Shown piece after piece: positions 1 to 64,000 of a DNA stretch of 64,000 bases. Source of the DNA: Lysobacter sp. yr284 (GTDB lineage: Bacteria > Pseudomonadota > Gammaproteobacteria > Xanthomonadales > Xanthomonadaceae); the NCBI RefSeq assembly GCF_900107375.1, contig NZ_FNPT01000001.1:1240001-1304000 (forward strand), written 5' to 3'. Position 1 is the first letter of the stretch; the number at the start of each line of letters is the position of its first letter. The notes below the pieces were generated by a model that ran no database searches, had not been told where the DNA came from, and saw nothing but the letters and a program-made list of their open reading frames with translations. Made by a program: the position numbers and the translations under genes.

Positions 1-292
1 GCCGCCCCCTGCGGCCCGTCGCCCGTCCTCGCATCGCGAGGATCAAAGTGCCATCGGCGGCGATCCGCGCGGCATGATTTTTGCGGTTGGAATGCGCCAA
101 AGGCCAACGTTCATCGCAGATTTTCTTGATGCGATGCAGCAAGCGCCGATCGTTGGCGGGAATCTCCTGCGCACCGGGTGAATTGACTACGACGCGCCCC
201 TGCGCAGCCGAAACGCTTTCGGCGACTGCGGCCGGCGGACGTCGGCGGTGCGCGATCGCGTCGCACCGCAACCCAACCACTGCGGAGAACGA

Positions 293-1033
293 ATGATGAA
301 AGTCGGTTACATGAGGACGGCGCTGTGGGCGCCGGCCGTGGCCCTGGGCCTGTGCGCGGCGGCGGCGCTGCCCGCGGCGGCCCAGAACGTCGGCGCGGGC
401 AAACTCGCGCTGCGCGACCAGTCCAGCCTCGGCCTGCGCGCGGCGGCCGAGCAGGGCCTGCGCAAGATGATGCTGGAGATGAGCAACGGCCGTGCCGCCG
501 CGGCCAGGCTGCCCGACGGGTTTCCGATCGCCGCGGCGACCTACGGCGACCTGCGCTCGGTCTCGCTCGGCGCCGGCTTCGAGGTCAACACGGTCGATCC
601 GGCGGCGTTGATGTACGCCAACGCCGCCGCCGACCTGAGCCGCATCGCGCGCGGCACCGACACCTGGAAGTTCGTGATCCTGTCCGCCGGCAAGCCGGTC
701 GGCCTGCTCGACATGGACCGGGTCGACGGCCGCTGGCAGGCGGTCGGCGCCGGCGCGTCCGCGCTCGCGGCCGACCTGGTCGCCGCCGCGCCGGCCACCG
801 GCGACGGCTCGTTCCGCTTCGTGCGCATCTACCAGGCCACGTCCGACCTGATCGAAGTGCGCGGCGCCGGCGAGCGCTCGCGGTTCGTGCCGATGGCCTC
901 GGCGCGGCGCTCGCTCGCGCTGTCCGCCGCGGCCAAGAACGCGACCGGCGCCGAGCAGGCGCTGGACAGCGAAGACCTGCTGCCGGCGCTGCAAGCGGCC
1001 GTGCGCGGCAACCTGCAGCGCGGCCAGCGCTGA
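293..1033 (+). CDS. Secreted hypothetical protein upstream of a papain-like protease
   Basis: I do not recognise this 246-aa protein. It starts with a basic segment and a long Ala/Leu-rich hydrophobic stretch ending in AAAQ near residue 31, a good Sec signal peptide, so the mature form should be periplasmic or secreted. The rest is Ala-rich, alpha/beta in character, with no cysteine pairs and no motif I can name. Two ATGs stand together at 293 and 296, and CGGAG at 282-286 gives a suitable ribosome binding site, so I chose 293; an ATG at 311 would still leave a signal peptide. It ends 29 bp before the protease gene on the same strand, so the two are probably co-transcribed. A chaperone, inhibitor or partner of that protease is possible, but this rests on position alone. 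Confidence 0.7.
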   Translation: MMKVGYMRTALWAPAVALGLCAAAALPAAAQNVGAGKLALRDQSSLGLRAAAEQGLRKMMLEMSNGRAAAARLPDGFPIAAATYGDLRSVSLGAGFEVNTVDPAALMYANAAADLSRIARGTDTWKFVILSAGKPVGLLDMDRVDGRWQAVGAGASALAADLVAAAPATGDGSFRFVRIYQATSDLIEVRGAGERSRFVPMASARRSLALSAAAKNATGAEQALDSEDLLPALQAAVRGNLQRGQR

Positions 1034-1062
1034 CCGACCGAACCGAATTGCGGAGCCCTTCG

Positions 1063-1608
1063 ATGAACCTCAAGAACAAACTGTCCACGGCCGCGCTGCT
1101 GGCGCTGGCCGCGCTCGGCACCGCCTCGGCCGGCGTGCTCAACGTTCCGCTGTACAAGCAGGAACACAGCAACTGGTGCTGGGCGGCCTCGGCCTCGATG
1201 ATCATGAGCTTCCACGGCAAGTGGGTCGCCCAGTGCTCGATGGCGAACTATTCCTTCGGCATCGACTACGCCTGCGGCAACTACCCCTTCAACTGGAACA
1301 ACTACGCCAACCAGGGCAACTGGAACTACGACGTCGACGACGCGATGAACTATTTCTGGGGCAGCCAGCGCTTCTACCAGCAGAACGGCTACCTGAGCCA
1401 GGCCAACCTGAAAGCGCGCATCGACGCCAACAAGCCCTTCATCATGTCCTGGCGCTGGAGCAACGGCGGCGCCCACGACGTGGTGGTGACCGGTTACTCG
1501 GGCAGCTACGTCTACTTCAACGATCCCTGGGAAGGCAGCTACTACCGCACCTACGCCGCGACGGTTTCGGCTTCGGACCGGCAGTGGGAGGACTCGCTGC
1601 TGCAGTAA
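1063..1608 (+). CDS. Secreted papain-like (C39/staphopain-type) cysteine protease
   Basis: A 181-aa secreted peptidase of the papain-like C39-type fold. Residues 1-23 form a signal peptide ending at ASA. The mature part begins with the hallmark N-terminal block: Q33, then WCWAA with the likely nucleophile C39. The His of the triad is probably H138 in GGAHDVVVTGY, and the third residue N153 in YFNDPWEG. Q33 would form the oxyanion hole. These spacings match short bacterial papain-like proteases that process or degrade extracellular protein. There is no separate propeptide, so the enzyme may be released active, or the upstream gene may supply the missing control. CGGAG at 1051-1055 precedes the ATG. 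Aromatic and Asn content in residues 62-110 is unusually high, which may reflect substrate binding or a calcium-stabilised loop; that part is inference. Confidence 0.85.
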   Translation: MNLKNKLSTAALLALAALGTASAGVLNVPLYKQEHSNWCWAASASMIMSFHGKWVAQCSMANYSFGIDYACGNYPFNWNNYANQGNWNYDVDDAMNYFWGSQRFYQQNGYLSQANLKARIDANKPFIMSWRWSNGGAHDVVVTGYSGSYVYFNDPWEGSYYRTYAATVSASDRQWEDSLLQ

Positions 1609-1694
1609 CGGCCGCAGGCGCGCCCGACGCCGGCCGAACTCCGGCGCGGGCGCGCACGGCGCAGCCCGCGTCCATCGTCGGGCGAAAACATGAG

Positions 1695-1723
1695 CGCCGC
1701 GGCCTGTTCGACGGGCCGCGGCG
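1695..1723. terminator. GC-rich hairpin between convergent genes
   Basis: A perfect 10-bp stem (CGCCGCGGCC, 1695-1704, with its complement at 1714-1723) and a 9-base loop lie between the protease gene and the minus-strand uvrA2 gene. No clear T-run follows on either side. It is probably a bidirectional transcription stop or RNA 3'-end structure, not a canonical intrinsic terminator. Confidence 0.4.
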
Positions 1724-1801
1724 TTCGTGCGTTCGCGCAGCCCGGGGCCGGGCCACGCGAGGCCGCCGGGTGCGCCGCCGCGTTCCGGCAGGCAGACGGC
1801 G

Positions 1802-4435
1802 TCAGGCCAGCGCGCGTTTCAGATAGGCCGCGGTCCGGCTCGCCGCGATGCGCGCGACCTCCTCCGGCGTCCCGGCCGCGACGATCGCGCCGCCCTCCTC
1901 GCCCGCACCCGGCCCCAGGTCGATCACCCAGTCGCTGTCGGCCACCACCCGCATCTCGTGCTCGATCACCACCACGGTGTTGCCGGCGTCGACCAGCCCG
2001 TGCAGCTGCACCATCAGCTTGTCGACGTCCGCCGCATGCAGGCCGGTGGTCGGTTCGTCGAGCACGTACAGGGTATGCCCGCGCTGGCTGCGGTGCAGTT
2101 CGGTCGCCAGCTTGATCCGCTGCGCCTCGCCGCCGGACAGTTCGGTCGCCGGCTGCCCCAGCCGCAGGTAGCCCAGGCCGATGTCGCGCAGCACCGTCAA
2201 CGGCCGGGCGATGTTCTCTTCGTCGTGGAAGAACGCCAGCGCCTCGGCCACGGTCATCGCCAGCACCTGGGCGATGTTGCGCTCGCGCCAGGTCACTTCC
2301 AGGGTCTTGTCGTTGTAGCGCTGGCCGTGGCAGGTCGGGCACGGCGCGTACACGGTCGGCATGAACAACAATTCGACCTGGACGAAGCCTTCGCCTTCGC
2401 AGGTCTCGCAGCGGCCCTTGGCGACGTTGAACGAGAAGCGCCCGGCGTCGTAGCGGCGCGACTTGGCCAGCTTGGTCTGGGCGAACAGTTTGCGCACCGG
2501 GTCGAACAGGCCGGTGTAGGTGGCCAGGTTGGAACGCGGGGTGCGGCCGATGGGTTTCTGGTCGACGTTGACCAGGCGCTCGACCGCGTCGGCGCCGCGG
2601 CCCAGGCGGCCGGCGGTGGGGCGCACTTCGCTGGGTTGCGGCGGGCCGTCGTCGGCGGGTTCGTCTTCGGGTTCGTGGCCCAGGCGCGCGCCCATCAGTT
2701 CGACCAGGGCTTGGCTGATCAGGCTCGACTTGCCCGAGCCGGACACGCCGGTGACCGCGGTCAGCACGCCCAGCGGAATGCGCGCGTCGATGCCGTGCAG
2801 GTTGTTGCGGTGGACGCCGTGCAGTTCCAGCCAGTGCGCCGGTTCGCGCCGCGCCTTGCCGCGTTCGCGGCGTTGTTCGCCGAACAGGTAGCGCGCGGTC
2901 TGCGACGCTGCGACCGTGCGCAGCCCCTCCGGCGGGCCGCTGTACAGCACTTGCCCGCCCTCCTCGCCCGCGCCGGGGCCGACGTCGACGATCCAGTCCG
3001 CGCGCCGCATCATATCGAGGTCGTGTTCGACCACGAACACCGAGTTGCCGGTGCCCTTGAGCTGGTCCAACGCGTGGTGCAGCGCTTCGCTGTCGGCCGG
3101 GTGCAGGCCGGCGGAGGGTTCGTCGAGCACGTAGACCACGCCGAACAGGTTGGAGCGGATCTGGGTGGCCAGGCGCAGGCGCTGCAGTTCGCCGGGCGAC
3201 AGCGTCGGCGTGGTCCGGTCCAGGGCGAGGTAGCCCAGGCCCAGCGCCTGCAGCGCGGCGATGCGTTCGACCAGGTCGTGGGCGATGCGCTGCGCGGCGA
3301 TGCGTTTTTCCTCGGACAGGTCCGGCGTGCGGCGCACGTCGGTGCCGCCGGCATGCGCCGAGCCGCCGCGGGCGACCCGGCGCGCGGTATCGCTGCGGCT
3401 GGCGGCGCGGCTGCGGGTGGCGCCGCGGGCCGGCGCGTCGAAGCGGCCGGCCGCGGCCGGCGCCAGGGTCTGCGCGATCGCGTTCAACGACAGCCGCGAC
3501 AGGCTGCCGATGTCGAGACCGGCGAAGCTCACCGACAGCGCCTCGGGCTTCAAGCGGCGGCCGTCGCACACCGGGCAGGCCGCGCCGGTCATGAAGCGGG
3601 CCACGCGCTTCTTCATCAGCGCGCTGTGGGTGGTGGCGAAGGTGTGCAGGATGTAGCGGCGCGCGCCGGTGAAGGTGCCCATGTAGCTGGGTTCGGCCTT
3701 GCGCCGCAGCGCCGCGCGTGTCTGCGCCGGGGTCATGCCGGCGTAGACCGGCGCGACGGGTTGCTCCTCGGTGTAGAGGATCCAGTCGCGGTCCTTCTTG
3801 GGCAGTTCGCGCCACGGGATGTCGACGTCGTAGCCCAGCGTCACCAGGATGTCGCGCAGGTTCTGCCCGTGCCAGGCCGGCGGCCACGAGGCGATCGCGC
3901 GCTCGCGGATGCTCAGCGACGGGTCCGGCACCATCGAGCGCTCGGTGACTTCGTAGACGAAGCCCAGGCCGTGGCAGTTCGGGCAGGCGCCTTGCGGCGT
4001 GTTCGGCGAGAAATCCTCGGCGTACAGCATCGGCTGGTCGGCCGGATAGGTGCCGGCGCGCGAGTACAGCATGCGCAGCAGGCTCGACAGCGTGGTGACG
4101 CTGCCGACCGTGGAGCGCACGTTCGGCGTGCCGCGCTGCTGCTGCAGCGCGACCGCCGGCGGCAGGCCCTGGATCTCGTCCACGTCGGGCACGCCGACCT
4201 GGTCGATCAGGCGCCGCGCATACGGCGACAGCGATTCCAGGTAACGGCGCTGCGCCTCGGCGAACAGCGTGCCGAAGGCGAGCGAGGACTTGCCCGAGCC
4301 GGACACGCCGGAAAACACCACGAACGCGTCGCGCGGGATGCGCACGTCGACGTCCTTGAGGTTGTGCTCGCGGGCGCCGCGCACGCGGACGTAGGCGGCG
4401 TCGCCGGTTTGCGGGGATCGGGGGTTGGAAGCCAT
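1802..4435 (-). CDS. uvrA2: UvrA2-type excinuclease ABC subunit A homologue
   Basis: An 877-aa twin-ATPase of the UvrA family. Two ABC cassettes are visible: Walker A GVSGSGKSSL at residues 43-52 and a second GVSGSGKSSL mid-protein, with matching signatures LSPGELQRLRL and LSGGEAQRIKL. Zinc-module Cys pairs of the CPNC, CPVC and CETC...CPTC types are present. Canonical UvrA is about 940 aa; this shorter form resembles the UvrA2/DrrC class, which lacks the UvrB-binding insertion. That class has been linked to tolerance of DNA-intercalating drugs and DNA-damage handling without classical NER. The Ala/Arg-rich stretch near residues 330-370 looks like a degenerate linker. The gene stands alone, convergent with the protease gene. 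A link to the downstream biosynthetic cluster is possible as self-protection, but 8 kb of unrelated genes lie between, so I regard it as unlikely. Confidence 0.9.
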   Translation of the reverse strand: MASNPRSPQTGDAAYVRVRGAREHNLKDVDVRIPRDAFVVFSGVSGSGKSSLAFGTLFAEAQRRYLESLSPYARRLIDQVGVPDVDEIQGLPPAVALQQQRGTPNVRSTVGSVTTLSSLLRMLYSRAGTYPADQPMLYAEDFSPNTPQGACPNCHGLGFVYEVTERSMVPDPSLSIRERAIASWPPAWHGQNLRDILVTLGYDVDIPWRELPKKDRDWILYTEEQPVAPVYAGMTPAQTRAALRRKAEPSYMGTFTGARRYILHTFATTHSALMKKRVARFMTGAACPVCDGRRLKPEALSVSFAGLDIGSLSRLSLNAIAQTLAPAAAGRFDAPARGATRSRAASRSDTARRVARGGSAHAGGTDVRRTPDLSEEKRIAAQRIAHDLVERIAALQALGLGYLALDRTTPTLSPGELQRLRLATQIRSNLFGVVYVLDEPSAGLHPADSEALHHALDQLKGTGNSVFVVEHDLDMMRRADWIVDVGPGAGEEGGQVLYSGPPEGLRTVAASQTARYLFGEQRRERGKARREPAHWLELHGVHRNNLHGIDARIPLGVLTAVTGVSGSGKSSLISQALVELMGARLGHEPEDEPADDGPPQPSEVRPTAGRLGRGADAVERLVNVDQKPIGRTPRSNLATYTGLFDPVRKLFAQTKLAKSRRYDAGRFSFNVAKGRCETCEGEGFVQVELLFMPTVYAPCPTCHGQRYNDKTLEVTWRERNIAQVLAMTVAEALAFFHDEENIARPLTVLRDIGLGYLRLGQPATELSGGEAQRIKLATELHRSQRGHTLYVLDEPTTGLHAADVDKLMVQLHGLVDAGNTVVVIEHEMRVVADSDWVIDLGPGAGEEGGAIVAAGTPEEVARIAASRTAAYLKRALA

Positions 4436-4518
4436 GGGCGGGGCGCGACAACGCGTTGCATCGGGGGGCGCATAGTGTGAACCCTACGGCGTCGACGCGG
4501 CATCGCGCCGCTGCCCCG

Positions 4519-5430
4519 TCACGCCGCCGAACGCGCCTCGCCGGCCGCGACCTGGCCCAGGATCGCCGCGAGCGAGCGGCATCCGGCCTCGTCCAGCGGC
4601 AACACCGGATGGCGCGGCGCGCCGACGTCCAGCCCCTGCAGGCGCAAGCCGGCCTTGACCGTTTTCGGCAGGCCGCCCTTGAGGATGAACTGCAGCAGCG
4701 GCAGTTGCCGGTAGAACGCCCTGCGCGCCGTCGCCAGGTTGCCGGACTGCACCGCGGCGTACAGGCCCAGGGTCTGCTCGGGAATCAGGCAGGCCGCGGC
4801 CGTGCACCAGCCGGTCGCGCCGGCGGCGAAGGCCTCCAGCGCCAGCGGATTGCTGCCGTTGAAGAACGGCACCGTGCCGCCCGACAGCTCGTGGATCCGG
4901 TGCATGCGCTGGATGTCGCCCGAGCTCTCCTTGATCATGCGGACGTTGTCGATCTCGCGGACCATGCGGATCATCAGCTCCGGCGACATGTCGATGCCGC
5001 TGGTGGCCGGGTTGTTGTAGGCCATGATCGGCAGCCCGGTGGCCGCGGCGATGCGCGCGTAGTGCTGGAACACTTCCTCTTCGCCGAGTTTCCAGTACGA
5101 GGTCGGCAGGACCATGATCGCGTCGGCGCCGGCTTCCTCGGCGAAGCTCGCGCGGCGCGCGGCGGCGGCGGTGGTCAGCTCGGAGATGCCGACGATCGCC
5201 GGCACCCGCTTGGCGACGCGAATCACCGAGGTTTCCACGACGTGGCGCCATTCGGATTCGCTGAGGTAGGCGCTTTCGCCGGTGCTGCCCAGCGGCGCGA
5301 TCGTGTGCACGCCGGCGTCGATCAAGCGGTCGATCAGGCGCACGAGCATGTCGGCGTCGACGCTGCCGTCTTCCTCGCGGAACGGAGTGATCGGATAGGC
5401 GACGATGCCGTGGAGGTCGAGGGTGTGCAT
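4519..5430 (-). CDS. Dihydrodipicolinate synthase family aldolase/lyase
   Basis: A 303-aa class I (Schiff-base) aldolase of the DapA/NAL family, a TIM barrel that adds pyruvate or a related keto acid to, or splits it from, an aldehyde. The family marks are clear: GSTGE at residues 48-52, Y138 in IMAYNNPATSG (general acid/base), and K167 in MIKESSGD (Schiff-base lysine). Length is normal. I chose the ATG at 5430 because AAGGAAACC sits just upstream and the N-terminus matches the family; the open frame extends further but overlaps the next gene. It lies 26 bp downstream of a class II aldolase gene, so the two form a small catabolic operon, probably controlled by the divergent XRE-cupin regulator. 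The true lysine-pathway dapA is usually found elsewhere, so a catabolic hydroxy- or keto-acid lyase is more likely. The substrate is unknown. Confidence 0.85.
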   Translation of the reverse strand: MHTLDLHGIVAYPITPFREEDGSVDADMLVRLIDRLIDAGVHTIAPLGSTGESAYLSESEWRHVVETSVIRVAKRVPAIVGISELTTAAAARRASFAEEAGADAIMVLPTSYWKLGEEEVFQHYARIAAATGLPIMAYNNPATSGIDMSPELMIRMVREIDNVRMIKESSGDIQRMHRIHELSGGTVPFFNGSNPLALEAFAAGATGWCTAAACLIPEQTLGLYAAVQSGNLATARRAFYRQLPLLQFILKGGLPKTVKAGLRLQGLDVGAPRHPVLPLDEAGCRSLAAILGQVAAGEARSAA

Positions 5431-5456
5431 GAGGGTTTCCTTGATGCTGCGCGCGA

Positions 5457-6248
5457 TCAGGCGGCGTAGGACAGGCAATCGGCGTGCTGCTTGAGCGCGC
5501 GCCGCGCGTAGTAGGCGAAGGTGACCTGGCTGCGCTTGGGCGTGGAGATCCAGTCGTGCGCCTCGCGCGCCAGCGCCTCGGGAATCGGCTTGATCTCGCC
5601 GGCCGCCATCGCCAGCAACTGCAGCTTGGCCGCGCGTTCGAACAGCGACGCCAGCACGCAGGCTTCCTCGATGCTCGCGCACGCGACCAACTGGCCGTGG
5701 TGGGCGAGCAGGATCGCGCGCTTGTCGCCGAGCGCGGCGGAGATGATCTCGCCCTCCTCGTTGCCCACCGGCACGCCGGGCCACTCCTTGAGGAAGGCGC
5801 AGTCGTCGAACAGCGGGCAGATGTCCATGTGAGAGACCGTCAGCGGCACTTCCAGCATCGACAGCGCGACGACGTGCAGCGGATGGGTGTGGATGATGCA
5901 GTTCACGTCCGGCCGCGCGCGATACACCCAGCTGTGGAAGCGATTGGCCGGATTGGCCATGCCGTCGCCTTCGAGCACGTTGAGGTCTTCGTCGACCAGC
6001 AGCAGGTTGTTCTCGGAGATTTCGTCGAAGCCCAGGCCGAGCCGCTGCGTGTAGTAGGTACCGGGCCGCTCGGCGCGGCAGGTGATCTGGCCGGCGAGGC
6101 CGGAATCGTGGCCGGCATCGAACAGGATCCGGCAGGTCAGCGCCAGTTTCTGTCGCGGCGTCCAGGCGTTGTCGGGCAGCACCTGCTGCATGTTTTGCCG
6201 GGCCTTGGCGACGAGCGTGTCTTTATCGAGTGTCAGGGTGGTAGCCAT
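5457..6248 (-). CDS. Class II aldolase/adducin family protein
   Basis: A 263-aa protein of the zinc-dependent class II aldolase/adducin family. The metal site is visible as IIHTHPLH (H120, H122) and the later LAHHG (H183/H184). The Glu that serves as acid/base in L-fuculose-phosphate aldolase is normally four residues before the His of the LH..xYRARPDV block; here the alignment places Ala101 there (ANRFHSWVYRARPDV). The enzyme may therefore be a decarboxylase, dehydratase or non-aldol relative. It is the first gene of a two-gene minus-strand operon with the DapA-like gene, and is transcribed away from the XRE-cupin regulator across a 171-bp intergenic region that carries palindromes. The chemistry of the pair (metal aldolase plus Schiff-base lyase) suggests breakdown of a sugar acid or hydroxy acid. 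Confidence 0.85.
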   Translation of the reverse strand: MATTLTLDKDTLVAKARQNMQQVLPDNAWTPRQKLALTCRILFDAGHDSGLAGQITCRAERPGTYYTQRLGLGFDEISENNLLLVDEDLNVLEGDGMANPANRFHSWVYRARPDVNCIIHTHPLHVVALSMLEVPLTVSHMDICPLFDDCAFLKEWPGVPVGNEEGEIISAALGDKRAILLAHHGQLVACASIEEACVLASLFERAAKLQLLAMAAGEIKPIPEALAREAHDWISTPKRSQVTFAYYARRALKQHADCLSYAA

Positions 6249-6371
6249 GGTTGGACCTCAGTGATCGGCGCCGTTCTCGGGGGAGGGATGGCAGGAAGCG
6301 CTCGCGTTCTCCGCGGCGGGCCGGCGCGGAAGCAACCGGCCCGGGACGCGAGAACACCGCGGAGCCTTTAT

Positions 6372-6394
6372 GACACAAAGTGTCCTGTGGGACA
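6372..6394. promoter_or_regulatory. Overlapping palindromes in a divergent promoter
   Basis: Two inverted repeats overlap in the gap between the divergent aldolase and regulator genes. GACAC-AAA-GTGTC occupies 6372-6384, and TGTCC (6381-6385) pairs with GGACA (6390-6394). They sit 26 bp before the regulator start, a likely position for an operator of the XRE-cupin protein with autoregulation. GACAAT at 6391-6396 could be a -10 element. The site is read from sequence; the binding protein is inferred. Confidence 0.5.
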
Positions 6395-6419
6395 ATAGGG
6401 CTCCAACCCAGGTGCGGAT

Positions 6420-6983
6420 ATGGCTGCTCGGCTCAGAAGTTTGCGCAAGAAGTACGGCTGGACGATCGAGGCGCTGGCGCAGCAGACCGGCCTGACCAAG
6501 AGCTACCTGTCTAAGGTCGAGCGCGGCCTGAGCGTGCCCTCGATCGCGGTGGCGCTGAAGCTCGCGCACGCGTTCAAGATCGACGTCGAGCAGTTGTTCT
6601 CCGACGAAGCCGGCGAGCGCGCGTCGTACACCGTCGTGCGCGCCGGCGAACGCACGCCGATCGCGCGCTCGGGCAAGGCCAGCAAGCCCGCTTACGAAGG
6701 CATCGCGACCCAGCTCAGCCACAAGCGGCTGCTGCCCTTCATGATGTATCCGCCGCCGGACTTCGCCACCTCCGAGTTCAAGGAGCACGCCGGCGAAGAG
6801 CTGATGTTCGTGCACAAGGGCGAGGTCGAGGTGATGCTGGCCGGCCACAGCGTGCTGCTCGGCGTCGGCGACAGTCTCTATTTCGACGCGCAGATACCGC
6901 ATCGGCTGCGCTCCACCGGCGGCGAGCAGGCGCAGGTGCTGGTGGTCGTGCACGATGCGCAGGCCGAGGCCGATCGCGGCTGA
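6420..6983 (+). CDS. XRE-family regulator with C-terminal cupin domain
   Basis: A 187-aa transcription factor. Residues 5-60 form a classic helix-turn-helix of the XRE/Cro type (IEALAQQTGLTKSYLSKVERG). A C-terminal cupin of about 80 residues (from the HAGEELMFVHKGEVEVML region to the end) should bind a small ligand. This architecture is common in regulators of catabolic operons such as amino-acid, polyamine and sugar-acid use. The gene is divergent from the class II aldolase/DapA-like operon, so that operon is its most likely target, with binding at the overlapping palindromes at 6372-6394. The ATG at 6420 has only a weak upstream purine stretch but gives the normal N-terminus for the family. 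Repressor or activator function cannot be told from sequence. Confidence 0.88.
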   Translation: MAARLRSLRKKYGWTIEALAQQTGLTKSYLSKVERGLSVPSIAVALKLAHAFKIDVEQLFSDEAGERASYTVVRAGERTPIARSGKASKPAYEGIATQLSHKRLLPFMMYPPPDFATSEFKEHAGEELMFVHKGEVEVMLAGHSVLLGVGDSLYFDAQIPHRLRSTGGEQAQVLVVVHDAQAEADRG

Positions 6984-7061
6984 GCGGCGGCGCGCCGACG
7001 GCTTCGCGGCATGCCATCGGGACTCCCGCGCCCCGGCTTCATCCGCGCCGGGTCGCGGCGC

Positions 7062-9545
7062 TCAATCGCAGGCGCCGCCGGCGCCGACCGGACGCTTGAA
7101 CATCAGCATGAAAGCGTCCAGCCGCGAACCGCTTTCTCGTCCGGCGACCTTCAAGCCCAGCGCGCCCGGTTCCAGCAGCAGGTTGCCGCCGCCTTGCGCG
7201 ACGCGCCAGGTCCAGTCCGCGCCGTTGGGCAGGCTCCAGGTCTGCGCCGGGCCGTAGGACGCGTCCTGCGGCCGAAGATAGGACAGATAGAAGCTGTCGG
7301 CGGACGGGTTGGGCGCCTGGGTCCTGCCCAGCAGCGCATAGCAGCCGCGCACGGGAACGGACAGGCGATAGGTGGCCACGCCGGTGTTGGCCGCACTGCC
7401 CTGCGGCAAGCCGACCGCATGGCCGGACACCGCGCGGATATCGGCCGTCTCGACGAAACCGTCGGCGACCTCGCTGGCGCCGTAGCTGGGCGGCAACTTG
7501 TTCCTGCCGACCTTGCTCAGCCACAGGTACTCGAGTTTCGCGCCGGGTTCGCGCGCGTACACGCGCAAGGTATGCGTCGCGTTGTCGGACAGCGCGAACG
7601 CGGTCGCGGCATGGGTGGGGCCGGCGCTGACCGGTTCGTAGCTCCAGACGTTTCGGCCGGTCAGGTGCCAGTCCAGCAACAGACCGTCGTCGATCTGGAC
7701 GTAGAAACTATCGTCGCCGGCCGATTGCGCGAATGCGGCGCCGCCCAGGGCGTAGTCGCCTTTTTGGCCCGAGGCGATGTCGAACGTCCAGCTGGCGACA
7801 TTGCCCGGCGCATAGCCGGCGGTGCTGACCAGGTGGTCGCCGAAGGCGCCCGCGTCCGTCTGCCGCGTCATGCTGCCCGACAGCGTCGCCGCCGAAGGCT
7901 TGAACATGAAGCCCAGCGGCTTGCCCTGCGCATCCGCGGTCGCGGGAACCCGGCCCGACGCCGTCGGTCGCGGAAAATCGCATGCGGTCCGATACAGCAG
8001 GAGATCCGAAGCGGGCGGCAGGATCTCCGCGCCGTCTTGCGTCGTCCTGGCTCCATCGCGGTTCGACGGCAGCGTTTCCCAACGCAGATAGTAGTGGAGC
8101 CTCGACAGGACCGGATAGTTGTGCAGTTCGACCGGAGGCGGATAGACGACGGAACTGCGCCGCACCTCCATCTTGGCCGGGATCGGTTCCGGCGTTCGAT
8201 AGGTGCTGCTGGAAACATCGCTGTCGCCGGCGGCCGGCCCGCTCGCGCATAGCGGGGTGTTGGGCGCGGTGTAGACCAGGGTCGAGCCCGGCGGCGAAAA
8301 CAACGCGGTCAGGCTCGTGTCGTCGATGATGTAGGGGCCGCTGCTCGGGTCCTTGACATCCGAGGTCTCGATCCGCACCGCGACCGTGCTCAGGCCGTCC
8401 AGCGGATCGTCCGTGGCGAAGCTGTTGTCGGCCTTGCCGGAACCGCTGACCGTACCGCCGCCGCTGAAATCCCAGCGCGAGACCGAGCGGGTCAACTGCA
8501 CGCTGCGCCAGGCGCCGGTTGCCGGGTCCGGACGCGCGAGATGGATCTGCGATTTTCCGCCGGCATCGTATTTGTGATACGCAAGCATCGGCACGCCGTT
8601 GCGGTCGAACGACAGCGCCGGCTGGCCGTTGGCCAGGCCGCCCTTGCGCGGGATGTCGTCGACGGTCGTCGACGTCGTGGCCGGCGTCACCGGCAAGGCC
8701 ACGGGCCGGCCGAACGCATCGGTCCAATTCGCCAGATCGGCGGTGCGCATGTAGGACAGCCGATAGTTGTCTTCGGCTTCGCCGATGCGGCCGTCGTCGG
8801 TCAAGCCTCGCCACATGAACACGCAATGCAGATAGCCGCCGTTGGCGATGCATTCGGGATAAGCGCTGTACGCACCGCTCCAGGAAAACAGCGCCGGCCC
8901 TCCCGTGGCCGCGGCGAAGGCCTTGGCCGCGGCGTCGTAGCGCGCCAGATACAGGCTTCCGCTCTTCAGGCCGGCATCGCTGTGGTTTCGATAGGAAAAC
9001 AGGAACTCGCCCTTGGGTCCGGCCAGGAAGGTCGGATAGGTCACCCGGTTTTCCTGCGCGGCGCCCAGCACCGCCGCAACCCGCTGCATGAAGCTCGCGC
9101 TCATCTGCGCAGCCGAGGTGATCGGCTGCGCCGACCGGTAATAGATCATCGTCTCGGAGTAATGCATGTTGCCCGACAGGTGCACGTAGCCGGCCGAATC
9201 GATCTTCATCGCCAGATAGTTGTGGCTGTCCCATCCGACCGCGCGGGTGTCGCTCAGCGTGGTGCGGAACCATACATCAGAGTCGAGATCGCGCGCCGCG
9301 AGCGTGATGTGCCGGTCGCGGCCGTTGTAATACGCCGCCAGCTGCAGCGTCTGGGTGGTGACCAGGGCGAAACCGACCGGATGCCCGGACCACACCGAAT
9401 CGACTGGCGCGACCAGGCGCTGGTTCTTGCCGAGCACGTCGTCGGGAAAGTCGGCGCGGGCCGGAGCGGATGTCGCGAACGGGCCGACGCAGAGCGCGGC
9501 CGCCAGCGTCCACCACCGGCAACGAACGGATGAACGACGGGTCAT
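7062..9545 (-). CDS. Secreted BNR-4 repeat protein, ulvan/polysaccharide lyase-like (PL24/PL25)
   Basis: An 827-aa exported protein with a signal peptide (basic MTRRSSVRCRWW then a hydrophobic run ending in ARA near residue 31). The start at 9545 is supported by AGGAAGGAG just upstream. Residues about 35-450 resemble the BNR-4 beta-propeller family, which includes ulvan lyases of PL24 and PL25. The signature WDSHNYLAMKID followed by YVHLSGNMH gives H108, H122 and H128, the expected region of the catalytic histidines. The C-terminal half (about 560-827) looks like two beta-sandwich modules, possibly carbohydrate-binding. Likely role: cleavage or binding of an acidic polysaccharide outside the cell. 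The substrate need not be ulvan; related proteins occur in non-marine bacteria. It is monocistronic, with a non-coding or degenerate region on its promoter side. Confidence 0.7.
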   Translation of the reverse strand: MTRRSSVRCRWWTLAAALCVGPFATSAPARADFPDDVLGKNQRLVAPVDSVWSGHPVGFALVTTQTLQLAAYYNGRDRHITLAARDLDSDVWFRTTLSDTRAVGWDSHNYLAMKIDSAGYVHLSGNMHYSETMIYYRSAQPITSAAQMSASFMQRVAAVLGAAQENRVTYPTFLAGPKGEFLFSYRNHSDAGLKSGSLYLARYDAAAKAFAAATGGPALFSWSGAYSAYPECIANGGYLHCVFMWRGLTDDGRIGEAEDNYRLSYMRTADLANWTDAFGRPVALPVTPATTSTTVDDIPRKGGLANGQPALSFDRNGVPMLAYHKYDAGGKSQIHLARPDPATGAWRSVQLTRSVSRWDFSGGGTVSGSGKADNSFATDDPLDGLSTVAVRIETSDVKDPSSGPYIIDDTSLTALFSPPGSTLVYTAPNTPLCASGPAAGDSDVSSSTYRTPEPIPAKMEVRRSSVVYPPPVELHNYPVLSRLHYYLRWETLPSNRDGARTTQDGAEILPPASDLLLYRTACDFPRPTASGRVPATADAQGKPLGFMFKPSAATLSGSMTRQTDAGAFGDHLVSTAGYAPGNVASWTFDIASGQKGDYALGGAAFAQSAGDDSFYVQIDDGLLLDWHLTGRNVWSYEPVSAGPTHAATAFALSDNATHTLRVYAREPGAKLEYLWLSKVGRNKLPPSYGASEVADGFVETADIRAVSGHAVGLPQGSAANTGVATYRLSVPVRGCYALLGRTQAPNPSADSFYLSYLRPQDASYGPAQTWSLPNGADWTWRVAQGGGNLLLEPGALGLKVAGRESGSRLDAFMLMFKRPVGAGGACD

Positions 9546-9854
9546 GCAGGCTCCTTCCTGGCGATCGCGCCCGGCGCGGGCGTGGGATGCCCGTCCCCGG
9601 CCGATACTATGCCAACGCGCCCCCGGACGCCCGCTGCGCGGGGGCGCTTGCGGCTGGCGCGCAACGTCCTGACGTGGATCCGCCATGCCGGCACCCAGCC
9701 GCAGGCGATTCAATCCCTGCGCATCCGTCTGGCCGCGAGCGCCTGATCGAATCGACCGCCGCGCCGTTCGCGAAAGAGGACGGCGAGATCGTCATCGACG
9801 AACACGGCGACGCCGGTCCGCCGATCCGCCATGACCGCGCCGAGGGAACGCCGG

Positions 9855-10197
9855 CTTGCGGCATCGCGCGTCGCCGCCCGGCCGGGCGCCGCGTCCGCAT
9901 CGGCCAGCCGCCGCCGAGCGCCAGGAACAGGTCCACCTGGCGGTCGGCCAGCTGCGCGCGCGACTAGGCGAGCGCGGATTCGGCGTCGGCCAGGGCGGCC
10001 TGCGCGGACAGCACATCGAGGAAACCGATCCTGCCGAAGCGATACAGGCGCCCCGCCTGGCCGCTCGCGCGGGCGGCATCGTCGCGCGCCAGGGCCAGGC
10101 TGCGCTCGCGGTCGATCTCCTGCGAATAGGCGCGAAGCGCGGCTTCCGTCTGCCGCAGCGCCTGCAACGTCGCGCCGTCGAACGCCGCCAACGCGCG
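9855..10197 (-). pseudogene. Remnant of a NodT/TolC-type efflux outer-membrane protein
   Basis: A minus-strand frame from 10197 reads ALAAFDGATLQALRQTEAAL and on through RLYRFGRIGFLDVLSAQ to the terminal LADRQVDLFLALGGGW. This is the conserved C-terminal part of RND-pump outer-membrane factors (OMF, NodT family). A TAG stop at 9964-9966 interrupts the frame, which then resumes in the same phase to the LALGGGW end near 9900. The N-terminal three quarters of the protein are missing: homology stops at 10197, exactly where a plus-strand AraC-like fragment begins. It is a dead gene piece, truncated and with a nonsense codon. Confidence 0.7.
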
Positions 10198-10758
10198 CCT
10201 GTGCTACCTGTTCGTCGAGCTCGGCATCGTGGCCCTGCCGCAGCAGTGCGTGACGCTGTCCATTTCGCCGATGGTGCGCGAGACGATCCTGCACTTGGCC
10301 GATACCCCGCTGGACTATCCGCGCGACGGCCACGCCGACCGCCTCGCCCGCGTCCTGCTCGGCGAACTGGTGCGGATGCCGGCCGAACGGCTGTACGTGC
10401 CGGTCAGCGACCACCCGAAGATCCGCGGCTGGCCGATGCGCTGTCCGCGAATCCCGCCGACCGCGGCACCATCGCCCAATGGGCCAGGCGGCTGGCGCTG
10501 GGAGAGCGCACGTTGACGCGCCTGATCGCGCGCGAAACCGGCCTGTCCTTCGGCCGTTGGCGACAGCAGTTGCACCTGCTCGTCGCCATCCGCGAGCTGG
10601 CCGGCGGAACCCAGGTGCAGCGGGTGTCCGAAAGCCTCGGCTACGAGTCGGTGACGGCGTTCATCACCATGTTCGAGAAAGCGCTCGGGCGTTCGCCCAC
10701 CCGCTATTTCGCGGCGCGTTCGCAGAGCCAACCGGCGGACGCGCCGGGCGAGGATTGA
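10198..10758 (+). pseudogene. Truncated and frameshifted AraC-family regulator
   Basis: Plus-strand homology to AraC-type regulators begins abruptly at 10198 (LCYLFVELGIVALPQQC) and runs to the KIRG block near 10428. It then continues one frame over as LADALSANPADRGTIAQWAR through the HTH (TGLSFGRWRQQLHLL, VSESLGYESVTAFITMFEKALG) to the stop at 10758. A single-base deletion near 10428-10430 (GGC-TGG where GGC-CTG-GCC is expected) explains the shift. The N-terminal ligand-binding half is missing. With the abutting OMF remnant, it looks like the scar of a deleted efflux locus in which the regulator and pump genes once diverged. Confidence 0.75.
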
Positions 10759-10985
10759 GCGTTTCGGCGGTCGCAGCACCCTGGTTGGATGCAGTCGGCG
10801 ATTGCGATCGCCGGCCGAACCGCGATTCGTTGGCGGCGACGAAGGGAAGACTGTCGTCGTTCACCAATATGGGGATCCCGACTCTCCGGCTGAACTACCG
10901 ATAGCGCCGTTACGGCTTCGCCTCAACGCCAAGACCGCGCTGATTCGACCTGGCTCCTCGCGACTGTTTTCCGAACTTCAAGTAT

Positions 10986-11030
10986 AAAAAAGGCCGCCCA
11001 TGACCTTGCGGCCAGGAGCGGCCTTCTTTT
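10986..11030. terminator. Bidirectional rho-independent terminator-like hairpin
   Basis: AAAAAAGGCCGC at 10985-10996 pairs through AGGCCGC (10991-10997) with GCGGCCT (11018-11024), followed by TCTTTTT. The A-run on the left and T-run on the right make it suitable as a stop in both directions. An inner GCGG at 11009-11012 could form a competing shorter stem. It lies about 230 bp after the AraC remnant. Confidence 0.6.
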
Positions 11031-11278
11031 TGCAGCAACAGCCGGTCGTGGCCGCTTGCCAGCTGGTTGCAAACGCGCACGACGCCAAAGGCGATGCAGG
11101 CGCTGCTTAGAACGGTAGTGAACACGTGCTTGAATGTAAATTTATCAATGCAACTCGCAGACAGCGCATTCCTGAACACCATCGAGGATGAGGACGTACG
11201 TTCTGTCCTCTCGGCGCGGTGGCGTCGCTCGACCCCTGAGGCAGGCGGTGTACGCCCCCTCAACTTGGCCGTCGAGAT

Positions 11279-11677
11279 TTATTGATGAGCCGGACAACTC
11301 GCCGCTGGCAGCGGTTGCTCATCCTCTGCTCCAGCTTTTCCTAGCCAGGGGCACGAGGCCAGGCAAGTCGGAATGGCCGTCCATGTAGATGCGCTGACGG
11401 TGATCCCCGAGTAGACCCAGCGTGGGACCACTATCCTTACCTGAACCAGCAGGCGCGCCTCATACTCCTCGCCGATGGCAACGTGAGCCGACTGCGGCGA
11501 ACCCTTCTCGGAGTTCATGCGCACGGCCTTGAGCGCCACGGCTAGGCAGCCCCCGACCGCAGGCCCTGGTGGCCCATACAACCGAAACTCTGCAAGCATG
11601 TCTTCGCCGGCCCCAACTTCATGCTGTACTGAAACGGCAGTGCTGTGGTCGGGCAAATCGACTGTGAGGATGCGCAT
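11279..11677 (-). CDS. Hypothetical protein, doubtful
   Basis: A 132-aa minus-strand frame beginning MRILTVDLPDHSTAVSVQHE. The first about 85 residues have protein-like composition and mixed hydrophobic/charged spacing, while the last 45 (Trp, Cys and Pro-rich) look less natural and may follow a frameshift. Only an AGG directly next to the ATG serves as a ribosome binding site. GC is lower than in the surrounding genes, in keeping with acquired or decaying DNA. I recognise no family. It could be a remnant or a real small gene; the evidence is weak. Confidence 0.3.
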   Translation of the reverse strand: MRILTVDLPDHSTAVSVQHEVGAGEDMLAEFRLYGPPGPAVGGCLAVALKAVRMNSEKGSPQSAHVAIGEEYEARLLVQVRIVVPRWVYSGITVSASTWTAIPTCLASCPWLGKAGAEDEQPLPAASCPAHQ

Positions 11678-12204
11678 CCTGACACAGCCTATTCCGCGTG
11701 ACGATCGCGACTATGCGCCCTCCATCCATGCGCACCGAATTTCTTGCGACTCTCGAATGCATTTATCCGCGCATTCATAAGCCTGCATGGCAGCGCACTG
11801 GTCTATTTATAAATTTGGTGAACATCAAAGACCGCGTAGCGACACCTGCGATCACACCCTGCGATCAAATTCGTAATGCGATCTCTTTTCGCAAACAGAT
11901 GACATGGCGATCAACGCGCTCGCCAGCATCATGCTCGAGATAAAGCAGCTCCAACTTACGCTATCGACTGCGTTTGTCGTCCAAGAAAAAACGGCACTGC
12001 CGCACATGCGTGCAACCTGCCGAAGCAATACAAAGTGCACACGATAAAAAAACACGTCGCTTTAACACTGCGCCTCATACGTTCCAAAGAAACTCGCATG
12101 CCCGTATCGGGCGAACTGCGATGAACTTGTCGAAGCGGCAAAGTGTGCCGCTCGCAAAAGATCGCGCTTCATCAAGCAGCATACAGTCTTGGCTTTCAAG
12201 GACG
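11678..12204 (+). promoter_or_regulatory. Low-GC leader region upstream of the biosynthetic operon
   Basis: About 530 bp without a convincing gene, clearly poorer in GC than its neighbours, with AT-rich patches around 11800-11830 (TCTATTTATAAATTTG) and 12040-12060. The promoter of the large downstream operon should lie here, as no other gap in the operon is long enough. I cannot point to a confident -35/-10 pair; TTATAAAT near 11808 is the best -10-like element. No regulator gene is adjacent. ATGs at 11974 and 12121 are in frame with the ligase gene, so part of this region could be translated. Confidence 0.4.
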
Positions 12205-15165
12205 ATGGCATCGATGGCGGACAACTATTCTGGAAATTTGGCCGGCGCGCTGCTATGCGGCCATGTCCAACAAAAGCTGGCGGACAAGACCGCTGTTATC
12301 GGCAGTGGGGGCAATTGCAGCTACGGACAGTTGCGCCGCCGCGTTTCACGCATGGCCGGGGCCTTTCGCGCACGTGGACTTTCCAGTGGCGACACGGTCG
12401 CGCTGCTGATCGAAGACGAACTGGACTTGATCGTCGCATGGCTGGCGGTGCTATGGCAGGGCGGCGTGGCGGCGATCCTGAATTGCCAGCTCCCCGACGA
12501 TCATTATCCGCAGTACTTCGATCGCATCGACGCACGGCTGACGGTCGCTTCGCCGACGATGACGGCCCGGCTGCAGGAACGGGCCGGATCGCTATGCCGC
12601 GACTGGGTGAGCAGCCGCGATCTGGACACGGCAGCGGAAGCCGACGCCGTGGACTTTCCGGCCGCGCGAGAGGCAGATGATCCCGCTGTAATCCTGTTCA
12701 CCTCAGGGACCACCGGCCGGCCTTCGGGACTTGTGCATCGGCATGGCGATTTCGTGCTCACCAATCGAAATTACGCCGACCGCGTGATCGGCTTGGCAGA
12801 GACGGACATCGTCTATTCGCCCTCGCCGCTGTTTTTCGCGTATGGCTTGAACAGCGTACACATGGCCCTGTACCGCGGCGCGACCGCGGTATTGCCGACG
12901 CTCGACCGCTCGCGCGAAACGATCCTGCAATGCCTGCGCCGGCATCGACCGAGCGTGCTCTTCGCCGTCCCCACCGTGTACCGGCTGTTGCTGGAAAACA
13001 GCCGCCGCGAGGACCTCGCATCGCTGCGCCTGTGCGTGTCCGCGGGCGAAGCCTTGCCGCAACCGATCGCCGCGGCATGGCAGCAGACTTACGGCCATCG
13101 TATCGTCGACGGCATCGGTACCACCGAGGTTCTCAGCACCTTCATCTCGAATCGCCCGGACGACATCCGCACCGGAAGCACCGGCCGGGTCGTGCCCGGA
13201 TTCGAGCTGCGCCTGGTGGCCGACAACCACGCGGACGCCGCCGACGAGGAAGCGGGCGTGCTGTGGGTCAAGGGCGATACCCTGCCCTCGTCCTACCTCG
13301 GCGACGCCGCGGCCAGCGCCAAGCGATTTCGTGATGGCTGGTTCGTCACCAACGACCTGTTCCGGCGCGACCGCGACGGCTATTACTACTATCTGGGCCG
13401 CAGCGACGACGCGCTCAAGATCGGCGGCCAATGGATGTCGCCGATCGACCTGGAAAACCGCTTGCTCGAGCATCCGGATATCGAGCAGTGCGTGGTGGTC
13501 GCGACCGCCGACGACTGGGACCTTCCGCGCCCCTGCGCCTTCATCGTGCCGCGTCCGGGCGCGGACAAGCGCGACTGGCAGAAGGAGCTCAAGCAGTTCT
13601 GCCGCGAGCGCTTGCCGACGGCGATGTATCCGCATTTCGTCGAAACCGTAGACGATCTGCCGCGCACCTTCAGCGGCAAGTTCCAGCGCTTCCGCCTGCG
13701 CGATCGCGCCGAACAGCGGCGGCGCGATGCCGGCGCGATGCGCGGCCCGACCCTGCTGCCGCGCGAGGTGTTCGAGGAACTGATCGCCGCGGGCCACAAC
13801 CAGGTGCCGGTGCTGCGCAGCGCGCCGCTCGGCGAGCTGCGCGCCACCGACCTGCTGCGGGCCTTGCCCGGCGACGACAAATTCCTGCTCGACAGCACCC
13901 GGGTTTCGCAGGAAGGGCGCTATTCCATCCTCGGCAGCCAGCCTTTCCTGCGCTTTCGCGCCAAGGCCGATCGCTACTGGATCGACGGCCGCGAGAGCCA
14001 GGGCGATCCGATCGCGGCGTTGAAGGCGCTGCACGCCCGCTACCGTGGCCTGCGCCTGCCCGGAATGCCGCTGTTCTGCGGCGGCGCGGTCGGCTTCTTC
14101 GCCTACGAAGCCAACCATTACTTCGAGCAGCTTCCGCGCCACCCCAACGACGACGTCGAGCTGCCGGATCTGTTCTTCGACTTCATCGACAACTTCATCG
14201 TCATCGATCATCTGGAACACACGGTGATGGCGGTAGCCACCGGCGCAGACTACGACCGCGGCCTGCAGCGCCTGGACGAACTGTCCGAAGTCATCGAGAG
14301 AGCGCGCGCCGCGCCGGCGCAACCGCGGGCACCGCTGCACGAGCGGTTGGCCGAATTCAGCTCCAACTACGCGCCGGACCTCTATTGCGATGCGATCGCG
14401 CGCATCCAGGAATACATCCGCAGCGGCGATGTCTACCAGGTCAACCTGTCGCAGCGCCTGCAAGTGGACTATGCCGGCGACGGGCTGGCGTTGTACGAGG
14501 CGCTGGCCAGGATCAACCCGGTGCACTTCGCCAGCTACTTCTGCTTCGACGGCTTCCAGATCATCAGCGCTTCGCCCGAACGGCTGGTCCGGGTCGAGCG
14601 CCGCCGCGCCGTCACCCGGCCTATCGCCGGCACCCGGCGCAAGGGCAGCGACGAGGAAAACGCCCGCTTCATCGAAGAGCTGCGCACCTGCGACAAGGAG
14701 AACGCCGAGCATGCGATGCTGGTGGACCTGGAACGCAACGACCTGGGCCGGGTATGCAAGCACGGCTCGGTGCAGATCGAGAAGCTGATGGAGATCACCG
14801 AGTACACCCACGTGATCCACATCGAATCCGAAGTCGTCGGCCAGCTTGCCGACGAGGTCGACCTGCTCGACGTGGTCGGCGCGACCTTCCCCGGCGGCAC
14901 GATCACCGGGGTTCCGAAGATCCGCACCATGGAGGTCATCACCGAGCTGGAGCCGAACACGCGAGGCATCTACACCGGCTCGATCGGCTATCTCAGCTTC
15001 GCCGGCGATATGGATCTCAACATCGTCATCCGCACGGTTCTGCTGAAACAAGGGCGCGCCTATGTGCAGGTCGGCGGCGGCGTGGTGATCGACGGCGAAC
15101 CGGCGCGCGAATACAAGGAAACCTTGAACAAGGCCCGCTCGCAGTTGATGGCCCTGGCCCAATAG
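12205..15165 (+). CDS. Aryl-acid AMP-ligase fused to aminodeoxychorismate synthase component I (PabB)
   Basis: A bifunctional protein, 986 aa from the chosen start. Residues 1-505 are an ANL-family ligase of the benzoate-CoA-ligase type: P-loop [11 protein letters not shown] (165-175), GIGTTEV (303-309), YLGRSDD (396-402) and the C-terminal lysine K492 in SGKFQRF. Residues about 525-986 are a chorismate-binding domain ending with [12 protein letters not shown] and [17 protein letters not shown], like PabB. The active-site motif is RPIAGT, not PIKGT; PIAGT-type PabBs are known, including one from Stenotrophomonas. With PabA (next gene) and PabC (operon end) it should make p-aminobenzoate, which the ligase half, or a relative acting after N-oxidation, activates as AMP/CoA ester. 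I chose ATG 12205 (AAGGACG just upstream) because it gives the usual ligase N-terminus; in-frame ATGs at 11974, 12121 and 12214 are alternatives. First gene of the operon. Confidence 0.9.
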
Positions 15166-15182
15166 GACGTGGAGACGCGGAC

Positions 15183-15785
15183 ATGCTGTTGCTGATCGAC
15201 AACTTCGATTCGTTCACCTACAACCTGGTGCAGGTGCTGGGCAAGCTCGGCGCGAAGATGCGCGTGGTGCGCAACGACGCCATCGGCGCGGCCGACATCG
15301 AGGCCATGCAGCCGGACCACATCCTGATCTCGCCGGGGCCCTGCACGCCCAACGAGGCCGGGATCTCGATGGAAGTGATCCGCCGTTTCGGCGGCCGGAT
15401 TCCGATCCTGGGCGTGTGCCTGGGGCATCAGGCCATCGGCCAGGCCTACGGCGGCCGCGTGGTGCGCGCACCCGAACCGGTGCACGGCAAGACGGCCGCG
15501 ATCCACCACAACGATTCCGGGGTGTTCAGCGGCCTGCCGTCGGGATTCTCCGCCGCGCGCTACCACTCGCTGATGGTCGCGGCCGCCAGCCTGCCCGACT
15601 GCCTGGAGATCACCGCCTGGCACGACGGCATCGTGATGGGCATTCGCCACCGCGAACTGGCGGCGCTGGAAGGCGTGCAGTTCCATCCCGAATCCTTCCT
15701 CACCCCGCTCGGGTCGGATCTGCTGGCCAATTTCCTGGACTATGCGATTCCGGCAACGCAGCAGTGGCAGCGCGACGCCGCCTAG
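15183..15785 (+). CDS. pabA: Aminodeoxychorismate synthase component II, glutamine amidotransferase (PabA)
   Basis: A 200-aa class I (triad) glutamine amidotransferase. It begins [17 protein letters not shown], has the oxyanion motif [11 protein letters not shown], the nucleophile elbow [15 protein letters not shown] (Cys at about residue 80), and the His-Glu pair in QFHPES. This is the PabA/TrpG family, which supplies ammonia to PabB-type or TrpE-type partners. It lies 17 bp after the ligase-PabB gene with GGAG upstream, so the pair should be co-translated and form the ADC synthase. Its place inside a secondary-metabolite operon suggests a dedicated copy, separate from the folate-pathway enzyme. 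An anthranilate role is less likely, because an ADC-lyase-like gene (PabC) and an AurF homologue are present. Confidence 0.92.
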
Positions 15786-15873
15786 CCCGCGGCCCGGTCG
15801 CCCGCCCAGGCATCGCCGCACGCGCAGCAGCGCCGGCGATGCCTGCCTCCCCCTTCCACGCACTGGAACGCGC

Positions 15874-16830
15874 ATGAGCAAGCCCTACAAAAGCACCCAA
15901 ACGGTCTGGGACAGCCGCTCCACCGTCCGCCGGCAGCAGCGCCGCATCCTCTCGGACGGCGACATCACCGGCTATCTGTTCCCGCCCGCCATCATCCCCT
16001 TGTGCGCCGACGAGCGCGTCTTGCGCCACGGCGAGCAGTTCAAGCGCCTGCTGCTGCAGCAATGCGCCTACAAGTACATGAGCGATGTCGCCCACGTCGA
16101 AACCGAAACCATCAACCGCGTCACGCTCGAGATCGTCAATCGCCGCGACGGGCTCGACCTGCCCGAGGACATGCGCTACGACGCCTACACGATCATCATC
16201 GACGAGGCCTACCACGCCTACGTCGCCGCTGATTTCGTGCGCCAAGTGAGCCAGCGCACCGGGGTGGCGCCGATCGCCGCGCCGCTGCACAGCGAATTGA
16301 CCAAGGCGATGGAGCGGGCCAAGCAATCGCTGCCCGAGCAGATGCACCGCAACTTCGACATCGTGGCGATCTGCGTCGGCGAGAACACGCTGACCCAGGA
16401 AATGCTGGCGATCACCCGCGATGAATCGATCTGCCCCTATCTGGACGAGGTGATGAGCGACCACGTGCGCGACGAAGGCCGCCACTGCGTCTTGTTCAGC
16501 GATCTGCTCGAATGCGTATGGGCGCAACTGCCCGAGGCGCAGAAGCTGGCCATCGGCGCGCTGCTGCCGGCGTTCCTTCTGGACTACATGCGCCCCGACC
16601 TGAATATCGCCTTCTTCCGCGAGATCCTCGTCGCCCTGGGCATGGACGCCGAGGAAGCCGCCGCCGCGGTTGCCGACGCCTATCCGCCGATGAGCACCGT
16701 CGAGATCGTCGCCGTCAACCCGATCCTCGGCCATCTGATCGGCATCCTCGAACGGCGCGGCGTGTTGGCGCATCCCCCTACCCACGCCGCCTTTCTTGAG
16801 GCGGGACTGATCCAGCAGCAAGCCGCGTGA
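15874..16830 (+). CDS. AurF-like diiron p-aminobenzoate N-oxygenase
   Basis: A 318-aa protein of the AurF family of non-haem diiron N-oxygenases, which oxidise p-aminobenzoate stepwise to p-nitrobenzoate in aureothin biosynthesis. All seven expected iron ligands can be placed: E76, E111 and H114 (DEAYHA), E170 (VGEN), and H197, E201, H204 (HVRDEGRH). From memory the AurF ligands are E101, E136, H139, E196, H223, E227 and H230, so the offset is a constant 25-26 residues; this strongly supports an intact di-iron centre. The next genes to its left make p-aminobenzoate, so the substrate is very likely p-aminobenzoate, its CoA ester or a carrier-bound form. Start: ATG 15874, 88 bp after pabA. The upstream in-frame ATG at 15742 lies inside pabA and is unlikely. 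The stop overlaps the MFS start (TGATG). Confidence 0.9.
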   Translation: MSKPYKSTQTVWDSRSTVRRQQRRILSDGDITGYLFPPAIIPLCADERVLRHGEQFKRLLLQQCAYKYMSDVAHVETETINRVTLEIVNRRDGLDLPEDMRYDAYTIIIDEAYHAYVAADFVRQVSQRTGVAPIAAPLHSELTKAMERAKQSLPEQMHRNFDIVAICVGENTLTQEMLAITRDESICPYLDEVMSDHVRDEGRHCVLFSDLLECVWAQLPEAQKLAIGALLPAFLLDYMRPDLNIAFFREILVALGMDAEEAAAAVADAYPPMSTVEIVAVNPILGHLIGILERRGVLAHPPTHAAFLEAGLIQQQAA

Positions 16831-18083
16831 TGAATCCACCACGGCGCTCGCTATTGGCACTGGTCACGCTGTGCCTGACCGTATTCATCGACGCCATCGG
16901 CGGTGCGTTGATCATTCCGATGCTGGGGCCGCTGATCGTCAACGACGGCGCGGCCAATCTGGTGCCGTGGGCGGCAGCGGGCGCCCGCAACGTCTACTAC
17001 GGCGCCAGTCTGGGCCTGTTCTCGCTGGCGATGTTCCTGGCCGCGCCGACGCTGGGCGCCTGGTCCGACCGGCGCGGGCGCAAACCGGTATTGCTGTGGT
17101 GCCTGGGCGGATCGCTGGCGGGCTATTTGATCAGTGCGCTGGCCCTGCATGCCGGCTCGATCTGGCTGTTCCTGGCCGGGCGCGTGGTCAACGGACTGAG
17201 CGCAGGCAGCGTCTCGGTCGCGGTCGCCGCGCTGCTCGACGCCGGAGCTGCGCAGGACAAGCAGCGGCAAATCGGCCGGATGATGTTTTTCGTCTCCGCC
17301 GGGCAGATATTGGGGCCGTTGATCGGCGGATTGCTGTCCGCAGACGGCGGACACCGGCTGTTGCAGCCGGTCACGCCCTTGTATTTCGCCGCGGCCCTGT
17401 CGCTGTTGGGGCTGGTGCTGATGTGGCGCGGATTCGGCGACCATCGTGTTTTCAACGACAGCGCTCCGCCGGACTGGACCGCCGGATTGCGGGCCCTGGC
17501 CGATGCGTTCGCCGAACCGGCGCTGCGCTCGGTGACGGTACCGTTCTTTCTGATGCAGCTGGGCTGGGTCACTTACTTCCAGTTCCTGGCGATCTTCCTG
17601 ATCCAGCGCCTGGGCTTCGAGGAAAGGGGCGTGGGCACCTATCTGATGCTGCTCGGATTCGGTTTCGCGCTCGCCTTCGGCGCCCTGGTCGGTCCGCTGG
17701 CGCGGCGCTTCGGTCCGACCCGCCCGTTGTTCGCAGCGATGGCCGCGATGAGCGCATTGATCGCGCTGGTCGTCGCCGGTGCGCATCCGTGGCTTACCTG
17801 GGCGGCCGCCCTGCCCTGTGCGATCGCCTATGGCGTGGCCTTTTCCGGCTTGATGGCCCTGCTCGCGCGCCAGGTCGGCTCCGACCGCCAGGGCATGATC
17901 ACCGGCGTGGCCGGCGCGCTGTGCGCGTTCAGCGCCGGGGTCTCCGGCGCCGCCGGCTGGCTCGCCGGCGCGGATGTCACGCTGCCCTTGTGGACGGCCA
18001 GCGCGCTGATCGGGGCGGGGCTGCTGATCGCGCTGCTGGAGCAACGCAAGTGGACGCCGGTGCCGGAGCCGGTCGAAGCATGA
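16830..18083 (+). CDS. MFS drug exporter, Tet/DHA1-like
   Basis: A 417-aa major facilitator with about 12 hydrophobic segments. The loop 2-3 motif GAWSDRRGRKPVLL (motif A) is clear, and the first helix carries FIDAIGGALIIPMLGP, similar to TetA-type DHA1 drug/H+ antiporters. It is placed in the inner membrane and probably exports the cluster product or a toxic aryl intermediate. The ATG at 16830 overlaps the AurF-like stop by one base; a GTG at 16827 is also possible. The stop overlaps the ABC-F start (ATGA), so the two are translationally coupled, which supports a shared self-protection role. The substrate is inferred from context only. Confidence 0.88.
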   Translation: MNPPRRSLLALVTLCLTVFIDAIGGALIIPMLGPLIVNDGAANLVPWAAAGARNVYYGASLGLFSLAMFLAAPTLGAWSDRRGRKPVLLWCLGGSLAGYLISALALHAGSIWLFLAGRVVNGLSAGSVSVAVAALLDAGAAQDKQRQIGRMMFFVSAGQILGPLIGGLLSADGGHRLLQPVTPLYFAAALSLLGLVLMWRGFGDHRVFNDSAPPDWTAGLRALADAFAEPALRSVTVPFFLMQLGWVTYFQFLAIFLIQRLGFEERGVGTYLMLLGFGFALAFGALVGPLARRFGPTRPLFAAMAAMSALIALVVAGAHPWLTWAAALPCAIAYGVAFSGLMALLARQVGSDRQGMITGVAGALCAFSAGVSGAAGWLAGADVTLPLWTASALIGAGLLIALLEQRKWTPVPEPVEA

Positions 18084-19714
18084 ACTCCTACGCACCCATC
18101 GAAACCGGCTTGCCCTTGGTGGCCGCGGACGGCCTGTGCTACAGCCTGCCCGACGGCACCGAATTGCTCCAGGACCTGAGCCTGCGCATCGGCCACGAGA
18201 AGGTCGGACTGATCGGCCCGAACGGCGTCGGCAAGAGCAGCCTGCTGCGCCTGCTCAACGGCGAGTTCGAGCCTACCGCCGGCAAGGTGCGCCACAGCGG
18301 CCGCTGGGGCTATCTGCCGCAGGAGGTCGCCGCGGACGAAGCGCGCAGCGTGGCCCAGGCCCTGGGCATACAGGCCCGGCTCGCGGCCCTGGCGCGGATC
18401 GAGGCCGGCGCTTGCGATACCGCCGATTTCGACCTGGTCGGCGAAGACGGCTGGACCCTGGCCGACCGCGCTGCCGCGACCCTGGCCTCGCTGGGGCTGG
18501 CGCACATCGGCCTGGAGCGCAGCCTGGCCAGCCTCAGCGGCGGCGAGCGTACGCGCGTGGCGTTGGGCGCGCTGCTGCTGGACGCCCCGGATCTGCTGCT
18601 GCTGGACGAGCCGACCAACCATCTCGACGCGGCCACGCGCGACACCCTGTATCGCAGCATCGAAGCCTGGTCCGGGGCGATGCTGGTCGTCACCCACGAC
18701 CGCGGCCTGCTGCGCCGCGTCGACCGCATCCTGCGCCTGAGCCGCAGCGGCCTGGACAGCTACGGCGGCAACTACGACGACTACCTGGCGCTGTCCGCCG
18801 CCGAAGAAGACGCCGCCAACCGCCGCCTCAAGGACGCCGAGCGCGAACTCGGAAAGGTGCGCCGGCAGCTGCAGGAAAGCCGCGAGAAACACCAGAACCG
18901 CGAGGCCGCCGGCCGCCGCGGCCGCAGCACCGGCAGCCAGTCCAAATTGTTCTACAACGCCCAGCGCGAACGCTCCACCCGCTCCAGCGCCGGCCTGGCC
19001 GTGCAGACCGAGCGCATGCTCGATGCCGCGCAGCAGCGTCTGCAAAGCTCGCGCGCGGCGGTCGAGGAATACGAACGCATTTCGGTGCCGCGCAACGCTG
19101 CCGCGGCCGCGCAGGGCAAGATCGCGCTGGCGCTCGAAGAAGTCAGCTATACGCCGCCGGGCGCCGATCGCCCCTTGTTCGACAACCTCAACCTGAGGCT
19201 GCTCGGCACCGAGCGCGTTGCGCTCGGCGGCGCCAACGGCACCGGCAAGACCACCTTGCTGCGCATCGTCCAGGGCGAACTGGCGCCGACCGGCGGCCGC
19301 GTCGTGCGCGGCGTCAAGCACATCGCCTACCTGGAACAGATCGGCAGTTCGCTGCACGCCGGCGATACGGTGCTGGAGAGTTTCCTGCGCGCCAACCCGG
19401 CCGTCAGCGAAGGCGATGCGCGGCAGCGGCTGGCGCATTTCCTGTTCTTCGGCGATGAAGTGTTCAAGCGCATCGGCGCCCTCAGCGGCGGCGAGCGCGT
19501 GCGCGTCGGCCTGGTGCGGGTGTTGCTGGGCGATCCGGCGCCGAGCCTGCTGCTGCTGGACGAACCCACCAACCATCTCGACCTCGACGCCATCGTCAGC
19601 ATCGAGAACGCGCTGCGCAGCTACACCGGCGCGCTGCTGGTGGTCTCCCACTCCCCCGACTTTCTGCGCAACGTCGGCGTCGACCGCGAATTCTCGATGC
19701 CCGAAAGGGCGTAA
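18080..19714 (+). CDS. ABC-F family ATPase, putative ribosome-protection/self-resistance protein
   Basis: A 544-aa soluble twin-ABC protein without membrane segments, so ABC-F and not a transporter. The first Walker A is GPNGVGKSSL (K52); the second is GGANGTGKTTL. Both cassettes have LSGGER signatures followed by LLLLDEPTNHLD. Between them lies a basic, helical linker of about 80 residues (around 250-340, with KVRRQLQESREKHQNREAAGRRGR), the part that in ABC-F proteins reaches the peptidyl transferase centre. ABC-F members inside antibiotic clusters often protect the producer's ribosome; others are housekeeping translation factors (EttA, Uup). This one is in the middle of the operon and coupled to the MFS gene, so self-resistance is the better reading, and it hints that the product may act on the 50S subunit. 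This target is inference. Confidence 0.9.
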   Translation: MNSYAPIETGLPLVAADGLCYSLPDGTELLQDLSLRIGHEKVGLIGPNGVGKSSLLRLLNGEFEPTAGKVRHSGRWGYLPQEVAADEARSVAQALGIQARLAALARIEAGACDTADFDLVGEDGWTLADRAAATLASLGLAHIGLERSLASLSGGERTRVALGALLLDAPDLLLLDEPTNHLDAATRDTLYRSIEAWSGAMLVVTHDRGLLRRVDRILRLSRSGLDSYGGNYDDYLALSAAEEDAANRRLKDAERELGKVRRQLQESREKHQNREAAGRRGRSTGSQSKLFYNAQRERSTRSSAGLAVQTERMLDAAQQRLQSSRAAVEEYERISVPRNAAAAAQGKIALALEEVSYTPPGADRPLFDNLNLRLLGTERVALGGANGTGKTTLLRIVQGELAPTGGRVVRGVKHIAYLEQIGSSLHAGDTVLESFLRANPAVSEGDARQRLAHFLFFGDEVFKRIGALSGGERVRVGLVRVLLGDPAPSLLLLDEPTNHLDLDAIVSIENALRSYTGALLVVSHSPDFLRNVGVDREFSMPERA

Positions 19715-19732
19715 ATCCACTGAAGGACCGTC

Positions 19733-20314
19733 ATGATCCTGCAACCGGAACGTTCGCTGCTGATTCTCTCCAACATCCAAGACGATCTCGTGCCGATCCT
19801 GCACGAAGGCGAGCGCGTGGTGAGTTACTGCGCATGGCTGGCCGGCGTGGCGCGCGAGTTCGACGTTCCGATCCTGCTCATGGAGCACAAGCGGCTGGGC
19901 GCCACGATGCCGGAAATCAAGCGCCTGACCGAGGGCGCGCCCAGCACCGAGATCGTCAGCTTCTCCTACCTGACCGATCCCAAGACCCGCTCCAGCATCC
20001 TCGACAGCGGCCGCGACCAGATCGTCCTGGCCGGCACCGAGACCCACATCAGCATCCTGCAGAGCGCCGCCGACGCGATCGACGCCGGGCTTCGCGCCTA
20101 TGTCGTCGGCGAGGCCTGCTCCACGCGCGACGTGGTGGACCACGCGGCGGCGCTCAAGCGCCTGCCGCAGCTGGGGGCGCAGGTGGTGACGCGCGAGATG
20201 GTGTTCTTCGAATGGCTGCCCTCGTCGGAGCACCCGCGTTATCGCGACATGAGCCTGCGCTTCGTCAAGCATCCCACCCCGCCGGATGCGGCGGCGATCG
20301 CGGCGGCGAGCTGA
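19733..20314 (+). CDS. Isochorismatase-fold hydrolase with degenerate catalytic triad
   Basis: A 193-aa protein of the isochorismatase-like cysteine-hydrolase superfamily, YcaC-like by its GTETHISILQSA and GLRAYVVGEACSTR blocks. The usual Asp-Lys-Cys triad seems lost. LIDxQ reads LSNIQ (Asn14 for Asp), the position of the Lys before the F-S motif is Ile74 (EIVSFS), and the nucleophile of THVCVLQ is Ser107 (THISILQ). A bulk hydrolase activity is therefore doubtful. It might be a pseudoenzyme, a binding or scaffold protein, or use Ser. The start has AAGGA eight bases upstream. It lies 18 bp after the ABC-F gene and 9 bp before the FAD-enzyme gene, so it is a true operon member. In the cluster context, handling of isochorismate or chorismate-derived compounds was considered, but the missing residues speak against it. 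Confidence 0.8.
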   Translation: MILQPERSLLILSNIQDDLVPILHEGERVVSYCAWLAGVAREFDVPILLMEHKRLGATMPEIKRLTEGAPSTEIVSFSYLTDPKTRSSILDSGRDQIVLAGTETHISILQSAADAIDAGLRAYVVGEACSTRDVVDHAAALKRLPQLGAQVVTREMVFFEWLPSSEHPRYRDMSLRFVKHPTPPDAAAIAAAS

Positions 20315-20323
20315 GGAGAGAGC

Positions 20324-21706
20324 ATGAACGGCAAACGCATCGCAGTCATCGGCGGCGGCGGCGCGGGCGCGACCGTGGCCTGGCGCCTGTCGCAACAGCA
20401 CCGGGTCACCCTGTTCGAGGCCGGACCGCGGCTCGGCGGCCATGCGCGCACCCTGCATGTCGCCGCCGAGGACGGATCGGTCGACATCGACACCGGCACC
20501 GAGCTGATCACCGAAAGGATGTCGCCCAACCTGTACGAGCTGCTGCGCATGTTGTCTGCGCAGACCTACGTCACGCCGCTGTCGTTCGGCGCGTCGTTCG
20601 GTCCCGGCGAATACTGGGAGAACGACTACCTGTGCGCGAGCCCGTTGTGGCGGCGGCTGCAGCCGGAGTGCCACGCCTTCCACGATGCGATGGGCGAGAT
20701 GCTCAACGAGCCGTTCGAGGCACAGGCGCGCTCCAGCATCGGCGAATTCGTCCGCCACAGGGGCTTCAGCGACGAGTTCATCAACAAGGCGCTGCTGCCG
20801 GTGTTCAGCACCTTCTCGGGAACGCGCGCGTCGCTGCTCGATTTCTCGCTGGCGTTCTGCGCGGTCTCGTTCAACGAAGGCATGCTGTCGTTCTTCCAGC
20901 CGCCGCTGTACCGCAAGATCCGCGGAGGCTTCGCCAGCTACATGGACAAGCTGCTGGCAACGACCGACGTCGAGGTGCGCACCGGCACGCCGGTGGCGCG
21001 GCTGCAGCGCGGCGGCGGCGCGGTCCACCTGGCCTGCGGCAACGGCGAGGAGGCGCGCTTCGACGAGGTGGTGATGGCGACCCATGCCGACATCGCCCTG
21101 TCCCTGCTCGAGGACGCCGACGCCGAGGAACGCGCACTGCTGGGCGGCTACGGCTACAACCGGGCCGAGTGCATCGTGCACAGCGAACAGGCGGTGCTGT
21201 GCCCCGATTTCCCGCGCCCGCCCGGCTTCGAATACCGCTATACCGGCGGCGAGGTCGACAGCGGCGAACAGTTGCCCGGCTCGATCACGCGCCACGTCGC
21301 CGTCACCAATCATCTGGATCCGGCCCGGGTCAAGCTGTTCGTGACGCTCAATCCAGAGCATCCGATCGATCCGGGCAAGGTCATCGCGCGCCTGGACTAC
21401 AAGCATGCCACGCTGCGCCCGGCCGACATGGCCGGCCGGCGCAAGCTGGCGGCGCTGCAGGGCCGCCGCGGCACTTGGTATTGCGGCATGGACACCACCA
21501 TCACCGGCCATGAGGGCGCCGTCGCCTCGGCCCTGGCGGTCGCCGACGCGATGGGCGCGCCTTACCCGTTCCGGCACCGGCCGTGGTCGCTGCGCCAGTT
21601 CCAGATCGTGCAGGGCGTGATGGGGCTGGCGGAGCCGCACGCGCCGGCACCGACGCCGCCCCCGCCGCAACGCAAATCGTCCGTCGCGGCTGAGGCGGAC
21701 GCGTGA
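20324..21706 (+). CDS. FAD-dependent amine-oxidase/desaturase-like oxidoreductase
   Basis: A 460-aa flavoprotein. The N-terminus IAVIGGGGAGATVAWRL is a Rossmann GxGxxG FAD-binding motif, followed by the conserved LFEAGPRLGGHART segment. The C-terminal GMDTTITGHEGAVASALAVA helps bind FAD. Overall it resembles the COG2907-type NAD/FAD-binding proteins and phytoene-desaturase/amine-oxidase relatives. The last about 35 residues are Pro/Ala-rich and probably disordered. Its role is not evident: it may oxidise or isomerise the polyene part of the polyketide, or act on the aryl nitrogen together with the AurF homologue. A strong ribosome binding site (GAGGAGAGAGC) precedes the ATG. The spacing of 9 bp from the previous gene and 45 bp to the NRPS supports membership in the operon. 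Confidence 0.82.
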   Translation: MNGKRIAVIGGGGAGATVAWRLSQQHRVTLFEAGPRLGGHARTLHVAAEDGSVDIDTGTELITERMSPNLYELLRMLSAQTYVTPLSFGASFGPGEYWENDYLCASPLWRRLQPECHAFHDAMGEMLNEPFEAQARSSIGEFVRHRGFSDEFINKALLPVFSTFSGTRASLLDFSLAFCAVSFNEGMLSFFQPPLYRKIRGGFASYMDKLLATTDVEVRTGTPVARLQRGGGAVHLACGNGEEARFDEVVMATHADIALSLLEDADAEERALLGGYGYNRAECIVHSEQAVLCPDFPRPPGFEYRYTGGEVDSGEQLPGSITRHVAVTNHLDPARVKLFVTLNPEHPIDPGKVIARLDYKHATLRPADMAGRRKLAALQGRRGTWYCGMDTTITGHEGAVASALAVADAMGAPYPFRHRPWSLRQFQIVQGVMGLAEPHAPAPTPPPPQRKSSVAAEADA

Positions 21707-21751
21707 CCCGGCCGCTCCCGCCCGCGTCCTTCCAGCCCTGACGCCTGTGCC

Positions 21752-29112
<7,361 letters not shown>

Positions 29113-29116
<4 letters not shown>

Positions 29117-32100
29117 GCCTGATCGCCTCCGACGCGGCCGGCCACGATCTGTGGCAACGCAATACCGCGGCCTTCCTCGCGCTCGAACAGGAAGGCGCGC
29201 TTGATCTGTGGCGGTGCCTGGAGGCCATGGGCGCCTGGCGCGGCGAACGCCTGTCGGCCGCGCAAACGCGCGAGCGGTTCGGCGTGGTGGCGCAGCATGC
29301 CGCGCTGTGGGACGAGCTGCTGGCGCTGCTGCATCGGCACGGCTGGCTGCAGCGCGAAGGCGATGCCTGGCGGCCGTCGCCATCGCCGCCGCAGCCCGCG
29401 CCGGCCCCGGCCGCGGCGGACTGGCCGGACATGTCCGGCCCGCGCGCGTTGCTGCAGCGCGTTCTCGCCTGCTATCCGCAGGTGCTCACCGGCGCCATGG
29501 AGCCGACCGCAGCGCTGTTTCCGCAAGGTTCGGGCGAACTGGTCGAAGGCCTGTACCGCGGTCCGGCGGCCCAGGCCCTCAACCGCATGATCGCCCAGCT
29601 GCTGCAGGCGCTGGCGCAGCGCCGCAGCGGGCGCCTGCGCGTATTGGAAGTCGGCGCCGGCACCGGCAGCACGTCGGCGGCGGCGCTGGCCGCGCTCGCG
29701 CCTTGGGCCGAGCGCGTCGAATACCTGTACACCGATCTGTCCGCGCACTTCGTCAATCGCGGCCGCAGCCAGTTCGGCGCGGCCTATCCGTTCGCGCGTT
29801 TCGCCCGCTTCGACCTGGAGCGCGACGCGCGCGAGCAGGACCTGGGCGCGCAGCAAGTCGATGTCGTGCTGGCGACCAACGTCCTGCACGCGACCAGCGA
29901 TGTCCCCCGCAGCCTCGCCCACATCGCGCCCCTGCTCGCCTCCGGCGGGTTGCTGGTGCTCAACGAGATGATGCAGCGCAACGACTTCTCCACCCTGGTG
30001 TTCGGCTTGACCCCGGGCTGGTGGGCGCACCGCGACGGGCTGCGAGATCCGGGATCGCCGATGTTGTCCGAGCAGGCCTGGCGCGCGGTGCTGGAACGCG
30101 GCGGTTGGCGGCGCAGCCATCTTCTGCCCGAGGGCGGCGGCCACGCCGGCCGCATCCTGGTGGCCGAATACGCCGGCCATGCCGCGGCCACCGCGGCGGC
30201 CGCGACGATCGCGCACGCCGGCCCGGAGCGCGCAGCGGACGCGGCAACGCCGCAGCAGCCGCCCGGCGATGCCCGCAGCCTGGTCCGCGGCATTCTCGCC
30301 GAGGTGCTGCGGATGCAGCCGCAACGGATCGCCGACGACGAGCATTTCGAGCGCTACGGCCTCGACTCGCTGATCGTGATGGAAGCGATGCGGCCGCTGG
30401 AGAAGGTGTTCGGCGAACTGCCCTCGACGCTGTTGTTCGAACATACCAGCGTGGCGCGCCTGGCCGCCTATTTCGAAAGCGAACATGCAGCGACGCTGCG
30501 CGCCGCCATCGCCCGGAACGCAGCGCCGCCGCCGGCGCCAGCCCCATCGCCGACGGACAGCGGCACGGCCGCCGCGAGCGTATCCGGCCATGCCGCGCCG
30601 CTGCCGGCAGCGGCGCCCCCGGCCGCCATGCCCGCGGCCCAGCGCGACGAAGCCGGCCACGACCCGGCGATCGCCGTGATCGGCATGAGCGGACGCTTCC
30701 CCGACGCGCCCGACCTGGAAACGTTCTGGCGCAACCTGCGCGAAGGCCGCAACTGCGTGCGCGAGATTCCAGCCGAGCGCTGGGACTGGCGCGAGCAGTT
30801 CGACCCCAAGGCGCGCGGCGAAGGCCGCAGCTACAGCAAATGGGGCGCCTTTCTCGACCAGGTGGACCGCTTCGACGCGGAGTTCTTCCGCATCACCCCG
30901 CGCGAAGCGCGGGCGATGGACCCGCAGGAGCGGCTGTTCCTGGAATGCGCTTATGCCGCGCTGGAAGACGCGGGCGCGGATTCGCGCCGGCTCGACGCCT
31001 GCGAGCGCCGCGCCGGCGTCTACGTCGGGGTGATGAACGGCGCCTATGGCTGGGTCGGCGCCGAGGCCGCGCGCGCCGGCGTCCACGGCACCGCCGATTC
31101 CAATTTCTGGTCGATCGCCAATCGCGTGTCCTATTGCCTGGACTTGCAGGGGCCGAGCCTGGCGGTCGACACCGCGTGCTCCTCCTCCCTCACCGCGATC
31201 CACCTCGCCTGCGAGGCGCTGCGGCGCGGCGAATGCGCGCTGGCGATCGCCGGCGGCGTCAACCTGATCCTGCATCCGCGCCAGTACGCGCGCCTGAGCG
31301 AATTGCGCATGCTCGCCGGCGACGACCGCTGCAAGGCCTTCGCCGACGACGCCGATGGTTTCGTCGATGGCGAAGGCGTCGGCGCGCTGGTGCTCAAGCC
31401 GCTGTCGGCGGCGCTGCGCGACGGCGACCGCATCCATGGCCTGCTGCGCGCATCCGCGCTCAACGCCGGCGGCCGCACCAGCGGTTACACCGTCCCCAAC
31501 CCCGACGCGCAAGCGCGCGTGGTCGGCGCGGCCCTGCAGCGCAGCGGCGTGGACCCGCGCTCGATCGGCTACGTCGAAGCGCACGGCACCGGCACCATGC
31601 TCGGCGATCCGATCGAACTGCGCGGGCTGAGCAAGGCCTTCGGCGGCCCGGAAGCCGAAACCTGCGCGGTCGGCTCGGTGAAATCCAATATCGGCCACCT
31701 CGAATCCGCAGCCGGCGTCGCCGGCGTCATCAAGGTGCTGCTGCAGCTGCAGGCCGGCGAGCTCGCACCTACCCTGCACGCGCAAACGCTCAATCCCAAG
31801 CTCGGCCTGGAAGGCACCCGCTTCCGCATCCAGCGCGAACTGGCGCCGTGGCCGCAGTTGCGCCTGGACGGACGATCGCTGCCGCGCCGCGCCGGAGTCA
31901 GTTCGTTCGGCGCCGGCGGCGCCAATGCGCATATCGTCGTGGAGCAGGCGCCGGCCGCGACCGCGCCGTCGTCGACGCAAGCCGGTCCGCTGCCGGTGCC
32001 GGTGTCGGCGCATTCGCCGCAAGCGCTGCACCTGCGTCTGCAGCAACTGGCGGCCTGGTGCCGGCGCCACCCGCAGACCGACCTGGCCGATATCGCCTGC

Positions 32101-35100
32101 AGCTATGCCCTGCACCGCGACCACCACCCGCACCGCTGCGTGCTGTTCGCTGCCGATACCGCCGAACTGGCCGGCCTCGCAGCCGGCGAAGGGCCGCTGC
32201 GCGGCCGGGCCGGGCCCGATGCGGCCGCGCTGGCGCAACGCTATCTCGACGGCGCCGCGCCGGACTGGCGCGCCGCGCTCGGCGGCGGTCGCCCGATTTC
32301 GCTGCCCGCCTATCCGTTCGCCGGCGAGCGCTACTGGGTCGGCCCGCAACCGGTGCCGGCGGCCGCAGGCGCGGCCGCTGCGCCGGCCGCCGCGCCTTGG
32401 CTGCGCGATCACCGCGTCGGCGGCCGCAACCTGGTGCCGGCTGCGTGGTGGCTGGAGCTGGCGCGCGAAGCCTGCGGCCTGGGCGCCGCGGGCGAACTGC
32501 GCGATGTGGTGTTCCGCGAAGCCCTGCAGGCGGACCCGGAGCGGCCGCTGCCGCTGCGCCGCGAATGCCAGGCCAACCGCTTCCGCTTGCTGGCCGAGGA
32601 CGGGAAGGTGTTGTGCGAAGGGCGCCTGGGCGACGCCGCTGAAGCGGCCGCCGAGGAGCCGGCCGCCGCGGCGGCGCGCATGCAGGCCCTGCGGGACCGG
32701 CTCGGCGCATCGAGCCAGAGCGAAGAGATCTATCGACGCTTCGCCGAACGCGGCTTCGACTACGGCCCGGCGATGCGCACGATCCGATCCGCGCAGGCCG
32801 ACGGCGAGGAGGTGCTGGTGCGCCTGCAGCGCGACGACCGCGCCGCCGAGCCCTGGCATCCGGGCATGATCGACGGCGCGCTGCAAGCGCTGCTGTGGAT
32901 GTTGGCCGCGCGTCCCGGCGCGCCCGAACCCGAGCTGCAGCGGGTGCCGTTTGCGATTTCGAGCGTGCGCGTGCGCGGTCCCGCACCGTCCGCGCTGTGG
33001 GCGCACGGCCGTCGCGACAACGGCGCGTTCGTGATCCGCGCCTACGACGACCACGGCCGCGAATGGCTTTGCCTGCAAGGGCTGGCGCTGCGCGCGCTGA
33101 CCGAACCGGCGCAGGTACGCCTGTTGCGCCCGGCATGGCAGGCGCTGCCGGCCGCGGCCGCCGCTCGGGAAGGACGCCTGTTGCTGTGCGGCGGAACGGC
33201 GCAGCGCGGGCACGCGCTGGCCGAGCGGCTCGCGCGGACGGGCACGCGCGCGCAGTGGTGCGAGATCGGCGCGGCGCAAGACGACGAGGCGCAAGCGCTG
33301 CGCCTGCTCGCCGAACACGCCGCCGACTGCGACGCGATCGTCGATCTGTCCGCCTGGGACGGCGAAGCGCAGATACCGGCCGCCATCGCGGGCGCTGTCG
33401 CCGTCTGTCAGCGGGTCCGCGCCGCGGCCGCCGCCGGCATCGGCCTGCGCTGGATCTTTCCGGTCGAAGCCGGCGCCGCGGCGGCCGGTCTGCTGGGCGG
33501 ATTCGCGCGCAGTGCCGACGCCGAGCATCCGGGCGCGGTCGCGGTGCTGGAATTCGATCGCGCCGAGGCCGAACATCTGCCGACGCTGCTGCCGACGCAT
33601 CCGCGCATCGCCGTTGCGCGTCATGCCGACGGCCGCTGGCAGACGCTGCATTGGCGGCTTCTGCCCGACACCGGAACCGATCTGCGCGCGCCGGCCGAGG
33701 CCGACCTGCTCGGCGCGCGCACGGCGCTGGTCACCGGCGGCCTGGGCGGCGTCGGCGCTGCGCTGTGCCGTCGTTTCCTCGGCCTGGGCGGTCGCCGCGT
33801 GGTGGTGCTCGGCCGCGGCGAGCTTGCCGGCGAGCGCGCACGCGCGTTCGATTCTTTGCGCACGCTCGGCGAGGTCGCCTACGTCCGCGGCGACTGCGCC
33901 GTGCGCGACGACGTCGAACGCGCCTGCGCCGTGGCGCGGGAACGCTACAGCAACATCGACGCGGTGCTGCACAGCGCCGGCGAACTGCACGACGCGCCGC
34001 TGCGGCGGAACAGCCGGGCCGGATTCGAGCGCGCGCTGCGCGCCAAGGTCGAAGGCGCAGTGCAGCTCGATGCGGTCCTGCGCGACGAGCCGTTGCGCGC
34101 CTTCGTGCTGTGTTCGTCGCTGGCGTCGGTGCTCGGCAACGCCGGACAGACCGCTTACGCCGCCGCCAACGGCATGCTCGAGGGTTTCGCCGCCTGGCGC
34201 GAAACGCAGCGTCGCCTGGGGCTGCGCCATGGCCGCAGCCTCGCCGTGGCTTGGCCGTGGTGGCGCGACGGCGGCATGCAGCCCGACCCGCAGCGCGCGC
34301 AGACGCTGCGCGGCCGCTGGTCGATCGAACCGATGGAAGAGCACGAAGGCTGGCAGGCGCTGCAGACGGCGCTGGCCGTCGCCGATGCGCCCTGCATCGC
34401 GGTGGTCAAGGCCAGCGCCGCCGGGACCCGCGCCATGTTCGCGCCGGCGCCGTCGGCCGACGACGGCCTGCAGGCGCCCGTTTCGCCGCCGTCCGCGCCG
34501 TCGCCGCCACCGCCGTCAGCGGTCCAGGACCGCCTGCGCCACGACTGCGAGCGCTATCTCGCCGCGCTGATCGCCGAGCGCACCCAATTGCCGCCCGAGC
34601 GCGTGCGCGCGCAGTCCGCATTCGCCGAACTCGGTGTCGATTCGCTCGCCATCCTGGACATCACCGAGCGGCTGGAGCAGGGCCTGGGGCCTCTGCCCAA
34701 GACGTTGTTCTTCGAGCACGAATCGGTGGCCGCCCTGGCCGCCTACTTTCTCGCCCACCATGCCGATGCGATGCGGCGCTGGCTGGACGCGAACGCGGCG
34801 CCGGGCGAAAGCCCCGCGGATGCGGCGCCGGCCGCGACCGCGCGCGCCGCCGCGCCGGCGCTAACCGCGCAACGTACGCCGGATCAGCCGCCGAACCCGG
34901 ACGATACCGCGGCATCGGACGTTGCGGCGTCGGACGATGCGATCGCGGTGATCGGCCTGGCCGGTCGCTATCCCAAGGCGCGCGATCCGCAGGAGCTGTG
35001 GCGCAACCTGCTCGCCGGCCGCGACTGCATCGAGGAGGTGCCGCCGGCGCGCTGGGACCATGCCGCCATCTACCATCCCGATCCCGAGCACCCCGGCACC

Positions 35101-38100
35101 ACCTACGGGCGCTGGGGCGGCTTCATCGACGGCCACGACCGGTTCGACCCGCTGTTCTTCGGCATCTCGCCGCGCGAAGCCGAACGCATGGACCCGCAGG
35201 AGCGGCTGTTCCTGGAAACCGCGTGGCAGGCGATGGAAGACGCCGGCTACCGCCGCGACCAGCTCGAACGCCGCGGCAAGGCGGCCGTTTTCGCCGGCGT
35301 GATGTCCGGGCACTACCAGTTCTACGGCGTCGAGGAAACACAGGCCGGGCGGCCGCTGGCGATGGATTCAAGCTACGCCTCGGTCGCCAACCGCGTCTCC
35401 TACGTGTTCGACCTGCACGGTCCGAGCATCGGACTGGACACGATGTGCTCGTCCTCGCTCACCGCCATCCACCTGGCGTGCGAGAGCCTGCGCCGCGGCG
35501 AATGCGCGCTGGCCTTCGCCGGCGGCGTGAACGTGATGAGCCACCCGAACAAGTACCTGCTGCTCGGCCAGGGCCGTTTCCTCTCGCGCGACGGCCGCTG
35601 CCGCAGCTTCGGCGCCGACGGCGACGGTTACGTGCCGGGCGAAGGCGTGGGCATCGTCGTGCTCAAGCGCCTGCGCGATGCGCTGGACGACGGCGACCAC
35701 ATCCATGGCGTGCTTCTCGCCAGCGCGATCAACCATGGCGGCAAGGCGACCCGCTACACGGCGCCCAAGCCGCATACCCAGGCCGAGGCGATCGGCGAGG
35801 CCTATCGCCGCGCCGGACTGACCGCCGATGCGGTGAACTATGTCGAGGCGCACGGCACCGGCACCGCGCTCGGCGATCCGATCGAACTGCGCGGGCTGCG
35901 CCTGGCGCGCGGCGCGGGCGACGCCAGCGACTGCGCGATCGGCTCGATCAAATCCAACATCGGCCATCTCGAATCGGCCGCGGCGGTCGCCGGATTGACC
36001 AAGATCCTGCTGCAGATGCGCCATCGCACGTTGGTGCCTTCGCTGCACGCGCAGCCGCCGAATCCACATCTGGATTGGCAGGGCTCCGGCCTGCGCGTGC
36101 AGACCGAGCCGGCGCCGTGGACGGCCCGCGGCCCCTTGCGCGCCGGTCTGAGTTCGTTCGGCGCCAGCGGCGCCAACGGCCATCTGCTGGTCGAGCAGGC
36201 GCCGACGTCGTCCGGCGCCGCCGCGCCCGCGCCGCGGCCGCTGCCGCTGTGCCTGTCGGCGCGCAGTCCGGCCATGCTGCGTCGTCGGGTCGAGGAGCTC
36301 GCGCAATGGCTGGAACCGGACGATTTGCACCAGGCAGACGATGAGAGCTGGCCGCATGCGGCCTACACCCTGGCGATGGGCCGCGAACATTTCAGCGAAC
36401 GCTGCGGCTTCATCGTCGACGACGCGGAGCAGGCGCGGCGCGCGCTGGCGGCGTGGCTGGCCGGCGAAGCGGCGCCCGATCGCGCCGACTCCGGCTGCGA
36501 TGCGCAATCGTTGCGGCAGATCCTGGACGCGTACCTGCAGGGCGATGCGGCACGGCTCGGCGAATGTTTCGCCGCCGGCGAGTACCGGCGCGTTCCGCTT
36601 CCGCCGACCCCGATGGAGCGCAAACGCTACTGGTTCAACGACGCGCCCCCCGCCGGCACGAACGCCTCCGCGCCGGCTGCGGGCGCAGGCGCGCCCGAAA
36701 CCGAGGCCGGAATCGACAGCGATGCGCCGCTGCATTGGTACGCGCCGGCATGGCGGGACGCGCCGCTCGCCGACGCCGCCGCGCCGGACGAGATCTGGCT
36801 GATCGACGCGCCGCAGGCGTCGATCGGGGCCTGGCAGGCGCAGGCCGCGACGGTGCTCTGCTACCCGTTGGCCGATGCCGCGCAGCGCGTGCGCGAACGT
36901 TTGCTCAACCACAGTGCGGCGCTGCCGGCGATCCTCGTGCACGCTGCGCAAGACGCCGACGCCGACGCCGTCGAACCCAACCTGCTCGCCCTTGCCGAGC
37001 TGCTGCGCGCGCTGCTCGCGGCGCCCGCCGGACAAGGAGCGCGCCTGTTGTATCTGACCGGCGACGAGGATCGAGCCTGGCCCTTGCGCCATGCCGTGGC
37101 CGGACTGTTTCGCGCCCTGCGCATCGAGCGCCCCGCCCTGCGCGCGCGCGTGCTGGCGATGCCCGCGCCCGACCTGATCGCCCCGATCTGCCGCGAATTC
37201 GCCGCGGCCGCGAACAGCGGCCTGCATGCGCGCGTGCACGAGGGACGCCGCCAGTTGGCCGCGCTGCAGGACGCCGCGCTGGCGGACGCGCCCCAGGCGG
37301 CGTTCGAACTGTCCGCCGAGTCCAATGTGCTGATCAGCGGCGGACTCGGCTTCCTCGGCCGCTGCCTGGCGCGCGATCTGGCCGAGCGCTACCGGCCCGG
37401 CATCGCGCTCAGCGGCCGTCGCCCGCTCGACCAGGACGGCCGCAACTTCCTCGATGAGCTGCGCGCGCTCGGCGCCCGCGTCCATTACGCCTGCGGCGAT
37501 GTGGCCCGCGCCGACCAGGCGGCGGCGATCGTCGCCGCGGCCCGCGACGCGCTCGGCCCGCTGCACGGCGTCTTTCATCTCGCCGGCCGCCTCGACGACG
37601 GTCTGCTCGCGCAGAAATCGGACGAGCGCATCGCCGCGGTGCTGGCGCCCAAACTGCGCGGCGCGATCGCCCTCGACCGGGCCACCCGCGATGAACCGCT
37701 CGCCTGCTTCGTGCTGTTCTCCTCCAGCGCTGCCGTGTTGCCGGCGGCGGGACAAGCCGATTACGCCGCCGCCAATGGATTCCTCGACGGCTTCGCGCAA
37801 TGGCGCGAAGCGCAGCGCATGCAGCAGCGGCGGCACGGCCGCTGCCTGTCGCTGAACCTGCCGCTGATTTCGGCCGAAGGCCTGCGCATCGACGGCGTCG
37901 ACCAGAGCCGGTTTTCGGCCTGGCTGGAGCGCACCCATGGCATCGCCCCCACCTCGCCGCGGCAGGCGATGCGGGCGCTGCAGGCGCTGTTGCGCTGCGG
38001 CGCCTGCGGTCAGCATGCCTGGTTCCAGGGCGATGCCGAGCGCATCGCGGCCGCCCTGCGCCGCAGCGAGCAGCTGGCCGACGCCGCGCCGGCGCCGGCT

Positions 38101-41100
38101 GCGGCGTCGGCCGCGACCGCAAACGCCCCAGCGCCGGCTGCGGCGCGCGTGGACGCGCGCGCCGTCGCTGTCGTCCTGGACGCGGTGTCGCAGTCGTTGA
38201 AGATCGAACGCCGGCTGTTGACCCCGCAGACTCCGTTCGCCGACCTCGGTTTCGACTCGGTCGCACTGAAAGAAACCGCCGACCGCATCAACGCCGAGCT
38301 CGGCAGCGAACTCGTGCCCAGCCTGTTCTACGCCGTTACCGACGCCACTGGCCTGGCCGCCTATTTGCCGGCGCCTGGGTCGGCGGCGCCGGAGCCGGAC
38401 GCGGCAACGTCCGCGGTCGCGATGGCGCCGCTGCCGGCCCCGGCCGCGACGGCGCCTGCCGGCGACGCCGGGCGCGGAACCATCGGCAGCGACGATATCG
38501 CCATCATCGGTCTGGCCGCGCGCCTGCCCGGCTCGGCCGATCTCGACGCATTCTGGCGCCACCTGCTCCAGGGCGAGGACCTGATCGGCGAAGTGCCGGC
38601 GCAGCGCTGGAACTGGCGCGAGTATTACCACGCCGGAGCGTTGCGCCCAGACCGCAGCAATTCGCGCTGGGGCGGCTTCATCGACGGCGTCGACGAATTC
38701 GATCCGGGCTACTTCAAGATTTCGCAACGCGAAGCGGACCTGATGGACCCGCAGCACCGCCTGTTCCTGCAGACCGCGGTGCATGCGCTGGAAGATGCCG
38801 GCTACGCGCCCGCGGCGCTCGCCGGCACCGACACCGGCGTCTTCGCCGGCGTCCAGTTCAACGAATACCACGCCGTGATCGGCGAGCAGACCCACAGCTA
38901 TCTCTCCACCGGCAACTCGCACACGATGTTGCCGAACCGCGTGTCCTATCTGCTCGACCTGCACGGCCCCAGCGAATCGGTCAACACCGCCTGTTCGAGT
39001 TCGCTGGTGGCGCTGCACCATGCCTGCATGGCGCTGCGCAACGGCGACTGCGCCATGGCCTTGGCCGGCGGCGTGTCGCTGATGCTGGACCCACGCACGT
39101 TCGTCGCCACCAGCCAGATGGGCATCCTGTCGCCCGATGGCCGCTGCAAGACCTTCGGCGCCGGCGCCAACGGCTACGTCAAGGGCGAAGGCGTCGGCGT
39201 CGCCTTGCTCAAGCCGCTGGCGCGCGCGCTCGCCGACGGCGATCCGATCCGCGCGGTGATCCGCGCCAGCGCAGTCAACCACGGCGGTCGCGCGCAGTCG
39301 CTCACCGCGCCCAACGCGCAGGCCCAGGCGCGCCTGCTTGCGCGCGCCTACCGCCGGGCGCGCATCGATCCGCGCAGCCTGGGCTATGTGGAAGCGCACG
39401 GCACCGGCACCGAGCTGGGCGATCCGGTCGAACTCGAAGGTTTGCACCGCGCCTACCGCAAACTGCTGCCCGAAGGCGCGCAGACCGTCGCCGGGCACTG
39501 CGGCCTGGGCTCGGTCAAGAGCAATATCGGTCACCTCGAACCCGCGGCCGGCATCGCCGGCGTGGCCAAGGTCGTCCTGGCCCTGCAGCACCGCATGCTG
39601 CCGCCCACGCTGCATTGCCGAACGCCCAACCCTTACCTGAAGTTCGACGGCAGCCCGTTCCGCCTGGTGACCCGGGCCGAGCCATGGCCGCAGCCGTCCC
39701 TGCATGGCGAGGACCTTCGCCGCGCCGGCGTCAGCTCTTTCGGCTTCGGCGGCAGCAACGCCCATGTTGTGCTCGAACAGGCCCCGCCGTCGCCGCCGCG
39801 CAGCGCCGATCCACGGCGGGTCGTGCCGATCGTGCTGTCGGCGCCCAACGCCGAGGCGTTGCAGCGCCGTGCGCAGGCGCTGCTGGGCTGGCTCGAAGCC
39901 CGCGAGGACGCGGTGGAGCTGCGCGATATCGCCTGCACCTGCCTGCTCGGGCGCGACCACCATGCGCTGCGCTGGGCGGTCGCCGTGCGCACCCACGCCG
40001 AACTGGTCGCCGCACTGACCGACCTGAGCGCGCAACGGCCGCATCCGCGCGCCATGCAGGGCGAAACCGGCGATGTCCTGCCGGCGAACCTGGCCGATCG
40101 CCTGCGCCGGACCATCGCCGGCGAACTGCTGCAGGCCGCCGACGAAGACGCCTGGAACGCGGCGCTGCAAAGCGCCCTGGAGCTCTATGTCTGCGGCCAT
40201 GGGCTGGACTGGAGCGAGGTGTTCGCCGCGCTCGGCGCGCGCCGTCTGGCCCTGCCCGGCTATCCGTTCGCGCGCAAGCGCTGCTGGGCGGCCGGCCCGG
40301 CGCCGAGCGCGTCAGCGCCGGCGGCGTCCGCGCGCGAAACCCCGCAATTGCAGCTGCACGACGAGATGCCGCTGGTGCGCCAACACCGCGTTCGCGGCGC
40401 GGCGATCTGGCCGGGAACGGCGCAATTGGCGTGGCTGCACGAACATATCGGCGGCGACCTGGCGCTCAGCGAAGTGCTCTGGCGCGAACCGGTACGGGTA
40501 GAGACGCCCATCGCCTTGCGCCTGCATCTGGATCGCGACGCTTACCGCGTGGAGAGCGGCGACGAGGACGCGCCGACCGTGCATGGACAGGGGCGGATCG
40601 CAGCCGCGCCGGCGGCCGCACCGGCGTTGGACCTCGACGCCATCCGCGCGCGCCTCGGCCAGGCGCGCGCGGGCGCCGATCTGTACGCGCGCCTGCAACA
40701 CGCCGGACTGACCTATGGGCCGTTGTTGCGATGCCTGACGCGCTATCGCGCCTCTGCCGACGAAGTGCTGGCCGAACTGTCCGCAGCGCCCGCGGAAGCG
40801 AGCGATGCCGACGGCGAAACCACCGCCGTGCCGTGGGCGGCCTGGCTGGACGCAGCGCTGCACAGCCTGGCCGGATGGGGCGATGACAGCGACGGCCGCA
40901 CCCTGGTGCCCTTCCGCATCGGCCAAGCGGCCTTGTACGGTCCCGCGCCGACGCCGCAGGGCGAGGCCTGGTTCGCCCATGCCAGGCGCAACGCCGATGG
41001 CAGCGCCTCGCTGCGTCTGTGCAAGGACGACGGCGAAGTCCTGGCGGCCTTCGACGACATCGTGTTCCGGCCGCTGCCGGAGGAAGGCTTGCTGCACAGC

Positions 41101-44100
41101 GTACGCTGGGACGAGGTCGAAGCGCGGCGGCAGCCGCCGCCGCCCGGACCGGCCCTGGTCGTGCACGACGGCGGCCAGGACGATTTGCTCGCGGCGCTGC
41201 GCCGGACCCACCCGGGCGAGTTGTGGGAGTCCACCGCCACCGACGCCGTCGCGCTCGACACTGCCGTGCTGCAGGCGATCGCGGCGCAGACCGTCTACTT
41301 CCTGCGCGGCACCGCGTGCGCCGCCGACGGCGCCGAGGATGGCGCCGAACTGGCGATCCTGCGCCGCCTGCTGCGTGCGCTGGCGCGCTACCGCCGGCCC
41401 TGGCGGGTCGTGCTGTTGACGCTCGACGCGCACGGCGTCGTCGCCGACGAAGCGATCGATCCCTGCGCCGCGGCGCGCATCGCGCTGGCCGTGTCCGCCG
41501 CCAAGGAGCAGCCGCAATGGCAGCTGTTGGCGCTGGACGCCTCCGCGCACGACCCCGATACCGATCCATCGGCGCTGGCGCAGCAGTTGTGCGCGCTGCA
41601 CGCCGACGAACCGCTGGCCCTGCGCTGCGGCTTGACGCTGGCGCGGCGCTGGAGCCCGCTCGCCTGCGCCGCGGCGGCGCCCTCCCGGCTGCGCGAAGGC
41701 GGCCATTACCTGATCGTCGGCGGCTTGGGCGGCCTGGGCTACACCCTGGCCGAGCATCTCGCCCGGCGCTACCGGGCGCAGCTCAGTCTGGTCGGCCGGC
41801 GCCCGCTCGACGACGCCGGCGAGCGGCAACTGCAACACCTGCGCGCCGCCGGCGCGCAGGCGCAGTACCTGTCTGCGGACGTCGCCGACGCCCAGGCGCT
41901 GCAGCGCGCCCTGGCGCAGGCGCGGGCCGGCTTCGGCGCCATCGACGGCCTGATCGCCTCGACCCTGGCTTTGAAGGACGGCCTGCTCGCATCCACCAGC
42001 GAGCGGGATTTCGCAGCCTCGCTCTCGTCGAAGCTGCGCGGCGGCCGTCATCTCGCCGCCGCCCTGCGCCGTGGCGAGATCGGCTTCCTGCTGAGCTTCT
42101 GCTCGGCCCAGGCGCTGCTCGCCGATGCCGGCCAAAGCGGTTATGCGACGGCTTGCGCCTATGAAGAAGCCTTGAGCCGCGAACTGCACCGGCAGGGCTT
42201 GCCGGCGTACACCATCGACTGGGGCTACTGGGGCGAGGTCGGCGCGGTAGCGTCGGAACCGTACCGGCGCCGGCTGCAGCTGCGCGGCGTGGGTTCGATC
42301 TCGGCGCAGGAGGGGCTGGCGGCGATCGAAACCACGCTGGCCCTGGGCCTGGCCCGGACGATCGCATTCAAGGCGGCGCCCGCGGTGCTGCAGGGCCTGG
42401 GCGCAACGCCGGCCCACGCGCTGCGGATCGATGCGGACGCGACCGGCGCGCAGTTCTCGCTGTGCGCCGAACCGGCCGTCTCCGACGCGATGCAGCGTTA
42501 CGGCGACGGCTTCGCGCAGCTCGAGCACGAGGCGAAAGCCGCCGCGGCCGCGGCACTGAGCCGGGCCGGACTGCTCGACGGCGAACGCGCCCAGGACGTG
42601 GCGCCGGGCAAGCGCGCACTGTACGAAGCGGTCTGCGCACTGAGCGACGGCGCCGACGGCGCTGCGCCGACCACGCCGCTGCCGGACGAACTGGCGCCGC
42701 ATCGAGCGTTGCTGCGCAATTGCGTGGAAGCGCTGCCCGGCGTCCTGCTCGGCACCCAGGACCCGCTGCCGATCCTGTTCCCGGGCGGCTCGCTACGGCA
42801 GGTGGAACCGATCTATCGCGACAGTCCCGCCGCCGAACACTACAACCGGCTGGTTGCGACGCAGGTCGCGGCCTGGGTCGCCGATGCGCGCGCCGCCGAT
42901 CCGCAGCGCCGGTTGCGCATCGTCGAGATCGGCGCGGGCACCGGCGGCACCAGCGCCGTGGTGCTGCAAGCGCTGCAGCCGCTCGGCGACTGGGGCGAAT
43001 ATCTCTACACCGATCTGTCGCCGAGCTTCGTCAGCGGCGGCGAGCGCCGCTTCCGCGACCTCTGCGCCGGCTTGCGCGGCCGGGTGCTGGACATCGAGCG
43101 CGAACCGCAGGCACAGGGTTTCGCTTGCGGCAGCGTCGATATCGTGCTGGCTACCAACGTGCTGCACGCCACCGCCTCGATCCTGGAGGCCTTGCGCAAC
43201 CTCAAGCGGCTGCTCAAGGGCGACGGCCGCGTGGTGCTGTGCGAGGCGGTGCAGCGGCAGGCGTTCACCACCCTCACCTTCGGCCTGACCGACGGCTGGT
43301 GGCGCTTCCGCGATGCCGGCCTGCGTCTGCCCGGCAGCCCGCTGCTGGATCTGCAGCGCTGGCGGTTCGCGCTCGGCGTGAGCGGCTTCGCAGACCCGCG
43401 CGCGTTGACGCGCCCAGGCCCGATGCAGGTGATCGTGGCGCGCAGCGACGGCCGGGTCGCCGCGCCGGCGGCGGCGGCGCCGGCCGCGAGCGAAACCGCG
43501 AGCGAGGCCGCGTCCGCCGCAATCGCCGCGGCCGCGCCGGCCGCCGCACCGGCGCCGGAGGACCTGCGCGCCTGGATCAAGCAGGCGTTCGCTCAGGTGC
43601 TGCATATCGACGCGACCGAGATCGGCGACAACCAGAATTTCGAACAGTTCGGCGTGGACTCGCTGATCGTGCTGGAGCTGATGAGGCCGCTGGAGCGCGT
43701 CTACGGCGCGCTGCCTTCGACCTTGTTGTTCGAACACGTCACCGTGGCGCAATTGGCCGGCGCCTTGGCCGAACGCAGCCCGCTTGCGCCGGCCGATGCC
43801 GCCACGCCTGCGGTCGCGCCTGCGAGCGAACCCGCGACCGGGACCGGCCACGCGCGGCCGCCCGCCGCGGATGAACCCACCCAGCGCGCGCAGCAGGCGC
43901 GCATGAAGCCGCCGTCGCGCTCCGCCGCTGCCAGCTCGCCCGACGCAGACGACGCCGACCAGGACGCGATCGCGGTGGTCGGCATCGCCGGCCGTTTCCC
44001 GGGCGCCGAAAATCCGGAGCAGCTCTGGACCCTGCTGCGTGAGGGACGCACCGCCATCAGCGAAGTGCCGCAACAACGCTGGCGCTGGCTCGATCACCAT

Positions 44101-47100
44101 GGCGAACCGGGACAACTGGGCAAGAGCTACAGCGCCCGCGCCGGCTTCCTCGACGATGTCGACTGCTTCGATCCGCTGTTCTTCCGTATCTCGCCGGCCG
44201 AGGCCGAGGTGATGGACCCGCAGGAACGCCTGTTCCTGCAGACCGCCTGGGCGGCCTTCGAGGACGCCGGCTACACCGCCGCACGCATCGCCGCGCTGCA
44301 ACACCGCATCGGGGTGTTCGCCGGGGTCATGAACGGCGGCTACAGTTGGGTCGGCGCCGAACTCGCCGCCGCCGGCCATGCCAACAACGCCGACGCCAAT
44401 TACTGGTCGATCGCCAACCGCGTCTCGTTCCAGCTCGACCTGCGCGGCCCGAGCCTGGCGGTGGACAGCGCCTGCTCCTCGTCGCTGACCGCGCTGCACC
44501 TGGCCTGCGACGCGATCCGGCGCGGCGATTGCCGCGCCGCGCTGGCCGGGGGCGTGAACCTGATCTTGCATCCGCGCCACCTGGCGCGGCTGAGTTCCTT
44601 GCGGATGCTCGCGCGCGATGGCGTATGCCGCCCGTTCGGCGCCGACGCGGCGGGCTTCGTCGACGGCGAAGGCGTCGCTGCGGTGCTGCTGCGTCCGCTG
44701 GCCCAGGCCCGCGCCGAAGGCGACCACATCCATGGCGTGATCCGCGCCAGCGCGGTCAATGCCGGTGGCCGCACCAGCGGCTATACCGTGCCCAATCCGC
44801 GCGCCCAGGCCGAGGTGATCGACGCGGCGCTGCGGCGCTCGGGCGTCGCCGCCGATGCGATCAGCTACGTCGAAGCGCACGGCACCGGCACCGAACTCGG
44901 CGATCCGATCGAGATCCGCGGCCTTTCCTCCGCATTCGGCGAACGCACTTCGCGGCGCGGTTTCTGCGCGATCGGCTCGCTCAAGGGCAACATCGGGCAC
45001 CTGGAATCGGCCGCCGGCATCGCCGGCCTGATCAAGGTGCTGCTGCAAATGCGGCATCGTTGCCTGGCGCCGAGCCTGCACGCGCAGGCGCTCAATCCGC
45101 GCATCGACTTCGAGCAGACCCCGTTCGTGCTGCAACAGCAGGCCGCGCCGTGGACCGGCGAGACGCTGCGCGCCGGGATCAGCTCGTTCGGCGCCGGCGG
45201 CGCCAACAGCCACGTCATCGTCGAGTCGGCGCCGCAAGCCGCGCCGCCAACGCGCGACGACGGTCAGGCGCACGCGCTGTTGCTCTCGGCCGCCAACGAC
45301 GAGGCGCTGCAGCGCCGGTTGCGGCAGTTGGCCGACTGGCTGGAGCAGACCGCGCCGCCCTTGGCCGATGTCGCTTCCACCCTGGCCCATGGCCGCGAGC
45401 ATTTCGGCGAACGCTGCGCCATCGTCGCCGCCAGCGCCGGGGAAGCGATCGCCGCTATCGGCCAGATGCTCGCGGCCGGCGCGCCCGGCGGGCGCGCGCA
45501 TGCGGGCGGGACAGGCCGGGCGCGCATCGCCGCCGAGGCTTATCTGCGCGGCGAAGACCCGCAAGTGCCGCGTGCGCGCCATATCCCGATGCCGAGCTAT
45601 CCGTTCGCGCGCGAACGCTATTGGCCGACGCCGACGCCGCCAATAGCGACCACCACGGCGAGCGTTGCGGCGTCCGTCGAGGACGCTGTCGCCGATGCGC
45701 CGCTGCTGCCCGCGCACGACTACCGCGATCATGCGATCGCAGGCGCAGCGTTGGTGCCGGCGACGGCGTTGTTGGAATCGGCGCTGGCCCGGCTCGGACC
45801 GGGCCTGCTGCGCCATGTCGCCTGGTCGGCGCCGCTGCCCTATCCGTTGCGCGATCCGCTGGCATGGCGACAACAGGCGCAGGAACAGGCTCGCTCCTGG
45901 CGCATCGAAAGCGCCGGACAGATCCATGCACGCGGCCAGTGGCTGGCCGGCGCCGCGGCGCCCTTGCCGGCGCTGGACCCAGGCACGGCCCGGCACCCGG
46001 CGATGATCGAAGTCGAGGCGGACGCGCTCTACCGCCGCCTTGCCGCCTGCGGTGCGGTCTATGGCCCGCAGTTCCGTCTGCTGCAAGTCCTGCACCATGA
46101 CGGCCGGCAATTGCTGGCCACCTTGCAGCCGCCGCCGGACGCGGGGCATGCCGACGCGCGCTGCCTCGACGCCGCGCTGCAGAGTCTGGCCGTGCTCGGC
46201 GCGAGCGACGGCGGCGACCGCCTTGCGCTGCCGTTCGCGCTCGATGCGCTGCGCAGCTTCGCGCCGCTGAACCGCGCCCGCTACATACAGGCGATGCGCA
46301 GCCCCGGGCGCGGCGAGGCCTGCTTCGACGTGCGCCTGTACGACCGCGATGGCCTGGCGTTGGCCGCCCTCGACGGAGTCAGCCTGCGCGCGCCGACCGG
46401 CACGACGACACGCGCGGGGAACGTCGCGGTGCAGCACGTCGTTTCGGAGCATGCGGTTTCGGAGCTTGCGGTTTTGGAGCAGGCAGCTTCGGAGCATGCG
46501 GCCCCGGAACACTCCGCCGAACGTCAATCCGCGCCGGCGGAAGCCGCCGCCGAGAACCCGCCATCGCACCTGCGCGCAGCCTTGCTCGCCAGGCTGCGCG
46601 CGATCGTGGCCGAACGCATCAAGCTGCCGCTCGAACGCATGCAGGTCGACAAACCGTTCCAGGATTACGGCATCGACTCGATCATCGCGGTGGATCTGGT
46701 CGACCGCCTGGAAGCCGATTTCGGCAGCCTGCCCAAGACCTTGTTCTTCGAGTTCGACCGCATCGAGCGGCTGGCCGATCATATGCTGGCCAGCCGCGGC
46801 GAAGCGGTGCGGCGCTGCCTTGCCGGCGCGCACCCCGATCGGGTCGAGCCGCCGCCGCTGCGGCAGCCGCCGGCAGCGCCGGCGTCGCCGCCGGCGCACG
46901 CGCCGATACCCCAGCGCGACGGCGACGAGGCCATCGCCGTCGTCGGGCTGGCCGGGCGCTACCCCGGCGCGCCGAACGTGGATGCGCTGTGGCCGCTGCT
47001 GCGCGAAGGGCGCGACCTGATCCGCGAAATTCCGAGCTCGCGCTGGGACGCGCGGCGTTACTTCGATCCGCGCCCCGGCCAGAGCGGCAAGACGTATGGC

Positions 47101-50100
47101 CGCTGGGGCGGCTTCATCGACGATTACGACTGTTTCGATCCGCTGTTCTTCGGCATCTCGCCGAAGGAAGCGGCGTTCATGGACCCGCAGGAACGCCATT
47201 TCCTCGAGATCGCCTGGCATACCCTCGAAGACGCCGGCTACACCCGGGCATCGCTGGCGCAGGCCTGCGGCGGCGAAGCCGAGATCGGTGTGTTCGTCGG
47301 CATCATGTACGGCCACTACCAGATGGTCGGCGCCGAAGCCACCGGCCGCGGCACGCCGCTGGCCACCGACTCCTCCTATGCCTCGGTCGCCAATCGCGTC
47401 TCCTACTATTTCGACTGGCACGGCCCGAGCCTGGCGGTGGACACGATGTGCTCGTCCTCGCTGACCGCGATCCATCTGGCCTGCGAAAGCCTGCGCCGCG
47501 GCGAATGCCGCCTCGCCCTGGCCGGCGGGGTCAACCTGATGACCCATCCGAACAAATACCTGCTGCTGGCGCAGGGGCGCTTTCTTTCCAGCGACGGCCG
47601 CTGCCGCTCCTTCGGCGCCGGCGGCGACGGCTACGTTCCCGGCGAAGGCGTGGGAGCGGTGCTGCTGCGTCCGCTCGCCGATGCGATCGCCGCAGGCGAC
47701 CGCATCCATGGCGTGATCCGCGGCAGCGCGGTCAACCACGGCGGCGCGGTCAACCACTACACGGTGCCCAACCCCAACGCGCAGGGCCGCGCTATCCGCC
47801 GCGCCCTGCAGCGCTCCGGGCTCGCCCCGGCGCGCGTCAGCTATGTCGAAGCGCACGGCACCGGAACCGCGCTCGGCGATCCGATCGAGCTGCGCGGCCT
47901 GTGCCAGGTGTTCGACGATCCCGACACGGCGCCGGCGTTGGGGTCGATCAAGAGCAATATCGGCCACCTCGAAGCCGCCGCCGGCATCGCCGGCCTGAGC
48001 AAGCTGCTGCTGCAACTGCGCCATGGACAGTTGGCGCCGTCCCTGCACGCCGATCCGCTCAATCCGGATCTGGGGCTGGACGACAGCGGTTTTCGCGTGC
48101 AGCGCGAACTCGCGCCCTGGCGCAGCGAAAACGCGCTGTCGCGCTGCGCCGGATTGAGCTCCTTCGGCGCCGGCGGCAGCAATGCGCATCTGGTGGTGGA
48201 GCAGGCGCCGGCCGCCCCGGACGCGACGACACCCATCGAGGGCCCGCAGTTGATCCTGCTGTCGGCCAAGACGCCGGCCGCGCTGCGGCAACGCCGCGCC
48301 GATCTTGCCGCATGGCTGCAAGCCCATCCGGCCGCGCTCGCCGATGTCGCCCATACCTGCGCGGTGGGACGCGCGCATCATGCGCATCGCGCCGCGTATC
48401 TGGTCGATTCCAATGCGGGCCTGATCGCGGCGCTGCAGGCCGACGACGGCTCGCCCGGCGCCAGCGCCGCCGCACCCGCCGCTCTATCGCAAGCGCAATC
48501 CGCCTATCTCGATGGCGGCGACCCCGATCCGGCGCTGTTCGCCGGCGGCCGCCGCATCGCCCTGCCCTTGTATCCGTTCGCGCGCGAGCGCTACTGGGCG
48601 GTTGCGCAAGCGTCCGAGGCGCCGGCCGAAGCCGAGCTGCCCGCAACCCGGCGGACCGCGCAGCGCAGCGGCGACACGGTGCCGTTGCTGTGGGCGCAGG
48701 GACAATGGCAGGCAGCGCCGCTGCCGTCCGGCGATGCGGATGCAGCGCCGATGCTGTGGCTGTCGGAGCAGCCGCTGCCCGCCATCGACGGCTTGCCGTT
48801 GCAGGCCGGCGCCATCGCGCGACTGGACGCAACCGCCGAGCGCGCGCTGTGGTGGCTGCCCGCATATGCGACGACCGAAGCGTCCCTGGCGCAGATGCTG
48901 CAGGTCGCCCGCGCCGCGCCGGCATTGCAGTGCCTGCTGATCGTCGGCGACGGCGCGCAACAACGCCTGACGCTGGCGGCGCTGGCCGGCTTCTGCCGCT
49001 CGCTGGTGCGCGAGCGCCCGCAGCTCGCGGTGACGGTGGCCGAACTCCAGCAGGCGCCGCTGTCGGCGCTCGCCGACGAAGCCCATGCGGCGATCGCCGG
49101 ACGCGTGCACGAGGTCCATTACCGGGACGGCCTGCGCCGGCAGCGCCGCCTGCTCGCCCTGAATCCTGCCCAGGCGCCGCAAGCCGCCGCCCTGGCCTTG
49201 CCGCCGGAACCGGCGGTGCTCATCGCCGGCGGCCTCGGCGGCATCGGACGACTGCTGGCGCGGCGCCTGGCCGAACATCGCCGCGCGCGACTGGTGCTGC
49301 TGGGGCGCTCGCCGCCGTCGTCCGCCTCGCAGGACTGTGTCAGCGAGATGGAGGCGCTGGGCGGACGCGCCCTGTATCTGCCCTGCGACATCGCCGACGC
49401 CGATGCCGTCGCCGCAGCGCTGGAGCGCGCCAAGGATTGGGCCGGCGTCCTGCATGGCGTGGCGCATGCCGCAGGCGTCCTCGCCGACGGCCTGGTCGCC
49501 GGCAAGACCGTCGCCGACCTGCAGCGCGTAATCGCGCCCAAGATCGCCGGCGCGCGCTACCTGGATCGCGCCACCCGCGATGAACCGCTTTCGTTCTTCG
49601 CCCTGTTTTCGTCGCTGGCGGGCGGGATCGGCAACGTCGGCCAGACCGATTACGCCGCCGCCAACGCTTATCTCGACGCCTATGCGGCGCAGCGCCGGCA
49701 CGAAGGCGCGCCCGGCACCAGCATCTCGATCGGCTGGCCGCTCTGGGCCAGCGAAGGCATGCACGTGCCCGAAGCCGCGCTACGGCAGATGGAGCAACGC
49801 TGGGGACTGCGTCCGCTGCCGGCGCAGCAAGGCCTGGACGCGTTCGAGGCCGCGCTCGCCAGCGGCCATGCGCACCTGGCCCTGCTCGCCGGCGATCCCG
49901 ACCGCCTGAGCGCCTTGCTCGAAACCCCGGCGGACGCGGCCGTTGCCCAGGCCGTCGCCGCGCCCACATCCGCATCCGCATCGCCCGAGACGTCCACGGG
50001 CGCAGCCAGTGCGCGGAGCCTGTCGGCCTATTTGCGCGACGTCATCGTCGAGTTGCTGGAAGTACCGCGCGAGCGCATCGAGGACGCGCTGTCGCTGGCC

Positions 50101-53100
50101 GAATTCGGCTTCGATTCGATCCGCCTCAAAGCCCTCGCCGAGCGCCTCGGCGCCGATCTCGGCCTGGAGCTGTCCCCCAACCTGTTCTTCGAACACCACA
50201 CCATCGCCGCACTGACCGCCTATCTGCACGCGGCCGGCGCGGCGCCGGCCGAGACCCCAGCGCCTTCGCCGACGCCACCGCCTGCGTCCGCATCGGCGGC
50301 GCCCGCCGCCGCGGACGATCGCGCGATCGCGGTGATCGGCATGTCCGGGCGCTTCCCGCAGGCTACGGACCTGGCCGGCTTCTGGCGTAATCTGGTCGAC
50401 GGCCGCGATTGCATCGGCGAAATCCCGCTGGAGCGTTGGGACTGGCGCGAACAGCCGGCGCAGGTACCGCGCTGGGGCGGATTCTGCGCCGATATCGACA
50501 GCTTCGACGCGCGTTTCTTCCGTATCTCGCCGCGCGAAGCGCAACTGATGGACCCGCAGCACCGCCTGTTCCTGCAGGCCTGCTACAACGCCATCGACGA
50601 TGCCGCGCATGCGCCGTCGCAGCTGGCCGGAACGCGCCTGGGCGTGTTCGCCGGCGTGCAGTTCAACGAGTATCAGGAGCTGGTCAAGCGCTCCGGCGAA
50701 AGCCACGGCTTCGCGGCCACCGGCAATTCACACGCGATGCTCGCCAACCGGGTCTCGTTTCTGCTCGGCGCCAATGGCCCCAGCGAAGCGATCGACACCG
50801 CCTGCTCCAGTTCGCTGGTGGCGGTGGCGCGCGCGATCGACGCGATCCGCCTGGGGCACTGCGAGCTGGCGCTGGCCGGCGGCGTCAGCCTGATGCTGAT
50901 TCCGGACACCTTCGCGGTTACCGCGCAGATGGGCGTACTGTCCCCGCGCGGCCGCTGCCGCAGCTTCGGCAGCGGCGCCGATGGTTACGTCAAGGGCGAA
51001 GGCGTCGGCGTGGTGATGCTCAAGGCCTTGTCGCGGGCGCTGGCCGACGGCGATCCGATCCATGCGGTGATCCGCGGGGCGGCGGTCAACCACGGCGGCA
51101 GCGCGCATTCGCTGACCGCACCCAATCCGCAGGCGCAGCGCGCGGTGATCCTCGACGCCCTGGCCGATGCCGGCGTGCATCCATCGAGCATCGGCCTGAT
51201 CGAGGCGCACGGCACCGGCACCGAACTCGGCGATCCGATCGAAGTACAGGCGTTGATGCAGGCGCTGGGCGCGACCGCGGCCGGAACGCCGGCCGTCGCC
51301 CCGGCCTGCGCGCTGGGATCGGTGAAGAGCAACATCGGCCACCTGGAGCCCGCCGCCGGCATCGCCGGCCTGATCAAGGCAACACTGGCGCTCAAGCACG
51401 CGACGCTGCCGCCGACGCTACATGTGCGCGAACTCAATCCGTATCTGAAGCTGCAAGGCAGCGCGCTGTCGATCGCGCGCGAGGCCGCGCCCTGGCCCGA
51501 ACTGCAGGCCGGCGACGGCAGCCCGCTTCCGCGCCGCGCCGGGGTCAGTTCGTTCGGCTTCGGCGGCAGCAATGCGCACGTGGTGTTGGAACAGGCGCCG
51601 CAGGCCGCGCCAGCGGCCGCGAGCGATGCGGACTCGCCGTCCGAGCCGCAATTGCTGCTGCTCTCCGCGGCCAGCGCGGCGGCGCTGCGCCAGGCCGCCG
51701 CGCAATTGGCGCAATACTGCGTGCAACAACGCCCCTCCCTGCAGGCGCTCGCCTACACCCTGCGCGCCGGACGCGACCATCATGCCTGGCGGCTGGCGGT
51801 GATCGCATCGGACCGGGACGAACTGCTCCAAGCGCTGCAGGCCGCCGCCGAACAGGGCAGCGGCATCGGCAAAATCCCGGCCGGCGCGGCGACGCAAGCA
51901 ACGCCGGCCGGCGACGTCGCCAATGCCGGGCACGCGCGGGATCGGCAGCGCCTGGCCGACGACTACCGCCAGGGCGCACTGCCGCCGCTGCGATTCTGGA
52001 CCCCCTGCCCGCGCCTGCACTTGCCCGGCTATCCGTTCGAGAACAGCCGCCATTGGCTGCCGGATATCGATCGTGCGCGCGCGCCTGCGGCCGACGCAAC
52101 GGCGGCTGCCGCACAGCCCTCCGCCGGCCTGCGAACGCCTGCCGCCGACATGCCTGCCGCTGAAACGCACGCCGTCGAAACGCATACCAGCGCGGCATCG
52201 GCCGCGACCCGGACGCTGCTGGCCAAGACCGTGGCGCTCGCCCGCATCGCCACGGCAGCGGACGGCGCGGCATGCGACGACCGCGGGCAAGACGTCCTGT
52301 TCGCGCCGTATTGGCTCGACAGTCCGGCCGCCATCGTCGCGCCCGCCGCCGAGCGCGGCAGCGTGCTGCTGGTGCAGCCGCAGCGCGATCCGGCGCTGGC
52401 CGCGCAGTTGCGCGCGCTGCATCGCGACGATGCGCTGGTGGAGATCGATGCGACCGACGCCCTGGCGTTGGATACGCGCCTGGTGCAACTGCCCGATCTG
52501 CGCCGCGTGTATTTTCTCGGCGGCCTGCAGCCCGAGGCGTATGTCGCCGACGATCTCGACGCACTGGACTCGGCGCAGGAGCACGGTGTGCTGGCCCTGT
52601 TCCGGCTGGTCAGGGCGACGCAGCGCTACCATCGCCACGGCCTGGACCTGTTCGTGATGACCCGCGATGCGCTGAGCCTGGACGAGGCGGCGCCGGTCGA
52701 CCCGCGCGGCGCCGCGCTCACCGGCTTCGCGATGTCGCTGGCGAAAGAGCAGCGCGATTGGCGCGTGCGCAATCTCGACCTGTCGAGCGCGGATGCGGTG
52801 GACGCGGCGCTGGCCGCGCGCATCGCCGCCGAGCCGCCGCATGCGCAGGGCGCGCCGACGCTGTTGCGCGGCGCACGGCGCTGGCACAGGCGGTTGCGCC
52901 CCAGGCGCCTGCCGGCGCCGCCTGCGACGCCCTGGCGCGAAGCCGGCGTCTATCTGATCGTCGGCGGCGCCGGCGGGATCGGCCGGGTCCTGGCCGAGCA
53001 TCTGGCGCGCCGCTGCCGGGCGCGCGTGGCCCTGCTCGGCCGCAGTCCCGAAGGCGATGCGCAGCGCGCCGCGCTCCAGGCGATCCGCGCGGCCGGCGGC

Positions 53101-53754
53101 GAAGCGATCTATCTGCAGGCCGATCTCGCCGATCCGCTCGCGATGGACGCCGCGGTGGCGGATCTGCGCCGCCGCTGGGGCGCGCTGCATGGCGTCTTCC
53201 ATTCGGCGCTGGTGCTCGACGACCGCGCGATCTACCGCATGGACGAGGCCAGCCTGCGCGCGGTGCTGGCGCCGAAGGTGCGCGGCAGCGCAGTGCTGCG
53301 CCGGGCGCTGCGGCACGAGTCGCTGGATTTCCTCGCCTTCTTCTCCTCGGCGCAGTCGTTCCTCGGCGACGCCGGACAAAGCAACTATGCCGCCGGCTGC
53401 ACCTTCAAGGACGCCTACGCCCGCGCCCTCGCCCGCTACGACGGCATCGCCGCGCCGGTGATCAACTGGGGCTATTGGGGCAGCGTGGGCATCGTCAGCG
53501 ACCGCAAGCACGCCGAGCGCATGCGCGCGCTGGGCATCGGCTCGATCGAACCCGGGCTCGGATTGGAAGTGATCGAGGCCATGGCCGGCGGCGGCGACGG
53601 TCCGGTCATGCCGCTGGTCGCCGAACGGCGGCTGTGGCCGCATCTGGGCATCGACGACGCCGTGCGGGCGCCGCGCGGCGGCGACGTCGCCGGCAATGGC
53701 CGCACCCTCCTCGACCGCGTGATCTCACGGCTCACCGAACAAGGGTCCGTATGA
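29113..53754 (+). CDS. Trans-AT polyketide synthase, 8213 aa, six complete plus two split modules
   Basis: Largest gene of the window. Residue positions mark key residues. MT (GAGTG 181-185) and ACP1 (S419) complete the previous module. Module 3: KS2 (C689), DH (H1100, D1254), KR (GGLGG 1542, Y1682), ACP2 (S1844). Module 4: KS3 (C2112), KR (2743, Y2884), ACP3 (S3049). Module 5: KS4 (C3294), DH (H3758), KR (4203, Y4344), MT (G4607), ACP4 (S4850). Module 6: KS5 (C5121), DH (H5540, D5686), ACP5 (S5856), no KR. Module 7: KS6 (C6113), KR (6706, Y6847), ACP6 (S7002). Module 8 begins: KS7 (C7231), KR (7951, Y8092), and is completed by MT-ACP in the next protein. No AT domain is present anywhere; malonyl units must come from the AT encoded downstream. 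All KS have Cys-His-His, so all should condense. All KRs keep the Asp of the LDD-type motif, predicting D-configured alcohols. Both MTs keep the His (VLHAT) and Glu of C-methyltransferases. Predicted output: an E-alkene in module 3, a hydroxyl in module 4, an alpha-methyl alkene in module 5, an unclear step in module 6, and hydroxyls in 7 and 8. Start and stop overlap both neighbours (ATGA). KS-linker ends carry the usual YPFxRxRYW post-KS motif. Confidence 0.95.
46441..46515 (+). repeat. Five 15-bp tandem repeats in a PKS linker
   Basis: Five in-frame 15-bp units (consensus GTTTCGGAGCATGCG) code for VSEHA, VSELA, VLEQA, ASEHA and APEHS, residues 5777-5801, between the DH and ACP of module 6. 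Units 1, 2 and 4 are nearly identical; 3 and 5 have drifted. This is probably a flexible linker expanded by slippage. No other linker in the protein shows such a repeat. Confidence 0.9.
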
Positions 53755-56700
53755 ACCTCAGCGATTCTCCCTACTCCCCCGCCGACGCCCTGGACGCTTA
53801 CGCCCGCGCCTGCGCCATGCGCGTATTGCTCGCGCTCGGCGCTCCGGTCGCGGCCGGAGAACTCTGGCACCCGCAGCGACTGGCCGCGCAGATCGGCGTG
53901 CTGCCGGCCTGGCAGCGGCTATGGCGATCCACGCTCGATGCCGCGCGCATCGGCGGCTACCTGCAGGCGCAGGCCGACATGCTGGCCACCACCGAGCGGG
54001 CCTCGGCGCTGGCTCGGCAGGATGCGCAGCAATCGCGGCAAGCGCTGCTCGAGCGCTATCCGATGCTGGCCCCTCATGCGGAAATGCTCGAGCGCTGCTG
54101 CGCGGCCTATGCCGATGTGGTCGGCGCGCGCCAAGACGGAGTCAACGTGCTGTTTCCCAGCGGATCGCCCGAGCTGGTGCGCGCGCTCTACCACGGCAAC
54201 CCCGCGGTCGACGCCTGCAACGAGGCGGTGGCGCGGACGGTAGCGGCGCTCGTCGCGGCCAAGCGCGAGCAGGCGCCCGGCACGGTCGTGCGCGTGATCG
54301 AGCTCGGCGCCGGCACCGGCGCCACCACCAATGTCGTGCTCGAACACCTCGGAGCGCAGCGCGACGATCTGGAATACCACATCACCGACCTGTCGCCGAG
54401 CCTGGTGGCGGCGGCGCAGCGCCGCTACGGCGCGCGCTACCCCTATGTGCGTTGCCGGGTGCTCGACATCGAAGCCGACAGCGCGGCCGAGCGCGCGGAT
54501 GCGCATCTGATCGTCGCCTCCAACGTGGTCCACGCGACCCGCCGCATCCAGGCCACGCTGGGCCGGATCAAGCGCATGCTCGCCGACGACGGCCTGATCG
54601 TGCTCAACGAGGTGGTGGCGGCCAGCGACTTCGCCACGCTGGTGTTCGGCCTCACTCCGGGCTGGTGGCTGTACGAGGACGAGGACGTGCGCCTGCGCGG
54701 AGGCCCGCTGCTGGATCTCGCCCATTGGCGCAGCGAATTCGCCCAGTGCGGCTTCGACCCGGTCGAGGCGATCGGCGATTCCGCCGGCGATGCCCGCCAA
54801 CAGGTGCTGATCGCCGCCAGCGACGGCCGCGCCTGCGTCGCCGGCGCCTTTTCGCCCGCGGTCGAGCCCGCGCCCGCCCTGCCGCCGCAACCGGTAGCGC
54901 AGGCCGCGCCAGCCGCGGCGCAAACCGTCGCGCGCCTGAGCGCGGTCATCGCCGACGCCCTGCGCATGCAGGCGGAGCAGATCGACGCCGACGCGCCCTT
55001 CGTCGAGCTGGGCATCGACTCGATCATGGCGATGGATGCGATCGAGCGCATCAACCGCAGCTTCGCGCTGCAACTGCGTCCGGCCGACCTGTTCGGCCAT
55101 CCCAGCGTGCGACGGCTGGCCGCACACCTGGATGCGCAGAACCCGACCGCCACGACGGCCGTTGCGCCGCAAACCGCCGACACGGCGCCGGCACCCGAAC
55201 CGGAACCGGCATGGGCAGCGCCGCAGCCGGCGCAGGCGGTCGTCGCTGCGCCGCTGCGCTACGACTCGGAGCTGCCCGAGCCGATCGCCATCATCGGCAT
55301 GGCCGGTCGCTTCCCCGGCGCGGACGACGTCGAGAGCTTCTGGCGCAACCTGGTCCACGGCCATGACGCGATCGCGGAAATGCCGGCGCAACGCCGCCAA
55401 GGCATGACGCAGGTCGCGGCCGAGGTGAACCTGCGCGGCGGCTTCATGCGCGATGTGGACGCCTTCGATGCGGCCTTCTTCCAAGTGCCCGAACGCGCCG
55501 CGGAAATGATGGACCCGCAGCAACGCCTGCTGCTGGAACAGAGCTGGGCCGCATTCGAGGATGCCGCCTATCCGCTGCAGCGCCTGAACGGCAGCCGCTG
55601 CGGCGTGTTCGTCGGCTGTTTCCCCGGCGACTACAAGTCGCGCCTGAGTGCGGGCGCCGCCGCACCGCATCCCTATCTGCTGACCGGCACCTCCGAGGCG
55701 ATGCTGGCCGGGCGGGTCGCGTTCTTCTTCGACCTGAAAGGACCCGCGATCTCGATCGACACCGCCTGCTCGTCCTCGCTGGTGGCCTTGCACACCGCCG
55801 CCGAAAGCCTGCGCAGCGGCGGTTGCGACCTGGCGCTGGTCGCCGGCGTCACCGTGCTGTCCACGCCGCAATTCCATGTCCTGGCGCATGCCGCGCGCAT
55901 GACCTCGCCCGATGGCCAATGCCGTACGTTCGATGCCGGCGCCAACGGTTTCGTGCCCGGCGAGGCGGTCGGCGTGGTGGTGCTCAAGCGCCTGTCCGCG
56001 GCGTTGGCCGACAACGACCGGATCCGCGCGGTCGTGTTGGCTTCGGGCCTGAACCAGGACGGCGCCTCCAACGGCATCACCGCGCCCAACGCCAGCGCGC
56101 AGACCGATCTGATCAGCGATGTGTACCGCCGGCATCGGATCGATCCGGCGACGCTGGGCTACGTCGAGGCCCACGGCACCGGCACGGCGCTGGGCGACCC
56201 GATCGAATTCGGCGCGCTCAGCGATGCGTTCGCGCGGCTTTCGTCAGGCCGCCCCGCCGCGCGCAGCCAATACTGCGCGCTGGGCTCGGTCAAGACCAAT
56301 ATCGGCCATTGCCTGCCTGCCGCCGGCATCGCCGGCCTGATCAAGACCGCGCTGTGCGTGGAGCGCGGCCTGCTGGTGCCGTCGCTGAATTTCGACGCGC
56401 CCAACCCGCATCTGTCGCTCCAGGACAGCCCCTTCTATCTCAACAGCGAAACCCGCGCCTGGCCCGATGCCGGACCGCGCACCGCCGCGATCAGCGCGTT
56501 CGGCTTCAGCGGCACCAATGCGCATGTGGTGATCCAGCAACCGCCGCCGCGCGCGCCGGCGCCGCCTGGCGATCCCGCGTTGCCCTGGCTCCTGCCGCTG
56601 TCGGCCAAGGATCGTCCTGCGCTGCTGCGCCGGGTGCGCGAGTTGGAGCGCGAGATCGGCGGCCATCGCCACGACCTGGCGCTGCGCGATGTCGCCTATA

Positions 56701-59327
56701 CGCTCAGCCTGGGGCGCAGCCATTTCGGCCAGCGGCTGGCGTTTGTGGCCTGCGATCTGGGCGACTTGCGCGCCGCGCTCAAGCAGTGCCTGCAACAGGG
56801 CCTGGAAGACGAGCGCATGTTCGCCGGTCCGCGCGCCGAACACAGTCCGCGCGCCGAGCGGGCGCAGGCGCAGCAATACCTGGCCGGGGAAACGCCGCAG
56901 TGGCAGGAACAGTTCGCCGGCGCGCACGCGGTATCGCTGCCGTGCTATCCATTCGCGCGCGACCGTTTCTGGGCCGCGGGCGCGCAAGCGCCGGCGCAGC
57001 CGGCCGCGGCGCAAGACAACGATCCGGCGATGTCCGAACTGCTCGCGCCGCTGGCCGGGCTGGCGGCGCGCGGCGGCGTCCTGCAGGCGCACCGCGCCGC
57101 ATTCGACGCGCTGGAGGCGTTCGGCGCGGCGCGCACCCGCGAGGCGCTGCAGAACCTGGATGCGCTGCCGCGCCCGGACGAATCCGCCGTGCCCGTTCGC
57201 GTGCTGATGCAGCGCGCCGGCGTGGTGGCCGGACAGGCGCGCCTGTTCACGGCGCTGCTCGCCATCCTGGCCCGGCATGGCGAGCTATCGCGCAACGAGC
57301 ATGGCTACAGCGCCGCCGCGACCGCGCCCGAGAGCAGCGATGAACAGGCCGCCGCCGACGCCGCGGCGCTGGCTGCGCGCTATCCGATCGTGGCGCCGCA
57401 CCTGGAATTGCTGCGCGCCTGCGTGCGCAGCTATGCGGACCTGCTGAGCGGGCGTATCGGCGGCCCGCAGGTCTTGTTTCCGGGCGGCTCGACGACGCTG
57501 GTGGAAGGCATCTACCGCGGCAACGAAATCACCGACCACTACAACGAGATAGTGGCGCAGGTCTGCCGGGGCTGGTGCCGCGACCGCAGCCCGCGAATGA
57601 TCGAAATCGGCGCCGGCACCGGCGCCACCAGCGCCGCGGTGCTGGCCGCACTGCCGGACCCGCCGGCACGTTACGACTACACCGACCTGTCCGCGCATTT
57701 CCTGCGCCACGGCGAACGGCGCTTCGGCGCGAATCGCCCATGGCTGCATTTCCGCGCGCTCGACATCGAGCGGGCGCCGGCGCAACAGGGCTTCGATGAG
57801 GCCGGCTACGACCTGGCGCTGGCCACCAACGTCCTGCACGCCACCCGCGACATCGCAGCCACGCTCACCCATGTACGCAGCCTGCTGCGCCCGGGCGGGC
57901 TGCTGGTGATCAACGAAATCATGCAGCGCCAGGACATCGCCACGATGACCTTCGGCCTGACCGAGGGCTGGTGGCGCTATGGCGATGCCGAGCGCCGGAT
58001 CGAGGACTCGCCCCTGCTCGAGCATGCGCGCTGGCGCGAGTTGCTCGCCGAAGCCGGTTTCTCCGCCATCGCCGAAGCCGTGCCGGGCGAAGGCACGCCG
58101 GCGTCGCGGGTACTGGTCGCACGCGCCCGGACTGCGGCCGCAGCCGCGGTCGAAGCGGCCGAACCGATCGCCGACCCGCGCTCGCGGCAACGCGTCGCCG
58201 CGGTTGCGCGCGTCGATCGCCCGAAACCCGACGCCGTCGCGCAGGCGCGCGGCGATGTCTGGCGCTCGCTGTGCGAGGTCCTGGCGCGGGTGCTGAAGAT
58301 CGCCGCGTCGCGGCTCGATCCGTCGACGCGGCTGGCCGAGCTCGGGATCGATTCGCTGGTCAGCCTGGAGCTGACCGATGCGCTGGCGCAGACGATCGCG
58401 CCGCTGCGCGAGCACGCCCTGCTCGATTGCGCCACGCTCGGCGATCTGGAGCGCATGCTGCGCGCGGCGCAGGCCCCGGCCGCGGCGCCGCGGGCGGCCG
58501 ACGCGGTCGCGGCGGCCGCCCGGGCCGAGCCGATCCGCCCCGCATGGTCGGCGCAACGGGTGGAACACGGCGCCACCCACGTGGAGAGCTTCAGCGCCGG
58601 CGACGGCGAGCCCGTCCTGCTGCTCGGCCCGCTCAACCTGCATGCGCGCGCCTGGCACCACCAATTCGCCGCGTTGCAGTCGCGCTATCGCGTCATCGCC
58701 CTGCACCCCCCGGGTCGCGACGCCACCCGCCCGGTCGCGGCGAACGCGGATTTCCGCATCGACGCGGAAATCCTGCTGGACGCGATCGACGCCCTGCTTC
58801 CCAAAGGCGAACGCTTCCATTGCGTCGGCTGGTCGCTGGGCGGTTGCTATGGGCAACTGATCGCCGCGCACCATCCGCAGCGGCTGCGCAGCCTGGTCCT
58901 GGTCAACTGCGCCGCCCACTTCGACGCGGACGCCGAACCGGTCGCCACCGCGTTGCGCGAAGAGCTCAGCGAGGACCCCGACGATCCGGGCGCCGCGCTG
59001 CGGTTGAGCGCGTTGAGCTGCGGGCTGGATGCGCAATCCCTGCGCGCCTTTCAGCGCAGTCTGGCCGACTTCGACGCGCGCCCGCTGCACCCGGCCATCG
59101 CGACGCCGACCCTGCAGATCATCGGCGCGCGCGACCGCGTCCTGGCGCCCGAACGCCAGGACCTGCGCGGCATCGCCTCGCTGCGCGTGCGGCGCATGGA
59201 GCTCGCCGGCCATCTCGCGCCCCTGACCCATGCCGAGGAATTCAATCGCGTCCTCGCCGAATTCCTCGAACATCACTCCGCGCAAACGGCGAGCGCCGTC
59301 CTGCGTCGCCAAGGATCTCCGCTATGA
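53751..59327 (+). CDS. Trans-AT polyketide synthase, terminal protein: MT-ACP-KS-MT-ACP-TE
   Basis: An 1858-aa protein that ends the assembly line. A C-methyltransferase (GAGTG at 187-190, NVVHAT and LNE catalytic blocks) and ACP (S424) complete module 8. Module 9 has KS8 (C673), a second MT (G1287 in EIGAGTG) and ACP (S1535), with no KR or DH, so a beta-keto-alpha-methyl thioester is expected. The final 250 residues are an alpha/beta-hydrolase thioesterase with GWSLGG (S1695), an acidic residue in IGARDRV and His in LAGHLAP; it should release the chain by hydrolysis or lactonisation. ATG 53751 is chosen because it overlaps the previous stop (ATGA) and gives the same helical MT N-terminus as the split point before it; a far longer open frame upstream in this phase overlaps the previous gene. 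The stop overlaps the AT start (ATGA). Confidence 0.94.
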   Translation: MNLSDSPYSPADALDAYARACAMRVLLALGAPVAAGELWHPQRLAAQIGVLPAWQRLWRSTLDAARIGGYLQAQADMLATTERASALARQDAQQSRQALLERYPMLAPHAEMLERCCAAYADVVGARQDGVNVLFPSGSPELVRALYHGNPAVDACNEAVARTVAALVAAKREQAPGTVVRVIELGAGTGATTNVVLEHLGAQRDDLEYHITDLSPSLVAAAQRRYGARYPYVRCRVLDIEADSAAERADAHLIVASNVVHATRRIQATLGRIKRMLADDGLIVLNEVVAASDFATLVFGLTPGWWLYEDEDVRLRGGPLLDLAHWRSEFAQCGFDPVEAIGDSAGDARQQVLIAASDGRACVAGAFSPAVEPAPALPPQPVAQAAPAAAQTVARLSAVIADALRMQAEQIDADAPFVELGIDSIMAMDAIERINRSFALQLRPADLFGHPSVRRLAAHLDAQNPTATTAVAPQTADTAPAPEPEPAWAAPQPAQAVVAAPLRYDSELPEPIAIIGMAGRFPGADDVESFWRNLVHGHDAIAEMPAQRRQGMTQVAAEVNLRGGFMRDVDAFDAAFFQVPERAAEMMDPQQRLLLEQSWAAFEDAAYPLQRLNGSRCGVFVGCFPGDYKSRLSAGAAAPHPYLLTGTSEAMLAGRVAFFFDLKGPAISIDTACSSSLVALHTAAESLRSGGCDLALVAGVTVLSTPQFHVLAHAARMTSPDGQCRTFDAGANGFVPGEAVGVVVLKRLSAALADNDRIRAVVLASGLNQDGASNGITAPNASAQTDLISDVYRRHRIDPATLGYVEAHGTGTALGDPIEFGALSDAFARLSSGRPAARSQYCALGSVKTNIGHCLPAAGIAGLIKTALCVERGLLVPSLNFDAPNPHLSLQDSPFYLNSETRAWPDAGPRTAAISAFGFSGTNAHVVIQQPPPRAPAPPGDPALPWLLPLSAKDRPALLRRVRELEREIGGHRHDLALRDVAYTLSLGRSHFGQRLAFVACDLGDLRAALKQCLQQGLEDERMFAGPRAEHSPRAERAQAQQYLAGETPQWQEQFAGAHAVSLPCYPFARDRFWAAGAQAPAQPAAAQDNDPAMSELLAPLAGLAARGGVLQAHRAAFDALEAFGAARTREALQNLDALPRPDESAVPVRVLMQRAGVVAGQARLFTALLAILARHGELSRNEHGYSAAATAPESSDEQAAADAAALAARYPIVAPHLELLRACVRSYADLLSGRIGGPQVLFPGGSTTLVEGIYRGNEITDHYNEIVAQVCRGWCRDRSPRMIEIGAGTGATSAAVLAALPDPPARYDYTDLSAHFLRHGERRFGANRPWLHFRALDIERAPAQQGFDEAGYDLALATNVLHATRDIAATLTHVRSLLRPGGLLVINEIMQRQDIATMTFGLTEGWWRYGDAERRIEDSPLLEHARWRELLAEAGFSAIAEAVPGEGTPASRVLVARARTAAAAAVEAAEPIADPRSRQRVAAVARVDRPKPDAVAQARGDVWRSLCEVLARVLKIAASRLDPSTRLAELGIDSLVSLELTDALAQTIAPLREHALLDCATLGDLERMLRAAQAPAAAPRAADAVAAAARAEPIRPAWSAQRVEHGATHVESFSAGDGEPVLLLGPLNLHARAWHHQFAALQSRYRVIALHPPGRDATRPVAANADFRIDAEILLDAIDALLPKGERFHCVGWSLGGCYGQLIAAHHPQRLRSLVLVNCAAHFDADAEPVATALREELSEDPDDPGAALRLSALSCGLDAQSLRAFQRSLADFDARPLHPAIATPTLQIIGARDRVLAPERQDLRGIASLRVRRMELAGHLAPLTHAEEFNRVLAEFLEHHSAQTASAVLRRQGSPL

Positions 59328-60163
59328 TCGTTTACATGTTCCCCGGCCAGGGATCGCAGCATCCGGGCATGGGCAAGGAATTGTTCGAGTCCTATCCCGA
59401 GTACGTCGAAAAGGCCGACGAGGTCCTCGGCCATTCGCTGGCCGAGTTGTGCCTGCAAGAGTCCGACCCGCGCCTGAACCGCACCGAGTTCACGCAACCT
59501 GCCTTGTTCGCGGTCAACGTGCTGTCCTACCTGCGCCGGATCGAGGACAGCGGCCGCTTCCCCGACTGGGTCGTGGGCCACAGCCTCGGCGAGTACAACG
59601 CGCTGTTCGCGGCCGGCGTCTTCGACTTCGAAACCGGACTGCGCCTGGTGCAGCGCCGCGGCCAACTGATGTCCCAGGCCAGCGGCGGCGGCATGGCGGC
59701 GGTGATCGGTCTGCCGGCCGATGAAGTCCTCTCGCGCCTGCGCGCGGCCGGCCTGGACGGCATCGACATCGCCAACCACAACGCGCCGCGGCAAATCGTC
59801 ATCGCCGGCCCGAGCGACGACATCGACCGCGCCGCCGAGTTGTTCCAAAGCCCGACGCGCTGTGTCCGGCTGCGCGTCAGCGGCGCGTTCCATTCCCGGC
59901 AGATGCGCGCGCCGCGCGACGCGTTCGGCGATTTCGTGCGCACGCAGAGGTTGCGGGCGCCGCGCCTGCCGGTGATCGCCAATGCCACCGCGCAGCCCTA
60001 CAGCGACGAACGGCTGGCCGAGACCCTGGTCGAACAGATTGCCAGCCCGGTGCGCTGGACCGAGATCCTCGACTACCTCAAGCACCGCGGCGCGCAGGAA
60101 TTCGTCGAGATCGGGCCTGGCACCGTGCTCACCAATCTGCTGCGCGAACACGCCGCCGCGTGA
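59324..60163 (+). CDS. Trans-acting malonyl-CoA acyltransferase
   Basis: A 279-aa FabD-like acyltransferase. It begins VYMFPGQGSQHPGMG, has the nucleophile motif GHSLGEY (S87), the catalytic His in GAFHS, and QRRGQLM, in which R112 aligns with the malonate-binding Arg117 of E. coli FabD. It should therefore load malonyl units from CoA onto all the ACPs of the AT-less PKS. It is shorter than many stand-alone ATs (about 300-320 aa) but ends properly with IGPGTVLTNLL. The start overlaps the PKS stop (ATGA), and its stop overlaps the next start (GTGA), so dosage is tied to the synthase. Nothing points to a methylmalonyl preference, and methyl groups are explained by the four MT domains. Confidence 0.93.
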   Translation: MIVYMFPGQGSQHPGMGKELFESYPEYVEKADEVLGHSLAELCLQESDPRLNRTEFTQPALFAVNVLSYLRRIEDSGRFPDWVVGHSLGEYNALFAAGVFDFETGLRLVQRRGQLMSQASGGGMAAVIGLPADEVLSRLRAAGLDGIDIANHNAPRQIVIAGPSDDIDRAAELFQSPTRCVRLRVSGAFHSRQMRAPRDAFGDFVRTQRLRAPRLPVIANATAQPYSDERLAETLVEQIASPVRWTEILDYLKHRGAQEFVEIGPGTVLTNLLREHAAA

Positions 60164-61872
60164 GCGCAGGCACGCCACGCAGCTGGCTGCATCCGATCAG
60201 CCTGAGCAAGGACGGTCTGACCGGACGGGCCGCCTTGTGCCTGAGCGAAGCCGATCCCGCGCAGGCGGCGATGCCGCAATCGCCGCACTGCGATCTGCTG
60301 CACGACAACGAACGCAGGCGCCTGGACGAGATGCGTTTCGAGCGCCGCCGCGACAGCTATTGGCTCGGGCGCTGCTGCGCCAAACGCGCGCTCGCGGCGA
60401 TCCGCGACATAGCGCCGCAGCGGATCGAGATCGCCAGCGGCGTCTGGGGCCAGCCGATCGTGGTCGGCGAGGTGCCCGGCCAGCCGGTCCAGGTCAGCAT
60501 CAGCCACAGCGCCGCGATCGGCGCGGCGGTCGCGTTCGACGCGGCGTTTCCGATGGGCGTGGATGTGGAATCCCCGGATTCGGTAGCGCGCCTGGACCCG
60601 GCGCGCTGGAGCTGCGAGGAAGAGCGCCGGCAATGGCTTTCGGGCGACGACGCCCTTCTGCCGGCCCTGCTGTGGAGCGCCAAGGAAGCGGTCGCCAAAG
60701 TGCTGCATTCGGGTTTGAGCGCGCCGCCGGAATTGCTGCGGATCGAACGGTTGCGCGAGGACGCCGGCCTGTGGCGCTACGGCTTTCGCCACTTGCCCCA
60801 TGTCGAAGGCCTGACCCTGCCCCACCAAGGCCAGGTGCTGTCGCTGGCGTTCCCCAAGGACAGCCTGGATGTCGGGCAAATACGCGGCTTGTCGGGCCTG
60901 GCCAAGGCAGGCGACAGACCGCGGGTGGTGTTCATGTTCTCCGGGCAGGGTTCGCAGTACTACCAAATGGGGCGCGAACTGTTCGAGCACGATCCGATCT
61001 TCGCCGAACACATGCGCCATGGCGCGCGAACGCTCGAACGCCTGTCCGGAGTCGATCTGCTGCAAGTGATCTACGCCGGCGGGCGCCCCAAGACCGAACC
61101 CTTCGTCGAACTCGGCCATACCCACCCGGCCCTGTTCCTGATCCAGTACGCACTGGCCCGGACCCTGCTCGACAAAGGCGTCCGGCCGGACCTGTTGCTC
61201 GGCGCGAGCCTGGGCGAATTCGTCGCCATCGCCGTCGCCGAGGCGGTGCCGTTCGAGCAGGCCGCAGGCATGGTGCTCGAACACGCACGGCTGGTCGCCG
61301 AGCACAGCCCGCGCGGGGCGATGATCGCGGTGCTGGCATCGCCGGAGCTGTATCGCAGCGAGCCGCGTCTGCACCGCCTGTGCGAACTGGCCGGCGAGAA
61401 CTTCGATCGCCACTTCGTGATCGCGCTGCCGTTGGATACCCGGCTCGAGGTCAAGCGGATACTGGCCGAACATGGCGTCAGCCACCAAGAACTGCCGGTA
61501 CAGTACGCATTCCACTCATCGCAGATGGACCGGGTCTGCAGCGAATACGCCCTGCGCATGGCCGGCGTCGCGCCGCGCCCGCCGCGTTGGCCGGTCCTGT
61601 CCTGCGCCAGCGGCGCTTATCTCGGCGGCGACCTGACCGATCACCTCGCCCGCCTCGCGCGCGCGCCGATCGACTTCCGCGCGACCGTGCAGCGCCTGCT
61701 GTCGCAAGGCGATTGCCTGCTGCTCGATCTCGGCCCCAGCGGCACGCTGGCCACCCATGCCCGCTACGGCCATGCGACCGACGCCGGATTCAAGGCGGTC
61801 AGCGCAATGACCCCTTTCGGCAACGACGTGTACACCCTCAATCAGACCCTGGATGCATTCGCCGCGCTTTAG
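60160..61872 (+). CDS. Phosphopantetheinyl transferase fused to an acyl-hydrolase-like AT domain
   Basis: A 570-aa two-domain protein with a GTG start. Residues 1-235 are a Sfp-type 4'-phosphopantetheinyl transferase: GVDVES (133-138) and WSAKEAVAKVL (172-182), the Mg-binding and catalytic motifs, are intact; it should activate the ACP/PCP domains. Residues about 255-570 have an acyltransferase fold starting with VVFMFSGQGSQYYQMG, with GASLGEF (S350) and FHSSQM. In this half the Arg that binds the malonyl carboxylate is replaced by H375 (EHARLV, where ATs have RRGxLM), and GHS is GAS. These changes are typical of PedC-like acyl hydrolases, which clear stalled acyl chains from ACPs in trans-AT systems. 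A PPTase-acyl hydrolase fusion is unusual. An acyltransferase for another, non-malonyl unit such as the aryl starter is an alternative. Confidence 0.88.
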   Translation: MSAGTPRSWLHPISLSKDGLTGRAALCLSEADPAQAAMPQSPHCDLLHDNERRRLDEMRFERRRDSYWLGRCCAKRALAAIRDIAPQRIEIASGVWGQPIVVGEVPGQPVQVSISHSAAIGAAVAFDAAFPMGVDVESPDSVARLDPARWSCEEERRQWLSGDDALLPALLWSAKEAVAKVLHSGLSAPPELLRIERLREDAGLWRYGFRHLPHVEGLTLPHQGQVLSLAFPKDSLDVGQIRGLSGLAKAGDRPRVVFMFSGQGSQYYQMGRELFEHDPIFAEHMRHGARTLERLSGVDLLQVIYAGGRPKTEPFVELGHTHPALFLIQYALARTLLDKGVRPDLLLGASLGEFVAIAVAEAVPFEQAAGMVLEHARLVAEHSPRGAMIAVLASPELYRSEPRLHRLCELAGENFDRHFVIALPLDTRLEVKRILAEHGVSHQELPVQYAFHSSQMDRVCSEYALRMAGVAPRPPRWPVLSCASGAYLGGDLTDHLARLARAPIDFRATVQRLLSQGDCLLLDLGPSGTLATHARYGHATDAGFKAVSAMTPFGNDVYTLNQTLDAFAAL

Positions 61873-61969
61873 GCGGTAATCGAAGCTGCCGGCGCGGGCG
61901 CCCCGGCGCTGCGCCCCGGCTGCGCTGCGGCGCTCCGGTAGTTCGACTTCACCACAGGAGACAGGCGGG

Positions 61970-62758
61970 ATGGCCGTTTGGTGCAATGGCGCAATCGCAA
62001 GCGAGACGTTGATCATCGATCCCAGCGATCGCGGCTTTACCCTGGGCGACGGCATATTCGAGACGATCAAATGGTCGGACGGCCACGCACGGTGGCTGGA
62101 TCGCCATTTCATGCGGCTGCGCGCCTCCGCCGAGTTTCTGGCGATCCCCTTGCATTGGAGCGATGCGCAACTGGGCGATGCGATCGCCGCCGTCGTACGG
62201 GCCGAAGGCCTGGACGCGGCGGCGGTCCGCCTGACCTTGACTCGCGGACCGGCACCGCGCGGCATCCTGCCGCCGGCGAATCCGCGCCCCACCGTCGTCG
62301 TCACCGCCGGACCGCTGCCGCCGCTCAAGCCCGTCACGGCGATCATCGCGACGCAAGTAAGACGCAACGAGCACTCCATGCTGTCGCGGATCAAGTCGCT
62401 TTGCTACGCCGACAACATCCTGGCCAGCCGGGAGGCGGCGGACAAAGGCGCCGACCAGGCGTTGCTGTTGAATACGGCGGGCAGAATCGCGGAGGCCGCG
62501 ATAGCCAATCTGTTCATCCGGCATGGAAACGATTTGATAACCCCGCCCTTGTCCGAAGGGGCGTTGCCTGGCGTCATGCGCGGCGTATTGATGGACAACT
62601 GCCGCGTGATCGAACGCAGCATTACGCCGCAGATGCTGACCGACGCAGAATACGCGTTCCTCAGCAGCAGCATCGGCTTGCGCTTGCTGACCCATGTCGA
62701 TGGCGCGCGATTGAGCGAGAATCCGCACGTGCTGCAACCGTTCGCCGAGTGGAGCTAA
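61970..62758 (+). CDS. pabC: Aminodeoxychorismate lyase-like class IV aminotransferase (PabC)
   Basis: A 262-aa PLP enzyme of fold type IV. K142 in SRIKSLCYADN is the expected Schiff-base lysine; GFTLGDGIFET near residue 22 and GRIAEAAIANLF (E175) are the other family blocks. In context it is most likely 4-amino-4-deoxychorismate lyase, releasing pyruvate to give p-aminobenzoate from the product of the PabA/PabB pair at the other end of the operon. Branched-chain or D-amino-acid aminotransferase is possible from fold alone. A gap of 97 bp separates it from the PPTase-AT gene, and AGGAG precedes its ATG, so it has its own translation start; it might have its own promoter, but it lies on the same strand. 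A hairpin (62764-62781) follows the stop. Confidence 0.85.
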   Translation: MAVWCNGAIASETLIIDPSDRGFTLGDGIFETIKWSDGHARWLDRHFMRLRASAEFLAIPLHWSDAQLGDAIAAVVRAEGLDAAAVRLTLTRGPAPRGILPPANPRPTVVVTAGPLPPLKPVTAIIATQVRRNEHSMLSRIKSLCYADNILASREAADKGADQALLLNTAGRIAEAAIANLFIRHGNDLITPPLSEGALPGVMRGVLMDNCRVIERSITPQMLTDAEYAFLSSSIGLRLLTHVDGARLSENPHVLQPFAEWS

Positions 62759-62763
62759 GGGGC

Positions 62764-62781
62764 GAAGCGTCATCCCGCTTC
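62764..62781 (+). terminator. Weak hairpin after the biosynthetic operon
   Basis: GAAGCG (62764-62769) and CGCTTC (62776-62781) form a 6-bp stem with a 6-base loop, seven bases after the pabC stop. Only short T stretches follow, so it is a modest candidate for the end of the long operon. Confidence 0.3.
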
Positions 62782-63350
62782 ACCTCTGTTTCCCGCATCT
62801 TCGGCGGAGAACTTCCAAAGGCACGACGGTCACATCGACCCGTTGGGCCGCTATCCGACATTCATGAAGTCCCCGCACCGCTCGCCAAGCCACAGGGCCG
62901 CCCGCATTTACAGCGCGGCACGCCGTTAGATTTGCATCCAACCGCGGGCTTCGCCGTTGCCCGAACGATTTCCCTTCACCCGCCACCCCACAACAGCTTC
63001 GACTTGCGAACCAAGAATCGATAGTTGGCGAATGCTGACAGCGCATGAAGTTTTAAATGATTGTGCAGCGCCAGTAAATCGACGAAGCAGCGCGAAGGTC
63101 ATGTACTAGCGCCCATCCCACTGCGTTACGGCAAGAGCGCTTCGCCCACCGCAGCGCCAGTCGCGTGCGGGAAGGGGAGCAGTCCAGTTGGTTGATCAGC
63201 AAGAGGGGGCACAATCTCTCGCGCAAACGTTCCCGCTTGCGGTAGAACGACATCCACCAATCGGAAGCATCGGTGCGTTGGCCACCTGTTCCACAGCCAC
63301 CCTTTTTAATCAGTCCCGACCACATGGAAACCTAACGCATGGGGTAAGGC
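62782..63350. other. Intergenic stretch without a recognisable gene
   Basis: About 570 bp between the end of the biosynthetic operon and the ssb terminator. Frames on both strands are short, have no family resemblance and no good ribosome binding sites. The longest minus-strand frame (63053-63325, 90 aa, with DWWMSFYRKRERLRERL) shows some protein-like character but no family that I can name. No tRNA or inverted terminal repeats were seen. Confidence 0.5.
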
Positions 63351-63390
63351 AAAAAGAAAGGCAGGAGACCAGAGGCCTCCTACCCTTTCG
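63351..63390 (-). terminator. Rho-independent terminator of ssb
   Basis: Read on the minus strand, GAAAGGGTAGGAG pairs with CTCCTGCCTTTC across a 9-base loop, with one bulge, followed by TTTTT. It lies about 30 bp after the ssb stop and is a standard intrinsic terminator. Confidence 0.75.
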
Positions 63391-63421
63391 TAAAAATGTA
63401 CGACTGAGAACAGATAGTGAC

Positions 63422-64000
63422 TTAGAACGGGATATCGTCGTCCGCGAAATCGTCGCCGAAGTCGTTGGACTTGGCCGGCGGCGCCTCGCGGCGCTGGCCG
63501 GAATCGCGGTTGCCACCGCCACCGCCACCGTAACCGCCACCACCGCCGCCGCCCGAGGAACGGGCCGGACGTTCGCCACCGCCACCACCACCACCACCAC
63601 CGCCGCCGCCGCCGCCGCCGCCGCGATATTCGCCACGGCCGCCGCCTTCGGAACGAGCGCCGCCACCGCCACCGCCTTCGCCGCCACCGCCGAGCATCTG
63701 CATCTCATCGGCGATGATGTCGGTGAAATACTTCTCGACGCCGTCCTGGCCGGTGAACTTGTCGTAGCGGATCGAGCCTTCGATATAGACCTGGCGGCCC
63801 TTGCGCAGGTACTCGCCGGCGATCTCGCCGAGCTTGCCGAACAGCTTGACCCGGTGCCACTCGGTGCGTTCCTGGTTGTTGCCGTCGCGATCCTTGCGGA
63901 CGCTGGTGGTGGCCAGGCTGATCGTGGTCACGGCCATGCCGCCCTGGGTGTACTTGGTCTCCGGATCGTTGCCGAGGTTGCCGACCAGGATGACTTTATT
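63422..64000 (-). CDS. ssb: Single-stranded DNA-binding protein SSB (5' end outside window)
   Basis: The visible 192 codons encode SSB. The OB-fold starts in the window at [17 protein letters not shown] and continues with [27 protein letters not shown] and GSIRYDKF; it is followed by a long Gly-rich linker (about residues 115-175 of the visible part) and the acidic tail DDDIPF, which recruits partner proteins. Normally MARGI or similar precedes NKVIL, so about five residues lie beyond position 64000. The Gly linker, with runs of five or more Gly, is longer than in E. coli and similar to Xanthomonad SSBs. It is a housekeeping gene and marks the chromosomal flank of the biosynthetic operon. Confidence 0.95.

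What the first reader, a model, noticed from the sequence alone, without database searches (positions are those of the whole stretch)
12205..62758. Hybrid NRPS/trans-AT PKS operon with an aryl-nitrogen starter pathway
One plus-strand operon of about 50 kb combines p-aminobenzoate synthesis (PabA, PabB, PabC), an aryl-acid ligase, an AurF-type N-oxygenase, a Gly-activating NRPS module and eight AT-less KS modules. AurF-type nitrobenzoate starters are known from cis-AT actinomycete PKSs (aureothin, spectinabilin); I do not recall one joined to a trans-AT line in a proteobacterium. The expected product is an N-(p-nitro- or p-aminobenzoyl)-glycyl polyene/polyol.
Basis: partly seen in the sequence, partly recalled or inferred. 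Interest (0 to 1): 0.93.

Follow-up and report, generated by a model that had tools for sequence, protein, structure and literature searches.

The report
Aryl-capped lankacidin-like antibiotic gene cluster
A bacterium carries one long operon that looks able to make a ring-shaped antibiotic of the lankacidin kind, with an unusual p-aminobenzoate-derived cap and a straight eight-step assembly line where its known relatives reuse a short one.

Summary
The operon is real (12121-62758, plus strand): benzoate-CoA-ligase-like/PabB fusion, PabA, AurF-family oxygenase, MFS, ABC-F, isochorismatase-like hydrolase, FAD oxidase, C-A-PCP (Gly-like code), eight KS, two discrete ATs, PPTase, PabC. The eight modules in order fit the lankacidin skeleton in 23 of 24 domain positions (KR of module 5 missing; 8 of 40,320 module orders do as well). 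All seven complete LkcE clusters compared have a compact five-KS, one-MT layout without PabA, PabB, PabC or AurF. KS2/KS5, KS3/KS6 and KS4/KS7 are sister pairs, so modules 5-7 look like a duplicate of 2-4. But six of eight window KS are not specially close to lankacidin KS in a wider tree, so descent from that line is unproven. Best reading: a collinear line making an N-(4-amino- or N-oxidised-benzoyl) lankacidin-type 17-membered carbocycle, probably ribosome-targeting. N-oxidation of the aryl amine is the weakest step: the AurF relative is distant and its nearest kin sit near NRPS genes.

The parts
12121..15165 (+). One ORF: benzoate-CoA-ligase-like domain (about 12205-13830) fused to a PabB-type aminodeoxychorismate synthase component I domain
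   Evidence: start codon is a choice (12121 or 12205)
15183..15785 (+). PabA-type glutamine amidotransferase
15874..16830 (+). AurF-family diiron oxygenase; the seven ligand positions (recalled) kept
16830..18083 (+). MFS exporter
18080..19714 (+). ABC-F protein near the ribosomal-protection model (366 bits, just under its cut-off of 380)
19733..20314 (+). Isochorismatase-like hydrolase, LkcH homologue (38-39% to the two Streptomyces LkcH)
20324..21706 (+). FAD amine oxidase, LkcE-type amide oxidase/macrocyclase
21752..29116 (+). PKS1: C-A(Gly-like)-PCP-KS1-DH1-KR1
29113..53754 (+). PKS2 (8213 aa): MT1-ACP1 | KS2-DH2-KR2-ACP2 | KS3-KR3-ACP3 | KS4-DH4-KR4-MT4-ACP4 | KS5-DH5-ACP5 | KS6-KR6-ACP6 | KS7-KR7
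53751..59327 (+). PKS3: MT7-ACP7 | KS8-MT8-ACP8-TE
59324..60163 (+). Discrete AT1, FabD-type (314 bits, cut-off 260.9)
60160..61872 (+). 4'-phosphopantetheinyl transferase fused to a second AT-like domain (GASLGE)
61970..62758 (+). PabC-like aminodeoxychorismate lyase (aminotransferase class IV family)
   Evidence: below every NCBIfam cut-off
9856..10758 (+). AraC-type regulator upstream, possible cluster regulator (inference from place only)

Best explanation
The operon encodes a collinear, eight-module trans-AT PKS that builds a lankacidin-type chain on N-arylglycine. (1) PabA/PabB/PabC make 4-aminobenzoate (inferred). (2) The ligase activates it, probably as the CoA thioester (inferred; no free carrier protein was found). 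(3) The C domain joins it to glycine on the PCP (inferred from C-A-PCP and the pocket letters). (4) The AurF-family enzyme oxidises the aryl amine before or after this step (least sure). (5) Eight modules extend glycine by eight acetates; C-methylation in modules 1, 4, 7, 8, dehydration in 1, 2, 4, 5, hydroxyls from 3, 6, 7, ketone from 8, which is the lankacidin pattern. (6) TE releases the chain, probably as the beta-keto-delta-lactone. (7) The LkcE-type oxidase oxidises the arylamide C-N bond and closes the carbocycle by a Mannich reaction. (8) ABC-F and MFS protect the producer. Shown: gene content, domain order, active-site residues, clade of the oxidase, sister pairing of the KS copies. 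The product and every reaction are inferred.
For: LkcE: phmmer 306 bits over residues 4-434, next PDB match at E 1e-4; E64, R326 and T397 kept, all three of which the 15 generic relatives in the alignment lack (25 of the 80 loci were put in); in the LkcE clade at 100/100. Y182 is F here, but Y182F LkcE stayed active (PMC6162330 passages). LkcH: the two best-ranked of 48 plasmid records are the two lankacidin plasmids. Order of modules: 23 of 24 positions; 8 of 40,320 orders and 20 of 400,000 label shuffles do as well (lankacidin alkene and methyl positions partly recalled). A-domain pocket letters DILQLGLVW against DILQLGMIW in LkcA (read by eye with recalled numbering). PabB: FPGGTITG and YTGSIG as in 7pi1, named aminodeoxychorismate synthase, not FPAGT as in the TrpE matches; the genome has four other chorismate-binding genes, which I read as one TrpE, two PIKGT-type PabB and one unassigned. 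ABC-F 366 bits fits a ribosome drug.
Against: Module 5 has DH but no KR. The oxidase is 33-41% like the other LkcE-clade members, whereas PMC6162330 reports 54-100% to LkcE for homologues in lankacidin clusters, and one clade member sits in a phenazine cluster, so clade alone does not prove macrocyclisation. In the wider tree only KS2/KS5 stay next to a lankacidin KS. No discrete carrier protein for the aryl unit was found in the window, frames down to 45 codons. PabB and PabC score below every equivalog cut-off shown, and PabB has PIAGT, not PIKGT. The AurF relative is distant and of NRPS-linked type.
Confidence: 0.62

Rival explanations
1. The same aryl-Gly-octaketide is made, but the FAD oxidase does another oxidation and the product stays an open polyene/polyol or a lactone.
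For: Oxidase identity to LkcE is only 36%; H65 is L and Y168, Y178, Y182 are F; an LkcE-clade enzyme occurs in a phenazine/NRPS locus on an E. coli plasmid.
Against: E64, which PMC6162330 reports as essential and, to its authors' knowledge, without counterpart in other MAO members, is kept with R326; LkcH, ABC-F and module order all point the same way.
Confidence: 0.2
2. The AurF-family enzyme does not make p-nitrobenzoate: it oxidises an amine bound to the carrier protein (glycine or the aryl amine on the chain), giving a hydroxylamine, oxime or N-hydroxy amide.
For: Four of the five nearer kin examined lie within two genes of NRPS or adenylation domains: L097, L139, L140, L141. HamC, an AurF homologue, is reported to oxidise NRPS-tethered valine (PMC11659414 passages), and Alb2 of althiomycin is proposed to form an oxime (PMC3445576 passages). 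NCBIfam AurF model 34 bits, cut-off 620.
Against: It lies between pabA and the transporter in an operon that also has pabB, pabC and an aryl-CoA ligase, so an aryl amine is the natural substrate. One kin, L142, has no NRPS gene annotated near it.
Confidence: 0.4
3. PabB-like/PabA make anthranilate, not 4-aminobenzoate, and the class IV enzyme is an amino acid transaminase; the cap is 2-aminobenzoyl.
For: Best NCBIfam model of the PabB domain is trpE_most (425.5 bits, cut-off 517.7) and of PabC a branched-chain transaminase subfamily (124 bits, cut-off 363); PIAGT instead of PIKGT.
Against: The best PDB match, 7pi1, is named aminodeoxychorismate synthase and also has PIAGT; the FPGGTITG...YTGSIG...NIVIRT stretch is of its type, not of TrpE type. 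The class IV gene is in the same operon.
Confidence: 0.13
4. The collinear line was assembled independently from common trans-AT modules (convergence) and shares only the LkcE/LkcH tailoring cassette with lankacidin clusters, as against a lankacidin-type iterative line that was unrolled by duplication.
For: In the 90-row tree KS1, KS3/6, KS4/7 and KS8 have no lankacidin KS as nearest group; the best lankacidin-family KS ranks 17th to 35th by BLAST score for the eight window KS. A domain: the 15 best-ranked of 104 plasmid records are not the lankacidin plasmids.
Against: KS2/KS5 stay sister to the LkcC-type KS (SH-aLRT 94); the repeated unit KR-MT-ACP, KS-DH-KR-ACP, KS-KR-ACP, KS equals LkcC+LkcF.
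Confidence: 0.5

Closest known systems
Lankacidin cluster (lkc, Streptomyces; S. griseofuscus pSGRIFU1 L013, Streptomyces NBC_01224 L014)
   Same: LkcE, LkcH, ABC-F, MFS, discrete AT, C-A(Gly)-PCP starter, C-terminal TE, module chemistry
   Different: L013 has five KS-like domains (PMC6162330 counts four) and one MT for eight cycles, a lactoyl/pyruvoyl starter and pqq genes beside it; window has eight KS, four MT and pab/ligase/AurF genes; none of the window ORFs scanned was a pqq gene
Chejuenolide-type cluster (Hahella; HN01 contig, L024, L111-L113)
   Same: LkcE-type oxidase, LkcH, AT, compact trans-AT line; chejuenolides have the lankacidin carbon frame (PMC9881209 passages)
   Different: Acetamide instead of aryl amide (PMC9881209 passages); compact line; no strong ABC-F match in the 60 kb taken
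Aureothin/spectinabilin (AurF, cis-AT; recalled)
   Same: 4-aminobenzoate pathway with an AurF-family enzyme
   Different: There the aryl starter loads a cis-AT PKS; here it should meet an NRPS C domain and a trans-AT line; AurF relative is distant
Fragin/valdiazen HamC-type N-oxygenases
   Same: Nearest AurF kin found have an NRPS neighbourhood like HamC (that L139 is the ham locus is a guess; its record is unannotated)
   Different: HamC oxidises a tethered amino acid; no pab genes are described there

Membership tests
Lankacidin/chejuenolide-type clusters | LkcE-type oxidase with E64 and R326 | tested here: met
Lankacidin/chejuenolide-type clusters | LkcH-like hydrolase in the cluster | tested here: met
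Lankacidin/chejuenolide-type clusters | Glycine C-A-PCP starter module, trans-acting AT, TE at the end | tested here: met
   glycine by recalled code, not by assay
Lankacidin/chejuenolide-type clusters | Module chemistry of the skeleton (eight cycles, four methyls) | tested here: met
   23 of 24 positions; KR of module 5 missing
Lankacidin/chejuenolide-type clusters | Compact reused PKS with five KS and one MT | tested here: not met
   seven of seven complete relatives have it, window does not
Lankacidin/chejuenolide-type clusters | KS sequences nearest to lankacidin KS | tested here: not met
   only KS2/KS5 keep that neighbour, six of eight do not
Lankacidin/chejuenolide-type clusters | 17-membered carbocycle as product | not testable with these tools
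   needs isolation
AurF 4-aminobenzoate N-oxygenase | Seven diiron ligands (positions recalled) | tested here: met
   six lie in the aligned part with AurF, the first Glu is placed by alignment among 12 kin only
AurF 4-aminobenzoate N-oxygenase | Score above the NCBIfam AurF cut-off | tested here: not met
   34 bits, cut-off 620
AurF 4-aminobenzoate N-oxygenase | Six-electron oxidation of free 4-aminobenzoate | not testable with these tools
   needs enzyme assay
Aminodeoxychorismate synthase (PabB) | PabB-type C-terminal stretch ([14 protein letters not shown]) | tested here: met
   against 7pi1
Aminodeoxychorismate synthase (PabB) | Catalytic Lys in PIKGT | tested here: inconclusive
   PIAGT here, as in 7pi1, PIKGT in two other genes of the genome
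trans-AT PKS | KS modules without cis AT, discrete AT gene | tested here: met

The most novel reading that the evidence does not exclude
A natural experiment on iteration: a lankacidin-type PKS block that its relatives use twice has been physically duplicated into a collinear eight-module line (modules 5-7 copied from 2-4, each copy then specialised: module 7 without DH, module 5 without KR), and the freed starter site took up a new p-aminobenzoate/N-oxygenase cap, giving aryl lankacidins.
Probability: 0.35. Interest if true: 0.87.

Novelty: new variant of a known kind. Interest (0 to 1): 0.7.

Why it matters
Programmed reuse of modules in trans-AT PKS is poorly understood (so stated in PMC10921412, passages, which lists lankacidin). 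A collinear line with the same predicted read-out lets one assign each lankacidin cycle to a module, fits the model in which LkcC and LkcF act more than once (PMC6162330 Fig. 1 legend), and gives stand-alone modules to assay. An aryl, possibly nitroaryl, amide on a lankacidin-type core would be a new side chain next to a probable ribosomal self-protection gene.

Tried and rejected
Structure of the AurF-like protein (single sequence): mean pLDDT 42.7, pTM 0.36, so no fold search was made from it. The 'lankacidin C' entries in a Lysobacter and a Pseudomonas paper are redox-cofactor (pqq) regions (PMC9410377 and PMC8704066 passages), so I do not take them for this cluster. The claim that the whole line descends from a lankacidin PKS looked strong in a tree of window and lankacidin-type KS only (KS2/5 with C type 92/89, KS3/6 with F1 type 96/90, KS8 with G type 99/99; treekit warned of long branches meeting at KS8) but did not survive the control with 66 KS from ten other PKS regions (picked as best hits; trans-AT by appearance, not tested); I dropped it to a possibility. 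In that control 23 of 113 rows (three Legionella clusters, one Streptomyces, the rumen MAG) were left out to shorten the run, and the quick method gives no bootstrap. AU tests on the first tree reject KS3 or KS6 alone with the F1 type (p 0.007, 0.008), KS7 alone with F2+A (0.031) and KS4+KS7 with F2 alone (0.030), but not clearly KS2 (0.113), KS5 (0.052) and KS4 (0.058); the test of KS1 with the A type did not finish. Against a plain copy of modules 2-4: DH5 is nearest to DH4 (31%), not DH2, and MT4 nearest to MT8 (49%), not MT7 (compared with Hahella, S. griseofuscus and one Legionella only). Non-extending KS as an explanation for modules 5/6: rejected, all eight KS have C-H-H. Promoter scan: none found. 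Taxon: not named by any tool; high GC and a 6.25 Mb genome made me think of Lysobacter (guess). In 19 genus mates the best match to the oxidase is 34% (E 2.6e-55); I did not place those in the tree.
Full report
What is there. Thirteen genes on the + strand, 12121-62758, nearly without gaps: ligase-PabB fusion, PabA, AurF-family oxygenase, MFS, ABC-F, isochorismatase-like hydrolase, FAD oxidase, PKS1, PKS2 (8213 aa), PKS3, AT1, PPTase-AT2, PabC.

The oxidase. Against the PDB sequences its matches are LkcE (three sequences, 304-306 bits, E about 1e-90) and then eight others at E 1e-4 or weaker. LkcE oxidises an N-acylglycine-derived amide and closes the lankacidin ring by a Mannich reaction (PMC6162330, passages and section 7). 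E64, R326 and T397 are kept; the 15 generic relatives put in the alignment lack all three. Y182 is F, but the paper's Y182F enzyme was active. The window protein lies in the LkcE clade at 100/100 among 29 rows, made from 25 of the 80 loci plus four others. Against this: identity to other clade members is 33-41%, and the clade includes one enzyme from a phenazine locus. The hydrolase next to it resembles LkcH; the two best-ranked of 48 plasmid records are the two lankacidin plasmids.

Relatives. One scan of genome contigs (84,980 species) with an LkcE alignment, limited to two peptide patterns, gave 339 relatives, of which 80 loci were kept. With window proteins as probes, lankacidin-type neighbours were seen in Streptomyces, Hahella, four Legionella genomes and three MAGs. 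I mapped domains in ten clusters besides the window: seven complete (Hahella, four Legionella, two Streptomyces) and three cut by contig ends (Alpha393/L015, L016, Rumen394/L051). All seven complete ones have five KS and one MT. Of the eleven stretches mapped, only the window matched AurF, PabA, PabB or PabC. AurF-family matches over the cut-off were found in 1 of 10 genomes or records searched (S. longispororuber, on contigs other than its lkcE contig). The window's AurF protein itself matched 2 of 369 genomes of the class and 8 of 395 of the family, own genome included in both; the other matches there are at most 31% identical.

The assembly line. Window: C-A-PCP | KS1-DH-KR-MT-ACP | KS2-DH-KR-ACP | KS3-KR-ACP | KS4-DH-KR-MT-ACP | KS5-DH-ACP | KS6-KR-ACP | KS7-KR-MT-ACP | KS8-MT-ACP-TE. 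Lankacidin needs eight cycles (PMC6162330 legend). Its frame, with C18-C17 from glycine, asks for C16-methyl and C16=C17 (module 1), C14=C15 (2), C13-OH (3), C10-methyl and C10=C11 (4), C8=C9 (5), C7-OH (6), C4-methyl and C5-O (7), C2-methyl and C3 ketone (8). C2-methyl, C4/C5 in the lactone ring, C7, C13, C18, C16=C17 and the word tetraene are in the passages read; the other positions are recalled. The window line fits 23 of 24 yes/no domain positions; the miss is KR in module 5. Of 40,320 orders of the same modules 8 do as well; of 400,000 shuffles of MT, DH and KR labels 20 do. These tests take the recalled skeleton as given.

Duplication. In a tree of 47 KS, eight from the window and 39 from nine lankacidin-type clusters, KS2+KS5 (96/92), KS3+KS6 (99/97) and KS4+KS7 (98/97) are sister pairs. 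With 66 KS of ten other PKS regions added and 23 lankacidin-type rows left out, the pairs stay (87, 97, 99; SH-aLRT). ACP2/ACP5 and KR3/KR6 are each other's best match, and KR4's best match is KR7, whose own best is KR1; against a plain copy, DH5 is nearest to DH4 and MT4 to MT8. So modules 5-7 look like a copy of 2-4 at least in the KS. The unit KR-MT-ACP, KS-DH-KR-ACP, KS-KR-ACP, KS is the domain content of LkcC plus LkcF, which the model in PMC6162330 uses more than once. But in the wider tree only KS2/KS5 remain beside a lankacidin KS (LkcC type, 94); the other six do not. Descent from an iterative lankacidin line is therefore possible, not shown; independent assembly with a shared LkcE/LkcH cassette is the rival.

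The cap. The ligase domain is nearest to benzoate-CoA ligases in the PDB (303 bits) and passes the NCBIfam benzoate-CoA ligase subfamily cut-off (386.6 against 375.25). The PabB domain has the aminodeoxychorismate-synthase type stretch but scores under the equivalog cut-offs shown. The genome has four other chorismate-binding genes, of which I read one as TrpE and two as PIKGT-type PabB, one unassigned, so this set is probably extra. The C domain has HHAISDG, whereas in the six compact clusters with that stretch aligned it reads SHxxxDG; Leg388 has its C domain split over two frames and gave no motif. The A-domain pocket letters match the glycine code (recalled) and LkcA. In lankacidin the cap is lactoyl or pyruvoyl, in chejuenolide acetyl; here an arylacyl cap is inferred. 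No free carrier protein was found in 578 frames of 45 codons or more.

The N-oxygenase. PF11583 62.6 bits (cut-off 29.6), NCBIfam AurF 34 bits (cut-off 620). The seven ligands, recalled from AurF, are kept. Of 8 plasmid records matched I looked at four: two have an annotated NRPS gene within two genes (L140, L141), one (B. cenocepacia, stretch unannotated) has an adenylation domain next to it, one (S. europaeiscabiei) has none annotated near. The G048 relative also lies beside two NRPS genes. Seven more distant kin of the family search (L127-L133) were aligned but their neighbours were not looked at. HamC and Alb2, AurF homologues, are placed on NRPS-bound amines. So the enzyme may act on the tethered aryl amine, or on glycine; p-nitrobenzoate is one option among these.

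Self-protection. Of the seven complete relatives, seven have an MFS match over 100 bits and six an ABC-F match over 200 bits; Hahella has ABC-F at 39 bits only. Chejuenolides are reported without antibiotic activity (PMC9030710 passages), which would agree. The window's ABC-F scores 366 bits, just under the cut-off of 380. This fits a ribosome-binding product, as lankacidin is (recalled).

Literature. The rows listed by searches (30 of 138; 25 of 210; 15 of 25) show no report of a lankacidin-type cluster with a 4-aminobenzoate pathway or of an eight-KS LkcE cluster. The library holds open-access papers only; the original lankacidin iteration and chejuenolide cluster papers were seen only as references.

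Verdict. A new variant of the lankacidin kind, by mechanism: likely an aryl-capped lankacidin-type carbocycle from a collinear line.

Noticed in passing
L012 15686-17098 (NZ_CP076707.1, E. coli plasmid): An LkcE-clade FAD oxidase (47% to LkcE, E64 and R326 kept) lies inside a phenazine plus NRPS gene set on an IncFIB plasmid.
   Followed up: partly
L017, L020, L021, L022 and L114-L123: Four Legionella genomes carry complete compact lankacidin/chejuenolide-type clusters with ABC-F and MFS.
   Followed up: partly
L051 and L125: A roe deer rumen alphaproteobacterial MAG carries a partial compact LkcE cluster; its oxidase has D in place of E64 and a stop in the stretch read.
   Followed up: partly
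L015 and L016: Nearly identical LkcE loci occur in a MAG labelled Alphaproteobacteria and one labelled Flavobacteriales, so one is probably mis-binned; both are cut upstream, with ABC-F, LkcH, LkcE in the window's gene order.
   Followed up: partly
window 12121-15165: Natural fusion of a benzoate-CoA-ligase-like domain with PabB in one ORF.
   Followed up: partly
window 60160-61872: PPTase fused to an AT-like domain with GASLGE instead of GHSLGE; may be an acyl hydrolase.
   Followed up: no
L138 4578-14231, minus strand (just downstream of the window): A 3217-residue open frame with no Pfam match at E 1e-5.
   Followed up: no
H56, NZ_LR134421.1 8034-8573: LkcH-like hydrolase on a Legionella adelaidensis plasmid.
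   Followed up: no
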